From Isoptericola jiangsuensis (GTDB taxonomy: Bacteria; Actinomycetota; Actinomycetes; Actinomycetales; Cellulomonadaceae), in NCBI RefSeq assembly GCF_002563715.1, contig NZ_PDJJ01000001.1, forward strand, positions 3,720,001 to 3,784,000: a stretch of 64,000 nt of DNA. Reading direction: 5' to 3'. Shown here in pieces: positions 1 through 64,000 of the stretch. The first letter of the stretch is position 1. Each line of letters begins with the position of its first letter. The notes under the pieces were generated by a model. It did not search any database and had not been told where the DNA came from. It was given only the letters and a program-made list of their open reading frames with translations. Made by a program: the position numbers and the translations under genes.

Positions 1-84
1 GCTAACCGGATCAGGTTCGAGGGTCTGCGGTGGTCCGCACTCTCAGCGCCGCACGGCGCTCCCCTGTCGTTCCCTGAGAGCCTA
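1..84 (-). promoter_or_regulatory. TPP riboswitch (THI element), 3' end cut by window edge
   Basis: Read on the minus strand, this carries the conserved thiamin pyrophosphate aptamer blocks in order: AGGGGAGC, a GC-rich P3-type hairpin, GCTGAGAG, ACCCTCGAACCTGATC and CCGGTTAGC. The last block (CxxGCGNAGGGA) would fall to the left of base 1. A TAGGCT hexamer at 79-84 is a plausible -10 box, which would start the RNA near base 72. The regulated gene must lie off the left edge; in actinobacteria such elements control thiamin synthesis (thiC) or thiamin transport genes. Recognition is by conserved motifs; no covariance search was run. Confidence 0.9.
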
Positions 85-154
85 CCGCCCGCGCACGCTA
101 CGGTGGACCGGTCCGGCGGGACCGCCGCCGGACGACGTCGACCGAAGGAGAACC

Positions 155-436
155 GTGGACCTCGATCACAACGAACCGTCCCTCGCGCTCAAGGTCGGGA
201 CGGTCGCGGCGACGTTCGCCGCCGGCTGGGTCGCGCAGAAGCTGATCAAGTTCGTGTGGGAGAAGGCCACGGGCAACGACGCGCCCATCGACCTCGACGC
301 GGACGACATCCCCGTCGTCCAGGCGATCACGTTCGCCGCCGTCACCGGTGGCGTCGCCGTCCTCGCGCGCCGCCTCGCCCGCCAGGGCGTCGCCAAGGCC
401 GTCGACCGTCGGGCGCAGAAGGTCTCGGTCGTCTGA
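155..436 (+). CDS. DUF4235 family small membrane protein
   Basis: A 93-residue protein starting at GTG with an AAGGAG ribosome binding site four bases upstream. It has two hydrophobic stretches, about residues 12-28 and 55-70, joined by an acidic loop (DAPIDLDADD), and a basic C-terminus. This is the arrangement of the DUF4235 family, common in actinobacteria and of unknown function; it probably sits in the cytoplasmic membrane. The gene is divergent from the TPP riboswitch on its left and convergent with the PAS-ANTAR gene on its right, so it appears monocistronic. Confidence 0.85.
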   Translation: MDLDHNEPSLALKVGTVAATFAAGWVAQKLIKFVWEKATGNDAPIDLDADDIPVVQAITFAAVTGGVAVLARRLARQGVAKAVDRRAQKVSVV

Positions 437-461
437 CCGCCGACGGGCCGGGGCCCGATGG

Positions 462-1184
462 TCAGGCGTCGTGCAGGCGACGCCGGGCCAGCTGGGCCTC
501 GTGCCCCCGGGGTCGGTCGACCGCGTGCACCGTCGCCAGGGCGCTCTCGAGGCGCTCGGCCGGGTCCCCGGACGAGTGCTGCAGCGCCACCACCACCTGG
601 GACGCCGCGACCTGCAACGGAACCCCGGCGCGTGCCGCGGCCTCGCCGAGCAGGTCGGCGGCGTCGGCCTCCGCCAGCCCGCGCGTCACCATGATCGCGC
701 CCTTGACCTGCTCGACCGCCGCGGCCGAGACCAGGGCGCGGCCCACGGCCCGCTGCGCCTCCCGGTCGAGTGCCTCCCGTGTCACCGGGCTGACGTCCAG
801 CACGTAGCCCACGACCTGCACGATCGTGCCGTCGTCCTCGTGCCTTCCCTGCCCGGTGACGACGACGGACCGGGACCTGCCGTGCGGGTCCACGATGCGG
901 TGCGCGCTCGCGAAGGGGCGCCCGGCGTGCAGTGCGACCGCGGCGGTGCGGGACAGGCGGGACCTGTCGTCCGGGTGGGTGCGGGCGAGGATCACGTCGA
1001 TGCTGGGTTCGATCTCCCCGGGTTCGTGACCGTGCAGCCGGTACGTCTCGTCCGACCACCACGTGTGCCCCGTGGCGACGTCGACGTGGTAGCGCCCGAC
1101 GACGAGCTGTGTCCCCGTCGCCAGCGCCTCGGCGATGTCGCTCGTGCCGTTGCGGGACGTCCTGCGGGACGGCGGAGCGCCCAT
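462..1184 (-). CDS. PAS and ANTAR domain regulator
   Basis: A 240-residue protein. A PAS_3-type sensor fold spans about residues 30-125 (VGRYHVDVATGHTWWSDE at its start, the HPDD motif in the middle, VVGYVLDVS at the end). An ANTAR RNA-binding domain covers about residues 140-200 (REALDREAQRAVGRALVSAA, then VEQVKGAIMV). ANTAR proteins bind paired hairpins in nascent RNA and prevent termination; the PAS fold probably senses the signal. There is no phosphoacceptor receiver domain. The ATG at 1184 is preferred because AGGGGG lies nine bases upstream; a GTG two codons earlier is possible. A -10-like TACGGT on the minus strand lies at 1240-1245. The RNA target is unknown. Confidence 0.85.
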   Translation of the reverse strand: MGAPPSRRTSRNGTSDIAEALATGTQLVVGRYHVDVATGHTWWSDETYRLHGHEPGEIEPSIDVILARTHPDDRSRLSRTAAVALHAGRPFASAHRIVDPHGRSRSVVVTGQGRHEDDGTIVQVVGYVLDVSPVTREALDREAQRAVGRALVSAAAVEQVKGAIMVTRGLAEADAADLLGEAAARAGVPLQVAASQVVVALQHSSGDPAERLESALATVHAVDRPRGHEAQLARRRLHDA

Positions 1185-1272
1185 GGTCACCCACCCCCTG
1201 CTTCCCGCGGCCGCCCCTGGCCGCAGCCGGTTGCGGCCCACCGTACTCCGGTGCGCCCGGAGCGCCACCGGA

Positions 1273-1307
1273 GAGCCGGGGACCGCCCTGTCGGCGGTCC
1301 CCGGCTC
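1273..1307 (-). terminator. Hairpin terminator after the TauE/SafE gene
   Basis: A perfect 15-bp stem (GAGCCGGGGACCGCC and its complement) with a 5-base loop lies just after the stop codon of the exporter gene. There is no T-run, as is usual in this GC range. Confidence 0.7.
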
Positions 1308-1324
1308 GTCCCGGCCCGTTGCTG

Positions 1325-2266
1325 TCAGTGACGGGCGGCACCCGTGGCGGCCGGCGTGGTCGGCTCGGCCGGTCCCTCGACGACGGCCGCCTCCGCGGCG
1401 GCCTCCCGGCGCTGCACCAGGTGGGCGTTGATCGACCAGGCGACGGCCGCGGCCCAGACCGCCGCGATCGCCCAGAGCGCCGTCGACACCCAGACGTCGG
1501 CGACGTCGAACGCGAGCAGCAGGGTGCGGGTGTTCGTCAGGACGATGAGGCCGCCCACGGCCGACCCGAGGACGCGCGGCGGGACGATGCGCACCAGGTA
1601 GGCGGCGATCGGTGCGGCGATGAGACCACCCAGGAGCAGCGCCACGACCCACTGCGTGTCGATGCCGGCGGTGCCCAGCCCCACGAAGAAGCCGAGGCTC
1701 GCCGCGACCGCGACGAAGAACTCGCTGGTGTCGATCGAGCCGATGACCTTGCGGGGCTCCATGCGGCCGCTCGCGAGGATCGCCGGGGTGCCGACCGGCC
1801 CCCAGCCACCGCCGCCGGTGGCGTCGACGAAGCCGGCCACGAGGCCCAGCGGGGCCAGGAACCGCTTGCGCAGCGGGGTCCCGATCCGGTCGGTGCGCAG
1901 CCCGCGGAACGTGAAGCGCAGCAGCACGTACAGGCCGAGGGCGAGCAGGATGATCGAGATGAGGGGCTTGGCCAGGTCGACGGCGAGCCAGGACAGGAAG
2001 GTGGCGCCGATGAACGCGCCGACCGCGCCGGGGACGCCGATGCGGGCGACGACCTTCCAGTCGACGTTGCCGAACTTCCAGTGGGACAGGCCCGAGGCGA
2101 GCGTGGTGCCCACCTCGGCGAGGTGCACGGTGGCCGACGCCGCCGCGGGGTTGGTGCCGATGGCCAGGAGGAGCGTCGTCGACGTCACCCCGTACGCCAT
2201 GCCGAGGCTCCCGTCGACGAGCTGTGCGCCCAGGCCGACGAGGGCGATCAGGATGAGAGTCTTCAT
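1325..2266 (-). CDS. TauE/SafE family sulfite/organosulfur exporter
   Basis: A 313-residue membrane protein. It opens with a hydrophobic helix holding the family's GLGAQLVDGSLGMAYG block and has a second homologous block mid-protein (GLVAGFVDATGGGGWGP), the internal repeat typical of TauE/SafE (DUF81) permeases; 7-8 membrane segments are expected. The family exports sulfite, sulfoacetate or related anions. Start chosen at ATG 2266 with GGAG five bases upstream; an in-frame earlier start would run through the operator. The Rrf2-type regulator gene lies directly upstream on the same strand, with an inverted repeat between, so sulfur-responsive repression is a reasonable inference. The substrate is not determined by sequence. 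Confidence 0.88.
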   Translation of the reverse strand: MKTLILIALVGLGAQLVDGSLGMAYGVTSTTLLLAIGTNPAAASATVHLAEVGTTLASGLSHWKFGNVDWKVVARIGVPGAVGAFIGATFLSWLAVDLAKPLISIILLALGLYVLLRFTFRGLRTDRIGTPLRKRFLAPLGLVAGFVDATGGGGWGPVGTPAILASGRMEPRKVIGSIDTSEFFVAVAASLGFFVGLGTAGIDTQWVVALLLGGLIAAPIAAYLVRIVPPRVLGSAVGGLIVLTNTRTLLLAFDVADVWVSTALWAIAAVWAAAVAWSINAHLVQRREAAAEAAVVEGPAEPTTPAATGAARH

Positions 2267-2280
2267 CACTGCTCCATGTG

Positions 2281-2309
2281 AGTATTCCGATCGGACGTAT
2301 AGGAATAGT
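2281..2309. promoter_or_regulatory. Inverted repeat, probable Rrf2 operator
   Basis: The arms AGTATTCC (2281-2288) and GGAATAGT (2302-2309) are complementary at 7 of 8 positions around a 13-base centre that itself contains the palindrome TCCGATCGGA. ATTCC/GGAAT arms resemble the sites of CymR-type Rrf2 repressors. The site lies 15 bases before the exporter start codon and just after the regulator gene. Confidence 0.65.
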
Positions 2310-2365
2310 AGGAGCAGCGGAGGGCGGTGTCCAGCACCGACGGACAACTGTCCGTCAGGCGGACA

Positions 2366-2824
2366 TCAGGGGTTCTCCCACGCGCCCGAGTCGTCGAGCA
2401 GCGCCCGGATCTCCACCGGGATCGTGCCGTCGACGACGTCCGCGACCGTCACCTGCTCGAGCACCGCCCGGACGTTCGCCCGCAACGCCACCCACACGTG
2501 CAGCAGCGACAGCGCCGCACCGGTGTACTCCAGGTCCGACGGACGCTCGTCCCGCACGTAGACCAGCGGCCCGTCCACCGCACGCACCACGTCCGCGATC
2601 GTCACCTCTGCCGCAGGGCGAGCCATCACGTACCCGCCGCGCGACCCCCGCCGGCTCACCACGATCCCGTCCCGCCGCAGATCCCGCAGGATCGCCTCGA
2701 GGAAGCGGTGAGGAATCTGCTGCGCCGCCGCCAACGCCTCCGCCGACACCGGGTCCGAGCTGTCATGAGCGGCCAGCTCCACCGTCGCGCGCACCGCATA
2801 GTCGGCCTTCGCCGAGACCCTCAC
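2366..2824 (-). CDS. Rrf2 family transcriptional regulator, cysteine-free
   Basis: A 152-residue winged-helix regulator with the typical Rrf2 opening (MRVSAKADYAVRATVELA), recognition helix near residues 36-50 (IPHRFLEAILRDLRRDGIV), wing SRRGSRGGY and the dimerisation helix in the C-terminal half. The protein contains no cysteine, so it cannot hold the Fe-S cluster of IscR, NsrR or RsrR; this places it with the CymR/YwnA-like cluster-free group. Start is GTG with AAGGA seven bases upstream; a TAGGAT -10 box on the minus strand lies at 2906-2911. The TauE/SafE gene follows on the same strand, separated by the inverted repeat it probably binds. Confidence 0.9.
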   Translation of the reverse strand: MRVSAKADYAVRATVELAAHDSSDPVSAEALAAAQQIPHRFLEAILRDLRRDGIVVSRRGSRGGYVMARPAAEVTIADVVRAVDGPLVYVRDERPSDLEYTGAALSLLHVWVALRANVRAVLEQVTVADVVDGTIPVEIRALLDDSGAWENP

Positions 2825-2990
2825 CGGACGTCCTTCCGTCGTACGTCGCCGGCTCCGGACCGGAGCAGCGTGCCGTCCCCCGCGTCAGCGGATCACCACC
2901 CGGCCATCCTAGGCGGCCGACGCCCTGACCTCCCGGAGGGCCGCCGGCCCCCTCCGCGGCCACCCGCACGAGACCGCAATCCCTCGTCGC

Positions 2991-3180
2991 GACTCAGCGC
3001 GGACCCACGCGACTCAGCGCGGACCCACGCGACTCAGCGCGGACCCATGCGACTCAGCGCAATGCCACGCGACTCAGCGCGGACCCATGCGACTCAGCGC
3101 AATGCCACGCGACTCAGCGCAATGCCACGCGACTCAGCGCGATCGTGGCCGCGTCAGCGCATACAGATACCACTCGGCGC
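2991..3180 (+). repeat. 20-bp-period intergenic array A (GASTCAGCGC)
   Basis: Ten units at an exact 20-base step: eight perfect GACTCAGCGC decamers at 2991, 3011, 3031, 3051, 3071, 3091, 3111 and 3131, then GCGTCAGCGC at 3151 and CACTCGGCGC at 3171. The intervening decamers are mostly GGACCCAYGC or AATGCCACGC. The array lies between the promoter side of the Rrf2 gene and the 3' end of the rRNA operon. Reading frames through it are not credible genes. The same decamer and step recur in three more intergenic loci in this window. Confidence 0.95.
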
Positions 3181-3517
3181 CGGCGATGCCGGGCCTCCGC
3201 CTGGTCGTCCGGGTCGCCGCCAATGGCACGGCAGGCCGCCGACCGCTGTTGGGCACCGCGCTGCGGCCGCGGGGGCATGGCGTGGATCGTCGGCGAGCCC
3301 GATCTCTCCCGAGCGGTCCTCGCGCCACCCGATGGCGTGCAGTGCGTCCGAGCGTCGGTGCGCGGGTAGGTGCAGTGCGCCCGTGGACGTGATCGTCAGC
3401 CAGCCGGCCAGCCGGCCCAGACTCTTGCCTGGCGCCGTGGCGGGCTGGAACGGGCCTGTCCCGACCTGATCCCGGTCGGGTGACACCCGTCCGGGGCGAC
3501 GATCGGTGGGACAAATG
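3181..3517. other. Intergenic stretch, no gene seen
   Basis: About 340 bases between the repeat array and the rRNA terminator. Frames on both strands are open but give low-complexity Arg/Pro/Ala-rich translations without a plausible start, binding site or family motif. A short hairpin (CCCGACC/GGTCGGG) lies near 3463-3481. Confidence 0.6.
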
Positions 3518-3553
3518 CAGCAGGCCCCCCAACCGGTGGTTGGGGGGGCTGCT
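3518..3553 (-). terminator. rRNA operon terminator
   Basis: The longest and strongest hairpin near the operon end: AGCAGGCCCCCCAACC, a 3-base loop, and a complementary arm with one mismatch, immediately after the 5S gene. On the minus strand it is followed by the T-containing tail GCATTTG. It is correctly placed to terminate 16S-23S-5S transcription. Confidence 0.88.
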
Positions 3554-3561
3554 GTGAAGGG

Positions 3562-3680
3562 TGTCCGGCGGCGTCCTACTCTCCCACCCCGTCTCCAGGG
3601 CAGTACCATCGGCGCTGTAGGGCTGAGCTTCCGGGTTCGGGATGGGACCGGGCGTTTCCCCTACGCTATGACCGCCGTAA
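3562..3680 (-). rRNA. rrf: 5S ribosomal RNA
   Basis: Minus-strand sequence from GTTACGGCGGTCATAGCG through the conserved CCCGGTCCCATCCCGAAC block to GGACGCCGCCGG has the 5S layout, about 119 nt. It follows the 23S gene and precedes the strong operon terminator. Ends are estimated to within a few bases. Confidence 0.95.
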
Positions 3681-3794
3681 CGTTATCGAGTTGTCAGGGT
3701 CCCCCCAGTGTTGGCACCCGTGGTCGTGGGGTGTGGGGGGGTGGTGCCCGTTTCTCGGGAACCGCACAGTGGACGCGTGCATGCAAGTGAATGT

Positions 3795-8945
<5,151 letters not shown>

Positions 8946-9155
8946 AGAAAAACACCACACACCCCAAGGGCGTGCGATGCCAATCGATACTGGCCAGACA
9001 GCTAGCAAAAATCTAGATGTCCGATCCAAAGGAACCAATGAAGGTTCAATAAATTTGGCATTGACTATCAAGCACACTGTTGAGTTCTCAAACAACCGAC
9101 GCACACCATCCGAAGCCCGAACCCTCGTCCGAACCCCGCCCGGGGCAACCCCTCT

Positions 9156-9184
9156 AACTTAGCGCCCCCGCCATTCCCGCGCAA
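9156..9184 (-). promoter_or_regulatory. rRNA promoter P2
   Basis: On the minus strand: TTGCGC (9179-9184), a 17-base spacer, TAAGTT (9156-9161). It lies about 210 bases upstream of mature 16S. Spacing is optimal for the housekeeping sigma factor. Confidence 0.7.
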
Positions 9185-9376
9185 ATCCGCCCCGCTCCGA
9201 AGAACGCCACGAAAAAACACACGAAAAACAACAGAAGACACCCCACCCAGAACCAGAGCGCACAAAACACCCCGACCCAGAAGGAAGATGGTTCCCAACC
9301 CCGGCCCGGCCACCGGTACCCAACCCTCAGGTTGTCTCCTCGGTGTCCGCCTCGCCCGGCGGGCTGAACTCCGAGA

Positions 9377-9405
9377 ACATTACCCACCGGACCGCCCCAC
9401 GTCAA
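9377..9405 (-). promoter_or_regulatory. rRNA promoter P1
   Basis: On the minus strand: TTGACG (9400-9405), a 17-base spacer, TAATGT (9377-9382). This is the best housekeeping-type promoter in the region and would give a leader of about 425 nt before 16S. Confidence 0.78.
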
Positions 9406-10529
9406 CGCGCCCCCACGTGGCCTGCACCACTCCGCGGTCGGCGTCCCTGGTCCCGCCGGCCCCGGTTGCCGCCGGGCGGAGCACCGCGGGGTGCTCGGAG
9501 CCGGTTCCCATCCTCCTGGCTCGTCCCACCGCCGGAGCCGGCCCCACCACACGGCCAGGTCACCCCCGACACCCGTGTCAGCCTCGCTCCGCACGATCAC
9601 CGGCGCCGTCAGGGAGGTCGACCGAGTCTGGGCGGTTCGCCGACAGGTGCGCGGAGCGCCTCACCATGGGCGGAGGGCTCCCTGTGGCCGGCAGCGGCAT
9701 CCTCGACGTCCCGCAACAGTCCCCTGGGCGACGTCCGCCCGATCTCCCGGCGACTGCTCCCCGCGCCTGTGCGACGTCCTGAGGCCGGCCGGCGGCACTC
9801 GCGGCGTCCGCGCCTCCGACGGTGCGCGCCTCCGACGCCCCTTCCTCCCGGAAGGCGCCACGACGGCCCGGCGGGCTCCCCGATGATCACCCGCCTCGCG
9901 TTCCCCGGAGCCGTCACGGTCGGTGAGGACGTGTTCGGTCACGCGAGTGCTGGACCGCACTCCGAGCTGAGCACCCGAGCACCCGAGCATCACCCACCTC
10001 GCGTTCCAGAGCCGTCACGGTCGGTGGGGACGTGTTCGGTCACGCAAGTGCTGGACCGCACTCCGAGCTGAGCACCCGAGCACCCGAGCACGTGAGACGG
10101 GGCGATTCACGTGTCGTCCGGCCGTCACGGGTCATGTCGGACGAACCCCGGGTCCTGCGAGCGTGGTCGTCCGGTGTGCCGCATGGCCGACGGAGGGCGG
10201 CGGCCCGGGCCGCGCCTCCCACACCGATCTCCCGGCGCATCCCACGCCGACCTCCCGGCGCGGCCCTCAGGGACGGACGCCTGCAGCAGCGCGGGCCGAA
10301 CACCGTCCGACACCGCCGGATGCTCCGGTCTGAGTGCACGGAGCCGACACGGGACGCCGACCCGGCAGCCCGCGGGCGCGCACCGCCCATCGTTCGGCGG
10401 GATCGGCCCGTGCGCCGGCCCCGGTTCCCCGGGCGCCCCTTCCCCCACGCGCTCGGGCCGCGCGTGCCGTCGCGACAGCGGAGCTGGGCCGTCCGGGCGC
10501 ACGCGATGCGACGACCGGGAGACGCGAAA
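9406..10529. other. 1.1-kb gap without a recognisable gene
   Basis: The stretch between the rRNA promoters and the tRNA-Arg terminator. All six frames stay open for long runs, as expected at this GC content, but translations are Arg/Pro/Ala/Ser-rich, match no family I recognise and lack convincing ribosome binding sites. It contains one structured feature, the ~102-bp tandem duplication at 9886-10089. It could be an upstream control region or the decayed remains of a gene. Confidence 0.6.
9886..10089. repeat. Tandem duplication of a ~102-bp unit
   Basis: Unit 1 (9886-9988) and unit 2 (9989-10089) both read from ATCACCCRCCTCGCGTTCC through GTCACGGTCGGTGRGGACGT and GTGCTGGACCGCACTCCGAG to the doubled GCACCCGA motif. 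Differences are a few substitutions and one 2-base indel. It is noncoding as far as can be seen. Confidence 0.92.
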
Positions 10530-10569
10530 AGAGCGGCGGCCCGATCCGTGAGGATCGGGCCGCCGCTCT
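10530..10569 (-). terminator. Terminator after tRNA-Arg
   Basis: A near-perfect 17-18 bp stem (GAGCGGCGGCCCGATCC and its complement) with the 4-base loop GTGA lies six bases past the tRNA-Arg 3' end. On the minus strand it is followed by TTTTCGCG. Confidence 0.85.
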
Positions 10570-10574
10570 GTCTG

Positions 10575-10647
10575 TGCGCCCGGAGGGATTCGAACCCCCA
10601 ACCTTCTGATCCGTAGTCAGATGCTCTATCCGTTGAGCTACGGGCGC
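10575..10647 (-). tRNA. tRNA-Arg (ACG)
   Basis: A 73-nt cloverleaf on the minus strand: acceptor GCGCCCG/CGGGCGC, D arm GCTCAACGGATAGAGC, anticodon loop CTACGGA (anticodon ACG) on the TCTGA/TCAGA stem, T arm with GGTTCGAATCC. CCA is not encoded. A promoter-like TTGGGG-17-TAATGT lies just upstream, near 10684-10711. Confidence 0.97.
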
Positions 10648-10800
10648 AGTCTGTCCGGCACTTCCGTGACCGGCCGTCGAGAACATTACCGCGCTCGGGC
10701 CGGATCCCCAAACCGGATCCGGCGATCGTGACCGAGGCCACGATCCGCCGCGTTCTCGACCGACAGAAAAGGCCCCGGGCGACGAGCACCGGAGCCTTCC

Positions 10801-10892
10801 TGGCGGAGACGGCGGGATTTGAACCCGCGAACGGGTTGCCCCGTTACCACCTTAGCAGGGTGGCGCACTAGACCAGACTATGCGACGTCTCC
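10801..10892 (-). tRNA. tRNA-Ser (GCT)
   Basis: A class II tRNA on the minus strand: acceptor GGAGAC/GTCTCC, anticodon loop CTGCTAA (anticodon GCT) on a CACC/GGTG stem, a long variable arm (ACGGGGCAACCCGT) and T loop GTTCAAATC. The 3' CCA is encoded in the DNA, unlike the two neighbouring tRNAs. Confidence 0.97.
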
Positions 10893-10987
10893 ATGCGGCG
10901 AACCACAGAACGGGTCTGCCGCGGCGCCCAGACTAACCGCCAACAGCGGTCAGGGGCAAAGCGCGACGTCGGTGACGCCGCACGGTG

Positions 10988-11075
10988 CGGAGGGCGGGGG
11001 ATTCGAACCCCCGGTGCGGGGTCACCGCACAACGGTTTTCAAGACCGTCACATTCGGCCGCTCTGTCAGCCCTCC
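10988..11075 (-). tRNA. tRNA-Ser (TGA)
   Basis: A class II tRNA on the minus strand: acceptor GGAGGGC/GCCCTCC, anticodon loop CTTGAAA (anticodon TGA) on the ACGGT/ACCGT stem, a long variable arm (TGCGGTGACCCCGCA) and T loop GTTCGAATC. CCA is not encoded. Confidence 0.97.
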
Positions 11076-11107
11076 CAGGCCCGGGCAGTCTAGCCGGGGC
11101 ACGAGCA

Positions 11108-11157
11108 CGGCCGCCGACGGCGCGACCGACCGAGGTCGGTGCGTGCCGTCGACGGCC
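11108..11157 (-). terminator. Terminator of the conservon operon
   Basis: A long interrupted hairpin (CGGCCG, CGACGGC and CCGACC arms paired with GGTCGG, GCCGTCG and CGGCCG) lies right after the cvnD stop codon and before the tRNA-Ser gene. Confidence 0.7.
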
Positions 11158-11163
11158 GGGAGA

Positions 11164-12042
11164 TCAGTTCGCGGTGCTGCCGGAGCGGAGCTGACGCATC
11201 GCGAGCTGGACCAGCGAGATGAGCGTCTGCTTGGTCGCGGCGCGGGAGCGGGCGTCGGTGTAGAGCATCGGCACGTGCGCGGGGATCTGGAGCGCCTCGC
11301 GGACGTCCTCGAGGCGGTGCTTGGCGACGCCGTCGAAGCAGTTCACGCCGACGACGAACGGCACGCCGCGCGACTCGAAGTAGTCGATGGCGGGGAAGCA
11401 CTGCTCGAGGCGGTCGGTGTCGACGAGGACGACCGCGCCGATGGCGCCGCGCACCAGGTCGTCCCACATGAACAGGAAGCGGTCCTGGCCGGGGGTGCCG
11501 AACAGGTACAGCCACAGGTTCCCGGGCAGGGACACCCGACCGAAGTCCATCGCCACCGTGGTGGTGGTCTTGCGGTCGGTGACGCCACCGGCGTCGTCGA
11601 CGCCCACCGAGTGCTCCGTCATCGCGGCCTCGGTGTTGAGGGGCTCGACGTCGGAGATCGACCCGATGAACGTCGTCTTGCCGACGGCGAACCCGCCGGC
11701 GACGACGATCTTCGTGACGGTCGGTGCGGCACCCTGACCGCCCCCGGTCGCCGCCGCAGGCGACGCGGGGCGTGCGCCGGGCTCCGGTGCGGCCGCGGCG
11801 GGCGCCTGGGCCGCCGGCGCCTGCACGGCGGGTGCCGGTGCCTGCGGGGCCGGCGACTCCTGCGTCGGGCCGGCCGGGGCGCCACCGAGCACGCTCTGCC
11901 GGACGGGCGTGGCCGGGGCCTCGTTCACCGGGGCAGGCTGGGCGGCCCACATGCCCGCGCCCGAGGGCTGCGAGACGGGGGCCCAGCTCGGCGAGAACCC
12001 ACCGGCCGACGCGGACGCGCTGTCAGAGGGCGGAAATGCCAT
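11164..12042 (-). CDS. cvnD: Conservon GTPase CvnD with long N-terminal extension
   Basis: A 292-residue Ras-like GTPase of the conservon family. P-loop GGFAVGKTTF near residue 125, switch II LFGTPGQDRF, and the base-specificity motif NCFD are all present. CvnD proteins act with CvnA, B and C in a membrane-associated complex likened to eukaryotic G-protein coupled signalling. The first ~115 residues are a Pro/Ala-rich low-complexity arm, longer than the roughly 190-residue core typical of the family. ATG 12042 is chosen because GGAGAG lies eight bases upstream; a GTG three codons earlier is too close to it. The gene overlaps the end of cvnC by 20 bases, indicating translational coupling. Confidence 0.92.
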   Translation of the reverse strand: MAFPPSDSASASAGGFSPSWAPVSQPSGAGMWAAQPAPVNEAPATPVRQSVLGGAPAGPTQESPAPQAPAPAVQAPAAQAPAAAAPEPGARPASPAAATGGGQGAAPTVTKIVVAGGFAVGKTTFIGSISDVEPLNTEAAMTEHSVGVDDAGGVTDRKTTTTVAMDFGRVSLPGNLWLYLFGTPGQDRFLFMWDDLVRGAIGAVVLVDTDRLEQCFPAIDYFESRGVPFVVGVNCFDGVAKHRLEDVREALQIPAHVPMLYTDARSRAATKQTLISLVQLAMRQLRSGSTAN

Positions 12043-12439
12043 TGAGAACACTCTCCAAGACGCTCAGGGAAAGCCCCGAGTGGTTGCTGCCGTGACCCGT
12101 GTGGACGTTGACCGGGGCCGAGGTGTGCACGGTGATGTGACCCTCTTCCTGCATGTCCGCGACCAGGATGCGGACGACTCCCAGGGGGAGCTTGAGCAGG
12201 GCGGAGAGCTCGGCCACCGACACGTAGGTGTGCGCCGCGTGCTGCAGGATCGCGCGCTTCTCCGGGGTGAGGCCGAAGCTGCTCACCGCGCCCGGCATCA
12301 CCTCGACCAGTGCTTCCAGGGGAAGGTCGGACATGGACGACCGGACGCGGCCACCGGTGACCGCGTAGGGACGCACCGTGGACGCCTCGTAGCTGTCCGC
12401 GGTGTGCGCGCCCAGTGAACCGAACGGTGCGTGCGACAT
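12023..12439 (-). CDS. cvnC: Conservon protein CvnC (DUF742)
   Basis: A 138-residue DUF742 protein. It has the family signature VRPYAVTGGR near residues 22-31 and the winged-helix-like segment with SVAELSALLKLPLGVVRILVAD near residues 75-96. DUF742 proteins are the third conserved component of conservons; an interaction with CvnD has been reported in Streptomyces. It starts at ATG with GAGGT upstream, eight bases after the cvnB stop codon, and runs 20 bases into cvnD. Confidence 0.93.
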   Translation of the reverse strand: MSHAPFGSLGAHTADSYEASTVRPYAVTGGRVRSSMSDLPLEALVEVMPGAVSSFGLTPEKRAILQHAAHTYVSVAELSALLKLPLGVVRILVADMQEEGHITVHTSAPVNVHTGHGSNHSGLSLSVLESVLNGISAL

Positions 12440-12447
12440 GGCCTACC

Positions 12448-12897
12448 TCATCCCACCCGGGCGGAGCGCGTGGCGCCGTCGACCGGGAGGTTGCCGCGCA
12501 TCTCGGAGATGAGCTGCGGGGTGAGGGTCGCCTCGGTCCGCGAGACCAGCAGCGCCATCTCGTAGCCGATGAGGCCGATGTCGCAGCTGGCGTCCGCCAC
12601 GACGGCGAGCACGGAGCCGTTCGAGACGTTCATCAGGAAGAGGTAGCCGTTGTCCATCTCGATGACGGCCTGGCGGACGTTGCCGCCGTTGAGCTGCCGT
12701 GAGGCGCCGCGGGTGAGGCTCGACATGCCGGAGACGATCGCGGCGAGCTGGTCGCCGCTCGTGCGGTCGAGCTGGTCCGACATCGCCATGAGCAGACCGT
12801 CGGCCGAGACAACCAGGGTGTGGCGGCTGCCGGGGACGGTCCGGACGAAGTTGTCGAGAAGCCACCCGAAGTTGGTCGCTTCAGTACTGAGGGTCAC
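12448..12897 (-). CDS. cvnB: Conservon protein CvnB (roadblock/LC7)
   Basis: A 149-residue roadblock/LC7 protein. Typical elements are the N-terminal NFGWLLDNFVRTVPG, the VVSADGLLMAMS strand-turn, and NGYLFLMNVSNGSVLAVVAD. Roadblock proteins of this type act as regulators of their partner GTPase, here CvnD (known for MglB/MglA, inferred here). Start is GTG with GGAGGAAG immediately upstream. It sits between the kinase and cvnC in the standard cvnABCD order. Confidence 0.93.
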   Translation of the reverse strand: MTLSTEATNFGWLLDNFVRTVPGSRHTLVVSADGLLMAMSDQLDRTSGDQLAAIVSGMSSLTRGASRQLNGGNVRQAVIEMDNGYLFLMNVSNGSVLAVVADASCDIGLIGYEMALLVSRTEATLTPQLISEMRGNLPVDGATRSARVG

Positions 12898-12967
12898 GCT
12901 TCCTCCTCATCAGGTGCGCTGAGTGTGCGCAGGTCACCGCTGTGCGGGGATGATTCATGGACATCAT

Positions 12968-15900
12968 TCACGGTCGAGCCCCATCCGTCGAGACCCCACC
13001 GGGGGTCGTCTCGGAACGACCACGGGCCGTCGCCGACTGGAAGGCCGACAATCGGGCCCGCAGCTGCTCCGGGTCACGTTCGATCTGCGCCGTGAACCGG
13101 TCGGTCCGGGCGGGCTGCTCGGTCGTACGGCTCCGCCGGACCAGGCCCGGTCCGGGGGCCGGCATCGACTGCGGCTGGTAGGACGGCTCCTGGTCGGTGG
13201 TCGTCACGTTCCCTTCCTGGAAGACACCCCGCTGGAGCAGGGTCGACATCTCCTCGTAGAGGACGGCCGAGGCCATCCACTCCGAGCGCGCCTCGACGGT
13301 GTCGGGCACGTAGTGGGGGTCGAGCGGGTCCTCGGCGCCGTGGCCCGTCGAACGCAGGGGCAGGACCGACTCGCCGTAGGCGGTCGGGGTCGGCCGTGCG
13401 TCGTCGCCCGCGGCGGGGCGGGGCTCGACGGGCGCGGCAGGTGCCGGCTGGTAGGGGACGTGGTCGACCTCGGGAGCACGGTAGGCCGCGGGCTGGGCCG
13501 GGGCCGGCGTGGACCGCTCCGTGGGTCCGGTCCACGGCGACGGTGCGACGGGTCCGGTGCGGAACGCGTCGGGCACGGAGGCCGTGGGCGCGGGCTCGTC
13601 GGACCGGGTCGCCGCCGGGGCGGGCTCGGCGACGAGGCGACCGGTCAGCGGGTCGGACGCCGGGGCGACCGACCGTTCCGGGGCCTCCGCGGGCTCGTCC
13701 GCGGCCGGCTTGCGGCCGAACAGACCGCGCTTGCGGTTGGCGGCGGCGTCCCCACGTCGGGTCGGGAGGTCGGACATGAGGTCCTCGAACGCGGGCAGCG
13801 CGGCGTAGTCCTGCTCCGCCTCGGCGCTCTCGGCGGAGGTCGCCGACGACGGGGTGACCTCGTCGGTCGCCCAGGGCGACCGGGACACGGGAGCGGCGGG
13901 CCTCTCGACGGCGGCCGGCGCGGTGGGGGCCGCGGCGGGCGCCGGCGCGGGAGTGTCGGCGCCGAAGCCGAGCGGCAGGTCCGCCGGGTCCTCGTTGATC
14001 GCGTCGAGCTGGAGGGCGGTGTCCTCCGGGCCGTCCCCCAGGCGGTCCATCGACCGGAAGTTGGAGAACAGGCCCGTGCGCTGCTCCACCTCGAGGGGGG
14101 CGGTCAGGCGCTCGGGCTCGGGCAGCGGCAGCGCCCCCGACACCGGGCCGGGCTCGGCCGGGTGCGTGGCACCGCGGTGTCGGCTGGGGAGCGAGCGCTC
14201 CGACGGGGCGACCTGCTGCGGGGGCGTCCACTGGGCGTCCTCGGCCTCGGGCGCCGACTCGTCGAGCGTGGGCGTGACGAGCGGCGGGAGCACGATGGCC
14301 TCGGTCGGGGCGTCACCCTCGGCGCGGCGACGTCGCGGCATGCCCGCGCGCGTCGTGCCGTCCGTCAGCGCGTCGATGTCGACGGGCTCGGCGACGGGGG
14401 CCTCGGGCTCGACGAGCCCCTGCCCGAACGATGCCGTCGGCACCGGGGCGGGCGCGGGAGCCGGGGCGGGCGCCGGCGCGGCGGGGGCCGGTGCCGGGGC
14501 GGGCTCGGCGGCGGGTGCCGACAGCGCGTGGTCCTCCCGGACGGGCACGGAGAGCTGCGCGGCGGACCGCTGCGTGGCGGCCTCCAGCGGGTCGGTCGGC
14601 TGCGGCAGCGGCAGCGCCTCGTCCGCGAGGAAGAGCTCGGCCGGCAGGACGACGGTGACCAGGGTGCCGCGCCCCTCGATGCCCGTGCCGAACACGACCT
14701 GGGCGCCGAGACGGTTCGCGAGCCGGCCGACGACGAAGAGGCCGAGGCGCTGGGCGCCGACGGCGTCGGTCGCGGCGGCGGAGGCCACCTTGACGTTGGC
14801 CTCGGCGATCTCGTCGGCCGACATGCCCAGACCGTGGTCGCGCACGGCGACGACGACGCCGCGGGCGTCGCGCGTCGTGGTGACCTCGACGGGGGTGTGC
14901 GGCTCGGAGAACATCGTCGCGTTCTCGAGGAGCTCGGCGAGGAGGTGCGCGGCCGTGAGCGCGTTGTGCCCGAGCATGTGCGGGTCGGACTGCAGGTTCA
15001 GCCGGACGCGGTCGTACAGCTCGATCTCGGAGGACGCGGTGCGGATGACGTCGGAGACGGGCATCGGCTGGCGGACTCGACGGCCGGAGTCGATGCCCGC
15101 GAGGACGAGCAGGGACTCGGCGTTGCGGCGCATACGGGTCGCGAGGTGGTCGAGCCGGAACAGGTTCGACAGCGTCGTCGGGTCCTCCTCGGACCGCTCG
15201 AGCTCGTCGAGGAACGCGAGCTGGCGGTTGAGGAGCACCTGGTCGCGGCGGGCGACGTTGACGAACATCTCGGCGATGGAGCCACGCAGGGCGGCCTGCT
15301 GCCGGGCGACGACCATCGTCGTCTCGTTGACCTCGTTGAACGCGTTCGCGAGGCGGCCGATCTCGTCGGAGGACTCGACGGGGACCTGCACGAGGTCGAT
15401 GCCGGGGTTCTGACCCGGGACCGCCATCTGCTCGACCATCTGCGGGAGGCGGTCGCGCACGTCGGCGGTGGCCGCGGTGAGGCGGCGCAGCGGGTTCACG
15501 ATGCGGCGCGCGATGACGACGGCGATGACGACCGAGAGCAGCACGATGCCGAAGGTCGCGAGCATGGTGCCGATGGCCTGGTTGCGGGCGTTGCCGGAGA
15601 GCTCGGACGCGTAGGTGACGGTCTCCTCGCGGACCTGGTCGCGCACGGGCTGGGTGGCGTCGACCCACTGCTGCGAGAGCTCGGCGGAGCGGGCGGCGAC
15701 CTCGGGGTCGACACCGGACGGGTTGAGGTACTCGAGGTTGGTGCGGAGGGTGGTCAGACCCTCGTCCATCTCGGGGACCGTGAGGCCGAGGCCGAGGCGG
15801 TCCAGGGTGTCCTGGGCGCCGGAGCGGAGGTCGTCGGACTCGCTGATGGCGGCGGACATCTGCTGGGCGAGCTGCGCGAGCTCGGTGGTGTCGCGGGCGC

Positions 15901-16528
15901 TCAGGTCGTCCTGGCCGCGGGCGAGGCCCTGCTTGTACAGGCCGACGGAGATCAGGCCGCGCTCGTACGTGTTGGCCAGCATCGCCTCGTCCATCGCGAT
16001 GTAGCCGTTGAGCCGCTGCACCAGACCCTCGTCGGTGGAGACGGCGGAGAGGGAGCGCGGCACGTCGAGGGCGCGCTCGATGACCTCGGTGTAGCGCTGG
16101 AGCGCCTGGGCGGCCGTGATCTGCTTCGAGGTGACGTCGCTCTGGAGGTCGTCGAGCACGATGCGGTCGTCGATGGTCTGCTGGACGGCGTCCTGCACGT
16201 TCACGCTGAGGGAGTCGAGGTCGAGGTCGCGGAGCGCGGCGTCGCGCAGGTCCAGCGTCTCGTCGGTCTGCTCCTGGGCGTCGACGAGCCTCTCCATCGC
16301 ACCCGGGACCTCGTTGAGCGCGGCGAACGCGAGACCGCGCTCCGCCGCGACGGCACTGCCGGCGTCGTCCTGCACCTCGAGACTGTCGACCAGGGCGGAG
16401 GTCTGTCGCGCCTCGGCCGCCTGGTCCAGCGCGCCCCACGAGATGTACCCGGCGGCGAGGACGAGGACGAAGATCGGCACGGCGAGTGTCGCAAGGATCT
16501 TCCCGCGAACGCCCAACCTGCGGAGCAT
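12968..16528 (-). CDS. cvnA: Conservon sensor histidine kinase CvnA (NIT-HAMP-HATPase)
   Basis: A 1,186-residue membrane kinase. Membrane helix about residues 10-30; helical extracytoplasmic NIT-type sensor about 35-310; second membrane helix about 316-340 followed by HAMP; helical region with RLDHLATRMRRN near 458; HATPase with N-box HLLAELLENATMF (about 536) and G1 HGLGM (about 565); G2 motif AQRLGLFVVGR. From about residue 640 the protein is a ~540-residue Pro/Ala/Asp-rich tail of low complexity, longer than is common. NIT domains respond to nitrate/nitrite in characterised proteins; the ligand here is unknown. ATG start with AGAGAGG five bases upstream. It begins a cvnABCD operon; no cytochrome P450 (cvnE) follows. 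Confidence 0.93.
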   Translation of the reverse strand: MLRRLGVRGKILATLAVPIFVLVLAAGYISWGALDQAAEARQTSALVDSLEVQDDAGSAVAAERGLAFAALNEVPGAMERLVDAQEQTDETLDLRDAALRDLDLDSLSVNVQDAVQQTIDDRIVLDDLQSDVTSKQITAAQALQRYTEVIERALDVPRSLSAVSTDEGLVQRLNGYIAMDEAMLANTYERGLISVGLYKQGLARGQDDLSARDTTELAQLAQQMSAAISESDDLRSGAQDTLDRLGLGLTVPEMDEGLTTLRTNLEYLNPSGVDPEVAARSAELSQQWVDATQPVRDQVREETVTYASELSGNARNQAIGTMLATFGIVLLSVVIAVVIARRIVNPLRRLTAATADVRDRLPQMVEQMAVPGQNPGIDLVQVPVESSDEIGRLANAFNEVNETTMVVARQQAALRGSIAEMFVNVARRDQVLLNRQLAFLDELERSEEDPTTLSNLFRLDHLATRMRRNAESLLVLAGIDSGRRVRQPMPVSDVIRTASSEIELYDRVRLNLQSDPHMLGHNALTAAHLLAELLENATMFSEPHTPVEVTTTRDARGVVVAVRDHGLGMSADEIAEANVKVASAAATDAVGAQRLGLFVVGRLANRLGAQVVFGTGIEGRGTLVTVVLPAELFLADEALPLPQPTDPLEAATQRSAAQLSVPVREDHALSAPAAEPAPAPAPAAPAPAPAPAPAPVPTASFGQGLVEPEAPVAEPVDIDALTDGTTRAGMPRRRRAEGDAPTEAIVLPPLVTPTLDESAPEAEDAQWTPPQQVAPSERSLPSRHRGATHPAEPGPVSGALPLPEPERLTAPLEVEQRTGLFSNFRSMDRLGDGPEDTALQLDAINEDPADLPLGFGADTPAPAPAAAPTAPAAVERPAAPVSRSPWATDEVTPSSATSAESAEAEQDYAALPAFEDLMSDLPTRRGDAAANRKRGLFGRKPAADEPAEAPERSVAPASDPLTGRLVAEPAPAATRSDEPAPTASVPDAFRTGPVAPSPWTGPTERSTPAPAQPAAYRAPEVDHVPYQPAPAAPVEPRPAAGDDARPTPTAYGESVLPLRSTGHGAEDPLDPHYVPDTVEARSEWMASAVLYEEMSTLLQRGVFQEGNVTTTDQEPSYQPQSMPAPGPGLVRRSRTTEQPARTDRFTAQIERDPEQLRARLSAFQSATARGRSETTPGGVSTDGARP

Positions 16529-16654
16529 GAGGACCTCTCTCCATCACTGGTGGTGCGGCGGCAGGGGGTAGTCCGACCCCCGTGCCCCCGGTGAATCGCG
16601 ACACCGTCGGGGACTCCCGACGCGCGGCGACACGCGCGGGTAGTGTGCATCGGT

Positions 16655-17632
16655 GTGCGAGCGGTCACGATAACGGTCCAGGGCGGGTCAGGGAAACTCA
16701 CCACGAGCGTGACGAACCTCCCCGATCCGGACACGGGCGAGATCGTGGTCGATGTCGCAGCAAGCGGTGTGAACCGCGCTGACCTGCTGCAACGTGCCGG
16801 CGCGTACCCTCCGCCGCCCGACGCTCCCGAGTGGCCGGGACTCGAGGTGTCCGGTATTGTCCGCGCGCTCGGCCCTGGCGTGTCCTCCCGGCGTGTCGGT
16901 GATCGCGTGGTCGCGCTGCTCGGCGGCGGAGGCTACGCCGACCGGGTGGTGGTGCCCGCCGCGCAGACCTTGCCCGTCCCGGCGGGCGTCGACCTGGTGG
17001 ACGCCGCGGGGCTCCCGGAGGCCGTGTGCACCGCGTGGACGAACCTCGTCGACACGGGCCGCCTCACCCGCGGGGAGACCCTGCTGGTGCACGGCGGGTC
17101 CGGCGGCGTGGGGAGCGTCGCGGTGCAGCTCGGCGTGGCACTCGGCGCGCGCGTCGTGACGACGGCGGGTGGTCCCGAGCGGGTCGCGCGCTGCCGGGAG
17201 CTCGGTGCGGACGTCGTCGTCGACCATCGGCGCGACGACGTCGTGGCCGCGGTGCGGGACGCGACCGACGGCCGCGGTGCCGACGTCGTGCTGGACGTGC
17301 TGGGCGGCGGGGCCCTGCCCGACAACGTGCGCGTCCTCGCGCCCGGCGGGCGCCTGGTCGTGATCGGCCTGCAGCAGGGGCGGCGCGGCGAGCTGGACCT
17401 CGCGGCGCTCATGGCGAAGCGGGCGACCGTGACGGGCACGACCCTGCGGTCGCGCAGCCCGCGCGAGAAGGCCGCGATCGTCGCCGCGGTGGGCGAGCAC
17501 GTGTGGCCGATGGTGGCCGACGGCCGGCTTCGTCCCGTCGTGCACGAGCGGGTCCCCCTGGCCGACGCCGAGCGCGCACTGGCGATGCTCGAGGGCGGCG
17601 AGGCGTTCGGCAAGGTGCTGCTGGTGCCGTGA
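16655..17632 (+). CDS. NAD(P)H:quinone oxidoreductase, PIG3-type zinc-free MDR
   Basis: A 325-residue medium-chain dehydrogenase/reductase. GroES-like N-terminal domain with SGVNRADLLQRAGAYPPPP, the motif that marks quinone oxidoreductases of the PIG3 type; Rossmann domain with HGGSGGVGSVAVQL near residue 145; conserved LDVLGG segment. The structural- and catalytic-zinc cysteines are absent. It likely reduces quinones with NADPH. GTG 16655 gives the family-like start MRAVTITVQG; a GTG four codons earlier is also open. No ribosome binding site is visible, and TAGTGT at 16641-16646 suggests a leaderless transcript. It is divergent from cvnA. Confidence 0.9.
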   Translation: MRAVTITVQGGSGKLTTSVTNLPDPDTGEIVVDVAASGVNRADLLQRAGAYPPPPDAPEWPGLEVSGIVRALGPGVSSRRVGDRVVALLGGGGYADRVVVPAAQTLPVPAGVDLVDAAGLPEAVCTAWTNLVDTGRLTRGETLLVHGGSGGVGSVAVQLGVALGARVVTTAGGPERVARCRELGADVVVDHRRDDVVAAVRDATDGRGADVVLDVLGGGALPDNVRVLAPGGRLVVIGLQQGRRGELDLAALMAKRATVTGTTLRSRSPREKAAIVAAVGEHVWPMVADGRLRPVVHERVPLADAERALAMLEGGEAFGKVLLVP

Positions 17633-17647
17633 GGCGCCCCGGCCTGC

Positions 17648-18553
17648 TCAGCGGCGTCCGGTCGCCGTCATCGCGATCGCCCCGGTGACGAGCGCGAGCC
17701 CGACGACCTCCGGCCACGTGGGCAGCTGGCGCAGCACGACGGCGCCGACCACCGTCGCCGTGGCGGGCAGCATGGCGAGCAGCACGGAGAACGTGGCCGT
17801 GCCGACGCGCCGCAGCACCACCTGGTCGAGGACGTACGGCACCACGGACGAGCAGACCGCGACGACCAGCAGGAAGCCGAGCAGCGCCGGGTCGGCGACG
17901 ACGTCCGGCACGGAGGCGCCGTAGAGCGGGGCGAACAGCAGCGCACCGGCCAGCATGCCGACGGCGAGCCCGTCGACGCCGGACCCGGCCCCGGCGACGC
18001 GCTTGCCGAGCACGATGTACCCGGCCCAGCACGCGGCGGCGGCGAGGACGGCGACCAGGCCGACGACGACGTCCTCGCGCGGCAGATCGCCGTCGAGGGT
18101 CACGCCGGCGAGCAGGACGACCCCTCCGGCGGCGACGACGATGGCGCCACGCTCGCGCCAGCCCCGCCCGGTGACGGCGGCCACCGCGATGGGTCCGGTG
18201 AACTCGATGGCGACGGCGACGCCGAGGGGCAGGTGGTCGATGCCGACGTAGAACACGATGTTCATCGCGGCCAGGGCGGCGCCGAACGCGGCGGCGACCA
18301 GGAGGTCGCGGCGTGTCCAGCGACGACGCCAGGGCCGACGCCAGGCGAGGAGGACGACGGCGGCCAGGACGATGCGCCACCAGCTCACCGTGGGCGCGCC
18401 GAGGGTGTCGAACAGACCGACGGCGACGGCGGCGCCGAGGTAGAGCGTCAGCCCGGACACGACGAACAGCGCGGGTGCGGGCACCCGCGCGAGCGGCCCG
18501 CCGGGGGCGGACGGCTGCGGTCCGTCGGGGGCGGGCGAGGTGGCGTCGGGCAC
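17648..18553 (-). CDS. EamA/RhtA-type drug/metabolite transporter
   Basis: A 301-residue protein with ten predicted membrane segments in two EamA repeats. It contains the RhtA-like stretch MNIVFYVGIDHLPLGVAVAIEF split across the first repeat and VVPYVLDQVVLRRV in the second. RhtA-type members export threonine, homoserine and other amino acids; the substrate here is inferred only loosely. It starts at GTG. On the minus strand a TAGGCT box (18560-18565) lies six bases before the GTG, so the mRNA is probably leaderless. It is convergent with the quinone oxidoreductase, with 15 bases between stop codons. Confidence 0.88.
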   Translation of the reverse strand: MPDATSPAPDGPQPSAPGGPLARVPAPALFVVSGLTLYLGAAVAVGLFDTLGAPTVSWWRIVLAAVVLLAWRRPWRRRWTRRDLLVAAAFGAALAAMNIVFYVGIDHLPLGVAVAIEFTGPIAVAAVTGRGWRERGAIVVAAGGVVLLAGVTLDGDLPREDVVVGLVAVLAAAACWAGYIVLGKRVAGAGSGVDGLAVGMLAGALLFAPLYGASVPDVVADPALLGFLLVVAVCSSVVPYVLDQVVLRRVGTATFSVLLAMLPATATVVGAVVLRQLPTWPEVVGLALVTGAIAMTATGRR

Positions 18554-18628
18554 CTGCGGAGCCTACGTCGCGACCCGGTCGGGGTCCTGGACGACATGTC
18601 TGGTTGTGAAGGAAACATGGGGAAATTC

Positions 18629-18658
18629 TGGACGCGGGACGCTCTCATCCCCTAGGTT
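18629..18658 (+). promoter_or_regulatory. Promoter of the DUF805 gene
   Basis: TGGACG (18629-18634), an 18-base spacer and TAGGTT (18653-18658) form a reasonable housekeeping promoter about 45 bases before the ATG. Confidence 0.5.
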
Positions 18659-18705
18659 CGCCGCGGTCGGTGCGAACGGTGCCGACGTCATCCGGGAGGA
18701 AAAAC

Positions 18706-19131
18706 ATGGGTTTCGGCGACGCCGTCAAGTCCGTCTTCGGCAACTACGCCACGTTCTCGGGCCGTGCCCGCCGCTCCGAGTTCTGGTTCTGGTACCTGTT
18801 CATGGCCATCGTCGGGGCCGTCGGCGGCACCGTGCTGGGCATCACGGCCGGCACGACCCTCGACATCGAGACCGGCACGGTCTCGGGCGGCTTCTGGGCC
18901 GTCTACGCGGTCTTCATGCTGGTCATGCTCGCCCTCGTGCTGCCGTCGATCGCCGTCTCCGTGCGTCGTCTCCACGACACCGACCGCTCCGGCTTCTGGT
19001 ACTTCCTCGGCTTCGTGCCGTTCGGCGGCATCGTCCTGCTGGTCTTCTGGGCCGGCGAGGGCACGCCCGGCGACAACCGCTTCGGTGCCAGCCCGAAGGC
19101 CGTGGCCGCTCCGGTGCCCGCCGCCGTCTGA
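18706..19131 (+). CDS. DUF805 membrane protein
   Basis: A 141-residue DUF805 (YhaH-like) protein. It has the family's N-terminal FSGRARRSEFWFW motif (residues 16-28), three to four membrane helices, and the C-terminal motif SVRRLHDTDRSGFWYF followed by GTPGDNRFGASP. Function unknown. It begins at ATG with GGGAGGA five bases upstream. A bidirectional terminator separates it from the sugar transporter operon on the other strand. Confidence 0.92.
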   Translation: MGFGDAVKSVFGNYATFSGRARRSEFWFWYLFMAIVGAVGGTVLGITAGTTLDIETGTVSGGFWAVYAVFMLVMLALVLPSIAVSVRRLHDTDRSGFWYFLGFVPFGGIVLLVFWAGEGTPGDNRFGASPKAVAAPVPAAV

Positions 19132-19218
19132 CCTTCGCGGTCCGTCACCGCGGGCACGGGATCGTCCGGCTCGCACCGGGCGAGAGGTGCCGTCGGTCGT
19201 CGCGCCACGGTGACGACA

Positions 19219-19268
19219 GGCCCCCGGCGACGTCGCCCACCTCGAGGTGGGCGACGTCGGCGGGGGCC
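19219..19268. terminator. Bidirectional terminator
   Basis: A 24-bp almost perfect stem (GGCCCCCGGCGACGTCGCCC plus ACCT and its complement) with a 2-base loop. It lies between the convergent DUF805 gene and the sugar transporter operon and can serve both. Confidence 0.88.
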
Positions 19269-19297
19269 TTCATGCACCGCGAGGTCCTGGGAGGAGG

Positions 19298-20254
19298 TCA
19301 GCCCTTGACCGCCCCCGCCAGCATGCCGCGCACGAAGTACCGCTGGAGCGCGATGAACACGATGAGCGGGACGATCATCGCGACGAACGCGCCCGCGGTG
19401 AGCAGGTGCCAGTCGCCGCCGCGCGACCCCGCCAGCTCCGCGACCGCGACCGTCATCGGCCGGTAGGCGGGGCTGGTGAACGTCAGGCCGACGAGCAGGT
19501 CGTTCCAGACCCACAGGAACTGGAAGATGCCGAACGACGCGATGGCGGGCACGAGCAGCGGGAACAGGACGCGGAAGAAGATCTTCACGTGCCCGGCCCC
19601 GTCGACGCGGGCCGCCTCCACGAGGGAGGGCGGGATGTCCTTCATGAAGTTGTGCAGCAGGAAGATCGCGAGCGGCAGCGCGAAGATCGAGTGCGACAGC
19701 CACACGGTCCAGAACGAGCCGTTGATCCCCCAGTCGACGTAGTCGGACAGCAGCGGGACCAGCGCGACCTGGAGCGGCACCACCTGGAGCGCGAACACGG
19801 CGACGAACAGGAACTCCCGGCCCCTGAACTGGATCCACGCGAACGCGTACGCGGCGAGCAGGGCGAGCGTGATCGGGATGATGACGGCCGGGATCGTGAT
19901 GACGAACGAGTTGACGAACGTCGCCGACAGGTTCGAGCTGTTGCCGTAGAGGACCTCGTTGTAGTTGTCGGCGGTGAACTCGGCCTCGCCGCTGAAGATG
20001 CCGCCGAAGACGGTCCACCAGCCGCTGTTGCGGATGTCGAGCTCCGGCCGGAAAGAGGTCACCAGCAGGCCGACCGACGGGATCGTCCAGAGGATCGCGA
20101 TGATGATCGCGATGCCGGATGCCCAGGGCGAGCTGAGCCGACCCTTGGTGGCGATGGCCCGCTTCTCGAGGCGGGTCAGCTTGCGGGGCTCGGCCGGGAC
20201 GTCGTCGTCGACCAGCGGGCCGGCGGCCTGCCCCGGCGTCGGTGTCGTCGTCAT
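19298..20254 (-). CDS. Sugar ABC transporter permease, MalG-like
   Basis: A 318-residue permease with six membrane segments. The EAA loop reads EAARVDGAGHVKIFFRVLFPLLVPA (split here: EAARVDGAG ... FPLLVPA), which docks the ATPase. C-terminal LQRYFVRGMLAGAVKG is typical of MalG/AglG members. The ATG at 20254 overlaps the stop codon of the MalF-like gene in an ATGA, so the two are translationally coupled. The operon is SBP, MalF-like, MalG-like. No ATPase gene is present. In actinobacteria such importers share the general ATPase MsiK encoded elsewhere. Confidence 0.92.
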   Translation of the reverse strand: MTTTPTPGQAAGPLVDDDVPAEPRKLTRLEKRAIATKGRLSSPWASGIAIIIAILWTIPSVGLLVTSFRPELDIRNSGWWTVFGGIFSGEAEFTADNYNEVLYGNSSNLSATFVNSFVITIPAVIIPITLALLAAYAFAWIQFRGREFLFVAVFALQVVPLQVALVPLLSDYVDWGINGSFWTVWLSHSIFALPLAIFLLHNFMKDIPPSLVEAARVDGAGHVKIFFRVLFPLLVPAIASFGIFQFLWVWNDLLVGLTFTSPAYRPMTVAVAELAGSRGGDWHLLTAGAFVAMIVPLIVFIALQRYFVRGMLAGAVKG

Positions 20255-21240
20255 CGGATGTCCTCCGCCTTCCGCATCTGACCCACGTTGTAGACGATGA
20301 TCGGGATCACGAGGATGAACAGCACGACGGCGAGGGCGGCCGCGAGGCCCTGGTTGTTCTGCCGGAACGCCTGCGTGTAGAACTCGTTCGCCACGACCTG
20401 GGTGCCGAACTGCCCGCCCGTCATCGTGCGGACGATGTCGAACGCCTTGAGCGTCGCCATCGCGATCGTCGTCAGGACGACGACGAGGGCGGGGCGGATG
20501 CTCGGCACCGTGATGAACCGGAACATCTGCATGCCGTGCAGCCCGTCGAGACGGGCGGCCTCGACGATGTCGTCCGGGATCGCCTTGATCGCCGCGGACA
20601 GCACCGTCATCGCGAAACCGGTCTGGATCCAGATCATGACGACGATGAGGAACCCGGTGTTCCACGGCTGCCCGATGAGGAACTGCTGCGGTGGGAAGCC
20701 GAGCCAGACGAGGAGCTGGTTGAGCAGACCGATCTGCTGGATGCCCGCCTGGTCGGGTCGGAACTCGTAGACGAACCCCCAGATGATGGACGCGCCCACC
20801 ATGGAGATCGCCATCGGGATGAACACGAGCGCCTTGGCGAGCTTCTCGAACCGGGTGCGGTCCACGAGCACGGCGTAGACGAGCCCGATGACGGTGCTCA
20901 GCAAAGGCGCGAGGATGACCCAGGCCGCGGTGACCAGCAGGACCTTCTGGAACTGCGGCTGGGTGAACGCGGTGACGTAGTTGTCGACGCCGACGAACTC
21001 CGTGCTGTTGCGGTTGAAGAACGAGTTCCACAACGTGATGAGCGCCGGTCGCACCAGCCCGTAGAGCAGGAACGCGAGCGGCAGCCCCACGAAGCCGAGC
21101 GCGACGACCCAGTTCGGGATGCGCTTCGGCCGGTCGACGACGAACAGGATGAGACTCATGACGGCGACGAACAACAGGATCGCCACGAACATGACGAGGA
21201 ACTTCTCGCCGACTCCGGACGGTTCGAGCAGCCAGGACAC
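20251..21240 (-). CDS. Sugar ABC transporter permease, MalF-like
   Basis: A 329-residue permease with eight predicted membrane segments: two N-terminal helices, then six in the transport core. The EAA loop motif is EAARLDGLHGMQMFRFITVP. It resembles AglF of alpha-glucoside importers in length and in the FVGVDNYV segment. GTG start with GGAGGT five bases upstream. It follows the binding-protein gene by 65 bases and overlaps the next gene by four. Confidence 0.92.
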   Translation of the reverse strand: MSWLLEPSGVGEKFLVMFVAILLFVAVMSLILFVVDRPKRIPNWVVALGFVGLPLAFLLYGLVRPALITLWNSFFNRNSTEFVGVDNYVTAFTQPQFQKVLLVTAAWVILAPLLSTVIGLVYAVLVDRTRFEKLAKALVFIPMAISMVGASIIWGFVYEFRPDQAGIQQIGLLNQLLVWLGFPPQQFLIGQPWNTGFLIVVMIWIQTGFAMTVLSAAIKAIPDDIVEAARLDGLHGMQMFRFITVPSIRPALVVVLTTIAMATLKAFDIVRTMTGGQFGTQVVANEFYTQAFRQNNQGLAAALAVVLFILVIPIIVYNVGQMRKAEDIR

Positions 21241-21305
21241 GGGTGACCTCCTTCAGGGACGGCGTGGCCGGTCCGGGGCGGCGCCCCGGACCGGCCACGG
21301 ATGGA

Positions 21306-22703
21306 TCACATCGGCCAGCTGTTCTCGATGCGGTCGACGACCTCCTGCGTGCTGGCGCCGGTCAGCCAGTCGACGACGCCGGTCCAGAACGTGCCCGCAC
21401 CGACCTCGCCGGGCATGAGGTCCGAGCCGTCGAACGCGATGACGGCGTTCTCGTCGGCCAGGGTCTCCCAGGCGAGCTGGTCGAACTCCGTCTGGAGGTT
21501 CTCCGGGTCGAGGCCCGTGTTGGCGCTGACCCAGCCGCCCTCGGGCGTGGACAGGGCCTTCTGGTTGGCCCAGTCCGCGCTGGACAGGTACGTCTGGAAC
21601 GCCTGCACCTCGGGGCGGTCCGCGAACGACGCCACGAACTCGCCGCCGCCGAGGACCGGCTTGATGTCGGTCTGGTCGGTCGGCAGGTAGAACGCGAAGA
21701 CGTCGCCGTCGGAGGCGACCGTCGTCCCGGACGGCCACTGCGTCTGGTAGAAGTTCGCCGCGCGGTGCAGCCAGCAGTTGCCGTCGAGGATCGGGAACCC
21801 GGCGTCGGTCCACGGGGAGGTGGCGATCGAGTCGACACCGCCGAGACCGGCGTTCACGTACTCCGGGTTCTTGAGGATCTCGCCGGTGGTGTCCCACGCC
21901 TCGACGATCTGCGGGTCGTTGAACGGGATCTCGTGGGTGTACCACTGGGTGTAGACGTCCGGCCCGGCGGTGCGCAGGACGACGTCCTCGATCCAGTCGG
22001 TGCCCGGCCAGCCGGTCGCGTCACCGGACTCCACACCGGCGCACCAGGGCAGGGTCTCCTGCTCGTCGGCGATGGTCTGGGTGAGCTCCATCATCTCGGT
22101 CCACGTCTCGGGGACCTCGTACCCGGCGTCGGCGAACATCGACGGCGAGTACCAGACGAACGACTTCGCGTTGGCACCGAGCGGGGCGGCGTAGAACGTG
22201 CCGTCGACCGTGCCGTAGCCCTTCCACGTCTCCGAGAAGAACTCGTCCACGTTGGCGACGGTGGCGTCCGGCGCCGGCTGGATGGCGTCCGGGTAGTCGT
22301 TGACGATCGTGTTGAGCAGGCCGGGCTGCGGCAGGAACGCGATGTCGGGCGCGTTGCCCGCCTGGATGCGGACCAGGAGCTGCGCCTCGAACTCGCGCGA
22401 GCCCTCGTAGGCGATCGTCACGCCGGTGCACTCCTCGAACGCGTCGTAGGAGGCCTCCTGCGTCGCCTGCTCCGGCTCGACGATCGACGTGTAGATGTTG
22501 ACCGTGGTGCCGTCGAGGTCACCGAACTCGTCGTAGGCGGAGCAGTCGATCGACGTCGACGACATCGCGTCGCCGCTGCTCTCGCTCTCGCTGGGTGCGT
22601 CGCCGTCCGGGTCGCTGCAGGCCGCCAGCAGCAGAGCGAGGCTCGCTCCGCCGGCGAGCACCGCCAGCCCGCGTCGGCGTGCTGTCGTCGTGGTTCTGGT
22701 CAT
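21306..22703 (-). CDS. Sugar ABC transporter substrate-binding lipoprotein
   Basis: A 465-residue family 1 binding protein. Signal peptide residues 1-29 with basic start (TTTTARRR), hydrophobic core and lipobox LAAC, so it should be lipid-anchored outside the membrane. The mature protein begins with a Ser/Glu/Asp linker. The fold includes VRIQAGNAPDIAFLPQPG and a Trp-rich site region (WCAGVESGDATGWPGTDW), close to AglE-type alpha-glucoside binding proteins. The actual sugar is not decided by sequence. ATG start with GGAGGGG about six bases upstream. First gene of the operon; a LacI-type palindrome lies about 130 bases upstream. Confidence 0.92.
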   Translation of the reverse strand: MTRTTTTARRRGLAVLAGGASLALLLAACSDPDGDAPSESESSGDAMSSTSIDCSAYDEFGDLDGTTVNIYTSIVEPEQATQEASYDAFEECTGVTIAYEGSREFEAQLLVRIQAGNAPDIAFLPQPGLLNTIVNDYPDAIQPAPDATVANVDEFFSETWKGYGTVDGTFYAAPLGANAKSFVWYSPSMFADAGYEVPETWTEMMELTQTIADEQETLPWCAGVESGDATGWPGTDWIEDVVLRTAGPDVYTQWYTHEIPFNDPQIVEAWDTTGEILKNPEYVNAGLGGVDSIATSPWTDAGFPILDGNCWLHRAANFYQTQWPSGTTVASDGDVFAFYLPTDQTDIKPVLGGGEFVASFADRPEVQAFQTYLSSADWANQKALSTPEGGWVSANTGLDPENLQTEFDQLAWETLADENAVIAFDGSDLMPGEVGAGTFWTGVVDWLTGASTQEVVDRIENSWPM

Positions 22704-22827
22704 GCCAACCCCTCCACTGCGTCGTGCGGTCGTCGTGCGGGTCGCCGACGGCGGGTCGTCGTCGACGCGGTCGATGCTCGGGTCCACTTTGTCCCGGACA
22801 GGTCGCCCTCGCACCCTTTGTAAAGCA

Positions 22828-22845
22828 GACCGCAACGTTGCAGGT
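22828..22845. promoter_or_regulatory. LacI-type operator upstream of the sugar operon
   Basis: The perfect palindrome GCAACGTTGC (22832-22841) with flanking GACC and AGGTC arms. A CG-centred palindrome of this form is typical of LacI-family sugar regulators. On the minus strand it lies among possible promoter elements (TTGCGC upstream, TTTACAAA downstream). No LacI regulator gene is in the window. Confidence 0.6.
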
Positions 22846-22974
22846 CGCGCAACTGGTCACGGCCCCCGACGACGTCACGATGTGATGACGATCTGCCCGG
22901 GAGCGACGGGCTCGCCGCCCCCTGATCCGTGACACCCTGTACCCAGCACCGTCACCGCACCCGGAAGGACCACC

Positions 22975-23757
22975 ATGATCGAGCTGAGGAGCCCGCGCGA
23001 GATCGAGGAGATGCGCCCGGCCGGCCAGTTCGTCGCCGAGACGCTCACCGCCGTGCGCGAAGCCGCCAAGCCCGGCGTCAACCTGCTCGAGCTCGACGAG
23101 CTGGCCCACCGCATGATTAAGCAGCGTGGCGCCGAGTCCTGCTACATCGACTACCACCCGTCGTTCGGCGCCAGCCCCTTCGGCAAGGTCATCTGCACCT
23201 CCGTCAACGACGCCGTGCTGCACGGCCTCCCCCACGACTACACCCTCGTCGACGGCGACCTCCTCAGCATCGACTTCGCCGTCGCCGTCGACGGCTGGGT
23301 CTCCGACTCCGCGCTGTCGTTCGTCGTCGGGCAGCCCACCACCCCCGAGCGCGGCGAGGCCGACGCGCAGCTCATCCGCACCACCGAGCTCGCCCTCGAC
23401 GCCGGCATCGCCGCCGCGCAGCCCGGCGGCAAGATCGGCGACATCTCCGCCGCCATCGCCGCCGTCGCCCGCGACGCCGGCTACCGCATCAACACCGACT
23501 TCGGCGGCCACGGCGTCGGGCGCACCATGCACGGCGACCCCCACGTCCCCAACGACGGCCGCGCCGGCCGCGGCTACCCCCTGCGCCCCGGCCTCGTCAT
23601 CGCCATCGAGCCGTGGTTCCTCGAGACCACCGACGAGATCTACACCGACGACGACGGCTGGACCCTCCGCTCCGCCGACGGCTCCCGCGGCGCCCACTCC
23701 GAGCACACCGTCGCCATCACCGCCGACGGCCCGCTGGTCCTCACCGCCCGCGACTGA
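22975..23757 (+). CDS. map: Methionine aminopeptidase, type I
   Basis: A 260-residue MetAP that removes N-terminal methionine from nascent proteins in the cytosol. The five metal ligands can be located: Asp in DFAVAVDGWVSD (two), His in GGHGVGRTMH, Glu in AIEPW, Glu in SEHTVAI. No N-terminal zinc-finger extension, so it is the short form. ATG with GGAAGGA upstream. It is not in the secY-adk-map ribosomal cluster, so the genome may hold a second copy. A terminator and repeat array B follow. Confidence 0.96.
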   Translation: MIELRSPREIEEMRPAGQFVAETLTAVREAAKPGVNLLELDELAHRMIKQRGAESCYIDYHPSFGASPFGKVICTSVNDAVLHGLPHDYTLVDGDLLSIDFAVAVDGWVSDSALSFVVGQPTTPERGEADAQLIRTTELALDAGIAAAQPGGKIGDISAAIAAVARDAGYRINTDFGGHGVGRTMHGDPHVPNDGRAGRGYPLRPGLVIAIEPWFLETTDEIYTDDDGWTLRSADGSRGAHSEHTVAITADGPLVLTARD

Positions 23758-23766
23758 CCCCGACCC

Positions 23767-23808
23767 GACGCCGGCCCGCCCGAGACACACCTCGCACGGG
23801 CCGGCGTC
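23767..23808 (+). terminator. Terminator after map
   Basis: A perfect 12-bp stem (GACGCCGGCCCG and its complement) with an 18-base loop, ten bases after the map stop codon. Confidence 0.7.
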
Positions 23809-23830
23809 GTCGTCCCCGCACACCCGGCGC

Positions 23831-24020
23831 GACTCAGCGCAGGTTCCCGCGAGTCAGCGCAGAGCCCCGCGAGTCAGCGCGCATCCCCCCGACTCAGCGT
23901 TGTCTTCCGCGAGTCAGCGCAGAGCCCCGCGAGTCAGCGCAGATCCCCCCGACTCAGCGCTCGTTGGCGCGAGTCAGCGCAGATCTCGCTGAGTCAGCGC
24001 GACATTCCGCCAGTCAGCGC
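23831..24020 (+). repeat. 20-bp-period intergenic array B1 (GASTCAGCGC)
   Basis: Ten units at an exact 20-base step (23831 to 24011): GACTCAGCGC, GAGTCAGCGC, variants GACTCAGCGT and CAGTCAGCGC. The decamers between are looser (AGGTTCCCGC, AGAGCCCCGC, AGATCCCCCC and others). It faces rightward and lies just after map. Confidence 0.95.
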
Positions 24021-24230
24021 AGGACGACGCCCGCCGGCTCCACATGTCCTCGACGCACACGTCCGAGACCGCGGCCACCGAGCGGGCCCCGCGGAAGAAC
24101 ACCGGCACGGCCGCAGCTCGAAGGACGGTCAAGGTGGCCGCGCGGCGTCGTCCATCCCGAAGTGGAGGGCGCCCCGCGCCCGTGAACGCGACGACGCGCG
24201 GCCACCTCCACCGTCCGGAACCGGACGTGC
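24021..24230. other. Spacer between oppositely oriented arrays, with a hairpin
   Basis: A 210-base segment bounded on the left by forward units and on the right by inverted units of the same repeat. It contains an imperfect 16-bp hairpin, GGTGGCCGCGCG...TCGT (24133-24151) pairing with ACGACGCGCGGCCACC (24191-24206). Open frames on both strands match no family and run into the repeats, so no gene is called. Confidence 0.65.
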
Positions 24231-24300
24231 GCACTGACTCGGCGACATCTGCGCTGACTCGCGCCGATGAGCGCTGAGTCGCGGGAACCTGCGCTGAGTC
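24231..24300 (-). repeat. 20-bp-period intergenic array B2, inverted
   Basis: Four units at a 20-base step in the opposite orientation: GCACTGACTC (24231), GCGCTGACTC (24251), GCGCTGAGTC (24271 and 24291). It ends four bases before the stop codon of the HAD phosphatase gene. Confidence 0.92.
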
Positions 24301-24303
24301 GTG

Positions 24304-25107
24304 TCAGAGGAGCGGGCGCAGGGCGTCGACGGCGCCGTGCTCGTCGATCGAGCCGGTCACCTCGTCCGCCGCCGCCTTCACCGCGTCGTCCGCGTGGCCC
24401 ATCGCGACGCCGCGGGCCGCCCAGCGCAGCATGTCGAGGTCGTTGTGCCCGTCGCCGAGCGCCATCGTGCGGACCGGGGGCACGCCGACGGCGGCGCGCA
24501 CCTTCTCCAGGGCGGTCGCCTTGGTGACGCCGTGCGGCGCGATGTCCATCCAGGCGGTCCAGCCGACGGCGTAGGTGACGTCGTCGTAGCCGAGGCGGGA
24601 CACGAGGGCGTGGAAGGCGTCGCTGGTCGACTCGGGGCTGCGCACGATGACGCGCGTGACCTCCTGGGACCACAGCTCCTCGAAGTCGACGACGGCGAAC
24701 GTGCCGTCGAGCTCACCCTCGGGGAAGAGCTCGTTCATGCGGAAGCCGACGCCGAGGTCCTCGACGGCGTAGCGGGCGTCGGGGAGCTCCTCGCGCAGGA
24801 GGCGCAGGGCGGGCTCGGGGTCGAACGTGACCATCTCGGCGACGCGCCATCCGCGCGGTTCGGTGGGGTCGAGCTCGACGGTGACGGCGCCGTTGGAGCA
24901 GACCATCCAGCCGGTCTCGATGCCGAGGGCCTCGGCGACGGGCAGCATCGCGACGAGCGACCGCCCGGAGGCGAGGACGACCTCGTGCCCGGCGGCCCGG
25001 ACCGCGACGACGGCGTCGCGCACCTCGTCGGCGAGCGCGCCGTCGTAGGTGAGGAGCGTGCCGTCGATGTCGAGCGCGACGAGCGCCCTGCCCGCGGGTG
25101 CCGGCAC
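24304..25107 (-). CDS. Cof-type HAD-IIB phosphatase
   Basis: A 267-residue HAD hydrolase. Motif I LDIDGTLL with nucleophile and acid Asp near residues 13 and 15; motif II LASGR; motif III Lys in GVTKATALEKV; motif IV GDGHNDLDML. The large C2B cap between motifs II and III identifies the Cof/YbjI/SupH group, which dephosphorylates sugar phosphates, FMN or PLP. The exact substrate is unknown. It starts at GTG one base after the serS stop codon, so it is cotranscribed and probably translationally coupled with serS, a pairing seen in other actinobacteria. Confidence 0.93.
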   Translation of the reverse strand: MPAPAGRALVALDIDGTLLTYDGALADEVRDAVVAVRAAGHEVVLASGRSLVAMLPVAEALGIETGWMVCSNGAVTVELDPTEPRGWRVAEMVTFDPEPALRLLREELPDARYAVEDLGVGFRMNELFPEGELDGTFAVVDFEELWSQEVTRVIVRSPESTSDAFHALVSRLGYDDVTYAVGWTAWMDIAPHGVTKATALEKVRAAVGVPPVRTMALGDGHNDLDMLRWAARGVAMGHADDAVKAAADEVTGSIDEHGAVDALRPLL

Positions 25108-25108
25108 G

Positions 25109-26377
25109 TCAGCGCACCGGCTCGAGGACCTCGAGGCCGCCGAGGTAGGGCCGCAGCCCTTCGGGGACGCGGACGGACCCGTCGGGCTGCTGGTGGTTCT
25201 CGAGGATGGCGACGATCCAGCGGGTCGTGCCGAGGGTGCCGTTGAGGGTCGCGACGGTGCGGGTGCCGTCCTCGGTGCGTTCGCGCACGTTCATGCGGCG
25301 GGCCTGGAACGTCGTGCAGTTCGACGTCGACGTGAGCTCGAGGTAGCGCTCCTGGGTGGGCAGCCACGCCTCGCAGTCGAACTTGCGGGCGGCGGACGTG
25401 CCGAGGTCGCCCGCGGCGGTGTCGATGACGCGGTACGGCAGCTCGACCTTCGCCATCATCGCCTCCTCCCAGGCGAGGAGACGCTCGTGCTCCGCGGCGG
25501 CGTCCTCGACGGCGCAGTAGGAGAACATCTCGACCTTCTGGAACTGGTGCACGCGGATGATGCCGCGCACGTCCTTGCCGTGCGAGCCCGCCTCGCGGCG
25601 GTAGCAGGCGCTCCAGCCGGCGTACCGCTTGGGGCCGGCGGACAGGTCGAGGATCTCGTCGCCGTGGTAGCCGGCGAGCGCGACCTCGGAGGTGCCGACG
25701 AGGTACAGGTCGTCACGCTCGAGCCGGTAGATCTCGTCGGCGTGGGCGCCGAGGAACCCGGTGCCGCGCATCGTGTCCGGGGTGACGAGCGTGGGCGTGA
25801 TCATCGGGGTGAACCCGGCCTGGACGGCCTGGTCCATGGCCGCGTTGAGGATCGCGAGCTCGAGGCGCGCGCCGACACCGGTGAGGAAGTAGAAGCGCGA
25901 GCCCGACACCTTCGCGCCGCGGGTCGTGTCGATCGCGCCCAGGCCCTCGCCGATCGCGAGGTGGTCGCGCGGCTCGAAACCCTCGGCCGCGAAGTCGCGC
26001 GGCGTGCCGACGTGCTTGAGCGTCACGAAGTCCGCCTCGCCGCCGGCGGGGGCGCCCTCGACGACGTTCGGGATGCGGTACAGCAGCTCGTCGAGCTCCG
26101 CCTCGGCGTCGTTGGCGGCCGCCTGGTGCGCCTTGACCTCGTCGGCGAGCGCCTTGGTGCGGGTCAGCAGCGCCGTCTTCTCGTCGCCGGACGCCTGCGC
26201 GACCTGCTTGCCCATCGACTTCTGCTCCGCGCGCAGCGACTCGAACTGCGACAGGGAGGACCGCCGTCGGGCGTCCGCGGACAGCGCCGCGTCCACCAGG
26301 GTCGGGTCCTCGCCGCGGGCCTGCTGGCTCGCGCGGACGACGTCGGGGTTGTCGCGCAGGAGTCGGATGTCGATCAC
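25109..26377 (-). CDS. serS: Seryl-tRNA synthetase
   Basis: A 422-residue class II synthetase that charges tRNA-Ser. N-terminal coiled-coil arm about residues 28-105 ([17 protein letters not shown] at the start, then heptad-like helices) binds the long variable arm of tRNA-Ser. Motif 2 [20 protein letters not shown] and motif 3 with GLRPYLGG are intact. The GTG start at 26377 fits the family N-terminus; longer frames run through the repeat array. No ribosome binding site is seen; on the minus strand TAGGCT (26385-26390) lies seven bases before the GTG, indicating a leaderless mRNA. Two tRNA-Ser genes are also in the window, but not adjacent. Confidence 0.97.
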
Positions 26378-26403
26378 GCCCGCAAGCCTAACGGCCGGGC
26401 GTC

Positions 26404-26613
26404 GCGCTGACCCCCGCCGTCCGGTGCCGGCTCGCTGGGATCTACGCTGACTCGCGGGCACCTGCGCTGACTCGCGGGGATCCGCGCTGAGTCGCCGGAA
26501 CCTGCGCTGACTCGCGGGGATCCGCGCTGAGTCGCCGGAACCTGCGCTGACTCGCGGGGATCCGCACTGACTGACGGCGTCCTGCGCTGACTCACGGCGG
26601 GGTGCTCCGACCC
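26404..26613 (-). repeat. 20-bp-period intergenic array C (inverted GASTCAGCGC)
   Basis: About ten or eleven units at a 20-base step. Clear decamers at 26444 (ACGCTGACTC), 26464, 26484, 26504, 26524, 26544, 26564 (GCACTGACTG) and 26584; weaker ones at 26404 (GCGCTGACCC), 26424 and 26604. GACTC and GAGTC forms alternate in the middle units, and spacer decamers GCGGGGATCC and GCCGGAACCT alternate with them, giving a 40-base super-period. It fills the space between the divergent serS and diacylglycerol-kinase promoters. Confidence 0.93.
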
Positions 26614-26687
26614 GCGGGAGGGCGAAGGTGGGCCGTCTCACGTGGTGGCCGGTCGCGGGTTCGGGCGAACAGTCCTAGATTTCCGTC

Positions 26688-27779
26688 ATGCCGTGGGAGC
26701 TCATCGTCGGGATCGTCGCGCTCGTCATCGGCCTCACCGCGCTCGTGGTCGCGCTGGTGGTGCTGCGTCGCAGCCGCGCGCAGCACGCCGCGCCTGCGGC
26801 CGACTCGTCGACGCGTGCCGTCGCCGGACCGCAGGTCGCCGTCATCGTCAACCCCTCCAAGGAGCACACCCGCCAGGTCGCGGAGACCGTGCGGCGCCTG
26901 GCCGCGGAGGCCGCGCTGCCCGAGCCCCGCTTCTACGACACCACGGTCGAGGACCCCGGCACCGGGCAGGCCCGGCAGGCCCTCGACGACGGCGCGGACG
27001 TCGTGGTCGCCGCCGGCGGGGACGGCACGGTCCGGGCGGTGGCCGACGGGCTGGTCGGCTCCGGCCGACCGATGGGCATCATCCCGGCGGGGACGGGCAA
27101 CCTCCTCGCCCGCAACCTCGACCTGCCGCTCGCCGACGTCGAGGAGGCGTTCGCCGTGGTCCTCGGTGGCGTCGACCGCACCATCGACGTCGGCCGCCTC
27201 AAGATCGTGCGCACCGCCGACGACGACGGCGACGGTGCGGAGGAGGGCAGCGCGCACCTGTTCCTCGTCATCGCCGGCCTCGGGTTCGACGCCGCCATGG
27301 TCGCCGACGCCGACGACGCCCTCAAGGCGCGCGTCGGCTGGGTCGCGTACTTCCTCGCCGGGGTGCGCCACCTGCACGGGCGGCGCCTGCGCGCCACCAT
27401 CGGGGTCGACGACCGGCCCGTCGTCGAGGCACGCCTGCGCACCGTCATGGTGGGCAACTGCGGGCGTCTGCCCGGCGGGATCACGCTCCTGCCCGACGCC
27501 GTCATCGACGACGGCGAGCTCGACGTCGCCGCCATCGACACGCGCGGCGGGCTGGCCGGGTGGGCGCAGCTCCTCGGCGAGGTCGTCGCCCAGGGCATGG
27601 GGATGCAGAACGACCTCAAGGTGAAGATCGGCCGCATCGACCACGTGCGCGCCAAGCGCGCGACGATCGTCGTCGAGGGCGGCGAGCAGGCGCAGGTCGA
27701 CGGCGAGGTCCTCGGCAAGGCGCTCGAGCTGGAGACGTGGGTGGAGCCGGGCGCCCTGGTGGTGCGCACCCCGGCCTGA
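26688..27779 (+). CDS. Diacylglycerol kinase-like lipid kinase, membrane-tethered
   Basis: A 363-residue protein: one membrane helix (residues 5-27), then a DAGK catalytic domain with VAVIVNPSK, the nucleotide motif GGDGTVRAV near 108 and GTGNLLARNL near 134, and the C-terminal beta domain with GGITLLPDAVIDDGELDV. The family phosphorylates diacylglycerol, sphingosine or related lipids at the membrane. An N-terminal helix in front of the kinase is a less common arrangement. ATG at 26688 with no ribosome binding site; TAGATT (26676-26681) lies six bases upstream, so the mRNA is likely leaderless. It is divergent from serS across repeat array C. Confidence 0.92.
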   Translation: MPWELIVGIVALVIGLTALVVALVVLRRSRAQHAAPAADSSTRAVAGPQVAVIVNPSKEHTRQVAETVRRLAAEAALPEPRFYDTTVEDPGTGQARQALDDGADVVVAAGGDGTVRAVADGLVGSGRPMGIIPAGTGNLLARNLDLPLADVEEAFAVVLGGVDRTIDVGRLKIVRTADDDGDGAEEGSAHLFLVIAGLGFDAAMVADADDALKARVGWVAYFLAGVRHLHGRRLRATIGVDDRPVVEARLRTVMVGNCGRLPGGITLLPDAVIDDGELDVAAIDTRGGLAGWAQLLGEVVAQGMGMQNDLKVKIGRIDHVRAKRATIVVEGGEQAQVDGEVLGKALELETWVEPGALVVRTPA

Positions 27780-27861
27780 GGACGTCCGATCTGCGCGGAG
27801 TCGGCACACGGTGTCCCGTATCCGCCCACGTCGGCGGGACGTCGCCGCATAGGCTGACCCG

Positions 27862-30800
27862 GTGCGTCCGTCCGTCCGTCCTGCTGCCCTCGTGCTCGGC
27901 CTGCTGTGCACCGTCCTGCTCGCCCTCCTGCCGACGACCGCGCAGGCGGACGACGCGACCCCGGCCGACACGCCGCTCGTGCTGGCGGGCGTGGCCGGGC
28001 TGCGGTGGAGCGACGTCGACGCCGCGCGCACGCCCCACCTGTGGCGGCTCGTGGGCGGCGGGTCGGTCGCGTCGTCGTCGGTGCGCACCCTGACGCCGAC
28101 GTGCGCGCAGGACGCGTGGCTGTCGCTGTCGGCGGGCAGCCGGGTCGTCACGACCACCGAGGAGACGGAACCCGCCGAGGAGGGCGGCGCGGGCGGGGAC
28201 GACGAGCAGGACGTCACCACGTGCCCGCCGCTGCCCACGGTGGCCGCGCCGCACGCTGCGGACGCCCCGCAGCCCGCCCGGGTGCCCGGCTGGGACGCCC
28301 TCGTGGCGCCGGACGGCGAGGCGTCCGACCCGGTGACGGCCGCGCCGGGGGCGCTGGCGACCCTCGCGGACGCCGTCGGGGGCTGCACCACCGCGGTGGG
28401 ACCGGGCGGCGCGCTCGCGCTGGCCGACCCCGGCGGTGACGTCGCGCGGTACGTGGGCGACGAGGAGGACCTCACCGCCGACGACGTCGCCACGTGCGCC
28501 GTGACCGTCGTGGACCTCGGGGAGCTCCCCGACGCGGCGGTCGAGCGCAGCGCCGCCGTCGGGGAGGTGGACGCGGCCGTCGGGCGCCTGGCGGACCTGC
28601 TGCCCGCCGGTGGGCGCCTGGTCGTCGCGGGCCTCGCCGACACCCCCCTCGGCCCGGTCGACCTGCAGGTCGTCGTCGACTGGACCTCCCCCGGCGGCGG
28701 CGCGACGTGGCTGACGTCGACGTCGTCCCGCTGGCCCGGCGTCGTGGTCACGGGCGACCTGTCGGCGACGCTCGCCGACGCGCTGCTGGAGGGCTCCGAC
28801 CCGGAGGACCCCGCCGTCGCCGAGGCGGCGGCCGCGTTCACCGGCTCGCCGCTGGAGCACGGCGAGGACCGTCGGCTCAGCGTGGCGCGCACGGTCGAGA
28901 ACCGGCAGTACCTGTCCGTGCTGACCGAGACGCTCCCGCGCATGACGCCGGTGCTCGTGGGGGCCGCCGCGCTCGGCGTCGTCGCCGCGGTGGGCTGGCT
29001 GCTGGTGTCCCGGCGTCGCCGGGCGGCCGACACCGAGGACGCCCCTGGGGGCACCGTCGAGCCGGGTGCGCGGCCGGGGCACGGGACGCGTCTCGCCCTG
29101 GCCGTGCTGGCGCTCGCCGCGAGCGTGCCCGGCGCCGCCACCCTGGCCACGCTGTCCCGCTGGTGGGTGTGGGACACCCCCGTGACCGTGCTGTCCCTCG
29201 CGGTGCCCGCGGCCGCCCTCGCGCTCGCCCTGGCCGCCTGGTGGGCGCGCCGGCTGCTGCCGCGCTCCCCCTGGCGGCTGCCGACGACGCTCGCCGCCGC
29301 GACGTGGCTCGTGCTGACCGTGGACGGCCTCACCGGGACCACGCTCCAGCAGGGGTCCCTGCTCGGGCCGGCTCCGTCGCTGGGCGCCCGGTTCTACGGG
29401 TTCTCCAACTCGGTGTTCGCCGTCTACTCGGTGGTGGGGATCGTCCTGGCCGCGGGCGCCGTCGCGGTGCTGCGGAACGCCGGGGCGGGCCGGCGCGCGC
29501 AGGTGCTCACGGCCTCCGCCGTCGCGGTCGTCACCGTCGCGGTCGACGGCCTGCCGCCCTTCGGCGCCGATTTCGGCGGCATCCTCGCCCTCGTGCCGGC
29601 GTTCGCGGTGCTCGTCCTCGGCGTCGCCGGGACCCGGCTGACGTGGCGGCTCGTCGCGCTCGTCGCCGGGGCGACCGTCCTGCTGGTCGCCGTCGTCGCC
29701 GTCGCGGACTGGGCGAGCCCGCCGTCGACGCACCTCGGCGGGTTCGTGCAGGCCGTCCTCGACGGCAGCGCGCTGACCGTGGTCGGCGGCAAGGCCGCCG
29801 GCGCGTGGGCGACCGTCGCCAACCCCGTCGGCGCAGCCGCCGCGGTCGTCTGCGCGGCGGTCGGCTGGGCCGTGCTCGACCCGCGTCGCGCCCGCCTGCA
29901 CGGTCTCGCCGCCGCCTACGACCGGGACCCCCTGCTGCGGCGCACCGTCGTCGCCCTCGTGACGGTAGCGGTCGTGGGCACGCTGCTCAACGACTCCGGG
30001 ATCGTCGTGGCGGGGTACGTGGTGCTGTTCGCCACGGCCGTGCTGCTGGTCGGCCCCTTGGACGTCCGGCTCGGCGCCCTGCCCGGCGGGGAGCGCGGGA
30101 CCGCCTGGCACCTGGCCGGGGCGACGGCCGGGCTCGCGCTGCTGCTCCAGCTCGGTGGCGCGGCCCTGCCCGCGACGGGCCACGCCGGTGACGTCTCCGC
30201 GGGCGGCGAGCCCGTCGTCGAGGCCGACGCCCCCGTGGTCCTCGTCGGCACCGACGGGGTGCGCTGGCAGGACGTCTCCCCCACCGCGACGCCCACCCTG
30301 TGGCGGATGCTGCGCGACGGCGCGAGCGCGGGCGGAGTGACCACCGGGTCGACGGGCGCGTCCGGCGACTGCGTCGCCGCGGGCTGGCTCGGGCTGTCGG
30401 CGGGTCGCAGCCCGGTGACGGGCAGCACGCAGGACGACGTGTGGCGCTGCGCGGACTGGACGGTCGAGCCCGGCGACGACGGCGCGGCCGCGGTCGACGG
30501 CTGGGACGACCTGACGGCGCTGCAGTCGGCGTCGGAGTTCAACCCCCACCCGGGCGTGCTCGGCGACACGTTCGCCGCCGGCGACGTGTGCACCACCGCC
30601 GTCGGGCCGGGGGCCGCGCTGGCCCTCGCGACGACCGACGGCACCGTGGCGCGCTACCGCGACCTCGACGCGGCGCTGGCCGACCCGGACGACACGTTCT
30701 CGTGCCCGGTGACCGTGGTCGACGCGGGCGCCGCGCCGTACCACCCGACCGGTACCACGACGAGCACCACCCGGCCCGTGCCCGACGACGCGACGACGCC

Positions 30801-32319
30801 CGGTGACGCGCGGGACGCGGCGCTGCGGGCCGTCGACGCCCGCGTGCGGGGCGTCGTGGAGGCCGCGCCCGCGGACGCCACGGTGCTGGTGCTGGACGTC
30901 GGCAACCCCGCGCCGACCCGCCCGGCGCTCGGCATGGGCGTGGCCCGCACCGACACCGAGTCCGCGCCGTCCTACCTGACGTCCACGGCGACCCGCTGGC
31001 TGGGCGTGGTGCGCCTCCTGGACGTGCCGCCGACGCTCGTGGAGAGCTTCGACCTGCCGCGACCCGCCGACTTCTCGGGGGCGCCGCTGGCGCTGGGCGA
31101 CCACCGGCCCGCGAGCACGGAGACGACGGTCGAGGACCTCGCGGCCCTCACCGACCGCGACCACTCGTTGCGGGTCGTCACCGGCACCGTGACGGGGGTG
31201 CCCACGTACGTGGCGCTGGCCGCGTTCCTGCTGGTGGTGCTGGCCCTGCCGGGCGTCCGCCGGCGCCGGTCCGCGCGCACGGTGGCGGTGTGGGAGCGGA
31301 CGCTGGAGGCGGTGCTGCTGGTGTGCGCGGCCGTGCCCGCCGCGACGTTCCTCATGACGACGTGGTCGTGGTGGCGGCTGCCCGACCCGGTGGCGGGCCT
31401 GTGGACGGCCCTGCTGGGCTGCACGGCCCTGGTCGCGGCCGTGGGCACGCTGGCGCCGCGCCGGCCGGCGTGGGCCGGGCCGGTGCTGGTGTCCTGGGTG
31501 ACGTTCGTCGAGCTGTCGGTGGACGCCGTGCTCGGCACGCCGCTGCACCGGGGCAGCCCCCTGGGCGCCGCCCCCACGCTGGGCGGCCGGTTCTACGGGT
31601 TCGGCAATCCCACCTACTCCGTGTACGCGGTCGTGGCGGTGCTTGCCGCAGCCGGTCTGGCCACCGTCGTGACGCGGCGCTGGAACCGGGTGGCGGGGGC
31701 CGTCGCGGCCTCGCTGGTGGGCCTCGTGGCGCTCGTGGTGACGGTGTGGCCGACGTTCGGCGTGGACGTCGGCGGCGGCCTGGTGCTGGTCCCGGTGTTC
31801 GTCGTGGTGGTGCTGGCCGTGCTCGGAGCCCGGCTCACGTGGCAGCGCATGCTGCTGGCCGGGGGCGCCGGCGTCCTGCTGGTGGCCGTCATCGGCGTGC
31901 TCGACTGGCTGCGCCCCGCCGCCGAGCGCTCCCACCTGGGCGCGTTCGTGCAGTCGGTCGTGGACGGCACGGCGTTCGAGACGGTGTGGCGCAAGGCCGG
32001 GTACGCGCTGCGGTCCCTCGACAGCGGCCCGCCCGCGTGGCTGTCGCTGGCGGTGCTGGTGGCGGTCGTCCTGCTGCTGTGGGGCGGTCCGCGGTTCCGT
32101 GCGCGCTGGCTGGAGCGCACGCAGGAGGCGTGGCCGCTGCTGCGGGCCGTGCTCGTCGCGCTCCTCCTCGCGGGCGTGGGCGGAGCGCTGGTCAACGACT
32201 ACGGCATCCGCGTGGTGACGATCATGCTGTTCCCGGCCGTGCCGCTGCTGGGGCTGCTGGTGCTCCGGGTGGCGTCCCCGATAGCCTCCGCCGCGAAGGG
32301 ACCTGAGCAGAGCGTGTGA
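27862..32319 (+). CDS. 1,485-residue membrane protein made of two homologous halves
   Basis: Signal-type N-terminus (ALVLGLLCTVLLALLPTTAQA). Each half has an extracytoplasmic domain reminiscent of alkaline-phosphatase-like phosphodiesterases, followed by a multi-helix membrane domain. Matching landmarks: LAGVAGLRWSDV (residue 33) with LVGTDGVRWQDV (about 794); LSLSAG with LGLSAG; FYGFSNSVFAVYSVV (about 513) with FYGFGNPTYSVYAVV (about 1245); GADFGG with GVDVGG; LLNDSGI with LVNDYGI. The metal-binding pattern of sulfatases is not obvious, so an enzymatic role is unproven. GTG start; TAGGCT (27850-27855) six bases upstream indicates a leaderless mRNA. Function unknown; perhaps envelope biogenesis. 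The fusion is discussed in the findings. Confidence 0.85.
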   Translation: MRPSVRPAALVLGLLCTVLLALLPTTAQADDATPADTPLVLAGVAGLRWSDVDAARTPHLWRLVGGGSVASSSVRTLTPTCAQDAWLSLSAGSRVVTTTEETEPAEEGGAGGDDEQDVTTCPPLPTVAAPHAADAPQPARVPGWDALVAPDGEASDPVTAAPGALATLADAVGGCTTAVGPGGALALADPGGDVARYVGDEEDLTADDVATCAVTVVDLGELPDAAVERSAAVGEVDAAVGRLADLLPAGGRLVVAGLADTPLGPVDLQVVVDWTSPGGGATWLTSTSSRWPGVVVTGDLSATLADALLEGSDPEDPAVAEAAAAFTGSPLEHGEDRRLSVARTVENRQYLSVLTETLPRMTPVLVGAAALGVVAAVGWLLVSRRRRAADTEDAPGGTVEPGARPGHGTRLALAVLALAASVPGAATLATLSRWWVWDTPVTVLSLAVPAAALALALAAWWARRLLPRSPWRLPTTLAAATWLVLTVDGLTGTTLQQGSLLGPAPSLGARFYGFSNSVFAVYSVVGIVLAAGAVAVLRNAGAGRRAQVLTASAVAVVTVAVDGLPPFGADFGGILALVPAFAVLVLGVAGTRLTWRLVALVAGATVLLVAVVAVADWASPPSTHLGGFVQAVLDGSALTVVGGKAAGAWATVANPVGAAAAVVCAAVGWAVLDPRRARLHGLAAAYDRDPLLRRTVVALVTVAVVGTLLNDSGIVVAGYVVLFATAVLLVGPLDVRLGALPGGERGTAWHLAGATAGLALLLQLGGAALPATGHAGDVSAGGEPVVEADAPVVLVGTDGVRWQDVSPTATPTLWRMLRDGASAGGVTTGSTGASGDCVAAGWLGLSAGRSPVTGSTQDDVWRCADWTVEPGDDGAAAVDGWDDLTALQSASEFNPHPGVLGDTFAAGDVCTTAVGPGAALALATTDGTVARYRDLDAALADPDDTFSCPVTVVDAGAAPYHPTGTTTSTTRPVPDDATTPGDARDAALRAVDARVRGVVEAAPADATVLVLDVGNPAPTRPALGMGVARTDTESAPSYLTSTATRWLGVVRLLDVPPTLVESFDLPRPADFSGAPLALGDHRPASTETTVEDLAALTDRDHSLRVVTGTVTGVPTYVALAAFLLVVLALPGVRRRRSARTVAVWERTLEAVLLVCAAVPAATFLMTTWSWWRLPDPVAGLWTALLGCTALVAAVGTLAPRRPAWAGPVLVSWVTFVELSVDAVLGTPLHRGSPLGAAPTLGGRFYGFGNPTYSVYAVVAVLAAAGLATVVTRRWNRVAGAVAASLVGLVALVVTVWPTFGVDVGGGLVLVPVFVVVVLAVLGARLTWQRMLLAGGAGVLLVAVIGVLDWLRPAAERSHLGAFVQSVVDGTAFETVWRKAGYALRSLDSGPPAWLSLAVLVAVVLLLWGGPRFRARWLERTQEAWPLLRAVLVALLLAGVGGALVNDYGIRVVTIMLFPAVPLLGLLVLRVASPIASAAKGPEQSV

Positions 32320-32353
32320 CACGCCGACGCGGCGGGAATCATCTCGGCGTGTC
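32318..32353 (+). terminator. Hairpin after the two-half membrane protein
   Basis: A perfect 10-bp stem, GACACGCCGA (32318-32327) and TCGGCGTGTC (32344-32353), overlaps the stop codon. It may terminate the gene, or be an operator for the gene at 32401. Confidence 0.5.
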
Positions 32354-32400
32354 GCACGTTATGTCAGGCGGTCACCCATCCCACCCGAACGAGGAGCATC

Positions 32401-32817
32401 GTGCGACGCATCCCCCGGAAGGTCGAGGTCGAGGACGATTCCGGCCACGTCACCCGCTACGTCCGCCACGACAACGGCGAGGGCTACGCCTCGCCGCGCG
32501 CGTCGGTCCACGTCGACGCCGTCGTCGAGCCCGGCGCCTACGTCGAGGAGGGCGCCCACGTGGCCGCCCGCGCGCGCGTCGGCCGGTACAGCTGGATCGA
32601 CGTCGACGCCGTCGTCGGCACGGGCGCCAGCATCGGCGCCGGGGTCCACGTCGGCCGCCGCGGCCACGTCGGCGCCGGAGCCCGGATCGGTGCGCACGCC
32701 CGGCTCGGGCACGACGTCCACGTCGCCCCCGGGGCCGTCGTCGAGCCCGACGAGATCGTCCCGTCCGGCACCGAGGTGCTGCCCGCCGCGCGCCGCACCG
32801 CCGACGCCGCCGCCTGA
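32401..32817 (+). CDS. Small left-handed beta-helix (hexapeptide-repeat) protein
   Basis: A 138-residue protein. Residues 30-120 are hexapeptide repeats with aliphatic i positions and frequent Gly (VEPGAYVEEGAHVAARARVG, then ASIGAGVHVG), forming a left-handed parallel beta helix as in acyltransferases and gamma-class carbonic anhydrases. No catalytic His clearly matches a known transferase motif and there is no C-terminal cap, so enzyme activity is uncertain. GTG start with GAGGAG six bases upstream. It sits alone between the large membrane protein and the YihY gene. Confidence 0.8.
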   Translation: MRRIPRKVEVEDDSGHVTRYVRHDNGEGYASPRASVHVDAVVEPGAYVEEGAHVAARARVGRYSWIDVDAVVGTGASIGAGVHVGRRGHVGAGARIGAHARLGHDVHVAPGAVVEPDEIVPSGTEVLPAARRTADAAA

Positions 32818-32972
32818 CGCACCACCCGTCCCCCGCTGACGCGCACCGTCGGCGGTGACACCCCCGCACCCGACACCCGCACGCCGTCGACCTGCGCCCT
32901 CACGTTGCAGGCCGACGGCACGGCGGCGACCCTGAAGGCTGGACATCCGGCGGACGGGACGAGGAGCGGACG

Positions 32973-34100
32973 ATGGCGGGAACCGAGTCAGGGCCGACAC
33001 GACCGGACACGGACGACGGCGTCCCCCTGGAGGCGATCGCCCCCGAGGACCCCGTCACCGAAGGACACGACCGGGCCCGGCCCGCCTACGGCCAGGCGCT
33101 GAAGAGCACCCTGCGGGAGTTCTCCGAGGACGGCTGCACCGACCTCGCCGCCGCCCTCACCTACTACTCGGTGATGGCGTCCGCGCCCGCGATCCTCGCA
33201 CTCGTCTCCCTGCTCGGATTCGTCGGGGACGCCGAGGCCGCCCTCGACTCGATCACCACCGCGCTCGAGGAGTTCCTCCCGCAGGAGACCCTCGACATCA
33301 TCACGCCCCTCATCGACAACGCCCTCACCTCCACCGGTGCGGGCTTCGCCCTCATCGCCGGCCTCGTGCTGGCGCTGTGGTCGGCCTCCGGGTACGTCGG
33401 CGCGTTCGGGCGCGCCATGAACGTCGTCTACGAGGTCGCCGAGGGCCGCCCCGTGTGGAAGCTCCGGCCCGTCATGTACGCGATCACCCTCGCCGTCGTG
33501 CTGCTCGCCGTCGTCATCGTCGCCAGCCTCGTGCTCTCCGGGCCGATCGTCTCCGCCGTCGGGGACGCCGTCGGGCTCTCGGCCGCCGCGCTCACCGTGT
33601 GGAACATCGCCAAGTGGCCCGTCGCGCTCCTGCTGGTCGTGTTCGTCGTCGCGCTGCTCTACCACTTCACCCCGAACGTCAAGCACCCCCGGTTCCGGTG
33701 GACCAGTCTCGGCTCGGCCGTCGCCATCGGCATCTGGATCCTCGCCTCGGCCGGCTTCGCGTTCTACGTGACGAGTTTCAGCTACGGGTCGACCTACGGC
33801 ACCCTCGGCACCGTCATCGTGTTCCTGCTGTGGCTGTGGATCACCAACCTCGCCCTGCTGCTCGGCGCCGAGCTCGACTCCGAGATCGAGCGCAGCCGCG
33901 AGCTGCGCGACGGCTACGAGGCCGAGGTCACGCTGCAGCTGCCGCCCCGCGACACCCGCGCGTCGGACAAAAAGGCCGCCAAGAAGGCCGAGTCCGTCGC
34001 CGAGGCGCGCGAGGTGCGCCAGGCGGCCACCGCCGACCAGGACGTCGCCGCCACGCGGACGGACTCCGCGTCGTCGACATCGTCCCCGACGGCCGACTGA
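32973..34100 (+). CDS. YihY/BrkB family membrane protein
   Basis: A 375-residue protein. Conserved N-terminal stretch CTDLAAALTYYSVMASAPAI, six membrane helices, and FTPNVKHPRFRWTSLGSA followed by YGSTYGTLGTVIVFLLWLW are diagnostic of the YihY (formerly RNase BN) family. It is an inner-membrane protein of unknown function, and is not the RNase. The C-terminal 70 residues are charged, with KKAAKKAES, and likely cytosolic. ATG start with GAGGAG seven bases upstream. Confidence 0.93.
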   Translation: MAGTESGPTRPDTDDGVPLEAIAPEDPVTEGHDRARPAYGQALKSTLREFSEDGCTDLAAALTYYSVMASAPAILALVSLLGFVGDAEAALDSITTALEEFLPQETLDIITPLIDNALTSTGAGFALIAGLVLALWSASGYVGAFGRAMNVVYEVAEGRPVWKLRPVMYAITLAVVLLAVVIVASLVLSGPIVSAVGDAVGLSAAALTVWNIAKWPVALLLVVFVVALLYHFTPNVKHPRFRWTSLGSAVAIGIWILASAGFAFYVTSFSYGSTYGTLGTVIVFLLWLWITNLALLLGAELDSEIERSRELRDGYEAEVTLQLPPRDTRASDKKAAKKAESVAEAREVRQAATADQDVAATRTDSASSTSSPTAD

Positions 34101-34111
34101 CGCCGGACCGT

Positions 34112-34201
34112 GCGCTGACTCGCGGGACCCTGCGCTGACTCGCCGGGCCGCGCGCTGACTCGCCGGGCCGCGCGCTGAGTCGCCGGGCCCTGCGCTGAGT
34201 C
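34112..34201 (-). repeat. 20-bp-period intergenic array D (inverted GASTCAGCGC)
   Basis: Five perfect decamers at an exact 20-base step: GCGCTGACTC at 34112, 34132 and 34152, then GCGCTGAGTC at 34172 and 34192. Spacers are GCGGGACCCT, GCCGGGCCGC (two) and GCCGGGCCCT. It lies between two convergent genes, 11 bases after the YihY stop codon. Confidence 0.95.
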
Positions 34202-34218
34202 GCGGGCCCGGGACGGGG

Positions 34219-34249
34219 CCGTCCGGGGTGACGGTCCCGCCCCGGACGG
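34219..34249 (-). terminator. Terminator of the first giant surface protein
   Basis: A perfect 10-bp GC-rich stem CCGTCCGGGG / CCCCGGACGG with an 11-base loop, directly abutting the stop codon of the minus-strand gene. Confidence 0.65.
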
Positions 34250-37200
34250 TCAGTCGGTGCCCAGACGGCGGCGCACGAACACCAGCAGGCCGCCGACGGC
34301 GCCGAGGAGCAGGGCGACGCCCAGCAGGGGGAGCACGAACGCACCGGTGCGCGGCAGCGGCGGCGGCACGGCCGGGAACATGTTCGTCACGGTGACCTGT
34401 GCGGGATCGCCCGCGGCGACGACAACCGCGCCGGGCGCGCCGCCGTCCACGGCGGAGACCTCGGTCGCGGTCGCGCCGCCCGTGTCGGTCTCGGTGACGA
34501 CGCACTCGGCGCCGACGGGCAGCGGGGACCACGTGACCGTCTGCCCGGCGGTGACGTCCCGGGTCGCGCCGCCGGGCACGTCGAGGTCGCGGCCCTCGAA
34601 GGTGCAGGCGAGCGACACCTCGAACGTGCCGGTGTCGTACGCGGCGCCGACGAACCCGACCTCCTTGGTGACCTGCACGGCGCCGGCGGCGTAGTCGTTG
34701 GTCACGGTCACGACCGCCGGGTCGGCGTCGGTGCCGGGCACGACGACCTCGCCCGGTGCGCCGCCGTCCACGGTGGTCGAGACGGTGGACGACGTCGCGC
34801 CGCCCGCGTCGGTCTCGGTGACGACGCACTCCGCGCCGACGGGCAGCTCGTCGTAGGTGACGGTCTCCCCCGGGCCGAACGTGCGGACGGCCCCGCCGGG
34901 GACGTCGACCGGCTCACCCTGGAACGTGCAGACGGCGTCGACCTCGTACGGCCCGGCGCCGAACTCGGCGGCGCCTCCGGTGAGCGTCTTGGTGACGTCG
35001 AACGCGCCGAGGTCGAACGTGTTGGTCACGGTGACCTCGGCGGGGTCGGCGTCGACACCGGGCACCACGGCCTCGCCGGGAGCGCCGCCGTCGACCGTGG
35101 TCGACACGGTCGAGGACGTCGCCCCGGCTGCGTCCGTCTCCGTCACCAGGCACTCCGCACCGACGGGCAGGCCGTCATAGGTGACCGATTCGCCGCCCTG
35201 GAGCTCGCGCACCGCGCCACCGGGGACGTCGACGGGCTCGCCCTCGAACGTGCAGGCCACCGACACCTCGAACGGGCCGGTGCCGTAGGCGGCGCCCGCT
35301 CCGTCCACCACCTTCGTGACGGTGAGGGCGCCGAGGTCGAACGTGTTCGTCACGACGATCTCCAGGGGGTCCGCGTCGGCCCCGGTCTCCCGCACCAGCA
35401 CGGCGGGCGGCTCGATGGTGACGGACGTGGCGCCGCCCTGACCGGTCTCGGACAGGGTGCAGACGGAGCCGTCCTCCAGCCCGAAGTACACGGCCACCCC
35501 GGTGCCGTCGGTGACGTCGATCTCCCGCACGGGGCCGCCCGGGATCGGGATCGGCTCACCCCGGAACGTGCAGCGCAGCGTGACCTCGAACGGTCCGGTG
35601 CCGTAGGCCGCGCCGTCGCCGTCCACGACCTTGCGCACCAGCAGCGGGCTGGTGCTGAACAGGTTGTCGAACGTCACGGTCACGGTCGTGGGCTCGCCGT
35701 CCTCGGTCGGCGGCACGGTGACGGTCGTCGACCGGCCGGGCTGCGCCTCGCCGTCGTCCACCGTGACGGTCGTGGAGGTGGCGCCGAAGTCGTCCGTCTC
35801 GGTGACGACGCACTCCGCGCCCACCGGCAGGCCCCCGAACACGGCCGGGTCGCCGACGTCGAAGACCCGCACGGCGCCGCCCGGCACCTCGATGGGCTCG
35901 CCCTCGAACGTGCACGCCAGGGTGACCTCGAACGGCCCCACCGGGTAGAGGATCGCGCCGAGCCCGGAGGTCTCCTTGTCCACCTCGATCGTGCCGACGT
36001 CGTACGTGTTCGTCACGGTGATCGTCACCGGGTCGGCGTCGTCCGCGGGGACGACGACCTCGCCGGGTGCGCCGCCGTCGATGGACGTGGAGATCTCGAC
36101 GTCGGTGGCGCCGAAGTCGTCGGTCTCGGTGACGGTGCACTCCGCACCCACGGGCAGGCCGTCGTACGTGACCGAGCCGCCGGGGGTGAGGATCTGCGTC
36201 GCGCCGCCCGGGACGGCGACGTCCGCGCCCTCGAACGTGCACGCCACCGACACCTCGAACGGGCCGGTGCCGAACGCGGCACCGTCACCCTCGACGACCT
36301 TCTCCACGGTGAAGGAGCCCAGGTCGTACGTGTTGGTCACGGTCACCTCGACGACGTCGGTGGTGCCGTCCGCGCCTCCGACGACGAGCGTGTCGGGGTC
36401 GATCACGACGGACGTGGCCTGGCCCGGGTCGGACTCGGTGACGGTGCACTCCGCCCCGATCGGCAGACCGTCCCAGGTGACGGTGCCGCCGTCGGTGACC
36501 GTCCGGGTCGCGCCGCCGGGCACGTCGATCGGCTCGCCCTCGAAGGTGCACTCCAGCGTCAGCTCGTAGGGGCCCTGCGCGAACTCCGCGCCGTCCCCGT
36601 CGACCGTCTTCGTGGCCTCGACGGCGCCCGCGTCGAACGTGTTGGTCGCGACGACCTCGACCGTGCCGCCGCCGTCCGTGCCGGGCGGCACGACGACGTC
36701 GACGGTGGTGCCGTCCACGGGCGCGCCGTCGTCGACGGTGAGCGTGGACGAGGTGGCGCCGCCGGTGCCGGTCTCGGTCACGGTGCACTCCGCGCCGACG
36801 GGCAGACCGTCGAACGTCACGGTCTCCCCGCCCACGAACGTCTGCGACGCGGGGTCCACCGTGACCGGCTGCCCCTGGAACGTGCACTCCACGGTCACCT
36901 CGAACGGTCCGACGCCGAACTCCGCGGCGTCGCCGTCCACGACCTTCGACACCTCGATCGCGCCGAGGTCGAACGTGTTGGTCGCCGTCACGGTGACCGT
37001 CTCGTCCGCGACGATCGTCACCGGGCTGGGCGACACGTCCACCGTGGTGGCGCCGCCGTCGTCGGACTCGATGACGGTGCAGGACGCTCCCGCCGCCAGG
37101 TCGTCGATCGTCACGGACTCGCCGCCGGTGAGCGTGATCGTGTCGGCGTACACCACGGTCTCGCCCTGGCCGGTGTCCAGGGTGCACTCGACGTCGAGCG

Positions 37201-40200
37201 TGAACGGACCCGCGCCGAACCCCGCGCCGTCGCCGTCCACGACCTTCGCGACCTCCAGCGACCCGACGTCGTAGGCGTTGGTGATCTCCGCGGCGTTCGT
37301 GGCCCGGCTCGTCGACTGCGTGTCCGGCTCCAGCACGACGGTGGTGGACGTGCCGTCCGTCGTCACGACGCCGCCGTCGTCCTGCGTGACCGTGATCGAC
37401 GTCGACGGCGCGCCCGCCGTCCCCGTCTCCGTGATCGTGCACTCCGCGCCCGCCGGCAGGCCGGTGAGCTCGACGGGATCCGCACCGTCCTGGAGCTCCA
37501 CCACCATCGGGGCGTCGGGCCCGTACCCGTCGGCGTACACCGCGTCGCCGAGGAACGTGCACTCCACGGTGGCCTCGAACGGGCCGTAGGCGATCGGGTT
37601 CCCGTCCGCGTCGACCGCGTCGCTCTCCACCTTCTTCGACAGCTCCAGGCCGGCGAGCCGGTAGATGTTCGCCACGAAGATGTCGACGACGTCGGGGTCC
37701 TGCTCGATCGTGACCGACGACGGGATGACGACCACGTCGGTCTGGCCGTTGCCGGCGGCCTCGGAGATCGTGCACTCCGCGCCGTACGGCAGGTTCGGGA
37801 CGACGAGCGGTTCGCCGGGGGTCACGGTGACCGGGATCGGGTCGAGCTCGGTCTCCACCCACGACCCGACCGCGGACGTGCACAGCACCTCCAGGTCCAT
37901 CGTGTCCGGCGCGTACGCCGCCCCGTCGCCCAGCACCAGCTTGTTGACCTCCAGCGGGCCGGCCGCCGTGGCGATACCGACCTGCGGGCCCTCCACGGGC
38001 AGCAGGTTGCGCAGGTCCCCGTCCTCGCGCTGGTACACGGCGTTCACCGCCGCGGAGTTGAACGCGTACGCCAGGTTGCCGTCGTCCGGCACCTCCGGCG
38101 GGGTCGTCGACACCGCCTCCAGCGCGACGAACTCACCCGGCTCGAGCGCCTCGCCGTCGGGGAAGGTGATGACGAACTTGATCGCCGTGACCTGGCTGAG
38201 GAGGCTCTCGGGCTCGTCACCGGTGAACGGCACCCACCCGGTCGTCGGGTCGTCGGTGGGGCAGACCGGGTCGTTCAGCGGGTCCTCGATGTCGTCCAGG
38301 CAGTAGTCGTCCACCGTCGTGTAGGAGAACCTCGCCGTGGTGCCCGCCGGGGCGTTGACGAGCTGCGGCGGCGGGTCGCCCCGCAGGATCGGCTCGAACT
38401 GCGAACCGCGCGAGGTGTCCGCGTACGACCCCGTGTCGCCCGGCGTGGGGAAGCGGTCGTAGCCGACCAGCTTGAGCACGGGGTCGTTGCCGACGTTGCG
38501 GATGTTGACCCGCCAGGTCTCGTCGTGGCCCGGCGGGACGACCGGGGTGCAGGGGTAGGCGTAGAAGCCGTCCAGGTCCGGCGTGCACACGGTGTCCGGG
38601 TCCGCGCCCGGCGCGAGGATCACGTCCAGCTCGTCGTCCTCGGTCGCCTTCACCAGCTTGTTCTGGCTGATCACCGCCGACTCGGTGGGGCGGACGTCCG
38701 CGTCGGCCTCGCACGCGCCCGTGGCGTCGTCCAGCCGCGTCACGCACTCGTCCCACGGCCGGTCGCCCGTCACTCCCGCCGTGTTCTCGACGGTCGTCTG
38801 CGACGACAGGCCGACCCGGAACCGCACCAGCACCGTGATGGTGTACGTCTGCCCCACCCCGAGCGCGGCGCCCTCGGGGAACGAGAACTCCAGCGCCTCC
38901 AGGTTCCCGGTCTGGTCGATCGTGACGCCGTCCGCGCCGCCGACGGTCGTGGGCAGCGGCGTCCCGTCGGCCGGGTCCGGGTCCGGGCCCGACAGCGTGA
39001 ACGAGTACGGGTCCGGGACGTCCGCCAGCGTCAGCTGCGGGCCGTCGCCGTCCACCGGCATCGGGTCGGACACCACGAGGTCCTGGATCGCCCGGTCGCC
39101 CGTGTTCGTCACCGTGATCGACATCGGGAACGTCGCCGACGGCGTCTGCGTCCCGCCCGTCACGATGCCGTCGAAGTCCTTGACGATCTCGACACCGTTC
39201 GTGGCGTGCACGTACAGCAGGTCCGCCTCGGCCTCGTCCGTGCCGGTCACCGGCCCGCCGTCGACCTGCTCCACACCCGTGGCCGTGCCCTGCACCGAGT
39301 TGTTCGCCACGCCCGGGTCGGACTCCCCCGGACTCGGCGGGTTCGACGCGAGGTCCGGCAGCACCGGGCCGCCCGAGCGCATCTCGTCGCGCCGCTCGAT
39401 CGTGATCGGGACCCTCTGGACCGGCAGGGCCGGGTTCTCCCAGATCGACCCGTCCACCCGCGAGAACGTGAACCGCAGACCCTGCACGTCGCCGGGTGCG
39501 ACGCCCGCCGGCAGCTGGAAGACGTCCGTCGGCGTCCCCTCGACCCACGCGCCGCCCGTCACCGTCACCGGGGTCGCCGACCCCGGCGCCCCCGTGAACG
39601 TGCCGCCCACGTAGGCGTCCACCTGCACCTGCTCGATGGGCGCGGTGAGCGTGGCCGCCGCGTCGAACCCGACGAAGTCGTACTGGTTCCAGAACTGCGG
39701 GTCGTCGTCCACGAGCACCATCTCGGCGGTCCGCGACGGCCCCAGCGGCTGCCCCGTCAACGTCATCGTCACCGGGCCGGTCGACGGCTCCACGATCTGG
39801 TCCGGCACGAACTCCTTGTCGACCCGCAGCTCCAGCAACGGGTTCTGCAGCACCATCTCGGCGTCGTCGTACGCGTTCCGCACGTCGCCGGACGTGCCGC
39901 CCGGGTCGTCGATGGTGGCCACCGCACCGTTCGGCACCGGTGAGTACTCCCCCACCGACACCGGGTCGTTGTCGTACCGGTCCAGCACCCGCAGCTTCAG
40001 CTCCAGGTCCATCGACCCCGACGCGCCCGGTGGCACCAGCCCGTCGAACGCCACCTCCACGCCGACGACGTCCACCAGCTCCGCCGCGGTCAGGGCCTCG
40101 GCGCCCGCCTCGTCGAACGTCGCCGTCGAGTCGTCGTCGTACGTGACGGTCACCGTCGTCGTCGCGTCCGGCGCCATGCCCGGCGGCGGCGTGATCGTGA

Positions 40201-43200
40201 TGCCCGTCAGGGTGAACGCGTCGAACGGCGACGTGCCGTCCGCCGTCTGCGGGCCCGTCTGCCCCGGTGCGCCCGGCTCCACCAGGCGCAGCTGGTCCAC
40301 CTTCGCGTTCGAGGCGTTGGTGCCCGTGATCCGGGCGACCGTCGTCGGGTACGCGTCGAGCGGTGTCCCCAGGGGCGGCACCGAGATCGGCCCGTCGTCC
40401 CAGTCCTTGCTCACCGCCACGTTCAGCGGCTGGTCGATGATGAGGACGTCGTCGCCGCCGACGTCCGTGTAGTCCTGGCCGTCGTACGTGCCGACCTCCT
40501 CCACGGTGTCGTTCACCAGGCCCGGTTCACCCGTGTTGTAGAGCGTGCCGTTCGTCGACCCCAGCGCCGGCGACCCGTCGCTGCGCTTGGTGTCCCGCAC
40601 CTCGAACGTCAGGTCCACGTACCGGCCGTCGGCCAGCGTCGACCGCGCCACGCCGTCGCCCGGCTGCGGCGCCAACAGGCTCGACGACGTGCGGTCCGGG
40701 CTCTCGGTGATCGTCAACCGCACCGACGTGGCCTGCTCCCGCTCGTCCGCCGTCAACGTGTACCCCGGGAACGACCCGGCGCACGGGCACGGGTCGCCCG
40801 CCGCCGGCACCCACGCACCCCCGACGTACAGCTCCACCGACTCCACCTGGTCGTACTCGATCAACGGGTCGGCCGCCGTGCTGATCGGCTCGACGCGCAC
40901 CAGGTCGAACGCGTCGTAGAACGAGTCCGCCAGGGCCGTGCCCTCGGGGTCCGCGATGTCGGACAGGACGACGGGGTCCACGCCGGAGAACCCGCCCGTC
41001 GACCACCCGATCCGCGCCGTCACCTGGTCGCCCGACCGCGCGAGCACGCTCGCCGGGTCCCCGCCCAGGAAGTCCTTCTGGACCAGGTTCACGCCGCCGT
41101 CCGGGTCCACCGGGAACGGGTCCACGGTCGAGCACCCCTCGGCGGGCGGCGTCGGGTCCACCGCGTCCGACGACGCGCTCGACGCGCCGCAGTTCTCCAG
41201 CACGGCGTCCCAGCCGTCCGGACCCGTGAACTCCGCGACGAAGTTCGGCTGGAACTGCGTGCCCGGCGGGAACCCGTCACCCGTGGAGTCGTAGACGAAC
41301 TGCACGCCGCCGGCGCCGTCCGGCAGGTCGCAGCTCACCGTCGCCGGCCCCGTGTACGGGCCGCAGCCCGGCGCCGGGACCCACGCGCTGCCGTCCCAGT
41401 AGTTGACCGTCAACGTCGAGCCCGCCGGCACGTCCGTCGTGCGCACCGACCCCGCGGTGAAGTGGTCCCAGAACGGGCCCGGGTCGGTCGGGTCGCTCGG
41501 GTCCGAGATCACCACCTGGTCCGCGTTCGTCGTCGACCCGTCCGGGCCGAACGGCAGCAGCTGGCTCGGGAGCTGCACGATGACGTTCTGCCCCGGCACC
41601 GACGGGATCCGGGACGGCGAGATCACCTTGCCCGTCCCCGTCGCGAGCCGGTCGTTCAACGTCACCAGGGTGTCGTCCGCCGACCCGTCCGCGTTCGGCA
41701 CCTCCACCGCGATCTCGTTCGGGTGCGACACGTCCGGGTCCGTCTGGTCGGGGTCGGTGTCGACCGTGAACGGGATCGTCGCCTCCCCGCCCGTCACGAT
41801 GTCGCCCGTGAACTCGACGGAGAACCCCACCACCACGCAGCCCCCCGGCGGGTTCGGCAGCGTGCCCACCGTCGTCGTGCTGTCGCTCGGCGTCGTCCCG
41901 TCCGCGCAGGTGAACGTGACCGTCGCCTCCGTCGCGTCCGCCGGCCACGTCACGCCCGACCCGTCACCCGTCGGGCCGAACCCCGTTAACGTCAGCGCGT
42001 CGTCGCCCTCGAACGGGCTCGGCGTGCCCGGCGCCGGCTCGGTCAACGTCATCGAGCCGACCTCGGTGCCCGTGTTCTCCGCCCCGATCGTCACCGTCGC
42101 CGGCTGCCCGGCGCTCACCGGGTTCGGGCTGAAGCTCTTCGACCCCGACACCTCGTTGTTCGGCGGCGTGATGACGTACGTGTCCTCGTCCGTCGTCGGG
42201 TCCGACGCCCCGTCGTCACCGTGCGTCACGAACGACGACACGTCGTTGACCACCGTCGTGGGGTCGGTGAGGTCCTCCACCGCGTCGTTCTGCACGACCT
42301 CCACCGGGACGCCCGCCGTCGCGCCCGGCTGGATGTCGCCGCTGAACGTGTACCGCACGCCCTGCACCGCGGCGGGGTCCACCGAGTCGTCCAGCGGCTC
42401 CCACGAGTCGCCGTCCCAGTACTCCGCCACCACCGTGTCCGCGTTCGGCGGGTACGTGATCGTCCCCGTGCCCGCGTAGTCCAGGTACTCGAACGGGTTC
42501 GGGTCCGCCGTCGGGTCCACCGGGTCCTGGATGACGAGGGTGTCCACCGGGTCGTTCGAGGTGTTGGTCGCCCCCAGCGAGATCGTCGCCGTCGCACCCG
42601 GTTCCGCGAGCGCCCCCTCCGGACTGATCGACTTCGTCGTGTCGGAGTCCAGCTCCAGGTCCACCGCGGGCACCACGTCGTCCGAGGCCGTCTGCTCGCC
42701 CGCGTTGTCCGCGACAACCGACGCCGTGTTGGTGATCGGCACACCGTCCGCGGCGTACGGGAGGTCGGGATCGACCTGCACGACCACGGTGATGACGGCC
42801 TGGGAGCCGTTGGGGAACGTGTCCCAGCCGGCGGTGACGGTGTCGCCGTCGGTGTCGGCGTCGATCGTGCCACCCGCCGGCCCGCTCGCGATGGTCGCGC
42901 CGACCAGGCTCAGCCCGTCCGGCAGCGCGTCGGTCAGCACCGTGCCGGAGCATGCCTCCACCGGGTCCGAGCAGGCGATCGTGATGTCGAACGACACCTG
43001 CTCGCCCGGTGCGAACGGACCGTCGCCCTGCACCTGCTTGGAGATGCCGAGGGTGGCGGCCGACGCCGTCGTCGCCGGCACGGCGACCATCGGCAGGGCG
43101 AGGGCGAGCACGCCGAGCACCGACCAGCCGCGCGCGAACCGCCGTCCGTCGCGGCGACCTCGTCGTCGCCGGTCCACCCCGCTCCCACCAACCGCCATCG

Positions 43201-43240
43201 GTGCCCTCCACGACTCGGTGACGGCCTGTGCGTCCTGCAC
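34250..43240 (-). CDS. Giant LPRTG-anchored surface protein with DUF11 and DUF5979 repeats
   Basis: A 2,996-residue Sec-exported, probably sortase-anchored protein. Long basic signal peptide (RRRGRRDGRRFARG, hydrophobic core, ASA cleavage near residue 60). Residues about 65-1760 hold diverged beta-sandwich domains of the DUF11 type (for example LGISKQVQGDGPFAPGEQVS and VSGSKSFSPNPVSAGQPA). Residues about 1765-2950 are eleven tandem DUF5979-type repeats of ~107 residues. The end is LPRTG (2962-2966), a hydrophobic helix and VRRRLGTD. GTG start with GGGGGAGG five bases upstream; an ATG 14 codons later is possible. Composition is very acidic and threonine/valine-rich, as in actinobacterial adhesins. 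A role in adhesion or as a wall stalk is inference. No sortase gene is in the window. Confidence 0.9.
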   Translation of the reverse strand: MQDAQAVTESWRAPMAVGGSGVDRRRRGRRDGRRFARGWSVLGVLALALPMVAVPATTASAATLGISKQVQGDGPFAPGEQVSFDITIACSDPVEACSGTVLTDALPDGLSLVGATIASGPAGGTIDADTDGDTVTAGWDTFPNGSQAVITVVVQVDPDLPYAADGVPITNTASVVADNAGEQTASDDVVPAVDLELDSDTTKSISPEGALAEPGATATISLGATNTSNDPVDTLVIQDPVDPTADPNPFEYLDYAGTGTITYPPNADTVVAEYWDGDSWEPLDDSVDPAAVQGVRYTFSGDIQPGATAGVPVEVVQNDAVEDLTDPTTVVNDVSSFVTHGDDGASDPTTDEDTYVITPPNNEVSGSKSFSPNPVSAGQPATVTIGAENTGTEVGSMTLTEPAPGTPSPFEGDDALTLTGFGPTGDGSGVTWPADATEATVTFTCADGTTPSDSTTTVGTLPNPPGGCVVVGFSVEFTGDIVTGGEATIPFTVDTDPDQTDPDVSHPNEIAVEVPNADGSADDTLVTLNDRLATGTGKVISPSRIPSVPGQNVIVQLPSQLLPFGPDGSTTNADQVVISDPSDPTDPGPFWDHFTAGSVRTTDVPAGSTLTVNYWDGSAWVPAPGCGPYTGPATVSCDLPDGAGGVQFVYDSTGDGFPPGTQFQPNFVAEFTGPDGWDAVLENCGASSASSDAVDPTPPAEGCSTVDPFPVDPDGGVNLVQKDFLGGDPASVLARSGDQVTARIGWSTGGFSGVDPVVLSDIADPEGTALADSFYDAFDLVRVEPISTAADPLIEYDQVESVELYVGGAWVPAAGDPCPCAGSFPGYTLTADEREQATSVRLTITESPDRTSSSLLAPQPGDGVARSTLADGRYVDLTFEVRDTKRSDGSPALGSTNGTLYNTGEPGLVNDTVEEVGTYDGQDYTDVGGDDVLIIDQPLNVAVSKDWDDGPISVPPLGTPLDAYPTTVARITGTNASNAKVDQLRLVEPGAPGQTGPQTADGTSPFDAFTLTGITITPPPGMAPDATTTVTVTYDDDSTATFDEAGAEALTAAELVDVVGVEVAFDGLVPPGASGSMDLELKLRVLDRYDNDPVSVGEYSPVPNGAVATIDDPGGTSGDVRNAYDDAEMVLQNPLLELRVDKEFVPDQIVEPSTGPVTMTLTGQPLGPSRTAEMVLVDDDPQFWNQYDFVGFDAAATLTAPIEQVQVDAYVGGTFTGAPGSATPVTVTGGAWVEGTPTDVFQLPAGVAPGDVQGLRFTFSRVDGSIWENPALPVQRVPITIERRDEMRSGGPVLPDLASNPPSPGESDPGVANNSVQGTATGVEQVDGGPVTGTDEAEADLLYVHATNGVEIVKDFDGIVTGGTQTPSATFPMSITVTNTGDRAIQDLVVSDPMPVDGDGPQLTLADVPDPYSFTLSGPDPDPADGTPLPTTVGGADGVTIDQTGNLEALEFSFPEGAALGVGQTYTITVLVRFRVGLSSQTTVENTAGVTGDRPWDECVTRLDDATGACEADADVRPTESAVISQNKLVKATEDDELDVILAPGADPDTVCTPDLDGFYAYPCTPVVPPGHDETWRVNIRNVGNDPVLKLVGYDRFPTPGDTGSYADTSRGSQFEPILRGDPPPQLVNAPAGTTARFSYTTVDDYCLDDIEDPLNDPVCPTDDPTTGWVPFTGDEPESLLSQVTAIKFVITFPDGEALEPGEFVALEAVSTTPPEVPDDGNLAYAFNSAAVNAVYQREDGDLRNLLPVEGPQVGIATAAGPLEVNKLVLGDGAAYAPDTMDLEVLCTSAVGSWVETELDPIPVTVTPGEPLVVPNLPYGAECTISEAAGNGQTDVVVIPSSVTIEQDPDVVDIFVANIYRLAGLELSKKVESDAVDADGNPIAYGPFEATVECTFLGDAVYADGYGPDAPMVVELQDGADPVELTGLPAGAECTITETGTAGAPSTSITVTQDDGGVVTTDGTSTTVVLEPDTQSTSRATNAAEITNAYDVGSLEVAKVVDGDGAGFGAGPFTLDVECTLDTGQGETVVYADTITLTGGESVTIDDLAAGASCTVIESDDGGATTVDVSPSPVTIVADETVTVTATNTFDLGAIEVSKVVDGDAAEFGVGPFEVTVECTFQGQPVTVDPASQTFVGGETVTFDGLPVGAECTVTETGTGGATSSTLTVDDGAPVDGTTVDVVVPPGTDGGGTVEVVATNTFDAGAVEATKTVDGDGAEFAQGPYELTLECTFEGEPIDVPGGATRTVTDGGTVTWDGLPIGAECTVTESDPGQATSVVIDPDTLVVGGADGTTDVVEVTVTNTYDLGSFTVEKVVEGDGAAFGTGPFEVSVACTFEGADVAVPGGATQILTPGGSVTYDGLPVGAECTVTETDDFGATDVEISTSIDGGAPGEVVVPADDADPVTITVTNTYDVGTIEVDKETSGLGAILYPVGPFEVTLACTFEGEPIEVPGGAVRVFDVGDPAVFGGLPVGAECVVTETDDFGATSTTVTVDDGEAQPGRSTTVTVPPTEDGEPTTVTVTFDNLFSTSPLLVRKVVDGDGAAYGTGPFEVTLRCTFRGEPIPIPGGPVREIDVTDGTGVAVYFGLEDGSVCTLSETGQGGATSVTIEPPAVLVRETGADADPLEIVVTNTFDLGALTVTKVVDGAGAAYGTGPFEVSVACTFEGEPVDVPGGAVRELQGGESVTYDGLPVGAECLVTETDAAGATSSTVSTTVDGGAPGEAVVPGVDADPAEVTVTNTFDLGAFDVTKTLTGGAAEFGAGPYEVDAVCTFQGEPVDVPGGAVRTFGPGETVTYDELPVGAECVVTETDAGGATSSTVSTTVDGGAPGEVVVPGTDADPAVVTVTNDYAAGAVQVTKEVGFVGAAYDTGTFEVSLACTFEGRDLDVPGGATRDVTAGQTVTWSPLPVGAECVVTETDTGGATATEVSAVDGGAPGAVVVAAGDPAQVTVTNMFPAVPPPLPRTGAFVLPLLGVALLLGAVGGLLVFVRRRLGTD
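34390..37950 (-). repeat. Eleven tandem DUF5979 repeats within the first giant protein
   Basis: Each ~320-bp unit encodes a domain opening with a motif like EVxKVVDGDGAxFGxGPFEVxVxCTF and later xLPVGAECxVTET; in nearly every unit the two cysteines sit in these two motifs, which suggests a disulfide per domain. The last four or five units (about 34,400-35,950) are closest to each other. Confidence 0.88.
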
Positions 43241-43406
43241 AGTTGCCTCCCCCGACAGTGACAGAGGGTGTGACGTTCGTCTCGGGGTACTCGGACATGC
43301 CGCGCTCTTCCGTCACGGCCGTCTGAACGGCACGGAACCGAGCGAAAACGTGCGCAATCGTCGAAGCCGCCCGCTCCGGTCGCGACCCCGCGCCCGGTGC
43401 GGCATC

Positions 43407-45179
43407 GTGCGAGGCGTGCCCACCAGGCCCACGCCGCGCGACCTAGTCTCCGGGTTCGTCACCGGCCTGTTCTCCATCCCGGAGGGCATGGCCTACGCCA
43501 CCGTGGGCGGGTTCTCCGCACCCCTGGGCCTGTGGTCCGGCGCGGTGCCGACCATCGTCGGGTCGGTCTTCTCCCGCACCGTCCTCATGGTGACGACCCT
43601 GACCAGCGCCATCGCGCTCTCCGCGCAGAGCATCCTCACCGACGCCGGCCTCGACCCCGGCGACCTGGGCGCCGTCGCGGCGCTCACGCTCGTCGTCGGG
43701 CTGTGGATGGTGCTGCTCGGGGTGCTCCGCCTCGGCTCGGTGATGTCGTTCGTGTCCACCGCCGTCATGACCGGCTTCACCGCCGGCATCGCCGTGCAGA
43801 TCGTCGCGGGCGTCGTCGAGGACGCCACCGGGTACGACCCGCAGTCGCACAACACCGTCGGCAAGCTCGTCGAGGCCGTCGCGCACGTCGGCGACTGGGA
43901 CGCGCCCACCGTCGTCGTCGCGGCCGCGACCGTCGCCGTCTGGGCGGGCCTCTCCCTCGTGCCGCGGCTGCGCAAGACGGCGACACTGGTCTCGCTCGTC
44001 GTCGTCACCGCCGTCGTGGCGGTCGCCGGCATCGACGTCGAGACGGTCGGCGACATCGCCGCCATCCCCCGCTCGCTGCCGCCGCTGAGCCTGCCCGACC
44101 TCGCCGCGCTGCCTCACCTCGCGTGGGGCGGACTCGCCATCGCGCTCATCGCGCTCGCCCAGGCCGCCGGGATCAGCGCCGCCGTCTCCAACCCCGACGG
44201 GACCCGCGCCGACGCCTCGAAGGACTTCACCGCGCAGGGCCTCGCGAACGTCGCGGGCGGGTTCTTCGGCGCCCTGCCGACCGGTGGTTCGCTGTCCCGC
44301 ACCGGCGTCGCCACCAGCGGCGGCGCGCAGACCCGGTGGGCCGGGATCTTCGCCGGCGTCTGGCTCGTGCTCCTCGTCCTCGCGCTCGGGCCGTTCGCCG
44401 GGACCATCCCGATGGCCGTCATCGGCGGGCTCCTGCTCGTCATCGGCGGGGAGCTCGTCATGGGCCGCCGCCGGGACGTCGTGCTCGTCGCCCGCACGTC
44501 ACCGCTGTCCACCGCGGCCATGGTCGTGACGTTCGCCGCCACCACCCAGCTCCCCCTCCAGCAGGCGATCTTCCTCGGTGCCGCGCTGTCGATCGTGCTG
44601 TTCGCCGTCCAGGCGGCGAAGCGTGGCCGCGTCGTCGAGCTCGTGCCCGACGGCGCCGGCGACTTCGGCATCGCCGACGCCCCCGCCGACCTGCCCAGCG
44701 GCCGCACCACCGTGCTCCACTACGTCGGCAGCGGGTTCTTCGCCGAGGTCAACCGGGTCGAGCAGGAGTGGCCGCACACGGCCGGCGCCCACGACGCCGC
44801 CCTCGTGGTCTCCCTGCGCGGGTCCGCCGGCATCCCCTCGACCACGTTCCTCAAGTCCCTCGACCGGCTGCTGGACCGCTGGCACGAGCACGGTGTGGAG
44901 GTCGTCCTCTGCGGCGTACCCGACGAGCTCCGTGAGCGGTTCGCCGTCGGCGGTGTCTCCGACCGGGTGCGCGACGCCGTCCTCGGTGACGCCGGGGGGA
45001 TCCTCGCCACCCTGCGCGAGGCGTACGACCTCGCGGAGCGACGGCGCCGCGCCGCGAGCGCGGCGACGCTCGACCACCACGCCGCCGACCCGGACGGCGC
45101 TGCTCCCGGGGACCCACCCCGTGCTGTACCCACCGACCCGCTCGGCGACCCGGGCTCCACCGGCCAGGAGGCCCCATGA
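43407..45179 (+). CDS. SulP family anion transporter with STAS domain
   Basis: A 590-residue protein: a SulP membrane core from residue 12 (SGFVTGLFSIPEGMAYATVG, then QAAGISAAVSNPDGTRADAS and GGFFGALPTGGSLSRTGV, which forms the substrate region) and a C-terminal STAS domain about residues 430-550. The family transports sulfate, bicarbonate, or dicarboxylates with protons or sodium; specificity is not readable. Start is one of two GTG codons (43407 or 43416); neither has a clear ribosome binding site. It overlaps the next gene by four bases (ATGA). Confidence 0.92.
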   Translation: MRGVPTRPTPRDLVSGFVTGLFSIPEGMAYATVGGFSAPLGLWSGAVPTIVGSVFSRTVLMVTTLTSAIALSAQSILTDAGLDPGDLGAVAALTLVVGLWMVLLGVLRLGSVMSFVSTAVMTGFTAGIAVQIVAGVVEDATGYDPQSHNTVGKLVEAVAHVGDWDAPTVVVAAATVAVWAGLSLVPRLRKTATLVSLVVVTAVVAVAGIDVETVGDIAAIPRSLPPLSLPDLAALPHLAWGGLAIALIALAQAAGISAAVSNPDGTRADASKDFTAQGLANVAGGFFGALPTGGSLSRTGVATSGGAQTRWAGIFAGVWLVLLVLALGPFAGTIPMAVIGGLLLVIGGELVMGRRRDVVLVARTSPLSTAAMVVTFAATTQLPLQQAIFLGAALSIVLFAVQAAKRGRVVELVPDGAGDFGIADAPADLPSGRTTVLHYVGSGFFAEVNRVEQEWPHTAGAHDAALVVSLRGSAGIPSTTFLKSLDRLLDRWHEHGVEVVLCGVPDELRERFAVGGVSDRVRDAVLGDAGGILATLREAYDLAERRRRAASAATLDHHAADPDGAAPGDPPRAVPTDPLGDPGSTGQEAP

Positions 45180-46024
45180 CCGACGTGCTCACCGCGATCG
45201 CCCAGGTGTCGATCCTCGTCTTCGTGCTCACGTCGATGATCGGCCTCGGCCTCTCCCTCACCGTGCGGCAGGTCCTCACGCCGCTGAAGGACGCGCGGCT
45301 CGTCGTGCTCGGACTCGTGACCAGCTTCGTCGTCGCCCCCGCCGCGGCCTGGGGTCTCGCGGCGCTGTTCGGGCTCGACGACTCCGCGTCGCTCGGCCTC
45401 CTGCTCCTCGGCGTCGCCGCCGGCGCCCCGTTCCTGCCCAAGCTCGCGCAGATGGCCCACGGGCAGGTGCCCTACTCCGTCGGGCTCATGGTGCTGCTCA
45501 TGGTCGTCACCGTCGGGTACGTGCCGCTCGTGCTGCCGCTGCTCGTCGACGGCGTGGCCGTGAGCGCCTGGGACATCGCCCGGCCCCTGCTGGTGCTGAT
45601 GCTGCTCCCCCTGGCCGTCGCCCTCGCCGTCCGCGCCCGCTACCCCCGGTCGGCCGCCCTCGCCCCGCGCCTCAACCAGATCTCCACCACGGCGCTCGCG
45701 CTCGGCATCGGCGCCGCCGTCGTCGTCGCGCTGCCCGAGATCGGGGACCAGGTCGGCACCGGTGTCGTGGTGGCCACCCTGCTGCTCGTGGTCGTGCTGC
45801 TCGCCGTCGGGTACCTGCTCGGCGGGACGGGCCGGGCCCAGCGCGTCACCACCGCCCTCGGCACGGCCCAGCGCAACCTGTCCGCCGCGCTCCTCGTCGC
45901 CGGGACCAGCTTCGTCGGCACCCCGGAGGTGCTGGTCACCGTCATGGTCGCCAGCCTCGTGCTCACCGCCGCGCTGCTCCTGGCCGCCGCCGAGGTGGGA
46001 CGCCGGGCACCCGGTGACGCCTGA
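45176..46024 (+). CDS. Bile acid:sodium symporter (BASS) family protein
   Basis: A 282-residue protein with eight to nine membrane helices. It has the N-terminal SMIGLGLSLTVRQVLTPLKD and the mid-protein GAPFLPKLAQMAHG typical of BASS-like transporters, and the crossover region with TALGTAQRNLSAALLVAG. BASS members move organic anions with sodium; the substrate here is unknown. It overlaps the SulP gene by four bases, so the two anion transporters form one operon and may act on related substrates. Confidence 0.85.
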   Translation: MTDVLTAIAQVSILVFVLTSMIGLGLSLTVRQVLTPLKDARLVVLGLVTSFVVAPAAAWGLAALFGLDDSASLGLLLLGVAAGAPFLPKLAQMAHGQVPYSVGLMVLLMVVTVGYVPLVLPLLVDGVAVSAWDIARPLLVLMLLPLAVALAVRARYPRSAALAPRLNQISTTALALGIGAAVVVALPEIGDQVGTGVVVATLLLVVVLLAVGYLLGGTGRAQRVTTALGTAQRNLSAALLVAGTSFVGTPEVLVTVMVASLVLTAALLLAAAEVGRRAPGDA

Positions 46025-46028
46025 GCAG

Positions 46029-46388
46029 TCAGAGCACCAGGATCGCGACGAGGCCCGCCAGACCCAGCAGCGCCGTCCCGCCGCACATCACGGCGACCCG
46101 GCGGCCGTGCCGCAGCCGCGGCTCGTCGTGCGACAGGTGGTGGTGGGTGTGGCGTGCGTGCCGCTTCGCGAACCACCACAGCGGCGGGGTGAGGATCATC
46201 GCCACGGCCGCCGCCCACACCAGCGACGCCGGCCCGTCCACCCCGGGCAGCGTCTGCCACGCCACCGCGGTGGCCGCCGTGAACGACAGGAGCGTGCGCC
46301 GCCACGCCAGCGCCGTCCGCTCCGCCTGAAGGCCTCGGTCACGCTCCGGGCCGACGACGGGCGGGTGCCGACGGTCGGCGGCGCCCAT
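46029..46388 (-). CDS. DUF202 membrane protein
   Basis: A 119-residue protein with the DUF202 signature QAERTALAWRRTLLSF (residues 21-36) and three membrane helices, with a His-rich loop RHARHTHHHLSHDE between helices two and three. It starts at ATG three bases after the stop codon of the second DUF202 gene, so they are coupled. Function unknown. It ends five bases from the convergent BASS gene. Confidence 0.88.
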   Translation of the reverse strand: MGAADRRHPPVVGPERDRGLQAERTALAWRRTLLSFTAATAVAWQTLPGVDGPASLVWAAAVAMILTPPLWWFAKRHARHTHHHLSHDEPRLRHGRRVAVMCGGTALLGLAGLVAILVL

Positions 46389-46391
46389 CCG

Positions 46392-46799
46392 TCAGCCCTC
46401 GCCGTGCAGTACGAGCGCGAGGAGCGCGAGCAGCCCGACCACGGTGACGGTGACGACCAGCACGAAGCCGGTGAGCGCGCCCGGGAGCTCGCCCTCCTCC
46501 CGCATGGCACGTTCGGTACGTGCCCACTCGATCCAGGCCACGACGGGGACGGTGAACCCCGCCACCAGCAGGACGACGGCCGCGGACAACCGCAGGTGGG
46601 GCTCCATCGGCAGGTCGAGCGCCTCCAGCGCCGTCCCGCCCGCGATGAGCCCGAGGGCCGTGCGCAACCACGCGAGGATGGTGCGCTCGTTGGCCAGGGA
46701 GAACCGCGGGTCCGGCTCCGTGCCGCGCGAGTACACCCAGCGCGGGAAGCGTTCGTGCGGCGACGGTCCACCGCCGTCCCGACCTGGTCTGCTGGCCAC
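46392..46799 (-). CDS. YidH/DUF202 membrane protein
   Basis: A 135-residue YidH-like protein: N-terminal PRWVYSRGTEPDPRFSLANE, then RTILAWLRTALGLIAGG (the DUF202 core) and two further membrane helices. GTG start with GAGGAG seven bases upstream. First of a two-gene operon with the other DUF202 protein; such pairs are common and of unknown function. Divergent from the alkyl sulfatase. Confidence 0.92.
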   Translation of the reverse strand: MASRPGRDGGGPSPHERFPRWVYSRGTEPDPRFSLANERTILAWLRTALGLIAGGTALEALDLPMEPHLRLSAAVVLLVAGFTVPVVAWIEWARTERAMREEGELPGALTGFVLVVTVTVVGLLALLALVLHGEG

Positions 46800-46901
46800 A
46801 CGCGTCTCCTCGATCGCCTGGCAGCACGGTAGCGGTGGCAGGAACGAACGGCATCAGGGCCTCGCCGCGCGAGAGCGACGGCTCCTTGCGACGATCGGGT
46901 C

Positions 46902-48794
46902 ATGTCGACCGCACCGAAGCCAGCCACGCCCACCGTCGCGCGCCAGCAGCAGGAGGTCCGCGCGACGCTGCCCTTCAACGACACCCAGGACTTCGACGAC
47001 GCCACGCGGGGCCTGATCGCCCGCCGTGAACCGGGAAAGGTGACCGACGGCTCCGGCCGGGTCGTCTGGGACAACGACACCTACGCGTTCCTCGACGGCG
47101 ACTCACCCGACACCGTCAACCCGAGCCTGTGGCGCCAGTCCACGCTGGTCGCGACCGACGGCCTCTTCGAGGTCGTCCCCGGCATCTACCAGGTGCGTGG
47201 CCTCGACCTGTCGACAGTCTCCTTCGTCGAGGGTGACGAGGGCGTGATCGTGATCGACCCGCTGATCTCGGTGGAGACGGCCGCCGCGGCGCTCGCCCTC
47301 TACCGGGAGCACCGCGGCGAGCGCCGCGTCACCGCGGTGATCTACTCCCACTCGCACGTCGACCACTTCGGCGGCGTCCGCGGTGTCGTGGACGAGGCGG
47401 AGGTCGATGCCGGACGGGTGCAGGTCATCGCCCCGGAGGGCTTCGTCGAGCACGCGGTCTCCGAGAACGTGTACGCCGGTACCGCCATGGGACGCCGGGC
47501 CGGATACATGTACGGTGCCGCGCTGGCCCGCGGCCCGCAGGGGCAGGTCGGGGCCGGCCTCGGGCAGACGACGTCCACGGGCACGGTCACGCTCATCCCC
47601 CCGACCCTGACCATCTCCACGACCGGCGAGGAACAGGTGGTCGACGGGGTGCGGATCGTCTTCCAGATGGCACCCGACAGCGAGGCGCCGTCCGAGATGC
47701 TGTTCTACTTCCCGGACCACCGTGCCCTCTGCGCCGCGGAGGACGCCACCCACACGCACCACAACCTGCTCACGCTGCGCGGTGCCGTGGTCCGGGACCC
47801 GAACTCCTGGGCGAAGTACCTCACGGAGACCATCGACCTGTTCGGCGACGACCTCGAGGTCGTGTTCGCCTCCCACCACTGGCCCACCTGGGGTCGCGAG
47901 CGCGTCGTCCGATACCTGGAGAACCAGCGCGACCTGTACGCGTACCTGCACGACCAGACTCTGCGGATGCTCAACAAGGGCCTCACCGGTGCGGAGATCG
48001 CCGAGGAGATCCAGCTGCCGCCAGTGCTGGAGAACGCCTGGAACACGCGGGGCTACTACGGGTCCGTGAGCCACAACGTCAAGGCGATCTACCAGCGCTA
48101 CATGGGCTGGTTCGACGGGAACCCGGCGCACCTGTGGGAGCATCCGCCGGTGGAGCGCGCGCGACGCTACGTCGACTTCATGGGTGGCGCGGACGCTGTC
48201 CTCGCCCGGGCCCGGGAGTCGTTCGCCGAGGGCGACCTGCGCTGGGCGGCCGAGGTGGTCAACCACGTCGTGTTCGCCGACCCGACGAACTCCGAGGCGC
48301 GCACCCTGCTGGCCGACACGTACGAGCAGCTCGGCTACGGATCCGAGAACGGCACGTGGCGCAACTTCTACCTGTCCGGCGCCACCGAGCTGCGCGACGG
48401 GACGTTCGGGACCCCCACGACGACCGCAGCGGCCGACATCGTCGCGAACCTCTCTCCCGGCATGCTGTTCGACGCGCTCGCCGTCCAGGTGGACGGCCCG
48501 CGCGCCTGGGACGAGCGGGTCACGCTCGACGTGGTCCTGACGGACTCCGGCGAGCGCTACCGCGTCCGCCTCGCAAACGGCGTGCTGACGTACTGCACCA
48601 CCCTCCGCGGCGGCGACCCGGACGTCACCCTCACCACCACGCGGTCCCGCCTCCCGGCGCTGGCCGGCGGGGCGCTGTCTCCGCGCCAGCTCGTGGACGC
48701 CGGGATCCAGGTCACCGGGGACGCTGCGGCGCTCGACCGGCTCGTTTCGGTGCTCGACGGCGGTGACCCGGACTTCGACATCGTCACCCCCTGA
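46902..48794 (+). CDS. SdsA1-type alkyl sulfatase (metallo-beta-lactamase fold)
   Basis: A 630-residue enzyme. It has the N-terminal NPSLWRQSTL segment, the binuclear zinc motif HSHVDHFGG near residue 150, EDATHTHHN and ASHHWPTWG further metal ligands, then the alkyl sulfatase dimerisation domain (about 350-490; YYGSVSHNVKAIYQRYMGW) and a C-terminal SCP2-like lipid-binding domain (about 505-630). Characterised members hydrolyse primary alkyl sulfates such as SDS to alcohol and sulfate. No signal peptide is visible, unlike secreted SdsA1, suggesting a cytosolic enzyme. No ribosome binding site is evident; a weak GACGAT box lies six bases upstream. It is monocistronic with its own terminator. 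Confidence 0.94.
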   Translation: MSTAPKPATPTVARQQQEVRATLPFNDTQDFDDATRGLIARREPGKVTDGSGRVVWDNDTYAFLDGDSPDTVNPSLWRQSTLVATDGLFEVVPGIYQVRGLDLSTVSFVEGDEGVIVIDPLISVETAAAALALYREHRGERRVTAVIYSHSHVDHFGGVRGVVDEAEVDAGRVQVIAPEGFVEHAVSENVYAGTAMGRRAGYMYGAALARGPQGQVGAGLGQTTSTGTVTLIPPTLTISTTGEEQVVDGVRIVFQMAPDSEAPSEMLFYFPDHRALCAAEDATHTHHNLLTLRGAVVRDPNSWAKYLTETIDLFGDDLEVVFASHHWPTWGRERVVRYLENQRDLYAYLHDQTLRMLNKGLTGAEIAEEIQLPPVLENAWNTRGYYGSVSHNVKAIYQRYMGWFDGNPAHLWEHPPVERARRYVDFMGGADAVLARARESFAEGDLRWAAEVVNHVVFADPTNSEARTLLADTYEQLGYGSENGTWRNFYLSGATELRDGTFGTPTTTAAADIVANLSPGMLFDALAVQVDGPRAWDERVTLDVVLTDSGERYRVRLANGVLTYCTTLRGGDPDVTLTTTRSRLPALAGGALSPRQLVDAGIQVTGDAAALDRLVSVLDGGDPDFDIVTP

Positions 48795-48802
48795 TCAGCG
48801 AC

Positions 48803-48833
48803 GAGGCCCGGACTCCCCAGAAGTCCGGGCCTC
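48803..48833. terminator. Bidirectional terminator after the alkyl sulfatase
   Basis: A perfect 12-bp stem (GAGGCCCGGACT and its complement) with a 7-base loop. It lies eight bases after the sulfatase stop codon and can also end the convergent membrane-protein operon. Confidence 0.82.
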
Positions 48834-48861
48834 GCCGCGTCCACGGCTCGCCGACGCGAGG

Positions 48862-49287
48862 TCAGGCGGCGCCGCGGCGTCCGTCCCCCTGCAGCGCGTT
48901 CCTCAGCATGACGGCGGGCAGCAGGAAGGTGGCGAACATCGTCACCAGCCAGACGATGACAGGCCCGAGGACCCAGCCCTGCCAGCCCTCGATGGTGAGC
49001 CCGTCCGGTGCGACGAGGACGGCGAGGAGCAGCGCCACGTAGGTGGTCACCAGGCCCACGACGCCGAGCAGCGCCGGAGCGTTGCGTTGCGCGACCTGGG
49101 CGAAGAGCGGGGACAGCACGGCCTGCCCGATCGCGAAGATGACGACGGCCAGCACGAACGTCAACGGGTTGGCCCAGACGACGTCGAACGTCTGCCAGTC
49201 GAACAGGCCGAAGAGCAGGTCGGTGAGCACGATGCCGATCGCCGCGGCGAGCAGGAAGACCGCGGTCCGGGCCAACAGCTTGATCAT
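48862..49287 (-). CDS. Small four-helix membrane protein, holin-like family
   Basis: A 141-residue protein with four predicted membrane helices (about 5-25, 40-60, 72-95, 107-130) that resembles proteins labelled phage holin family in actinobacterial genomes. No lysis or phage genes are near, so a phage function is unlikely. Its ATG overlaps the stop codon of the HdeD-like gene by four bases; the two are coupled. Confidence 0.6.
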   Translation of the reverse strand: MIKLLARTAVFLLAAAIGIVLTDLLFGLFDWQTFDVVWANPLTFVLAVVIFAIGQAVLSPLFAQVAQRNAPALLGVVGLVTTYVALLLAVLVAPDGLTIEGWQGWVLGPVIVWLVTMFATFLLPAVMLRNALQGDGRRGAA

Positions 49288-50207
49288 GTGGTGCGCTCCT
49301 CAGGGGTGGGGATACCGGGGACGTCGTCGTCCACGGCCAGATCTGTGTCGCCAGGACGGCCGTCCGCCTCCTGCGCAGCGCTCGTCCCCTCCGTCGTCGG
49401 GCCGACGACCATGGACTGCGAGTCCTTCGCGCGGGAGGTGGCGGCATGGAGCTCACCACCCTCGCCGCGTGACGTCTCGACGGCAGGTCCGGTCGCCGGT
49501 CGTTCGAAGCGCGGCCCTTGAGCGTGTGCCGGCGCGGCGGCGGGGTTGGCGGCTCCGAGAACCGATCCGCCGCTGATCCGGATGCCCGCCTTCTCCGCCT
49601 GCTCGCGCAGGTCCCGGAGCTCCCGGGCCACCGACCTGACGGCGAAGCCGGACACCAGATGGATCGAGCCCGCCACGAACGCGAACAGCGCGAAGACGAT
49701 GGTGACGAGCCGCAGGACGTCGACGGTGTCGAGCGGCTGGATGACGAGCAGCATGCCGAACAGGCCCGCGGTCAGGCCGAACGTGACCAGCCACGCCCAG
49801 CCGAGGTCGCGGTTGCGGGCGAGCGCCACCCCACCGACGACGGCGACGATCCCGAGGACGATCGTCCAGCTCGCCAGGACGTAGTAGAGGACGGTCGGCG
49901 AGACGTCCGGCCAGAACGCGACGGCGACGCCGAACAGCGCGTTGACACCCGCCTGGGCGAGCCACCACGTCGCGCCGACCTGCCTCCGGTGGGCGGACCA
50001 CTGGACGAGGACCAGCAGCGCGTCGAGGACGAGGAACGCCCCGACCACCATCCGCATGACGTCGAGCTCGTGCAGCGGCTCGATGAGGAGCAGCAGCCCC
50101 AGCACGATGAACGCGATCCCACGGACGACGGGCAACCACCACACCCGCCGGAAGGGGTTGTGCACCGCGTCCACCTGGTCGTCGCTCTCCAGCACGTCTC
50201 CTGCCAT
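49284..50207 (-). CDS. HdeD family membrane protein
   Basis: A 307-residue protein. Six membrane helices in three pairs (WWLPVVRGIAFIVLGLLLLI is the first) match the HdeD/DUF308 family, associated with acid or stress resistance in enterics. The C-terminal 120 residues are hydrophilic and disordered-looking. ATG 50207 with GGAGG about six bases upstream. First gene of a two-gene operon; it is downstream, on the same strand, of the second giant surface protein, but a terminator lies between. Confidence 0.88.
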   Translation of the reverse strand: MAGDVLESDDQVDAVHNPFRRVWWLPVVRGIAFIVLGLLLLIEPLHELDVMRMVVGAFLVLDALLVLVQWSAHRRQVGATWWLAQAGVNALFGVAVAFWPDVSPTVLYYVLASWTIVLGIVAVVGGVALARNRDLGWAWLVTFGLTAGLFGMLLVIQPLDTVDVLRLVTIVFALFAFVAGSIHLVSGFAVRSVARELRDLREQAEKAGIRISGGSVLGAANPAAAPAHAQGPRFERPATGPAVETSRGEGGELHAATSRAKDSQSMVVGPTTEGTSAAQEADGRPGDTDLAVDDDVPGIPTPEERTT

Positions 50208-50244
50208 CGGAACCTCCGGTCGTGGGACATCGAGGGGCGCAGCC

Positions 50245-50278
50245 GCCGGTGCCGGACCCTTTCGGGGTCCGCACCGGC
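50245..50278 (-). terminator. Terminator of the second giant surface protein
   Basis: A 14-15 bp stem with one bulge (GCCGGTGCCGGACCC pairing with GGGGTCCGCACCGGC) and a 4-base loop, 13 bases beyond the stop codon. Confidence 0.78.
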
Positions 50279-50290
50279 AGTGCGATGGGC

Positions 50291-53200
50291 TCACCCGTGC
50301 TGCTGGCGGCGCCGTACGCCGTACAGGAGGCTGCCGCCGACGATCAGCAGCAGGGCTATCGACGTGAGACCGACCCAGCCGGCGCCGGTCCGCGGCAGCA
50401 GCCCCGGCCCGGGGGCGGGCGGGGCGGGCGGTGCGGGAGTGACGGGCGGGGTGATCTGGAACGACACCTCGTCGCAGGGCAGCCCGTTCTCGTCGGCTCC
50501 GTCGGTGCACTCGCCCGGCGGCGGGGTCGTGATGTCCCCGCAGTCCGGCAGCGTGGTGCAGCCCGGACCCGCGGGCTGGAACGCCACGTTGAGGACCTCG
50601 CCGTCACCGTCGCCGGTCAGCGTGACCGAGTAGGTGATGGTCACGGTGTCGCCGGCTGCCAGCGGGCCGGACCAGAACAGCCGCGGCGCGGCGTAGGCGA
50701 GGTCGCCGGTGTCGGGGTCGACCGCGGCGTCGTCGTTGTACGTCGCGTCGTCCAGCACGCCGGTGAGGTCGTCCACGACCGTCGCGGGCGACTCGGCCGT
50801 GTAGTCGCCCTGGCCGGTGTTGGTCACCTCGACGGTGTACTGCACGACGTCGCCGACCTGGGCGCCCTGCGTGCCGGTGGCCGACTTGTCGATCTCCAGC
50901 GCGCGGTCGAGCACCGGCACCTCGGTCGAGCAGTCGGGGTTGTCCACCGCGAGCAGCATGGGCAGGGTGATCGCCGTGCCGGCCGACGCCCCGCCCGGGC
51001 TCATGGACGGGTCGGTGGCGCAGGTGGACTCCGGGGGGCCGGTGACCACGTTCTCGAGCACCATGTCACCGGTGTCGGGGTCGTCCACCGTCACCGAGTA
51101 GGTGATGGTGACCGTCTCCCCCGGGTCCAGCGGGCCCGACCAGCTGAGCTCGGGTTCCGCGTACGCGAGTTCGCCGACGTCGGGGTCCACGGCCGCGTCG
51201 TCGTTGAACGTCGCGTCGTCGAGCACGGCGGACAGGTCGTCCGTGACCTCGGCCGGATCGGCGTCGGAGTAGGCGAAGGTGCCGGTGTTGGTCACCTCGA
51301 CCGTGTAGCCGACCACCTGGCCGGGTGTGACGCCCTCTCCGCCGTCGGAGGTCTTGACGATCTCCAGCGCCCGGATCGGGGTCGTGGTGGTGCAGCCCTC
51401 CTCGGTACCGTCCACGCAGTTCGACTCGGGCGGGCCGGTGACCACGTTGACGAGGTCGCCGTCTCCGGTCACGGTGTCGTTCACCGTGACGGTGTAGGTG
51501 ATCGTCACGGACTCGTCCACCGCGAGCGGGCCGCTCCACGTGAGGTCCGGGGCGTCGAACGTCACCGTGCCCTGGTCAGGTTCCACGCTGATCGACCCCT
51601 CGTCGAGGGTGGCGTCGTCCAGCACGTCCGACAGGTCGTCCGTGACGACGGCCGGATCGTCCACCGTGTAGTCGAGCCCGCCGGTGTTGGTCACCGTGAC
51701 CGCGTAGGTGACGTCCTGGGTGGGGCCCACCCAGTCCTCACCGCTGGAGGTGTCGACGACCTCCTTCGCCACCTCGAGCTCCTTGACCGGCGTCACCGTG
51801 CCCACGCACGGCAGGCCCGTGGCGGGGTCGACGCCGTCCTCGCACTCCGGTGTCGGGGGCAGCGTCGGCCCGCACACCCCGTTCTCGCAGGGCGGCGGCG
51901 CGGGCGGCTCGAACACGACGTTCGCGAGCTCGCCGTCCCCGGTGAGCGGGTCGTCGACCGTCACGGAGTACGTGATCTCCACCGACTCGCCGCCCGCGAG
52001 GGGACCCACCCAGACGAGTCGGGGCTCGGCATACGTCAGCTCACCCTGGTCCGGGTTCACCGCCGCGTCGTCGTTGTACGTCGCATCGTCGAGCACCTCG
52101 GTGAGGTCGTCGACGACGGACGCCGGGAACTCCTCGGTGTAAGGCACCTGCGACAGGTTGGTGACCGTGACCGTGTAGGTGACCGTCTCGCCCGCCACGA
52201 CGGGCTCGTCGGGATCGGCCGTCTTGGTGATGTCGAGCTGCCGCTCCGGCAGGACGACGAAGCAGCCCGGGGCGAGCGGGTCCACACAGGTGGACTCCGG
52301 CGGGCCGGTCACCACGTTGCCGAGGATCCCGTCACCGCTGAGCGGGTCGTTCACCGTCACCGAGTACGTCACCGTCACCGTCTCGCCGACGGCCAGCGGG
52401 CCGGACCAGCTCAGCGTCGGATCGGTGAACGACACCGTGCCCTGGTCGGGCGCGGCCGTCGCGTCGCCGTTGTAGGTCGCGTCGTCGAGCACCTGCGACA
52501 GGTCGTCGTCCCAGCTCGCCGGGTCGGCGTCCGTGTAGGCGAACCCGCCGGTGTTGGTGACCGTCACCGAGTAGGTCACGACCTCGCCCGGCTGGATCAG
52601 CACCTCCTCCGGCGACACCTTCTCCTTGACGATGTCGAGCTGCCGCACGGGGTCCGTCACGGAGCACCCCGGATCCTCGGGGTCCACGCAGTTCGACTCC
52701 GGTGGTCCGGTCACCGCGTTGGTCAGCACGCCGTCACCGTCCTCCGGCAGCGGGTCGCCCACCGTCACCGAGTACGTGATCGTCACCGTCTCACCCGCGG
52801 CGAGCGGACCGGTCCACGTCAGCGTCGGGTCGGTGAATTCCACGGTCCCCTGCTCCGGGACCACCGTCGCGTCGTCGTTGTAGGTCGCGTCGTCCAGCAC
52901 CTCCGCGAGGTCGTCCGCGACGACGGCCGGCTCCTGCGCCGTGTAGTCCGCGCCACCGGTGTTGGTCACCACCACCGTGTAGGTCACCGTCTCCCCGGGG
53001 AGCACCTCGCCGGCGCCGTCCGAGGTCTTGGCGATCTCCAGCGCGCGCACGGGCAGCGTGACGGTGCAGTCCGGGTCGGCCGGGTCCTGTGCCGGGTCAC
53101 AGCCGGACTCGGGCGGCCCGACGACGGTGTTGTCGAGCACACCGTCTCCCGTCGGGGGGTCGTCCACCGTCACCGCGTAGGTGATCGTCACCGTCTCGCC

Positions 53201-56200
53201 GGCGGCGAGCGGCCCGGACCAGCTGATCGAGTCGCCGTCGAACACCGCGTCGGGCGGCGTCGGATCGGTGACCAGCGAGCCGTCGACGAACGTCGCGTCG
53301 TCGAGGACGTCGGTGAGGTCGTCGAACACCACCGCCGGGTCGAGGAGCGTGTAGTCCGCGCCGCCGGTGTTGGTCACCTCGATCGTGTACTCCACGGTGT
53401 CGCCGGGCAGCACCTCGTCCACGGCGTCGGAGCTCTTGACGACCTCCAGCGAGCGGACGGGCGTCGTGGTGGTGCAGCCCGGGTCCTCCGGGTCCACGCA
53501 GGTGGACTCCGGCGGGCCGGTCACCGCGTTGGTGAGCACCCCGTCCCCGCCGTCCAACGGGTCGTCCACCGTCACCGAGTAGGTGAGGGTCACCGTCTCG
53601 TCCACGGCCAGCGGGCCCTCCCACGACAGCGTGGGATCGGCGAAGCTGAAGGCGCCCTGGTCAGGCACCGCGGTCGCGTCGCCGTTGTAGGTCGCGTCGT
53701 CCAGCACCTCGGACAGGTCGTCCGACACCGTCAGCAGGGTGTCCGGGTCGGCGTAGTCGACACCGCCGGTGTTCGTCACCTCGACCGTGTAGGTCACCGT
53801 CGCGCCGGGGAGCACCTCGGCGGGCGCATCGGAGGTCTTGACGATCTCCACCGACCGGACGGGTGTCGTCGTCGAGCAGTCCGGGTCCGCAGGGTCGGCG
53901 TCGTCCGCACAGGTCGATTCCGGCGGGCCCGTCACGGTGTTGGTGAGCACCCCGTCACCGTCCTCGGGCAGCGGGTCGTTCACCGTCACCGAGTAGGTGA
54001 TGGTCACCGACTCGCCCGCGGCCAGCGGTCCCGTCCAGGTGAGGATCGGGTCGGTGAACGAGACCGCGCCCTGGTCGGGCTCGACGGTCGCGTCGTCGTT
54101 GTACGTCGCGTCGTCCAGCACCTCGGACAGGTCGTCCGACACCGTCAGCAACGAGTCCGGGTCGGCGTAGTCCACGCCACCGGTGTTCGTCACCTCGACC
54201 GTGTAGGTCACCGCGTCACCCGGCAGCACCTCGGCGGGAGCGTCGGAGGCCTTGACGATCTCCACGGAACGCACGGGCGTCGTCACCGTGCAGTCCGGAT
54301 CCTCGGTGCCCGGCACGCAGTTGGAGCCCGGCGCGGAGACCGCGTTCGTGAGCACCCCGTCGGCCAGCAGACCGGGCGGGTCGTCCACCGTGACCGAGTA
54401 GGTCAGGGTGACGGTGGCACCCACGTCCAGCGGCCCGGTCCACGTCAGGTTCGGGTCGGCGAAGGCGAACGCACCGGAGTCCGGCGTCGCCGTCGCGTCG
54501 TCGTTGTACGTGGCGTCGTCCAGCACGCCGGTCAGGTCGTCCGTGACGGTCAGCGGGTCGTCGTCGGTGTACGCCACCGCGCCGGTGTTGGTCACCTCGA
54601 CGGTGTACGTCACCGTGTCACCCGGGACGACCTCACCCGCAGCGTCGGACGTCTTGACCACCTCGACCGCTGGCGTCGGCGTCGTGGTGGAGCAGTTCGG
54701 GTCCTCCGGCACCTGGTCCGGGTCGCAGTTCGACTCGGGCGGCCCGACGACGGCGTTGGTGACGATCGAGTCGCCCGTGGGCGGGTCGTCGAGGGTGACC
54801 GAGTACGTCACCGTCACCGTCTCGCCCACGGCGAGGGGTCCCGTCCACGTCAGCTCCGGGTCGGCGAACGACGCCGAGCCCTGGTCGGGCGTGACCACGA
54901 TCGACCCGTCGTCGAACGTCGCGTCGTCGAGCACCTCGGTCAGGTCGTCGGTGAAGGACGCCGGGTCGTCCGGGACGGTGTAGTCCACCTGACCGGTGTT
55001 GGTGATCTCGACCGAGTACGTGATGGTGTCGCCGGGGGCCACGTCCTCCGCGGCGTCGGAGGTCTTGACGATCTCCAGCGCCTTGATCGGCTCGGTCACG
55101 GTGCAGTCGGGGTCCTCGGAGCCCTCGGGGCAGGTGGACTCCGGCGGCCCGACCACGGTGTTGTCGAGCACCCCGTCGCCGTCCGCGAGCGGGTCGTCCA
55201 CCGTCACCGCATAGGTGATCGTCACGGTCGCGCCGACGGCGAGCGGTCCCGACCAGCTCAGCGTCGGGTCGGTGAAGTCCACCGTGCCGACGTCCGGGGT
55301 GACGACGATCGAGTCATCGTCGAGGGTGGCGTCGTCGAGGACGTCGCTCAGGTCGTCGGAGACCTCGGCGGGGTTCAGGAGGGTGTAGTCGACCTCGCCG
55401 GTGTTCTCCACGGTGACGGTGTAGACCACCGTGTCACCGGCGAGGACCTCGCCGCCGGCGTCCGACGTCTTGGTGACGTCGAGACCCGGTTCCAGCACCG
55501 GCACCTCGGTCGAGCAGTCCGGGTCGAACGCCGGGTCGTCGGGATCGGTCACCGCCGGGTCGGGGCAGTCCCCACCCACCACCGCGTTGGTGAGCACGCC
55601 GTCGCCCGTCACCGGGTCGTTCACCGTGAGGGTGTAGGTGATCGTCACCGTCTCCCCGACGTCGAGGGGGCCGGTCCACGTGAGGGTCGGGTCGACGAAC
55701 TCGGCGGTGCCCTGATCGGGCTCGATCGTCACGGCGTCGTCCCACGTGGCGTCGTCGAGCACCGCGGAGAGGTCGTCCGAGACGGTGGCCGGGTCGGCGT
55801 CCGTGTAGGCGAAGCCTCCGGTGTTGGTCACCTCGACCGTGTAGGTGATCTGGTCGCCCGCCACCACGCCGTCCGGCGAGTCGGACGTCTTGACGACGTC
55901 GAGGGACGCCACCGGCGTGGTGACCGTGCAGCCCTCCTCGGTGCCCTCGACGCAGGTGGACTCCGGCGGGCCGGTCACCGCGTTGGTGAGCACCCCGTCC
56001 CCGCCGTCCAACGGGTCGTCCACCGTCACCGAGTAGGTGAGGGTCACCGTCTCGTCCACGGCCAGCGGGCCCTCCCACGACAGCGTGGGATCGGCGAAGC
56101 TGAAGGCGCCCTGGTCGGGCACCGCGGTCGCGTCGCCGTTGTAGGTCGCGTCGTCCAGCACCTCGGACAGGTCGTCCGACACCGTCAGCAACGAGTCCGG

Positions 56201-59200
56201 GTCGGCGTAGTCCACGCCACCGGTGTTCGTCACCTCGACCGTGTAGGTCACCGTGTCACCGGGGGCCACCTCGCCCGCCGGCTCGGCCGTCTTGACGATC
56301 TCCACCGAGCGCACCGGCGTGGTCGTCGAGCAGTCCGGATCCTCCGGCACCTGGTCCGGGTCACAGCTCGACTCCGGCGGGCCGACGATCGTGTTGGTGA
56401 GCACGCCGTCACCCGTCACCGGGTCGTCCACGGTCACCGAGTACGTGATCGTCACGGTCTCCCCGACGGCCAGCGGGCCCTCCCACGACAACGTGGGGTC
56501 GGTGAAGCTGAAGGCGCCCTGGTCAGGCACCGCGGTCGCGTCGCCGTTGTAGGTCGCGTCGTCCAGCACCTCGGACAGGTCGTCCGACACCGTCAGCAGG
56601 GTGTCCGGGTCGGCGTAGTCCACGCCACCGGTGTTCGTCACCTCGACCGTGTAGGTCACCGTGTCACCGGGGGCCACCTCGGCAGGAGCGTCCGACGTCT
56701 TGACGATCTCCACCGAGCGCACCGGCGTGGTGGTCGAGCAGTCCGGGTCCGCAGGGTCGGCGTCCACGTCACAGTTCGACTCCGGCGGCCCGGTCACGGC
56801 GTTCGTCAGCACACCGTCGCCCGTCGCCGGGTCGTTCACCGTCACCGTGTAGGAGATCGTCACCGTCTCGCCCGCGGCGAGCGGGCCGGACCAGCTCAGC
56901 GTGGTCGGCGCGTACGTGGGCAGCGGCGGCGTGCCGCCGGCGTCCGACGTCGCTGTGAACGACCCCTCGTCGAGCGTGGCGTCGTCGACGACGTCCGCCA
57001 GGTCGTCCTCGAACGACGCCGGGTCGTCGACCGTGTAGTCGACGGTGCTCGGGTTCGTCACCTCGACCGTGTAGGTCACCGTGTCGCCCGGCAGCACCTC
57101 GGCGGGAGCGTCGGAGGTCTTCGCGATCTCCAGGGTCCGCACCGGGGTGGTCGTGGTGCAGTCGGGGTCCTCGGAGTCCGGCGGGCAGTTGGACTCCGGC
57201 GGCCCGACGACGGCGTTCGTCAGCAGGCCGTCGCCCGTCGCCGGGTCGTTCACCGTCACCGAGTACGTGATCGTCACTGTCTCGCCGGCCGGGATCGGGC
57301 CGAACCAGCCGATCTCCGGGAGCGTGCCGTCGACGGTCGTCCCGACCGGCGTACCTCCGCCGTCGAGGGCGGCCAGGTCGCCGTTGTACGTGGCATCGTC
57401 CAGCACGTCGGTCAGGTCGTCCACCACGGCGGCGGGCGCCGCGTCCGTGTAGTCCGTCGACCCCGTGTTGGTCAGCTCCACCGTGTAGGTCACCGTGCCG
57501 CCGGGCAGCAGCGGGTCGGACGACGGCTCGGCCGTCTTCACGACGTCCAGCCCCGGGGCGGGCAGCACGACCGTGCAGTCCGGGTCGGCCGGATCGGCGT
57601 CCGGGTCGCAGTTCGACTCGGGTGGCCCTTCGACCACGTTGAGGAGCTCGCCGTCACCCGTGAGCGGGTCGTTCACCGTCACCGAGTAGGTGATGGTCAC
57701 GGACTCCCCCGCGGCGAGCGGACCGGACCACGAGAGCACGGGCTCGGTATAGCTGAGTGAGCCCTGGTCCGGTACGACGACGGCGTCGCCGTTGTAGACC
57801 GCGTCGTCCAGCACGGCGGACAGGTCGTCGTCCGCGGTCGCCGGGTCGTCCACGGTGTAGTCGTAGCCGCCCGTGTTCGTCACGGTGAACGAGTACTCGA
57901 TGGTCTGGCCCGGTGCGAGGGTGGTCACCGGCTCCGACGTCTTCTCGATCTCGAGCGAGCGCACAGGGGTCGTGACCGTGCAGTCCGGGTCGGCGGGGTC
58001 GACGTCCGGGTCGCAGGTCGAGTCCGGCGCGACCACGGTGTTGCTGAGGATCCCGTCGCCGCCGGGCGGGTCGTCCACCGTGACCGAGTAGGTGATCGTC
58101 ACCGACTCGCCCACGGCCAGGGGTCCCTCCCAGCCCAGCACCGGGTCGACGAACACGACGTCGCCCTGGTCCGGGGTGGCGACGGCGTCGCCGTTGTACG
58201 TCGCGTCGTCGAGCACGTCGCTCAGGTCGTCCTCGAAGGACGCCGGGTTGTCCGGCTGGGTGTAGTCGACCGTTCCGGTGTTCTCCACCGTGACCGTGTA
58301 AGTCACCACGTCACCCGGCGAGACGGTCTCGCCCGCGTCGGACGACTTGGTCACCGTCAGCTCCGGCTCGACGACGGTGACGACGTAGTCCTCCACCTCG
58401 CCGCCCGTCCAGGAGCCCGTGGGCTGCGGGTCGTCGTTGGCGCCGTCGAACAACCGCACGCGCAGGTACGAGTCGCCGACCACGCTCGCCGCGGGCAGGC
58501 TCACCGGGTAGGTCGCCGACCCGCTCCCGGCCGGGACGGTGACCGCGGTGCTCGCCTCGCCCGGGTCGAACGTGCCGTTCTGGTCGCCGTCCATCCACGC
58601 GACCAGCGTGGCGTCAGTCTCCGTGTCGTTGGTCGCGAGCACGTCCAGGGTCACGTCCTCGCCGAGCTCGGCCGTGACCGGCTCGGTGATCGAGGACTCG
58701 TCGTCCACCCCCGCGAGGTCGTCACCGTCGGCGCCCGGGGTCGGCACGCCGTCGGCCTCGGTGTCGACGGTGTTCTCGTCGCCCAGCATGAGCGGCGCGG
58801 TGTTGGTGGTCTCGTCATAGTCGACGACGGCGTGGCTCGCCCCGCCGGACGCCGCGAGCGTCCCGTACGAGTCGGGTGCGTCGCCGTAGTCCACGGGCAG
58901 CTCGACCAGCGTGATCGGCCAGTCCTCGACCTCACCCGAGTCGATGCCGGGGCCGACCTCGCTCGGGTCGGTCGGGAGCTCGCCCGGTGGAACGAGTCCG
59001 GCCCGCAGGCGCAGGTAGGAGTCGCCCCCCACTGCGTCGGCGGGAACCGTCCAGGTGAGCAGGTCGTTGCCGCTGCCGGTCCCGGTGTCAACCTCGGAGC
59101 GCTCGTCCTCCTCGAACGTGCCGCTCAGGTCGAAGTCGATCCAGCCGACCAAGGCCGCCGTCTCGTCGGAGTCGTTGGTGATCGGGATGCTCAGGCTCGT

Positions 59201-61753
59201 CTCCGCCGCGTCGATCGAGACCGTCGGATCCTCGGTGAAGGCGTCGTCCTCGTCGAGGCCGGCGGAGGCGTCGGGCTGGCCGTCGGGCTCGATCGTGACG
59301 GTGTCACCGATCGTCAGCAGCGGGTTCTCGGGGTCGACGGTCACGCCGTGGAATGGGCCGTTGGAGACCAGGAGCGTCTGGTAGCTGTCTGGAGCGTCGC
59401 CGAAGTCGATGGGCAGCGGGCCGGGGCAACGTGAGCCGTCGTTCCCGCCTGAGGCCGGACCGTACGAGAAGAACGCCGCGGGCTCCGTCGGGGCGTCCAT
59501 GTTGAAGCGCCAGATCTGGCCCGTGCCGTTGTTCGAGGCGTAGAGGAAGCCTGCGTCATCGGTGTAGGTGGCGCCCCATGCCCTGTTCGACGAGGCCGGA
59601 CCGGACGGGTTGACCCCGTCAGGGCCGCTGATCACACCGTAGTTGTTCTCGTTCACCAGGCTCGAGTTGTCCACAGAAGGGTCGAGCGAGAAGAGGATCG
59701 TCGTGTTGTTGTTCGCGTTGAACCCGATCGACCACAGCTTGCCGTCGTAGTACGACCAGTCGTCACCAGGTTGGAGCTGGCTGGCCCCGGTGCCGTACGA
59801 GGTGTCACCGTCGAGCACGCGCATGAACGTCGGCGAGGACGGGTCGACGTCGACGGAGAGCCACGCTGCACCGGTGTTCTCCGGGGTCGATGCGTACCAG
59901 ATCCCGTCCGGTGAGACGTCACCGATGTTCAGGCCTGTGGAGAAGGGTCCCGTTCCGAAGGGCACGTCGTCGAAGTTCGGGGTGCCGTACAGCACCTGCC
60001 CCGTGTAGTCCGGCGAGGTCGCGACGATCTCGGGCGGGGTCGTCGACTCGGTGTTGCTGCGCGCCCCCCAGAACCAGCCGTCGATCGCGCTGTAGCCGAC
60101 CCCGTTGATCGACGCCTCGGGCACCTCGCCCTGGTCGACGAAGCTGCCGTCGATGAGGTTGACGTCGAAGACGGTCGTGGGCGGGCTGTCCTCGCTCGCC
60201 TGCCAGAGCTGGGCGCTGACGGAGCACGGCACGGGGTCGGTGTCCGCGAACGAGATCTCGGTCGATCCCGGGGGGTTGAGGCCGACGAGCTCCATGTCGT
60301 CCGGGCCGTTCGTGTACGTGCCCGCGGCGTCCGAGGTCACGCCGACGGTCACGGTGCAGGTGACGAGGTTCGGGTCCACGAGGTCGCCGCCGTCCAGCGT
60401 GACCGTCCCCGCCCCGGCGTCGACCGTGACCGTCCCGTCGCCGCACGTCGTCTCCGAGGTCCCCGTCAGTTCGAGGGCGGGGTCGTTGATCGTGTCGGTG
60501 AACCCGAAGTCCTCCTTGGGCCCCGACGGCACGTCAGGCTCGCCGGGTGCGTGTGTGTTGGTGATCGTGAACGTCAGGGTCCCTTCGTCTCCCGTCGGGT
60601 AGGAGCCGCCGCTGCCCGGACCGGGGTAGGCGCTGAACTGCTTGTCGATCTTGGGCGTCGTGTCGAGAATGATGATGTTGTCGAACGCGGTGTCGTTGCC
60701 TGCGACGGCACCGTCCTCGTTGTCGATGCGAAGCCCGATCGAGTCACCCGTGGAGCGCAGCGCCGTGTCGCCAAGCCAGGTACCGGTCCTGGTGGTCCGC
60801 TGCCGACCCAACGCCGAGACGTTCTGTCCGCCGCCGGGTCCTTGCTGGACGAACGCGACCGCGTTCGTGCCGGAGCACGTGTCAGGGGGCGTGGAGAACG
60901 CGGTGGACTCCGAGCCGTCGGACTGGGTGATGTAGAACTGCGGGTTGGCACCGTTCCCGCTCGTGACGCAGCTCTGGGTCACGATGTCCACGGAGAACTG
61001 GTAGTAGCGCCCGGGGTCGACCGGGAGCGGTTCCGTGAACTCGAGCATGGTGCCCGGCGCCTGCGCCTGTGCGTTCTGGGTGAAGGACGTCACGACGTGG
61101 TTGTCCGCGGGGTCCGCCGGCACAGGGATCTGGCCGGTGTACGGATAGGGCACGTTCGTCCCGCCGACGATGTAGTTGCCCATCGCGGCAGCACTGAGCC
61201 GGTTCGAGTTGAACCAGCGACCGGCCCCGTTCTGCGGCGCACCGTTGCAGTCCGCCACGACGGGTGTGCTCGGCAGCGGCACGTCGTTCTGCCCGTTCGA
61301 GTAGTTGACCGGACCGTGCGCAGCCATGACGAGGCCGTTGCAGTTGTACCCCGCCGCCCAGACCTCGTCAGCCGTGTACGCGGTGCCTGAGGTATTCACG
61401 TATCCGGGCTGGAAGCCCGGCTCCGCTCCGGTCGCCGCGAACGGATAGTCGGTCAACGTCTGGACGAAGTCGTCGGCGTCCCACGCGGCCTCGTTCGACC
61501 CGCCCCCCGGCTCGTCCGGCTCCTGCCAGGTGACGTTCTCGAAGTCCTCGAAGAAGAACTCGGCAGGTGCCTCCATGACGCCCGGCTGCCCGGGCACGGC
61601 CGCGGCCGGCGACAGCGCCTCCTCAGCCAGGGTGTCCGACACCACCGGCAGGGCGGTGAGGCCCACCGCCAGGAGGAAGGATCCAGCCGTCAACGACGCG
61701 ACGCTGCGCCGTCGGGTCATCCGGTTGGTACGAAGGCCGTACTTCGTTCGCAT
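50291..61753 (-). CDS. Giant LPRTG-anchored surface protein with GEVED domains and 19 DUF11 repeats
   Basis: A 3,820-residue exported protein. Basic signal peptide (NRMTRRRSVASLTAGSFLLA). Residues about 50-770 are an N-terminal region with a lectin-like FFFEDFENVTW opening and SDG-rich sandwich, possibly the binding head. Two GEVED domains start at FGDAPDSYQTL (about 778) and YGDAPDSYGTL (about 951). Residues about 1128-3730 are 19 DUF11 repeats of ~137 residues, each opening like LEIVKTSDAPAEVLPGDTVT. The end is LPRTG (about 3786), a membrane helix and GVRRRQQHG. ATG 61753 is preferred (GGGAG eight bases upstream); earlier starts at 61777 or 61789 exist. Likely a long acidic stalk presenting the head beyond the wall; function is inferred only. 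Confidence 0.9.
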   Translation of the reverse strand: MRTKYGLRTNRMTRRRSVASLTAGSFLLAVGLTALPVVSDTLAEEALSPAAAVPGQPGVMEAPAEFFFEDFENVTWQEPDEPGGGSNEAAWDADDFVQTLTDYPFAATGAEPGFQPGYVNTSGTAYTADEVWAAGYNCNGLVMAAHGPVNYSNGQNDVPLPSTPVVADCNGAPQNGAGRWFNSNRLSAAAMGNYIVGGTNVPYPYTGQIPVPADPADNHVVTSFTQNAQAQAPGTMLEFTEPLPVDPGRYYQFSVDIVTQSCVTSGNGANPQFYITQSDGSESTAFSTPPDTCSGTNAVAFVQQGPGGGQNVSALGRQRTTRTGTWLGDTALRSTGDSIGLRIDNEDGAVAGNDTAFDNIIILDTTPKIDKQFSAYPGPGSGGSYPTGDEGTLTFTITNTHAPGEPDVPSGPKEDFGFTDTINDPALELTGTSETTCGDGTVTVDAGAGTVTLDGGDLVDPNLVTCTVTVGVTSDAAGTYTNGPDDMELVGLNPPGSTEISFADTDPVPCSVSAQLWQASEDSPPTTVFDVNLIDGSFVDQGEVPEASINGVGYSAIDGWFWGARSNTESTTPPEIVATSPDYTGQVLYGTPNFDDVPFGTGPFSTGLNIGDVSPDGIWYASTPENTGAAWLSVDVDPSSPTFMRVLDGDTSYGTGASQLQPGDDWSYYDGKLWSIGFNANNNTTILFSLDPSVDNSSLVNENNYGVISGPDGVNPSGPASSNRAWGATYTDDAGFLYASNNGTGQIWRFNMDAPTEPAAFFSYGPASGGNDGSRCPGPLPIDFGDAPDSYQTLLVSNGPFHGVTVDPENPLLTIGDTVTIEPDGQPDASAGLDEDDAFTEDPTVSIDAAETSLSIPITNDSDETAALVGWIDFDLSGTFEEDERSEVDTGTGSGNDLLTWTVPADAVGGDSYLRLRAGLVPPGELPTDPSEVGPGIDSGEVEDWPITLVELPVDYGDAPDSYGTLAASGGASHAVVDYDETTNTAPLMLGDENTVDTEADGVPTPGADGDDLAGVDDESSITEPVTAELGEDVTLDVLATNDTETDATLVAWMDGDQNGTFDPGEASTAVTVPAGSGSATYPVSLPAASVVGDSYLRVRLFDGANDDPQPTGSWTGGEVEDYVVTVVEPELTVTKSSDAGETVSPGDVVTYTVTVENTGTVDYTQPDNPASFEDDLSDVLDDATYNGDAVATPDQGDVVFVDPVLGWEGPLAVGESVTITYSVTVDDPPGGDGILSNTVVAPDSTCDPDVDPADPDCTVTTPVRSLEIEKTSEPVTTLAPGQTIEYSFTVTNTGGYDYTVDDPATADDDLSAVLDDAVYNGDAVVVPDQGSLSYTEPVLSWSGPLAAGESVTITYSVTVNDPLTGDGELLNVVEGPPESNCDPDADPADPDCTVVLPAPGLDVVKTAEPSSDPLLPGGTVTYTVELTNTGSTDYTDAAPAAVVDDLTDVLDDATYNGDLAALDGGGTPVGTTVDGTLPEIGWFGPIPAGETVTITYSVTVNDPATGDGLLTNAVVGPPESNCPPDSEDPDCTTTTPVRTLEIAKTSDAPAEVLPGDTVTYTVEVTNPSTVDYTVDDPASFEDDLADVVDDATLDEGSFTATSDAGGTPPLPTYAPTTLSWSGPLAAGETVTISYTVTVNDPATGDGVLTNAVTGPPESNCDVDADPADPDCSTTTPVRSVEIVKTSDAPAEVAPGDTVTYTVEVTNTGGVDYADPDTLLTVSDDLSEVLDDATYNGDATAVPDQGAFSFTDPTLSWEGPLAVGETVTITYSVTVDDPVTGDGVLTNTIVGPPESSCDPDQVPEDPDCSTTTPVRSVEIVKTAEPAGEVAPGDTVTYTVEVTNTGGVDYADPDSLLTVSDDLSEVLDDATYNGDATAVPDQGAFSFADPTLSWEGPLAVDETVTLTYSVTVDDPLDGGDGVLTNAVTGPPESTCVEGTEEGCTVTTPVASLDVVKTSDSPDGVVAGDQITYTVEVTNTGGFAYTDADPATVSDDLSAVLDDATWDDAVTIEPDQGTAEFVDPTLTWTGPLDVGETVTITYTLTVNDPVTGDGVLTNAVVGGDCPDPAVTDPDDPAFDPDCSTEVPVLEPGLDVTKTSDAGGEVLAGDTVVYTVTVENTGEVDYTLLNPAEVSDDLSDVLDDATLDDDSIVVTPDVGTVDFTDPTLSWSGPLAVGATVTITYAVTVDDPLADGDGVLDNTVVGPPESTCPEGSEDPDCTVTEPIKALEIVKTSDAAEDVAPGDTITYSVEITNTGQVDYTVPDDPASFTDDLTEVLDDATFDDGSIVVTPDQGSASFADPELTWTGPLAVGETVTVTYSVTLDDPPTGDSIVTNAVVGPPESNCDPDQVPEDPNCSTTTPTPAVEVVKTSDAAGEVVPGDTVTYTVEVTNTGAVAYTDDDPLTVTDDLTGVLDDATYNDDATATPDSGAFAFADPNLTWTGPLDVGATVTLTYSVTVDDPPGLLADGVLTNAVSAPGSNCVPGTEDPDCTVTTPVRSVEIVKASDAPAEVLPGDAVTYTVEVTNTGGVDYADPDSLLTVSDDLSEVLDDATYNDDATVEPDQGAVSFTDPILTWTGPLAAGESVTITYSVTVNDPLPEDGDGVLTNTVTGPPESTCADDADPADPDCSTTTPVRSVEIVKTSDAPAEVLPGATVTYTVEVTNTGGVDYADPDTLLTVSDDLSEVLDDATYNGDATAVPDQGAFSFADPTLSWEGPLAVDETVTLTYSVTVDDPLDGGDGVLTNAVTGPPESTCVDPEDPGCTTTTPVRSLEVVKSSDAVDEVLPGDTVEYTIEVTNTGGADYTLLDPAVVFDDLTDVLDDATFVDGSLVTDPTPPDAVFDGDSISWSGPLAAGETVTITYAVTVDDPPTGDGVLDNTVVGPPESGCDPAQDPADPDCTVTLPVRALEIAKTSDGAGEVLPGETVTYTVVVTNTGGADYTAQEPAVVADDLAEVLDDATYNDDATVVPEQGTVEFTDPTLTWTGPLAAGETVTITYSVTVGDPLPEDGDGVLTNAVTGPPESNCVDPEDPGCSVTDPVRQLDIVKEKVSPEEVLIQPGEVVTYSVTVTNTGGFAYTDADPASWDDDLSQVLDDATYNGDATAAPDQGTVSFTDPTLSWSGPLAVGETVTVTYSVTVNDPLSGDGILGNVVTGPPESTCVDPLAPGCFVVLPERQLDITKTADPDEPVVAGETVTYTVTVTNLSQVPYTEEFPASVVDDLTEVLDDATYNDDAAVNPDQGELTYAEPRLVWVGPLAGGESVEITYSVTVDDPLTGDGELANVVFEPPAPPPCENGVCGPTLPPTPECEDGVDPATGLPCVGTVTPVKELEVAKEVVDTSSGEDWVGPTQDVTYAVTVTNTGGLDYTVDDPAVVTDDLSDVLDDATLDEGSISVEPDQGTVTFDAPDLTWSGPLAVDESVTITYTVTVNDTVTGDGDLVNVVTGPPESNCVDGTEEGCTTTTPIRALEIVKTSDGGEGVTPGQVVGYTVEVTNTGTFAYSDADPAEVTDDLSAVLDDATFNDDAAVDPDVGELAYAEPELSWSGPLDPGETVTITYSVTVDDPDTGDMVLENVVTGPPESTCATDPSMSPGGASAGTAITLPMLLAVDNPDCSTEVPVLDRALEIDKSATGTQGAQVGDVVQYTVEVTNTGQGDYTAESPATVVDDLTGVLDDATYNDDAAVDPDTGDLAYAAPRLFWSGPLAAGDTVTITYSVTLTGDGDGEVLNVAFQPAGPGCTTLPDCGDITTPPPGECTDGADENGLPCDEVSFQITPPVTPAPPAPPAPGPGLLPRTGAGWVGLTSIALLLIVGGSLLYGVRRRQQHG
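50590..58370 (-). repeat. Nineteen DUF11 repeats within the second giant protein
   Basis: Units of ~410 bp. Several share long near-identical DNA, including synonymous sites: 53496-53736 matches 55950-56190 with one difference in 241 bases; 53642-53758 matches 56504-56620; 54105-54213 matches 56145-56253. Most unit boundaries carry a Cys-containing linker such as PPESNCDPDADPADPDCTVT. Confidence 0.92.
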
Positions 61754-61803
61754 CGAGGTCTCCCGAGGTGGATGCATGCCCTGGAGCAATTACCTCGGCC
61801 AAC

Positions 61804-61819
61804 TGTGACACGCGTCACG
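61804..61819. promoter_or_regulatory. Crp/GlxR-like operator upstream of the second giant protein
   Basis: TGTGA-N6-TCACG, one base off the CRP-type consensus TGTGA-N6-TCACA, about 50 bases before the start codon. The 61845-61975 stretch next to it is a distinctly AT-rich island that probably holds the promoter. No Crp gene is in the window. Confidence 0.55.
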
Positions 61820-61972
61820 GCGATCCGCGCACCTCGTACGGAAAGTGGGGTGAATTGAACCGGAATGACCGGCAGAAATATGCAAAGTAGTACACCGAAT
61901 AAAGCTTCTAACGATGGAACAGCGCTATCGCTATACCCCTATTCACCTTCTCGCGAACTATGCGCGGGTAGT

Positions 61973-62839
61973 TCACTCTGTTCGGTTGGTCACGCGACCG
62001 ACGGCCGACACCGCCCGGCGCACCCGGCGCGCGTTGACCGCGAACAAGACGTCGCGGTACTGGGACGCGCGGTGGATCTGGCCCTTGAGGTCGTTGGACG
62101 ACGGCCGGTGCCGCAGGTCGCAGGGGACCTCGACGGCGGTGTAGCCGGCGCGCAGCAGGTCGATCGTCATGCCGGTCTCGACGCCCCAGCCGCGGGCCAG
62201 GGGCGTCGCGGCCTCGAACGCCTCGCGGGTGAGGCAGCGCATGCCGGACAGCGGCTGCGTGGGGCTCCACCCGGTGAGGTTGTGGATGGCGCGCCGGGAC
62301 GCCCCGACGACGATCCCGCGGCCGCCGGCGCCCTTCTGGGCGGGCAGCAGCGCGATGGCGACGTCCGCCAGGCCCTCGCGCACCGGCCCGACGAGCGGGG
62401 CGGTGTTGACGGCGGTGTCACCGAGGTCGCCGTCGATGAACAGCAGGAGGCGGGGGGCGCGGCCGTCGGCGTCGCGCATGGCGACGACGGCGGCACCGGT
62501 CTCCATCGCGGCGGCCTTGCCGCGGTTGTGCGAGTGCCGGACCACGACGGCGCCGGCCTCGCGGGCGACGTGCTGCGTGTCGTCGTCGGAGCCGTCGTCC
62601 ACCACGAGCACGAGGTCGACGTGCGGGATGGCGCGGGCGGAGCGGACGGTCGCGGCGATGCGCTCCGACTCGTCCTTGGCGGGGATGACGACGGCGACGC
62701 GCTGGGTGCTGCGCCCGTCACGCCCGGTCGGCGGGCGCGGGGTGAGGGCCTTCGGCATGCCGTTGCGTCGGGCGGTGGGGCCAGCGGCCTCCACCGTCGT
62801 GTCCTCACCCGTACGGGCGGCACCCTGGTGCGCGTTCAC
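61973..62839 (-). CDS. Family 2 glycosyltransferase
   Basis: A GT-A fold transferase (288 residues from GTG 62839). N-terminal VAVVIPAKDESERIAATV, VVDDGSDDDT, HNRGKAAAMETG, the metal site IDGDLGD, and PLSGMRCLTREAF near the acceptor region. The pattern is close to glucosyl-3-phosphoglycerate and polyprenyl-phosphate sugar synthases; acceptor and donor are uncertain. GTG 62839 has AGGGAG nearby; the ATG at 62758 (MPKALTPRPP) matches the core better but lacks a binding site. A TAGGCT -10 box on the minus strand lies at 62915-62920. No membrane helices. Confidence 0.88.
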   Translation of the reverse strand: MNAHQGAARTGEDTTVEAAGPTARRNGMPKALTPRPPTGRDGRSTQRVAVVIPAKDESERIAATVRSARAIPHVDLVLVVDDGSDDDTQHVAREAGAVVVRHSHNRGKAAAMETGAAVVAMRDADGRAPRLLLFIDGDLGDTAVNTAPLVGPVREGLADVAIALLPAQKGAGGRGIVVGASRRAIHNLTGWSPTQPLSGMRCLTREAFEAATPLARGWGVETGMTIDLLRAGYTAVEVPCDLRHRPSSNDLKGQIHRASQYRDVLFAVNARRVRRAVSAVGRVTNRTE

Positions 62840-62993
62840 AGCTCCCTGCCTCAACGGTCGACGAATGTCCTCGGTCCCACACCGGGATCGGAAGTGCAAA
62901 GAACTTCCCTGTAAAGCCTACTCCCCCGGTACGGACGATCGTCGCAGGCCGACGCGGGGCACACGCGACGACCGCGTGAAGATGTGGGGACGA

Positions 62994-63818
62994 TCAGCGC
63001 AGGGTCACCTGACGGGACACGATGCCGGCCCGGGCACGACGCTGCGCCGCGTCCAGGGGCTCCGTGACGGCGATCGCCTCGTCGAGGCGGGCGCCGAGGT
63101 CCCGCACGGGGTCGGCCAGCTCGTCGGCCTCCGTGCCGCGGGGCAGCTCCCACACCGGCACGACCAGCCCGCAGGCGCGGAACATGCCGAGGAACTTGCC
63201 GCCGGCCAGGCCGGACTCGCGGCGCGCCTGGAGGCGGGCGATCCCGTCGACCACGCGGTCCTCGTCCTCCGTGCGCGCCCAGCGGACGAACTCGCGGCTC
63301 ATGCGGCACCAGTACGCGGCGTCCACGCCGTCGATCTTCACCGTCGGGACGGCGGCCGCGGCCGCCTCCTCCAGGCCCGCGCGGACCTCCTCGGTGATCT
63401 CGGCGTTCGAGTCCATCCAGTAGTCGTAGCCGTCGTGGACGGTCACCTCGAACGGCACCGACGTGTCCAGCACGTCCTGCAGGCGCGGGGAGTCCGCCGT
63501 CACCTCGAGCTGCTCCGGGTAGACGCCCGTGCCCGGCTCCGCGTCGATCGCGGCCAGCAGCGCCACCGCGAGGTCGCGGCTCAGGTCGTCCGACGACAGC
63601 ACGCCCTGGACACCCAGCAGCACGGTGCCGTCCTCGCGGTGCAGCGACGACCAGCCGCCCGGCAGCACGGTCGCGACGACGACGTCGCGGCTCCCGTGCG
63701 CCTCGACGGTCCGGGCGGTCGCCGTCGCGGACGGCACGATCTCCCGCATCGAGACCCAGTCGGCCTCCCCGGGGAGACCTTCGAACGGACGCAGCACGAA
63801 CTCAGCGGACTTGGCCAT
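62994..63818 (-). CDS. DUF5926 family protein
   Basis: A 274-residue soluble protein of the actinobacterial DUF5926 family, found with its start MAKSAEFVLRPFEGLPGE and with conserved YDYWMDSNAEI and CRMSREFVRWARTEDEDRV segments. Function unknown; it is often mislabelled as a SecA-related protein. ATG start without a ribosome binding site; on the minus strand TAGGAT (63825-63830) lies six bases upstream, indicating a leaderless mRNA. Divergent from the YgjV-like gene with a 38-base gap. Confidence 0.85.
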   Translation of the reverse strand: MAKSAEFVLRPFEGLPGEADWVSMREIVPSATATARTVEAHGSRDVVVATVLPGGWSSLHREDGTVLLGVQGVLSSDDLSRDLAVALLAAIDAEPGTGVYPEQLEVTADSPRLQDVLDTSVPFEVTVHDGYDYWMDSNAEITEEVRAGLEEAAAAAVPTVKIDGVDAAYWCRMSREFVRWARTEDEDRVVDGIARLQARRESGLAGGKFLGMFRACGLVVPVWELPRGTEADELADPVRDLGARLDEAIAVTEPLDAAQRRARAGIVSRQVTLR

Positions 63819-63824
63819 GCGCCG

Positions 63825-63849
63825 ATCCTATCGGCCGTGACCCTAGGCT
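63825..63849. promoter_or_regulatory. Overlapping divergent leaderless promoters
   Basis: The 38-base gap contains a minus-strand TAGGAT (63825-63830, six bases before its ATG) and a plus-strand TAGGCT (63844-63849, seven bases before its ATG). Each promoter's -35 region must overlap the other's -10 or beyond. Confidence 0.6.
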
Positions 63850-63856
63850 CAGGGTC

Positions 63857-64000
63857 ATGGCGGTGTGGCTGGAGGTCTTCGGCTGGGTCGGCTCGATCCT
63901 CGTGGTCTGGTCGCTCACCCAGGCGCGCGTGCTGCGGTTCCGGTGGATGAACCTCGCGGGCGCGGTCGTCGCGACGGCGTACAACGCGGTGGTCGGGGTG
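63857..64000 (+). CDS. YgjV-like membrane protein, truncated by window end
   Basis: Only the first 48 codons are present. MAVWLEVFGWVGSILVVWSL is followed by TQARVLRFRWMNLAGAVVAT and YNAVVGV: two helices of the PQ-loop-like YgjV/CBU_0592 family. The rest continues past base 64000. A TAGGCT box seven bases upstream and the absence of a ribosome binding site suggest a leaderless mRNA. Confidence 0.7.
   Translation, partial: MAVWLEVFGWVGSILVVWSLTQARVLRFRWMNLAGAVVATAYNAVVGV

What the first reader, a model, noticed from the sequence alone, without database searches (positions are those of the whole stretch)
2991..34201. Family of intergenic arrays with an exact 20-bp period and conserved GASTCAGCGC decamer
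Four intergenic loci (2991-3180, 23831-24300, 26404-26613, 34112-34201) hold about 38-40 copies of GASTCAGCGC, always at a 20-base step, with looser decamers between (consensus roughly AGRTCCCCGC). They never enter a gene. Four independent loci in 64 kb implies many in the genome. The step is close to two helical turns, so every core faces one side of the DNA. Seen directly. A binding array for a nucleoid, bending or transcription-roadblock protein, or a replicating noncoding repeat, are inferences. I know of no named element with this unit.
Basis: seen in the sequence. Interest (0 to 1): 0.78.

Follow-up and report, generated by a model that had tools for sequence, protein, structure and literature searches.

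The report
Switching 20-bp binding-site arrays in Isoptericola
This bacterium and its relatives carry many short arrays of one repeated DNA word, mostly 20 bases apart and often between genes that point at each other, and the word changes between lineages while many arrays stay in the same places, which suggests sites for an unknown DNA-binding factor.

Summary
The window has 30 exact GASTCAGCGC (0.93 expected), all in five arrays with a 20-bp step; the genome has 303 such pairs. The genus is Isoptericola.

The decamer is one variant of a wider family, roughly CGANNNAG. Eleven of 17 other genomes of the genus have the same kind of array with core CGAGGTAG. Further variants: CGAGTCAG without the GCGC tail in I. 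sediminis (one array seen) and CGAGATAG/CGAGTTAG in another genus. On a four-protein tree CGAGGTAG looks ancestral, with a change to CGASTCAG probably twice.

Arrays sit at the same intergenic sites in species with different cores (G000 against G017: shared 8, one only 4+1, neither 178; p=1.2e-10), with no CGAGGTAG pair left in G000 or G012. They favour convergent gene pairs: 38 of 254, against 4 of 253 divergent and 27 of 853 tandem. Cores are conserved, spacers vary. Units are not hairpins and no Y1/RAYT transposase was found in 18 genomes, so they are not REPs.

Best reading: site arrays for an unidentified sequence-specific factor acting near gene 3' ends, perhaps a roadblock. Factor and function are inferred.

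The parts
2991..3180 (+). Array 1: 10 phased units, 8 exact. Between an Rrf2-like gene (2366-2605, -) and the 5S end of the rRNA operon (5S 3563-3679, -)
23831..24020 (+). Array 2: 10 units, 8 exact, downstream of an M24 peptidase-family gene (22975-23757, +); faces array 3
24123..24216 (-). Separate long hairpin element with conserved cap (cap core 24156-24189) between the face-to-face arrays 2 and 3
   Evidence: (other copies folded); outer limits read by eye from the sequence
24231..24300 (-). Array 3: 4 units, 3 exact, downstream of a HAD hydrolase gene (24304-25107, -)
26404..26593 (-). Array 4: 9 units, 6 exact, in the divergent region between serS (25109-26377, -) and a diacylglycerol-kinase-like gene (26688-27779, +); an exception to the convergent preference
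   Evidence: serS named from its conserved N-terminus (recalled) and relatives found with it
34112..34201 (-). Array 5: 5 exact units between a BrkB-family gene (32973-34100, +) and a very long gene (34250-43120, -): convergent

Best explanation
The arrays are tandem recognition sites for an unidentified, sequence-specific DNA-binding factor that acts near the 3' ends of genes, above all between convergent genes. The core (CGANNNAG, here CGASTCAGCGC) is the contact site and the spacer only sets the step; neighbouring units let the factor load cooperatively, with a polarity given by the core. When the factor's specificity changes in a lineage, the cores follow at the retained array sites. The job I think most likely is a protein roadblock that ends or insulates transcription between convergent genes, alongside or in place of the long hairpins found there. 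Shown: anatomy, core conservation against spacer variation, convergent preference, shared sites with different cores. Inferred: the factor, cooperative binding, termination.
For: Core columns carry 1.0-2.0 bits and most spacer columns 0.02-0.6 bits in 292 G000 and 102 G012 units. Convergent intergenic regions with arrays: 38 of 254, divergent 4 of 253, tandem 27 of 853 over four genomes (Fisher p about 3e-4 to 8e-4 in each of G000, G012, G001). Sites shared across a core difference: G000 against G017 both 8, one only 4 and 1, neither 178, p=1.2e-10; G000 against G001 both 6, 3, 4, 141, p=9.8e-7. CGAGGTAG pairs: 0 in G000 and G012, 286 in G001, 171 in G017. Of 58 opposite-arm unit pairs, spacer identity is near that between unrelated arrays, so pairing of arms as an RNA stem is not kept. 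Array-less convergent regions of at least 60 bp have a stem of 12 bp or more in 81 of 94 cases (shuffled 4%), array-bearing ones, outside the array, in 15 of 38, p=1.7e-7. At convergent sites arrays read in the sense of the nearest gene end 69 to 33, p=5e-4.
Against: No factor was identified and no expression or binding data exist. The hairpin-replacement signal depends on little unmasked sequence: array regions with at least 80 unmasked bases have a hairpin in 14 of 16 cases, and only one orthologous site was really informative across relatives. Orientation bias is absent at tandem sites (33 to 26) and in the scattered G000 convergent arrays (13 sense, 16 anti). Array 4 of the window lies in a divergent region. 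In several relatives the arms do form strong stems at the M24/HAD site (G005, G006, G004, G010). CGAGGTAG occurs singly in antisense in genes without depletion. Shared sites could also come from independent colonisation of the same favourable regions.
Confidence: 0.4

Rival explanations
1. Selfish or passive dispersed repeat: arrays grow by local unit duplication and spread by an unknown route; convergent regions only tolerate them because they hold no promoters.
For: Convergent preference is expected of tolerated repeats (REPs show it too, abstract and passages of PMC3733652). Copy number varies steeply between close relatives: 226 pairs in G008, 46 in G011, 0 in G009. Adjacent spacers within an array are somewhat more alike than spacers of different arrays (about 7.2 against 5.9 of 12 in G000).
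Against: Spacers differ freely while cores do not, and cores differ between species at shared sites, which a simply copied sequence does not explain. No Y1/RAYT transposase in 18 of 18 genomes; no array found in viral contigs for either core (two CGAGGTAG hits, both 10-bp microsatellites by eye); no plasmid or phage match to one array by blastn.
Confidence: 0.28
2. RNA-level 3'-end element: face-to-face arrays form hairpins in the transcript that end transcription or protect the mRNA.
For: Face-to-face order is the commonest mixed order at convergent sites. In Oerskovia, Promicromonospora and G005 the arms at the M24/HAD site are near-perfect inverted repeats. Head-to-head pairs with a 2-bp gap make a perfect 22-bp palindrome in G000 and G012.
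Against: Many convergent arrays have one orientation only; opposite-arm spacers are no more complementary than chance in G000, G012, G001, G017 (58 pairs); single units are not hairpins; a pure stem needs complementarity, not one fixed core.
Confidence: 0.15
3. Chromosome-organising sites (in the manner of nucleoid-occlusion or supercoil-control sites), placed at convergent 3' ends because positive supercoils gather there.
For: Arrays are concentrated in the origin-near half: G000 36 of 41 clusters, G001 35 of 46 (KS p about 6e-6 and 1e-5).
Against: The unrelated cap hairpins show the same bias (23 of 27 in G000, 23 of 28 in G012), so the bias may be a general property of the chromosome. No factor known. 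The clusters counted are a subset of arrays with particular unit combinations.
Confidence: 0.12
4. DNA-uptake or self-recognition marks, with lineage-specific dialects as in Neisseriaceae.
For: Species-specific cores in hundreds of copies resemble the reported DUS dialects (abstract of PMC3630211).
Against: Tight tandem arrays and near-absence from genes (0 of 156 CGASTCAGCG outside arrays in 464 kb of G000) are not needed for uptake. Competence genes were not examined.
Confidence: 0.05

Closest known systems
REP / BIME elements (GTAG- and CGTC-tagged repetitive extragenic palindromes)
   Same: Short, in hundreds of copies, intergenic, favouring gene 3' ends and convergent regions, paired in opposite orientation; the CGAGGTAG core holds GTAG.
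   Different: Units are not palindromic or hairpin-forming beyond shuffles; the G000/G012 core lacks GTAG; no Y1/RAYT gene in 18 genomes; direct-repeat arrays with a fixed step.
DNA uptake sequences of Neisseriaceae and their dialects
   Same: A short core fixed within a species and different between related species.
   Different: Tandem 20-bp arrays, confined to intergenic DNA; uptake not tested.
Tandem recognition arrays such as eukaryotic rDNA terminator boxes (TTF-I/Reb1), ParR/omega-type centromere or operator repeats, BldC direct repeats (all recalled, no call)
   Same: Polar, repeated sites near two helical turns or less apart; in the rDNA case at 3' ends.
   Different: Here many loci across the chromosome, unknown binder, changing core.
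Cyanobacterial short tandemly repeated repetitive sequences (recalled, no call)
   Same: Tandem short units in intergenic DNA.
   Different: Here each unit is a fixed core plus a free spacer.

Membership tests
REP / BIME | Palindromic, stem-forming unit | tested here: not met
   Longest stem per 30-mer: 4.4-4.6 against 4.7-4.9 in shuffles in four genomes; stems of at least 6 bp in G017 25 of 96 against 18.5%
REP / BIME | GTAG or CGTC tag | tested here: inconclusive
   GTAG is inside CGAGGTAG but absent from CGASTCAG of G000 and G012
REP / BIME | Y1/RAYT transposase in the genome (GTAG type) | tested here: not met
   PF01797: 0 of 18 genus genomes; control genomes ring in 5 of 14
REP / BIME | Intergenic, unidirectional and convergent regions | tested here: met
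CRISPR array | Repeats of about 24-48 bp with unique spacers (passage of PMC3733652) | tested here: not met
   Core of about 8-12 bp, step 20 bp, similar spacers
Canonical intrinsic terminator | Hairpin followed by a T run | tested here: not met
   Hairpin plus T run downstream of array-bearing ends no more frequent than in shuffles (crude scan)
DNA uptake sequence | Promotes uptake; cognate ComP-type receptor | not tested
   No competence gene searched
Rfam RNA families | Match at gathering score | tested here: not met
   Only rRNA and tRNA in the window; one weak match near the hairpin element, mir-1909, 24 bits against 80

The most novel reading that the evidence does not exclude
A protein-dependent 3'-end or insulation system spread over a bacterial chromosome: polar site arrays that stand in for hairpins between convergent genes, whose recognition word has been rewritten at the arrays of a whole genome probably at least twice in one genus while the array positions were kept, implying a fast-changing DNA-binding factor that drags its sites along.
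Probability: 0.2. Interest if true: 0.9.

Novelty: new variant of a known kind. Interest (0 to 1): 0.62.

Why it matters
If a lineage-wide change of a recognition word at retained sites is confirmed, these genomes are a natural experiment on how a DNA-binding protein and hundreds of its sites change together. The pairs G000/G012 against G017, and G002 against its sister G017, would allow the factor to be found by correlating protein changes with core changes. If the arrays end or insulate transcription, they would be a bacterial counterpart to protein-dependent terminator boxes.

Tried and rejected
Avoidance of the core in genes: one search gave 0 of 156 CGASTCAGCG outside arrays in G000 against 11.8 by a first-order Markov model, which looked like avoidance; codon-preserving shuffles expect about 0.3-0.4 per strand in genes, so the claim is dropped.

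Strand bias by replichore: one search suggested it, but its list shows forward matches first and is cut, so no inference was made.

Selection for RNA stems between arms: not supported in four genomes. REP/RAYT: rejected. Viral or plasmid carriers: nothing, with blastn poorly suited to repeats. Helical phasing as an explanation: weakened by other periods. De novo search for arrays in G003, G009, G013 (about 100 kb each) gave no clear array; parts read N.

Literature: searches (141 papers hold a decamer, 40 listed; 1,060 hold, 15 listed; 0; 3; 0; 165, 12 listed; 33, 12 listed; 3) surfaced no description of these arrays by title or abstract start; this is not proof of absence from print. Papers: PMC3733652 abstract and passages; PMC3630211 abstract and outline; PMC5217627 one passage; the others listings only.

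Full report
Observation. Thirty exact GASTCAGCGC occur in the window against 0.93 expected, all in five arrays in four intergenic regions; 38 units when up to two mismatches in phase are allowed. The window is G000:C1:3720001-3784000 of a 4.04-Mb chromosome that holds 160 + 143 pairs at this spacing. The species of the window itself was not named.

Unit. In 292 G000 units and 102 G012 units the core CGASTCAGCGC carries about 1.0 to 2.0 bits per column and the middle spacer columns 0.02 to 0.6. G000 uses C or G at the fourth base (about one third C), G012 almost only G. Besides face-to-face arrays there are head-to-head pairs with exactly 2 bp between cores, a perfect 22-bp palindrome GCGCTGACTCGCGAGTCAGCGC in most copies, in both G000 and G012: of the nine G000 and G012 head-to-head pairs closer than 60 bp, seven have a 2-bp and two a 17-bp gap.

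Family and dialects. The exact pair pattern occurs in 2 of 118 genomes, G000 and G012. The pattern CGAGGTAG-N12-CGAGGTAG occurs in 18 of 118: 11 of the 17 other genus members (14 to 286 pairs) and, in small numbers, 7 other genomes of the family; 0 of 46 same-order genomes. Three CGASNNAG units at 20 bp occur in 30 of 221 family genomes, 14 of 18 in the genus; many of the other hits are single chance-like matches, but G263 of another genus has 69 + 54. G263 uses CGAGATAG and CGAGTTAG (two convergent sites in 40 kb); a Promicromonosporaceae MAG has CGAGTTAG (L114). G002 has no CGAGGTAG pair and no GASTCAGCGC pair but 31 CGASNNAG triples; the one array seen in about 180 kb reads CGAGTCAG without the GCGC tail, face to face at a convergent site. 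Periods of 19, 21 and about 16-17 bp occur in Oerskovia, G005 and Promicromonospora.

Tree. A four-protein tree (serS, HAD, DAGK-like, M24) puts G000+G012 (support 100) beside a clade of G008, G009, G011, G016 and G017+G002 (support 100 for the clade and for the last pair); CGAGGTAG users surround both. The simplest reading is an ancestral CGAGGTAG, one change on the G000/G012 stem and another in G002. The second rests on one array; shared ancestral polymorphism is not excluded.

Position. In 464 kb of G000 and 400 kb each of G012, G001, G017 arrays occupy 11 of 66, 8 of 57, 11 of 64 and 8 of 67 convergent regions, 1 of 67, 0 of 57, 3 of 63 and 0 of 66 divergent ones, and 10 of 241, 6 of 206, 7 of 216 and 4 of 190 tandem ones. 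Gene calls are home-made from codon usage. Orthologous regions: G000 against G017 both 8, G000 only 4, G017 only 1, neither 178 (p=1.2e-10); G000 against G001 6, 3, 4, 141 (9.8e-7); G000 against G012 10, 1, 0, 225. At the eight G000/G017 shared sites every orientation seen in G017 also occurs in G000, but this is weakly informative because most sites hold both. For G012 against G001, one of two single-orientation sites disagrees. No CGAGGTAG pair remains in G000 or G012. Independent colonisation of the same favourable regions is the alternative to change in place.

One site across the family. In 39 loci around serS the convergent M24/HAD region carries units of this family in 12 of the 17 Isoptericola genomes read there (G009 not read; one search shows a 3-bp gap) and in Oerskovia, some Promicromonospora and Cellulosimicrobium; eight loci could not be read at this site. 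Others have unrelated hairpins or almost no gap. In CGAGGTAG species the TAG of the core often is the stop codon of the upstream gene. Stops touching arrays are in sense with the array 59 times and antisense 17 times over four genomes, with some regions counted for both genes.

Function. Array-less convergent regions of at least 60 bp have a stem of 12 bp or more in 81 of 94 cases (4% in shuffles), tandem ones in 124 of 362, divergent ones in 27 of 223, so long hairpins without a clear T run look like the usual 3'-end element here. Array-bearing convergent regions have one outside the array in 15 of 38 (p=1.7e-7). This fits arrays standing in for hairpins, but where at least 80 bases remain beside the array a hairpin is present in 14 of 16, and only one orthologous site could be compared widely. 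At convergent sites arrays point in the sense of the nearest gene 69 to 33; at tandem sites 33 to 26; the scattered G000 convergent loci run 13 to 16 against the rule. Opposite-arm spacers are not complementary beyond chance (58 pairs), which speaks against an RNA stem as the selected thing in these four genomes.

Chromosome. dnaA lies at 56.5 kb in G000 and 0.6 kb in G001. Array clusters with given unit combinations lie in the origin-near half in 36 of 41 (G000) and 35 of 46 (G001) cases, but so do the cap hairpins, 23 of 27 and, in G012, 23 of 28. The bias is real in these samples and not specific to arrays.

Judgement. What is shown is a family of intergenic site arrays with a conserved, lineage-specific core and retained positions. 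What it most likely works like is a set of binding sites for a sequence-specific factor, acting at 3' ends. It is not a REP (unit not palindromic, no Y1 transposase). The factor is unknown and the terminator role is a guess with partial support.

Noticed in passing
window 24123-24216; L063, L066, L070 and others: A second repeat family: long hairpin with covarying stem and conserved cap GCGTTCACG-N12..18-CTCCACYYCGGG. 30 copies in G000, 29 in G012, at least one in all 18 genus genomes and in 7 other family genomes; folds with z about -9.3 to -10 (three copies); often in the middle between face-to-face arrays. No Rfam match at gathering score in the window.
   Followed up: partly
G000, G012, G001, G017 stretches: Most convergent regions of at least 60 bp without arrays hold a long near-perfect hairpin with no marked T run (81 of 94), suggesting U-less hairpin terminators in this genus.
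   Followed up: partly
window 9879-10090: Two copies of a 101-bp tandem repeat (92% matches) upstream of the rRNA operon region.
   Followed up: no
window 50291-61666 and 34250-43120: Two very long reverse-strand genes; the first holds about 14 repeats of 408 bp (52287-58232), the second about 3 of 324 bp (34419-35354).
   Followed up: no
G009 and G013 near serS (L100, L247-L254): Runs of N sit in some convergent or divergent regions of these drafts, so arrays there could be missed.
   Followed up: no
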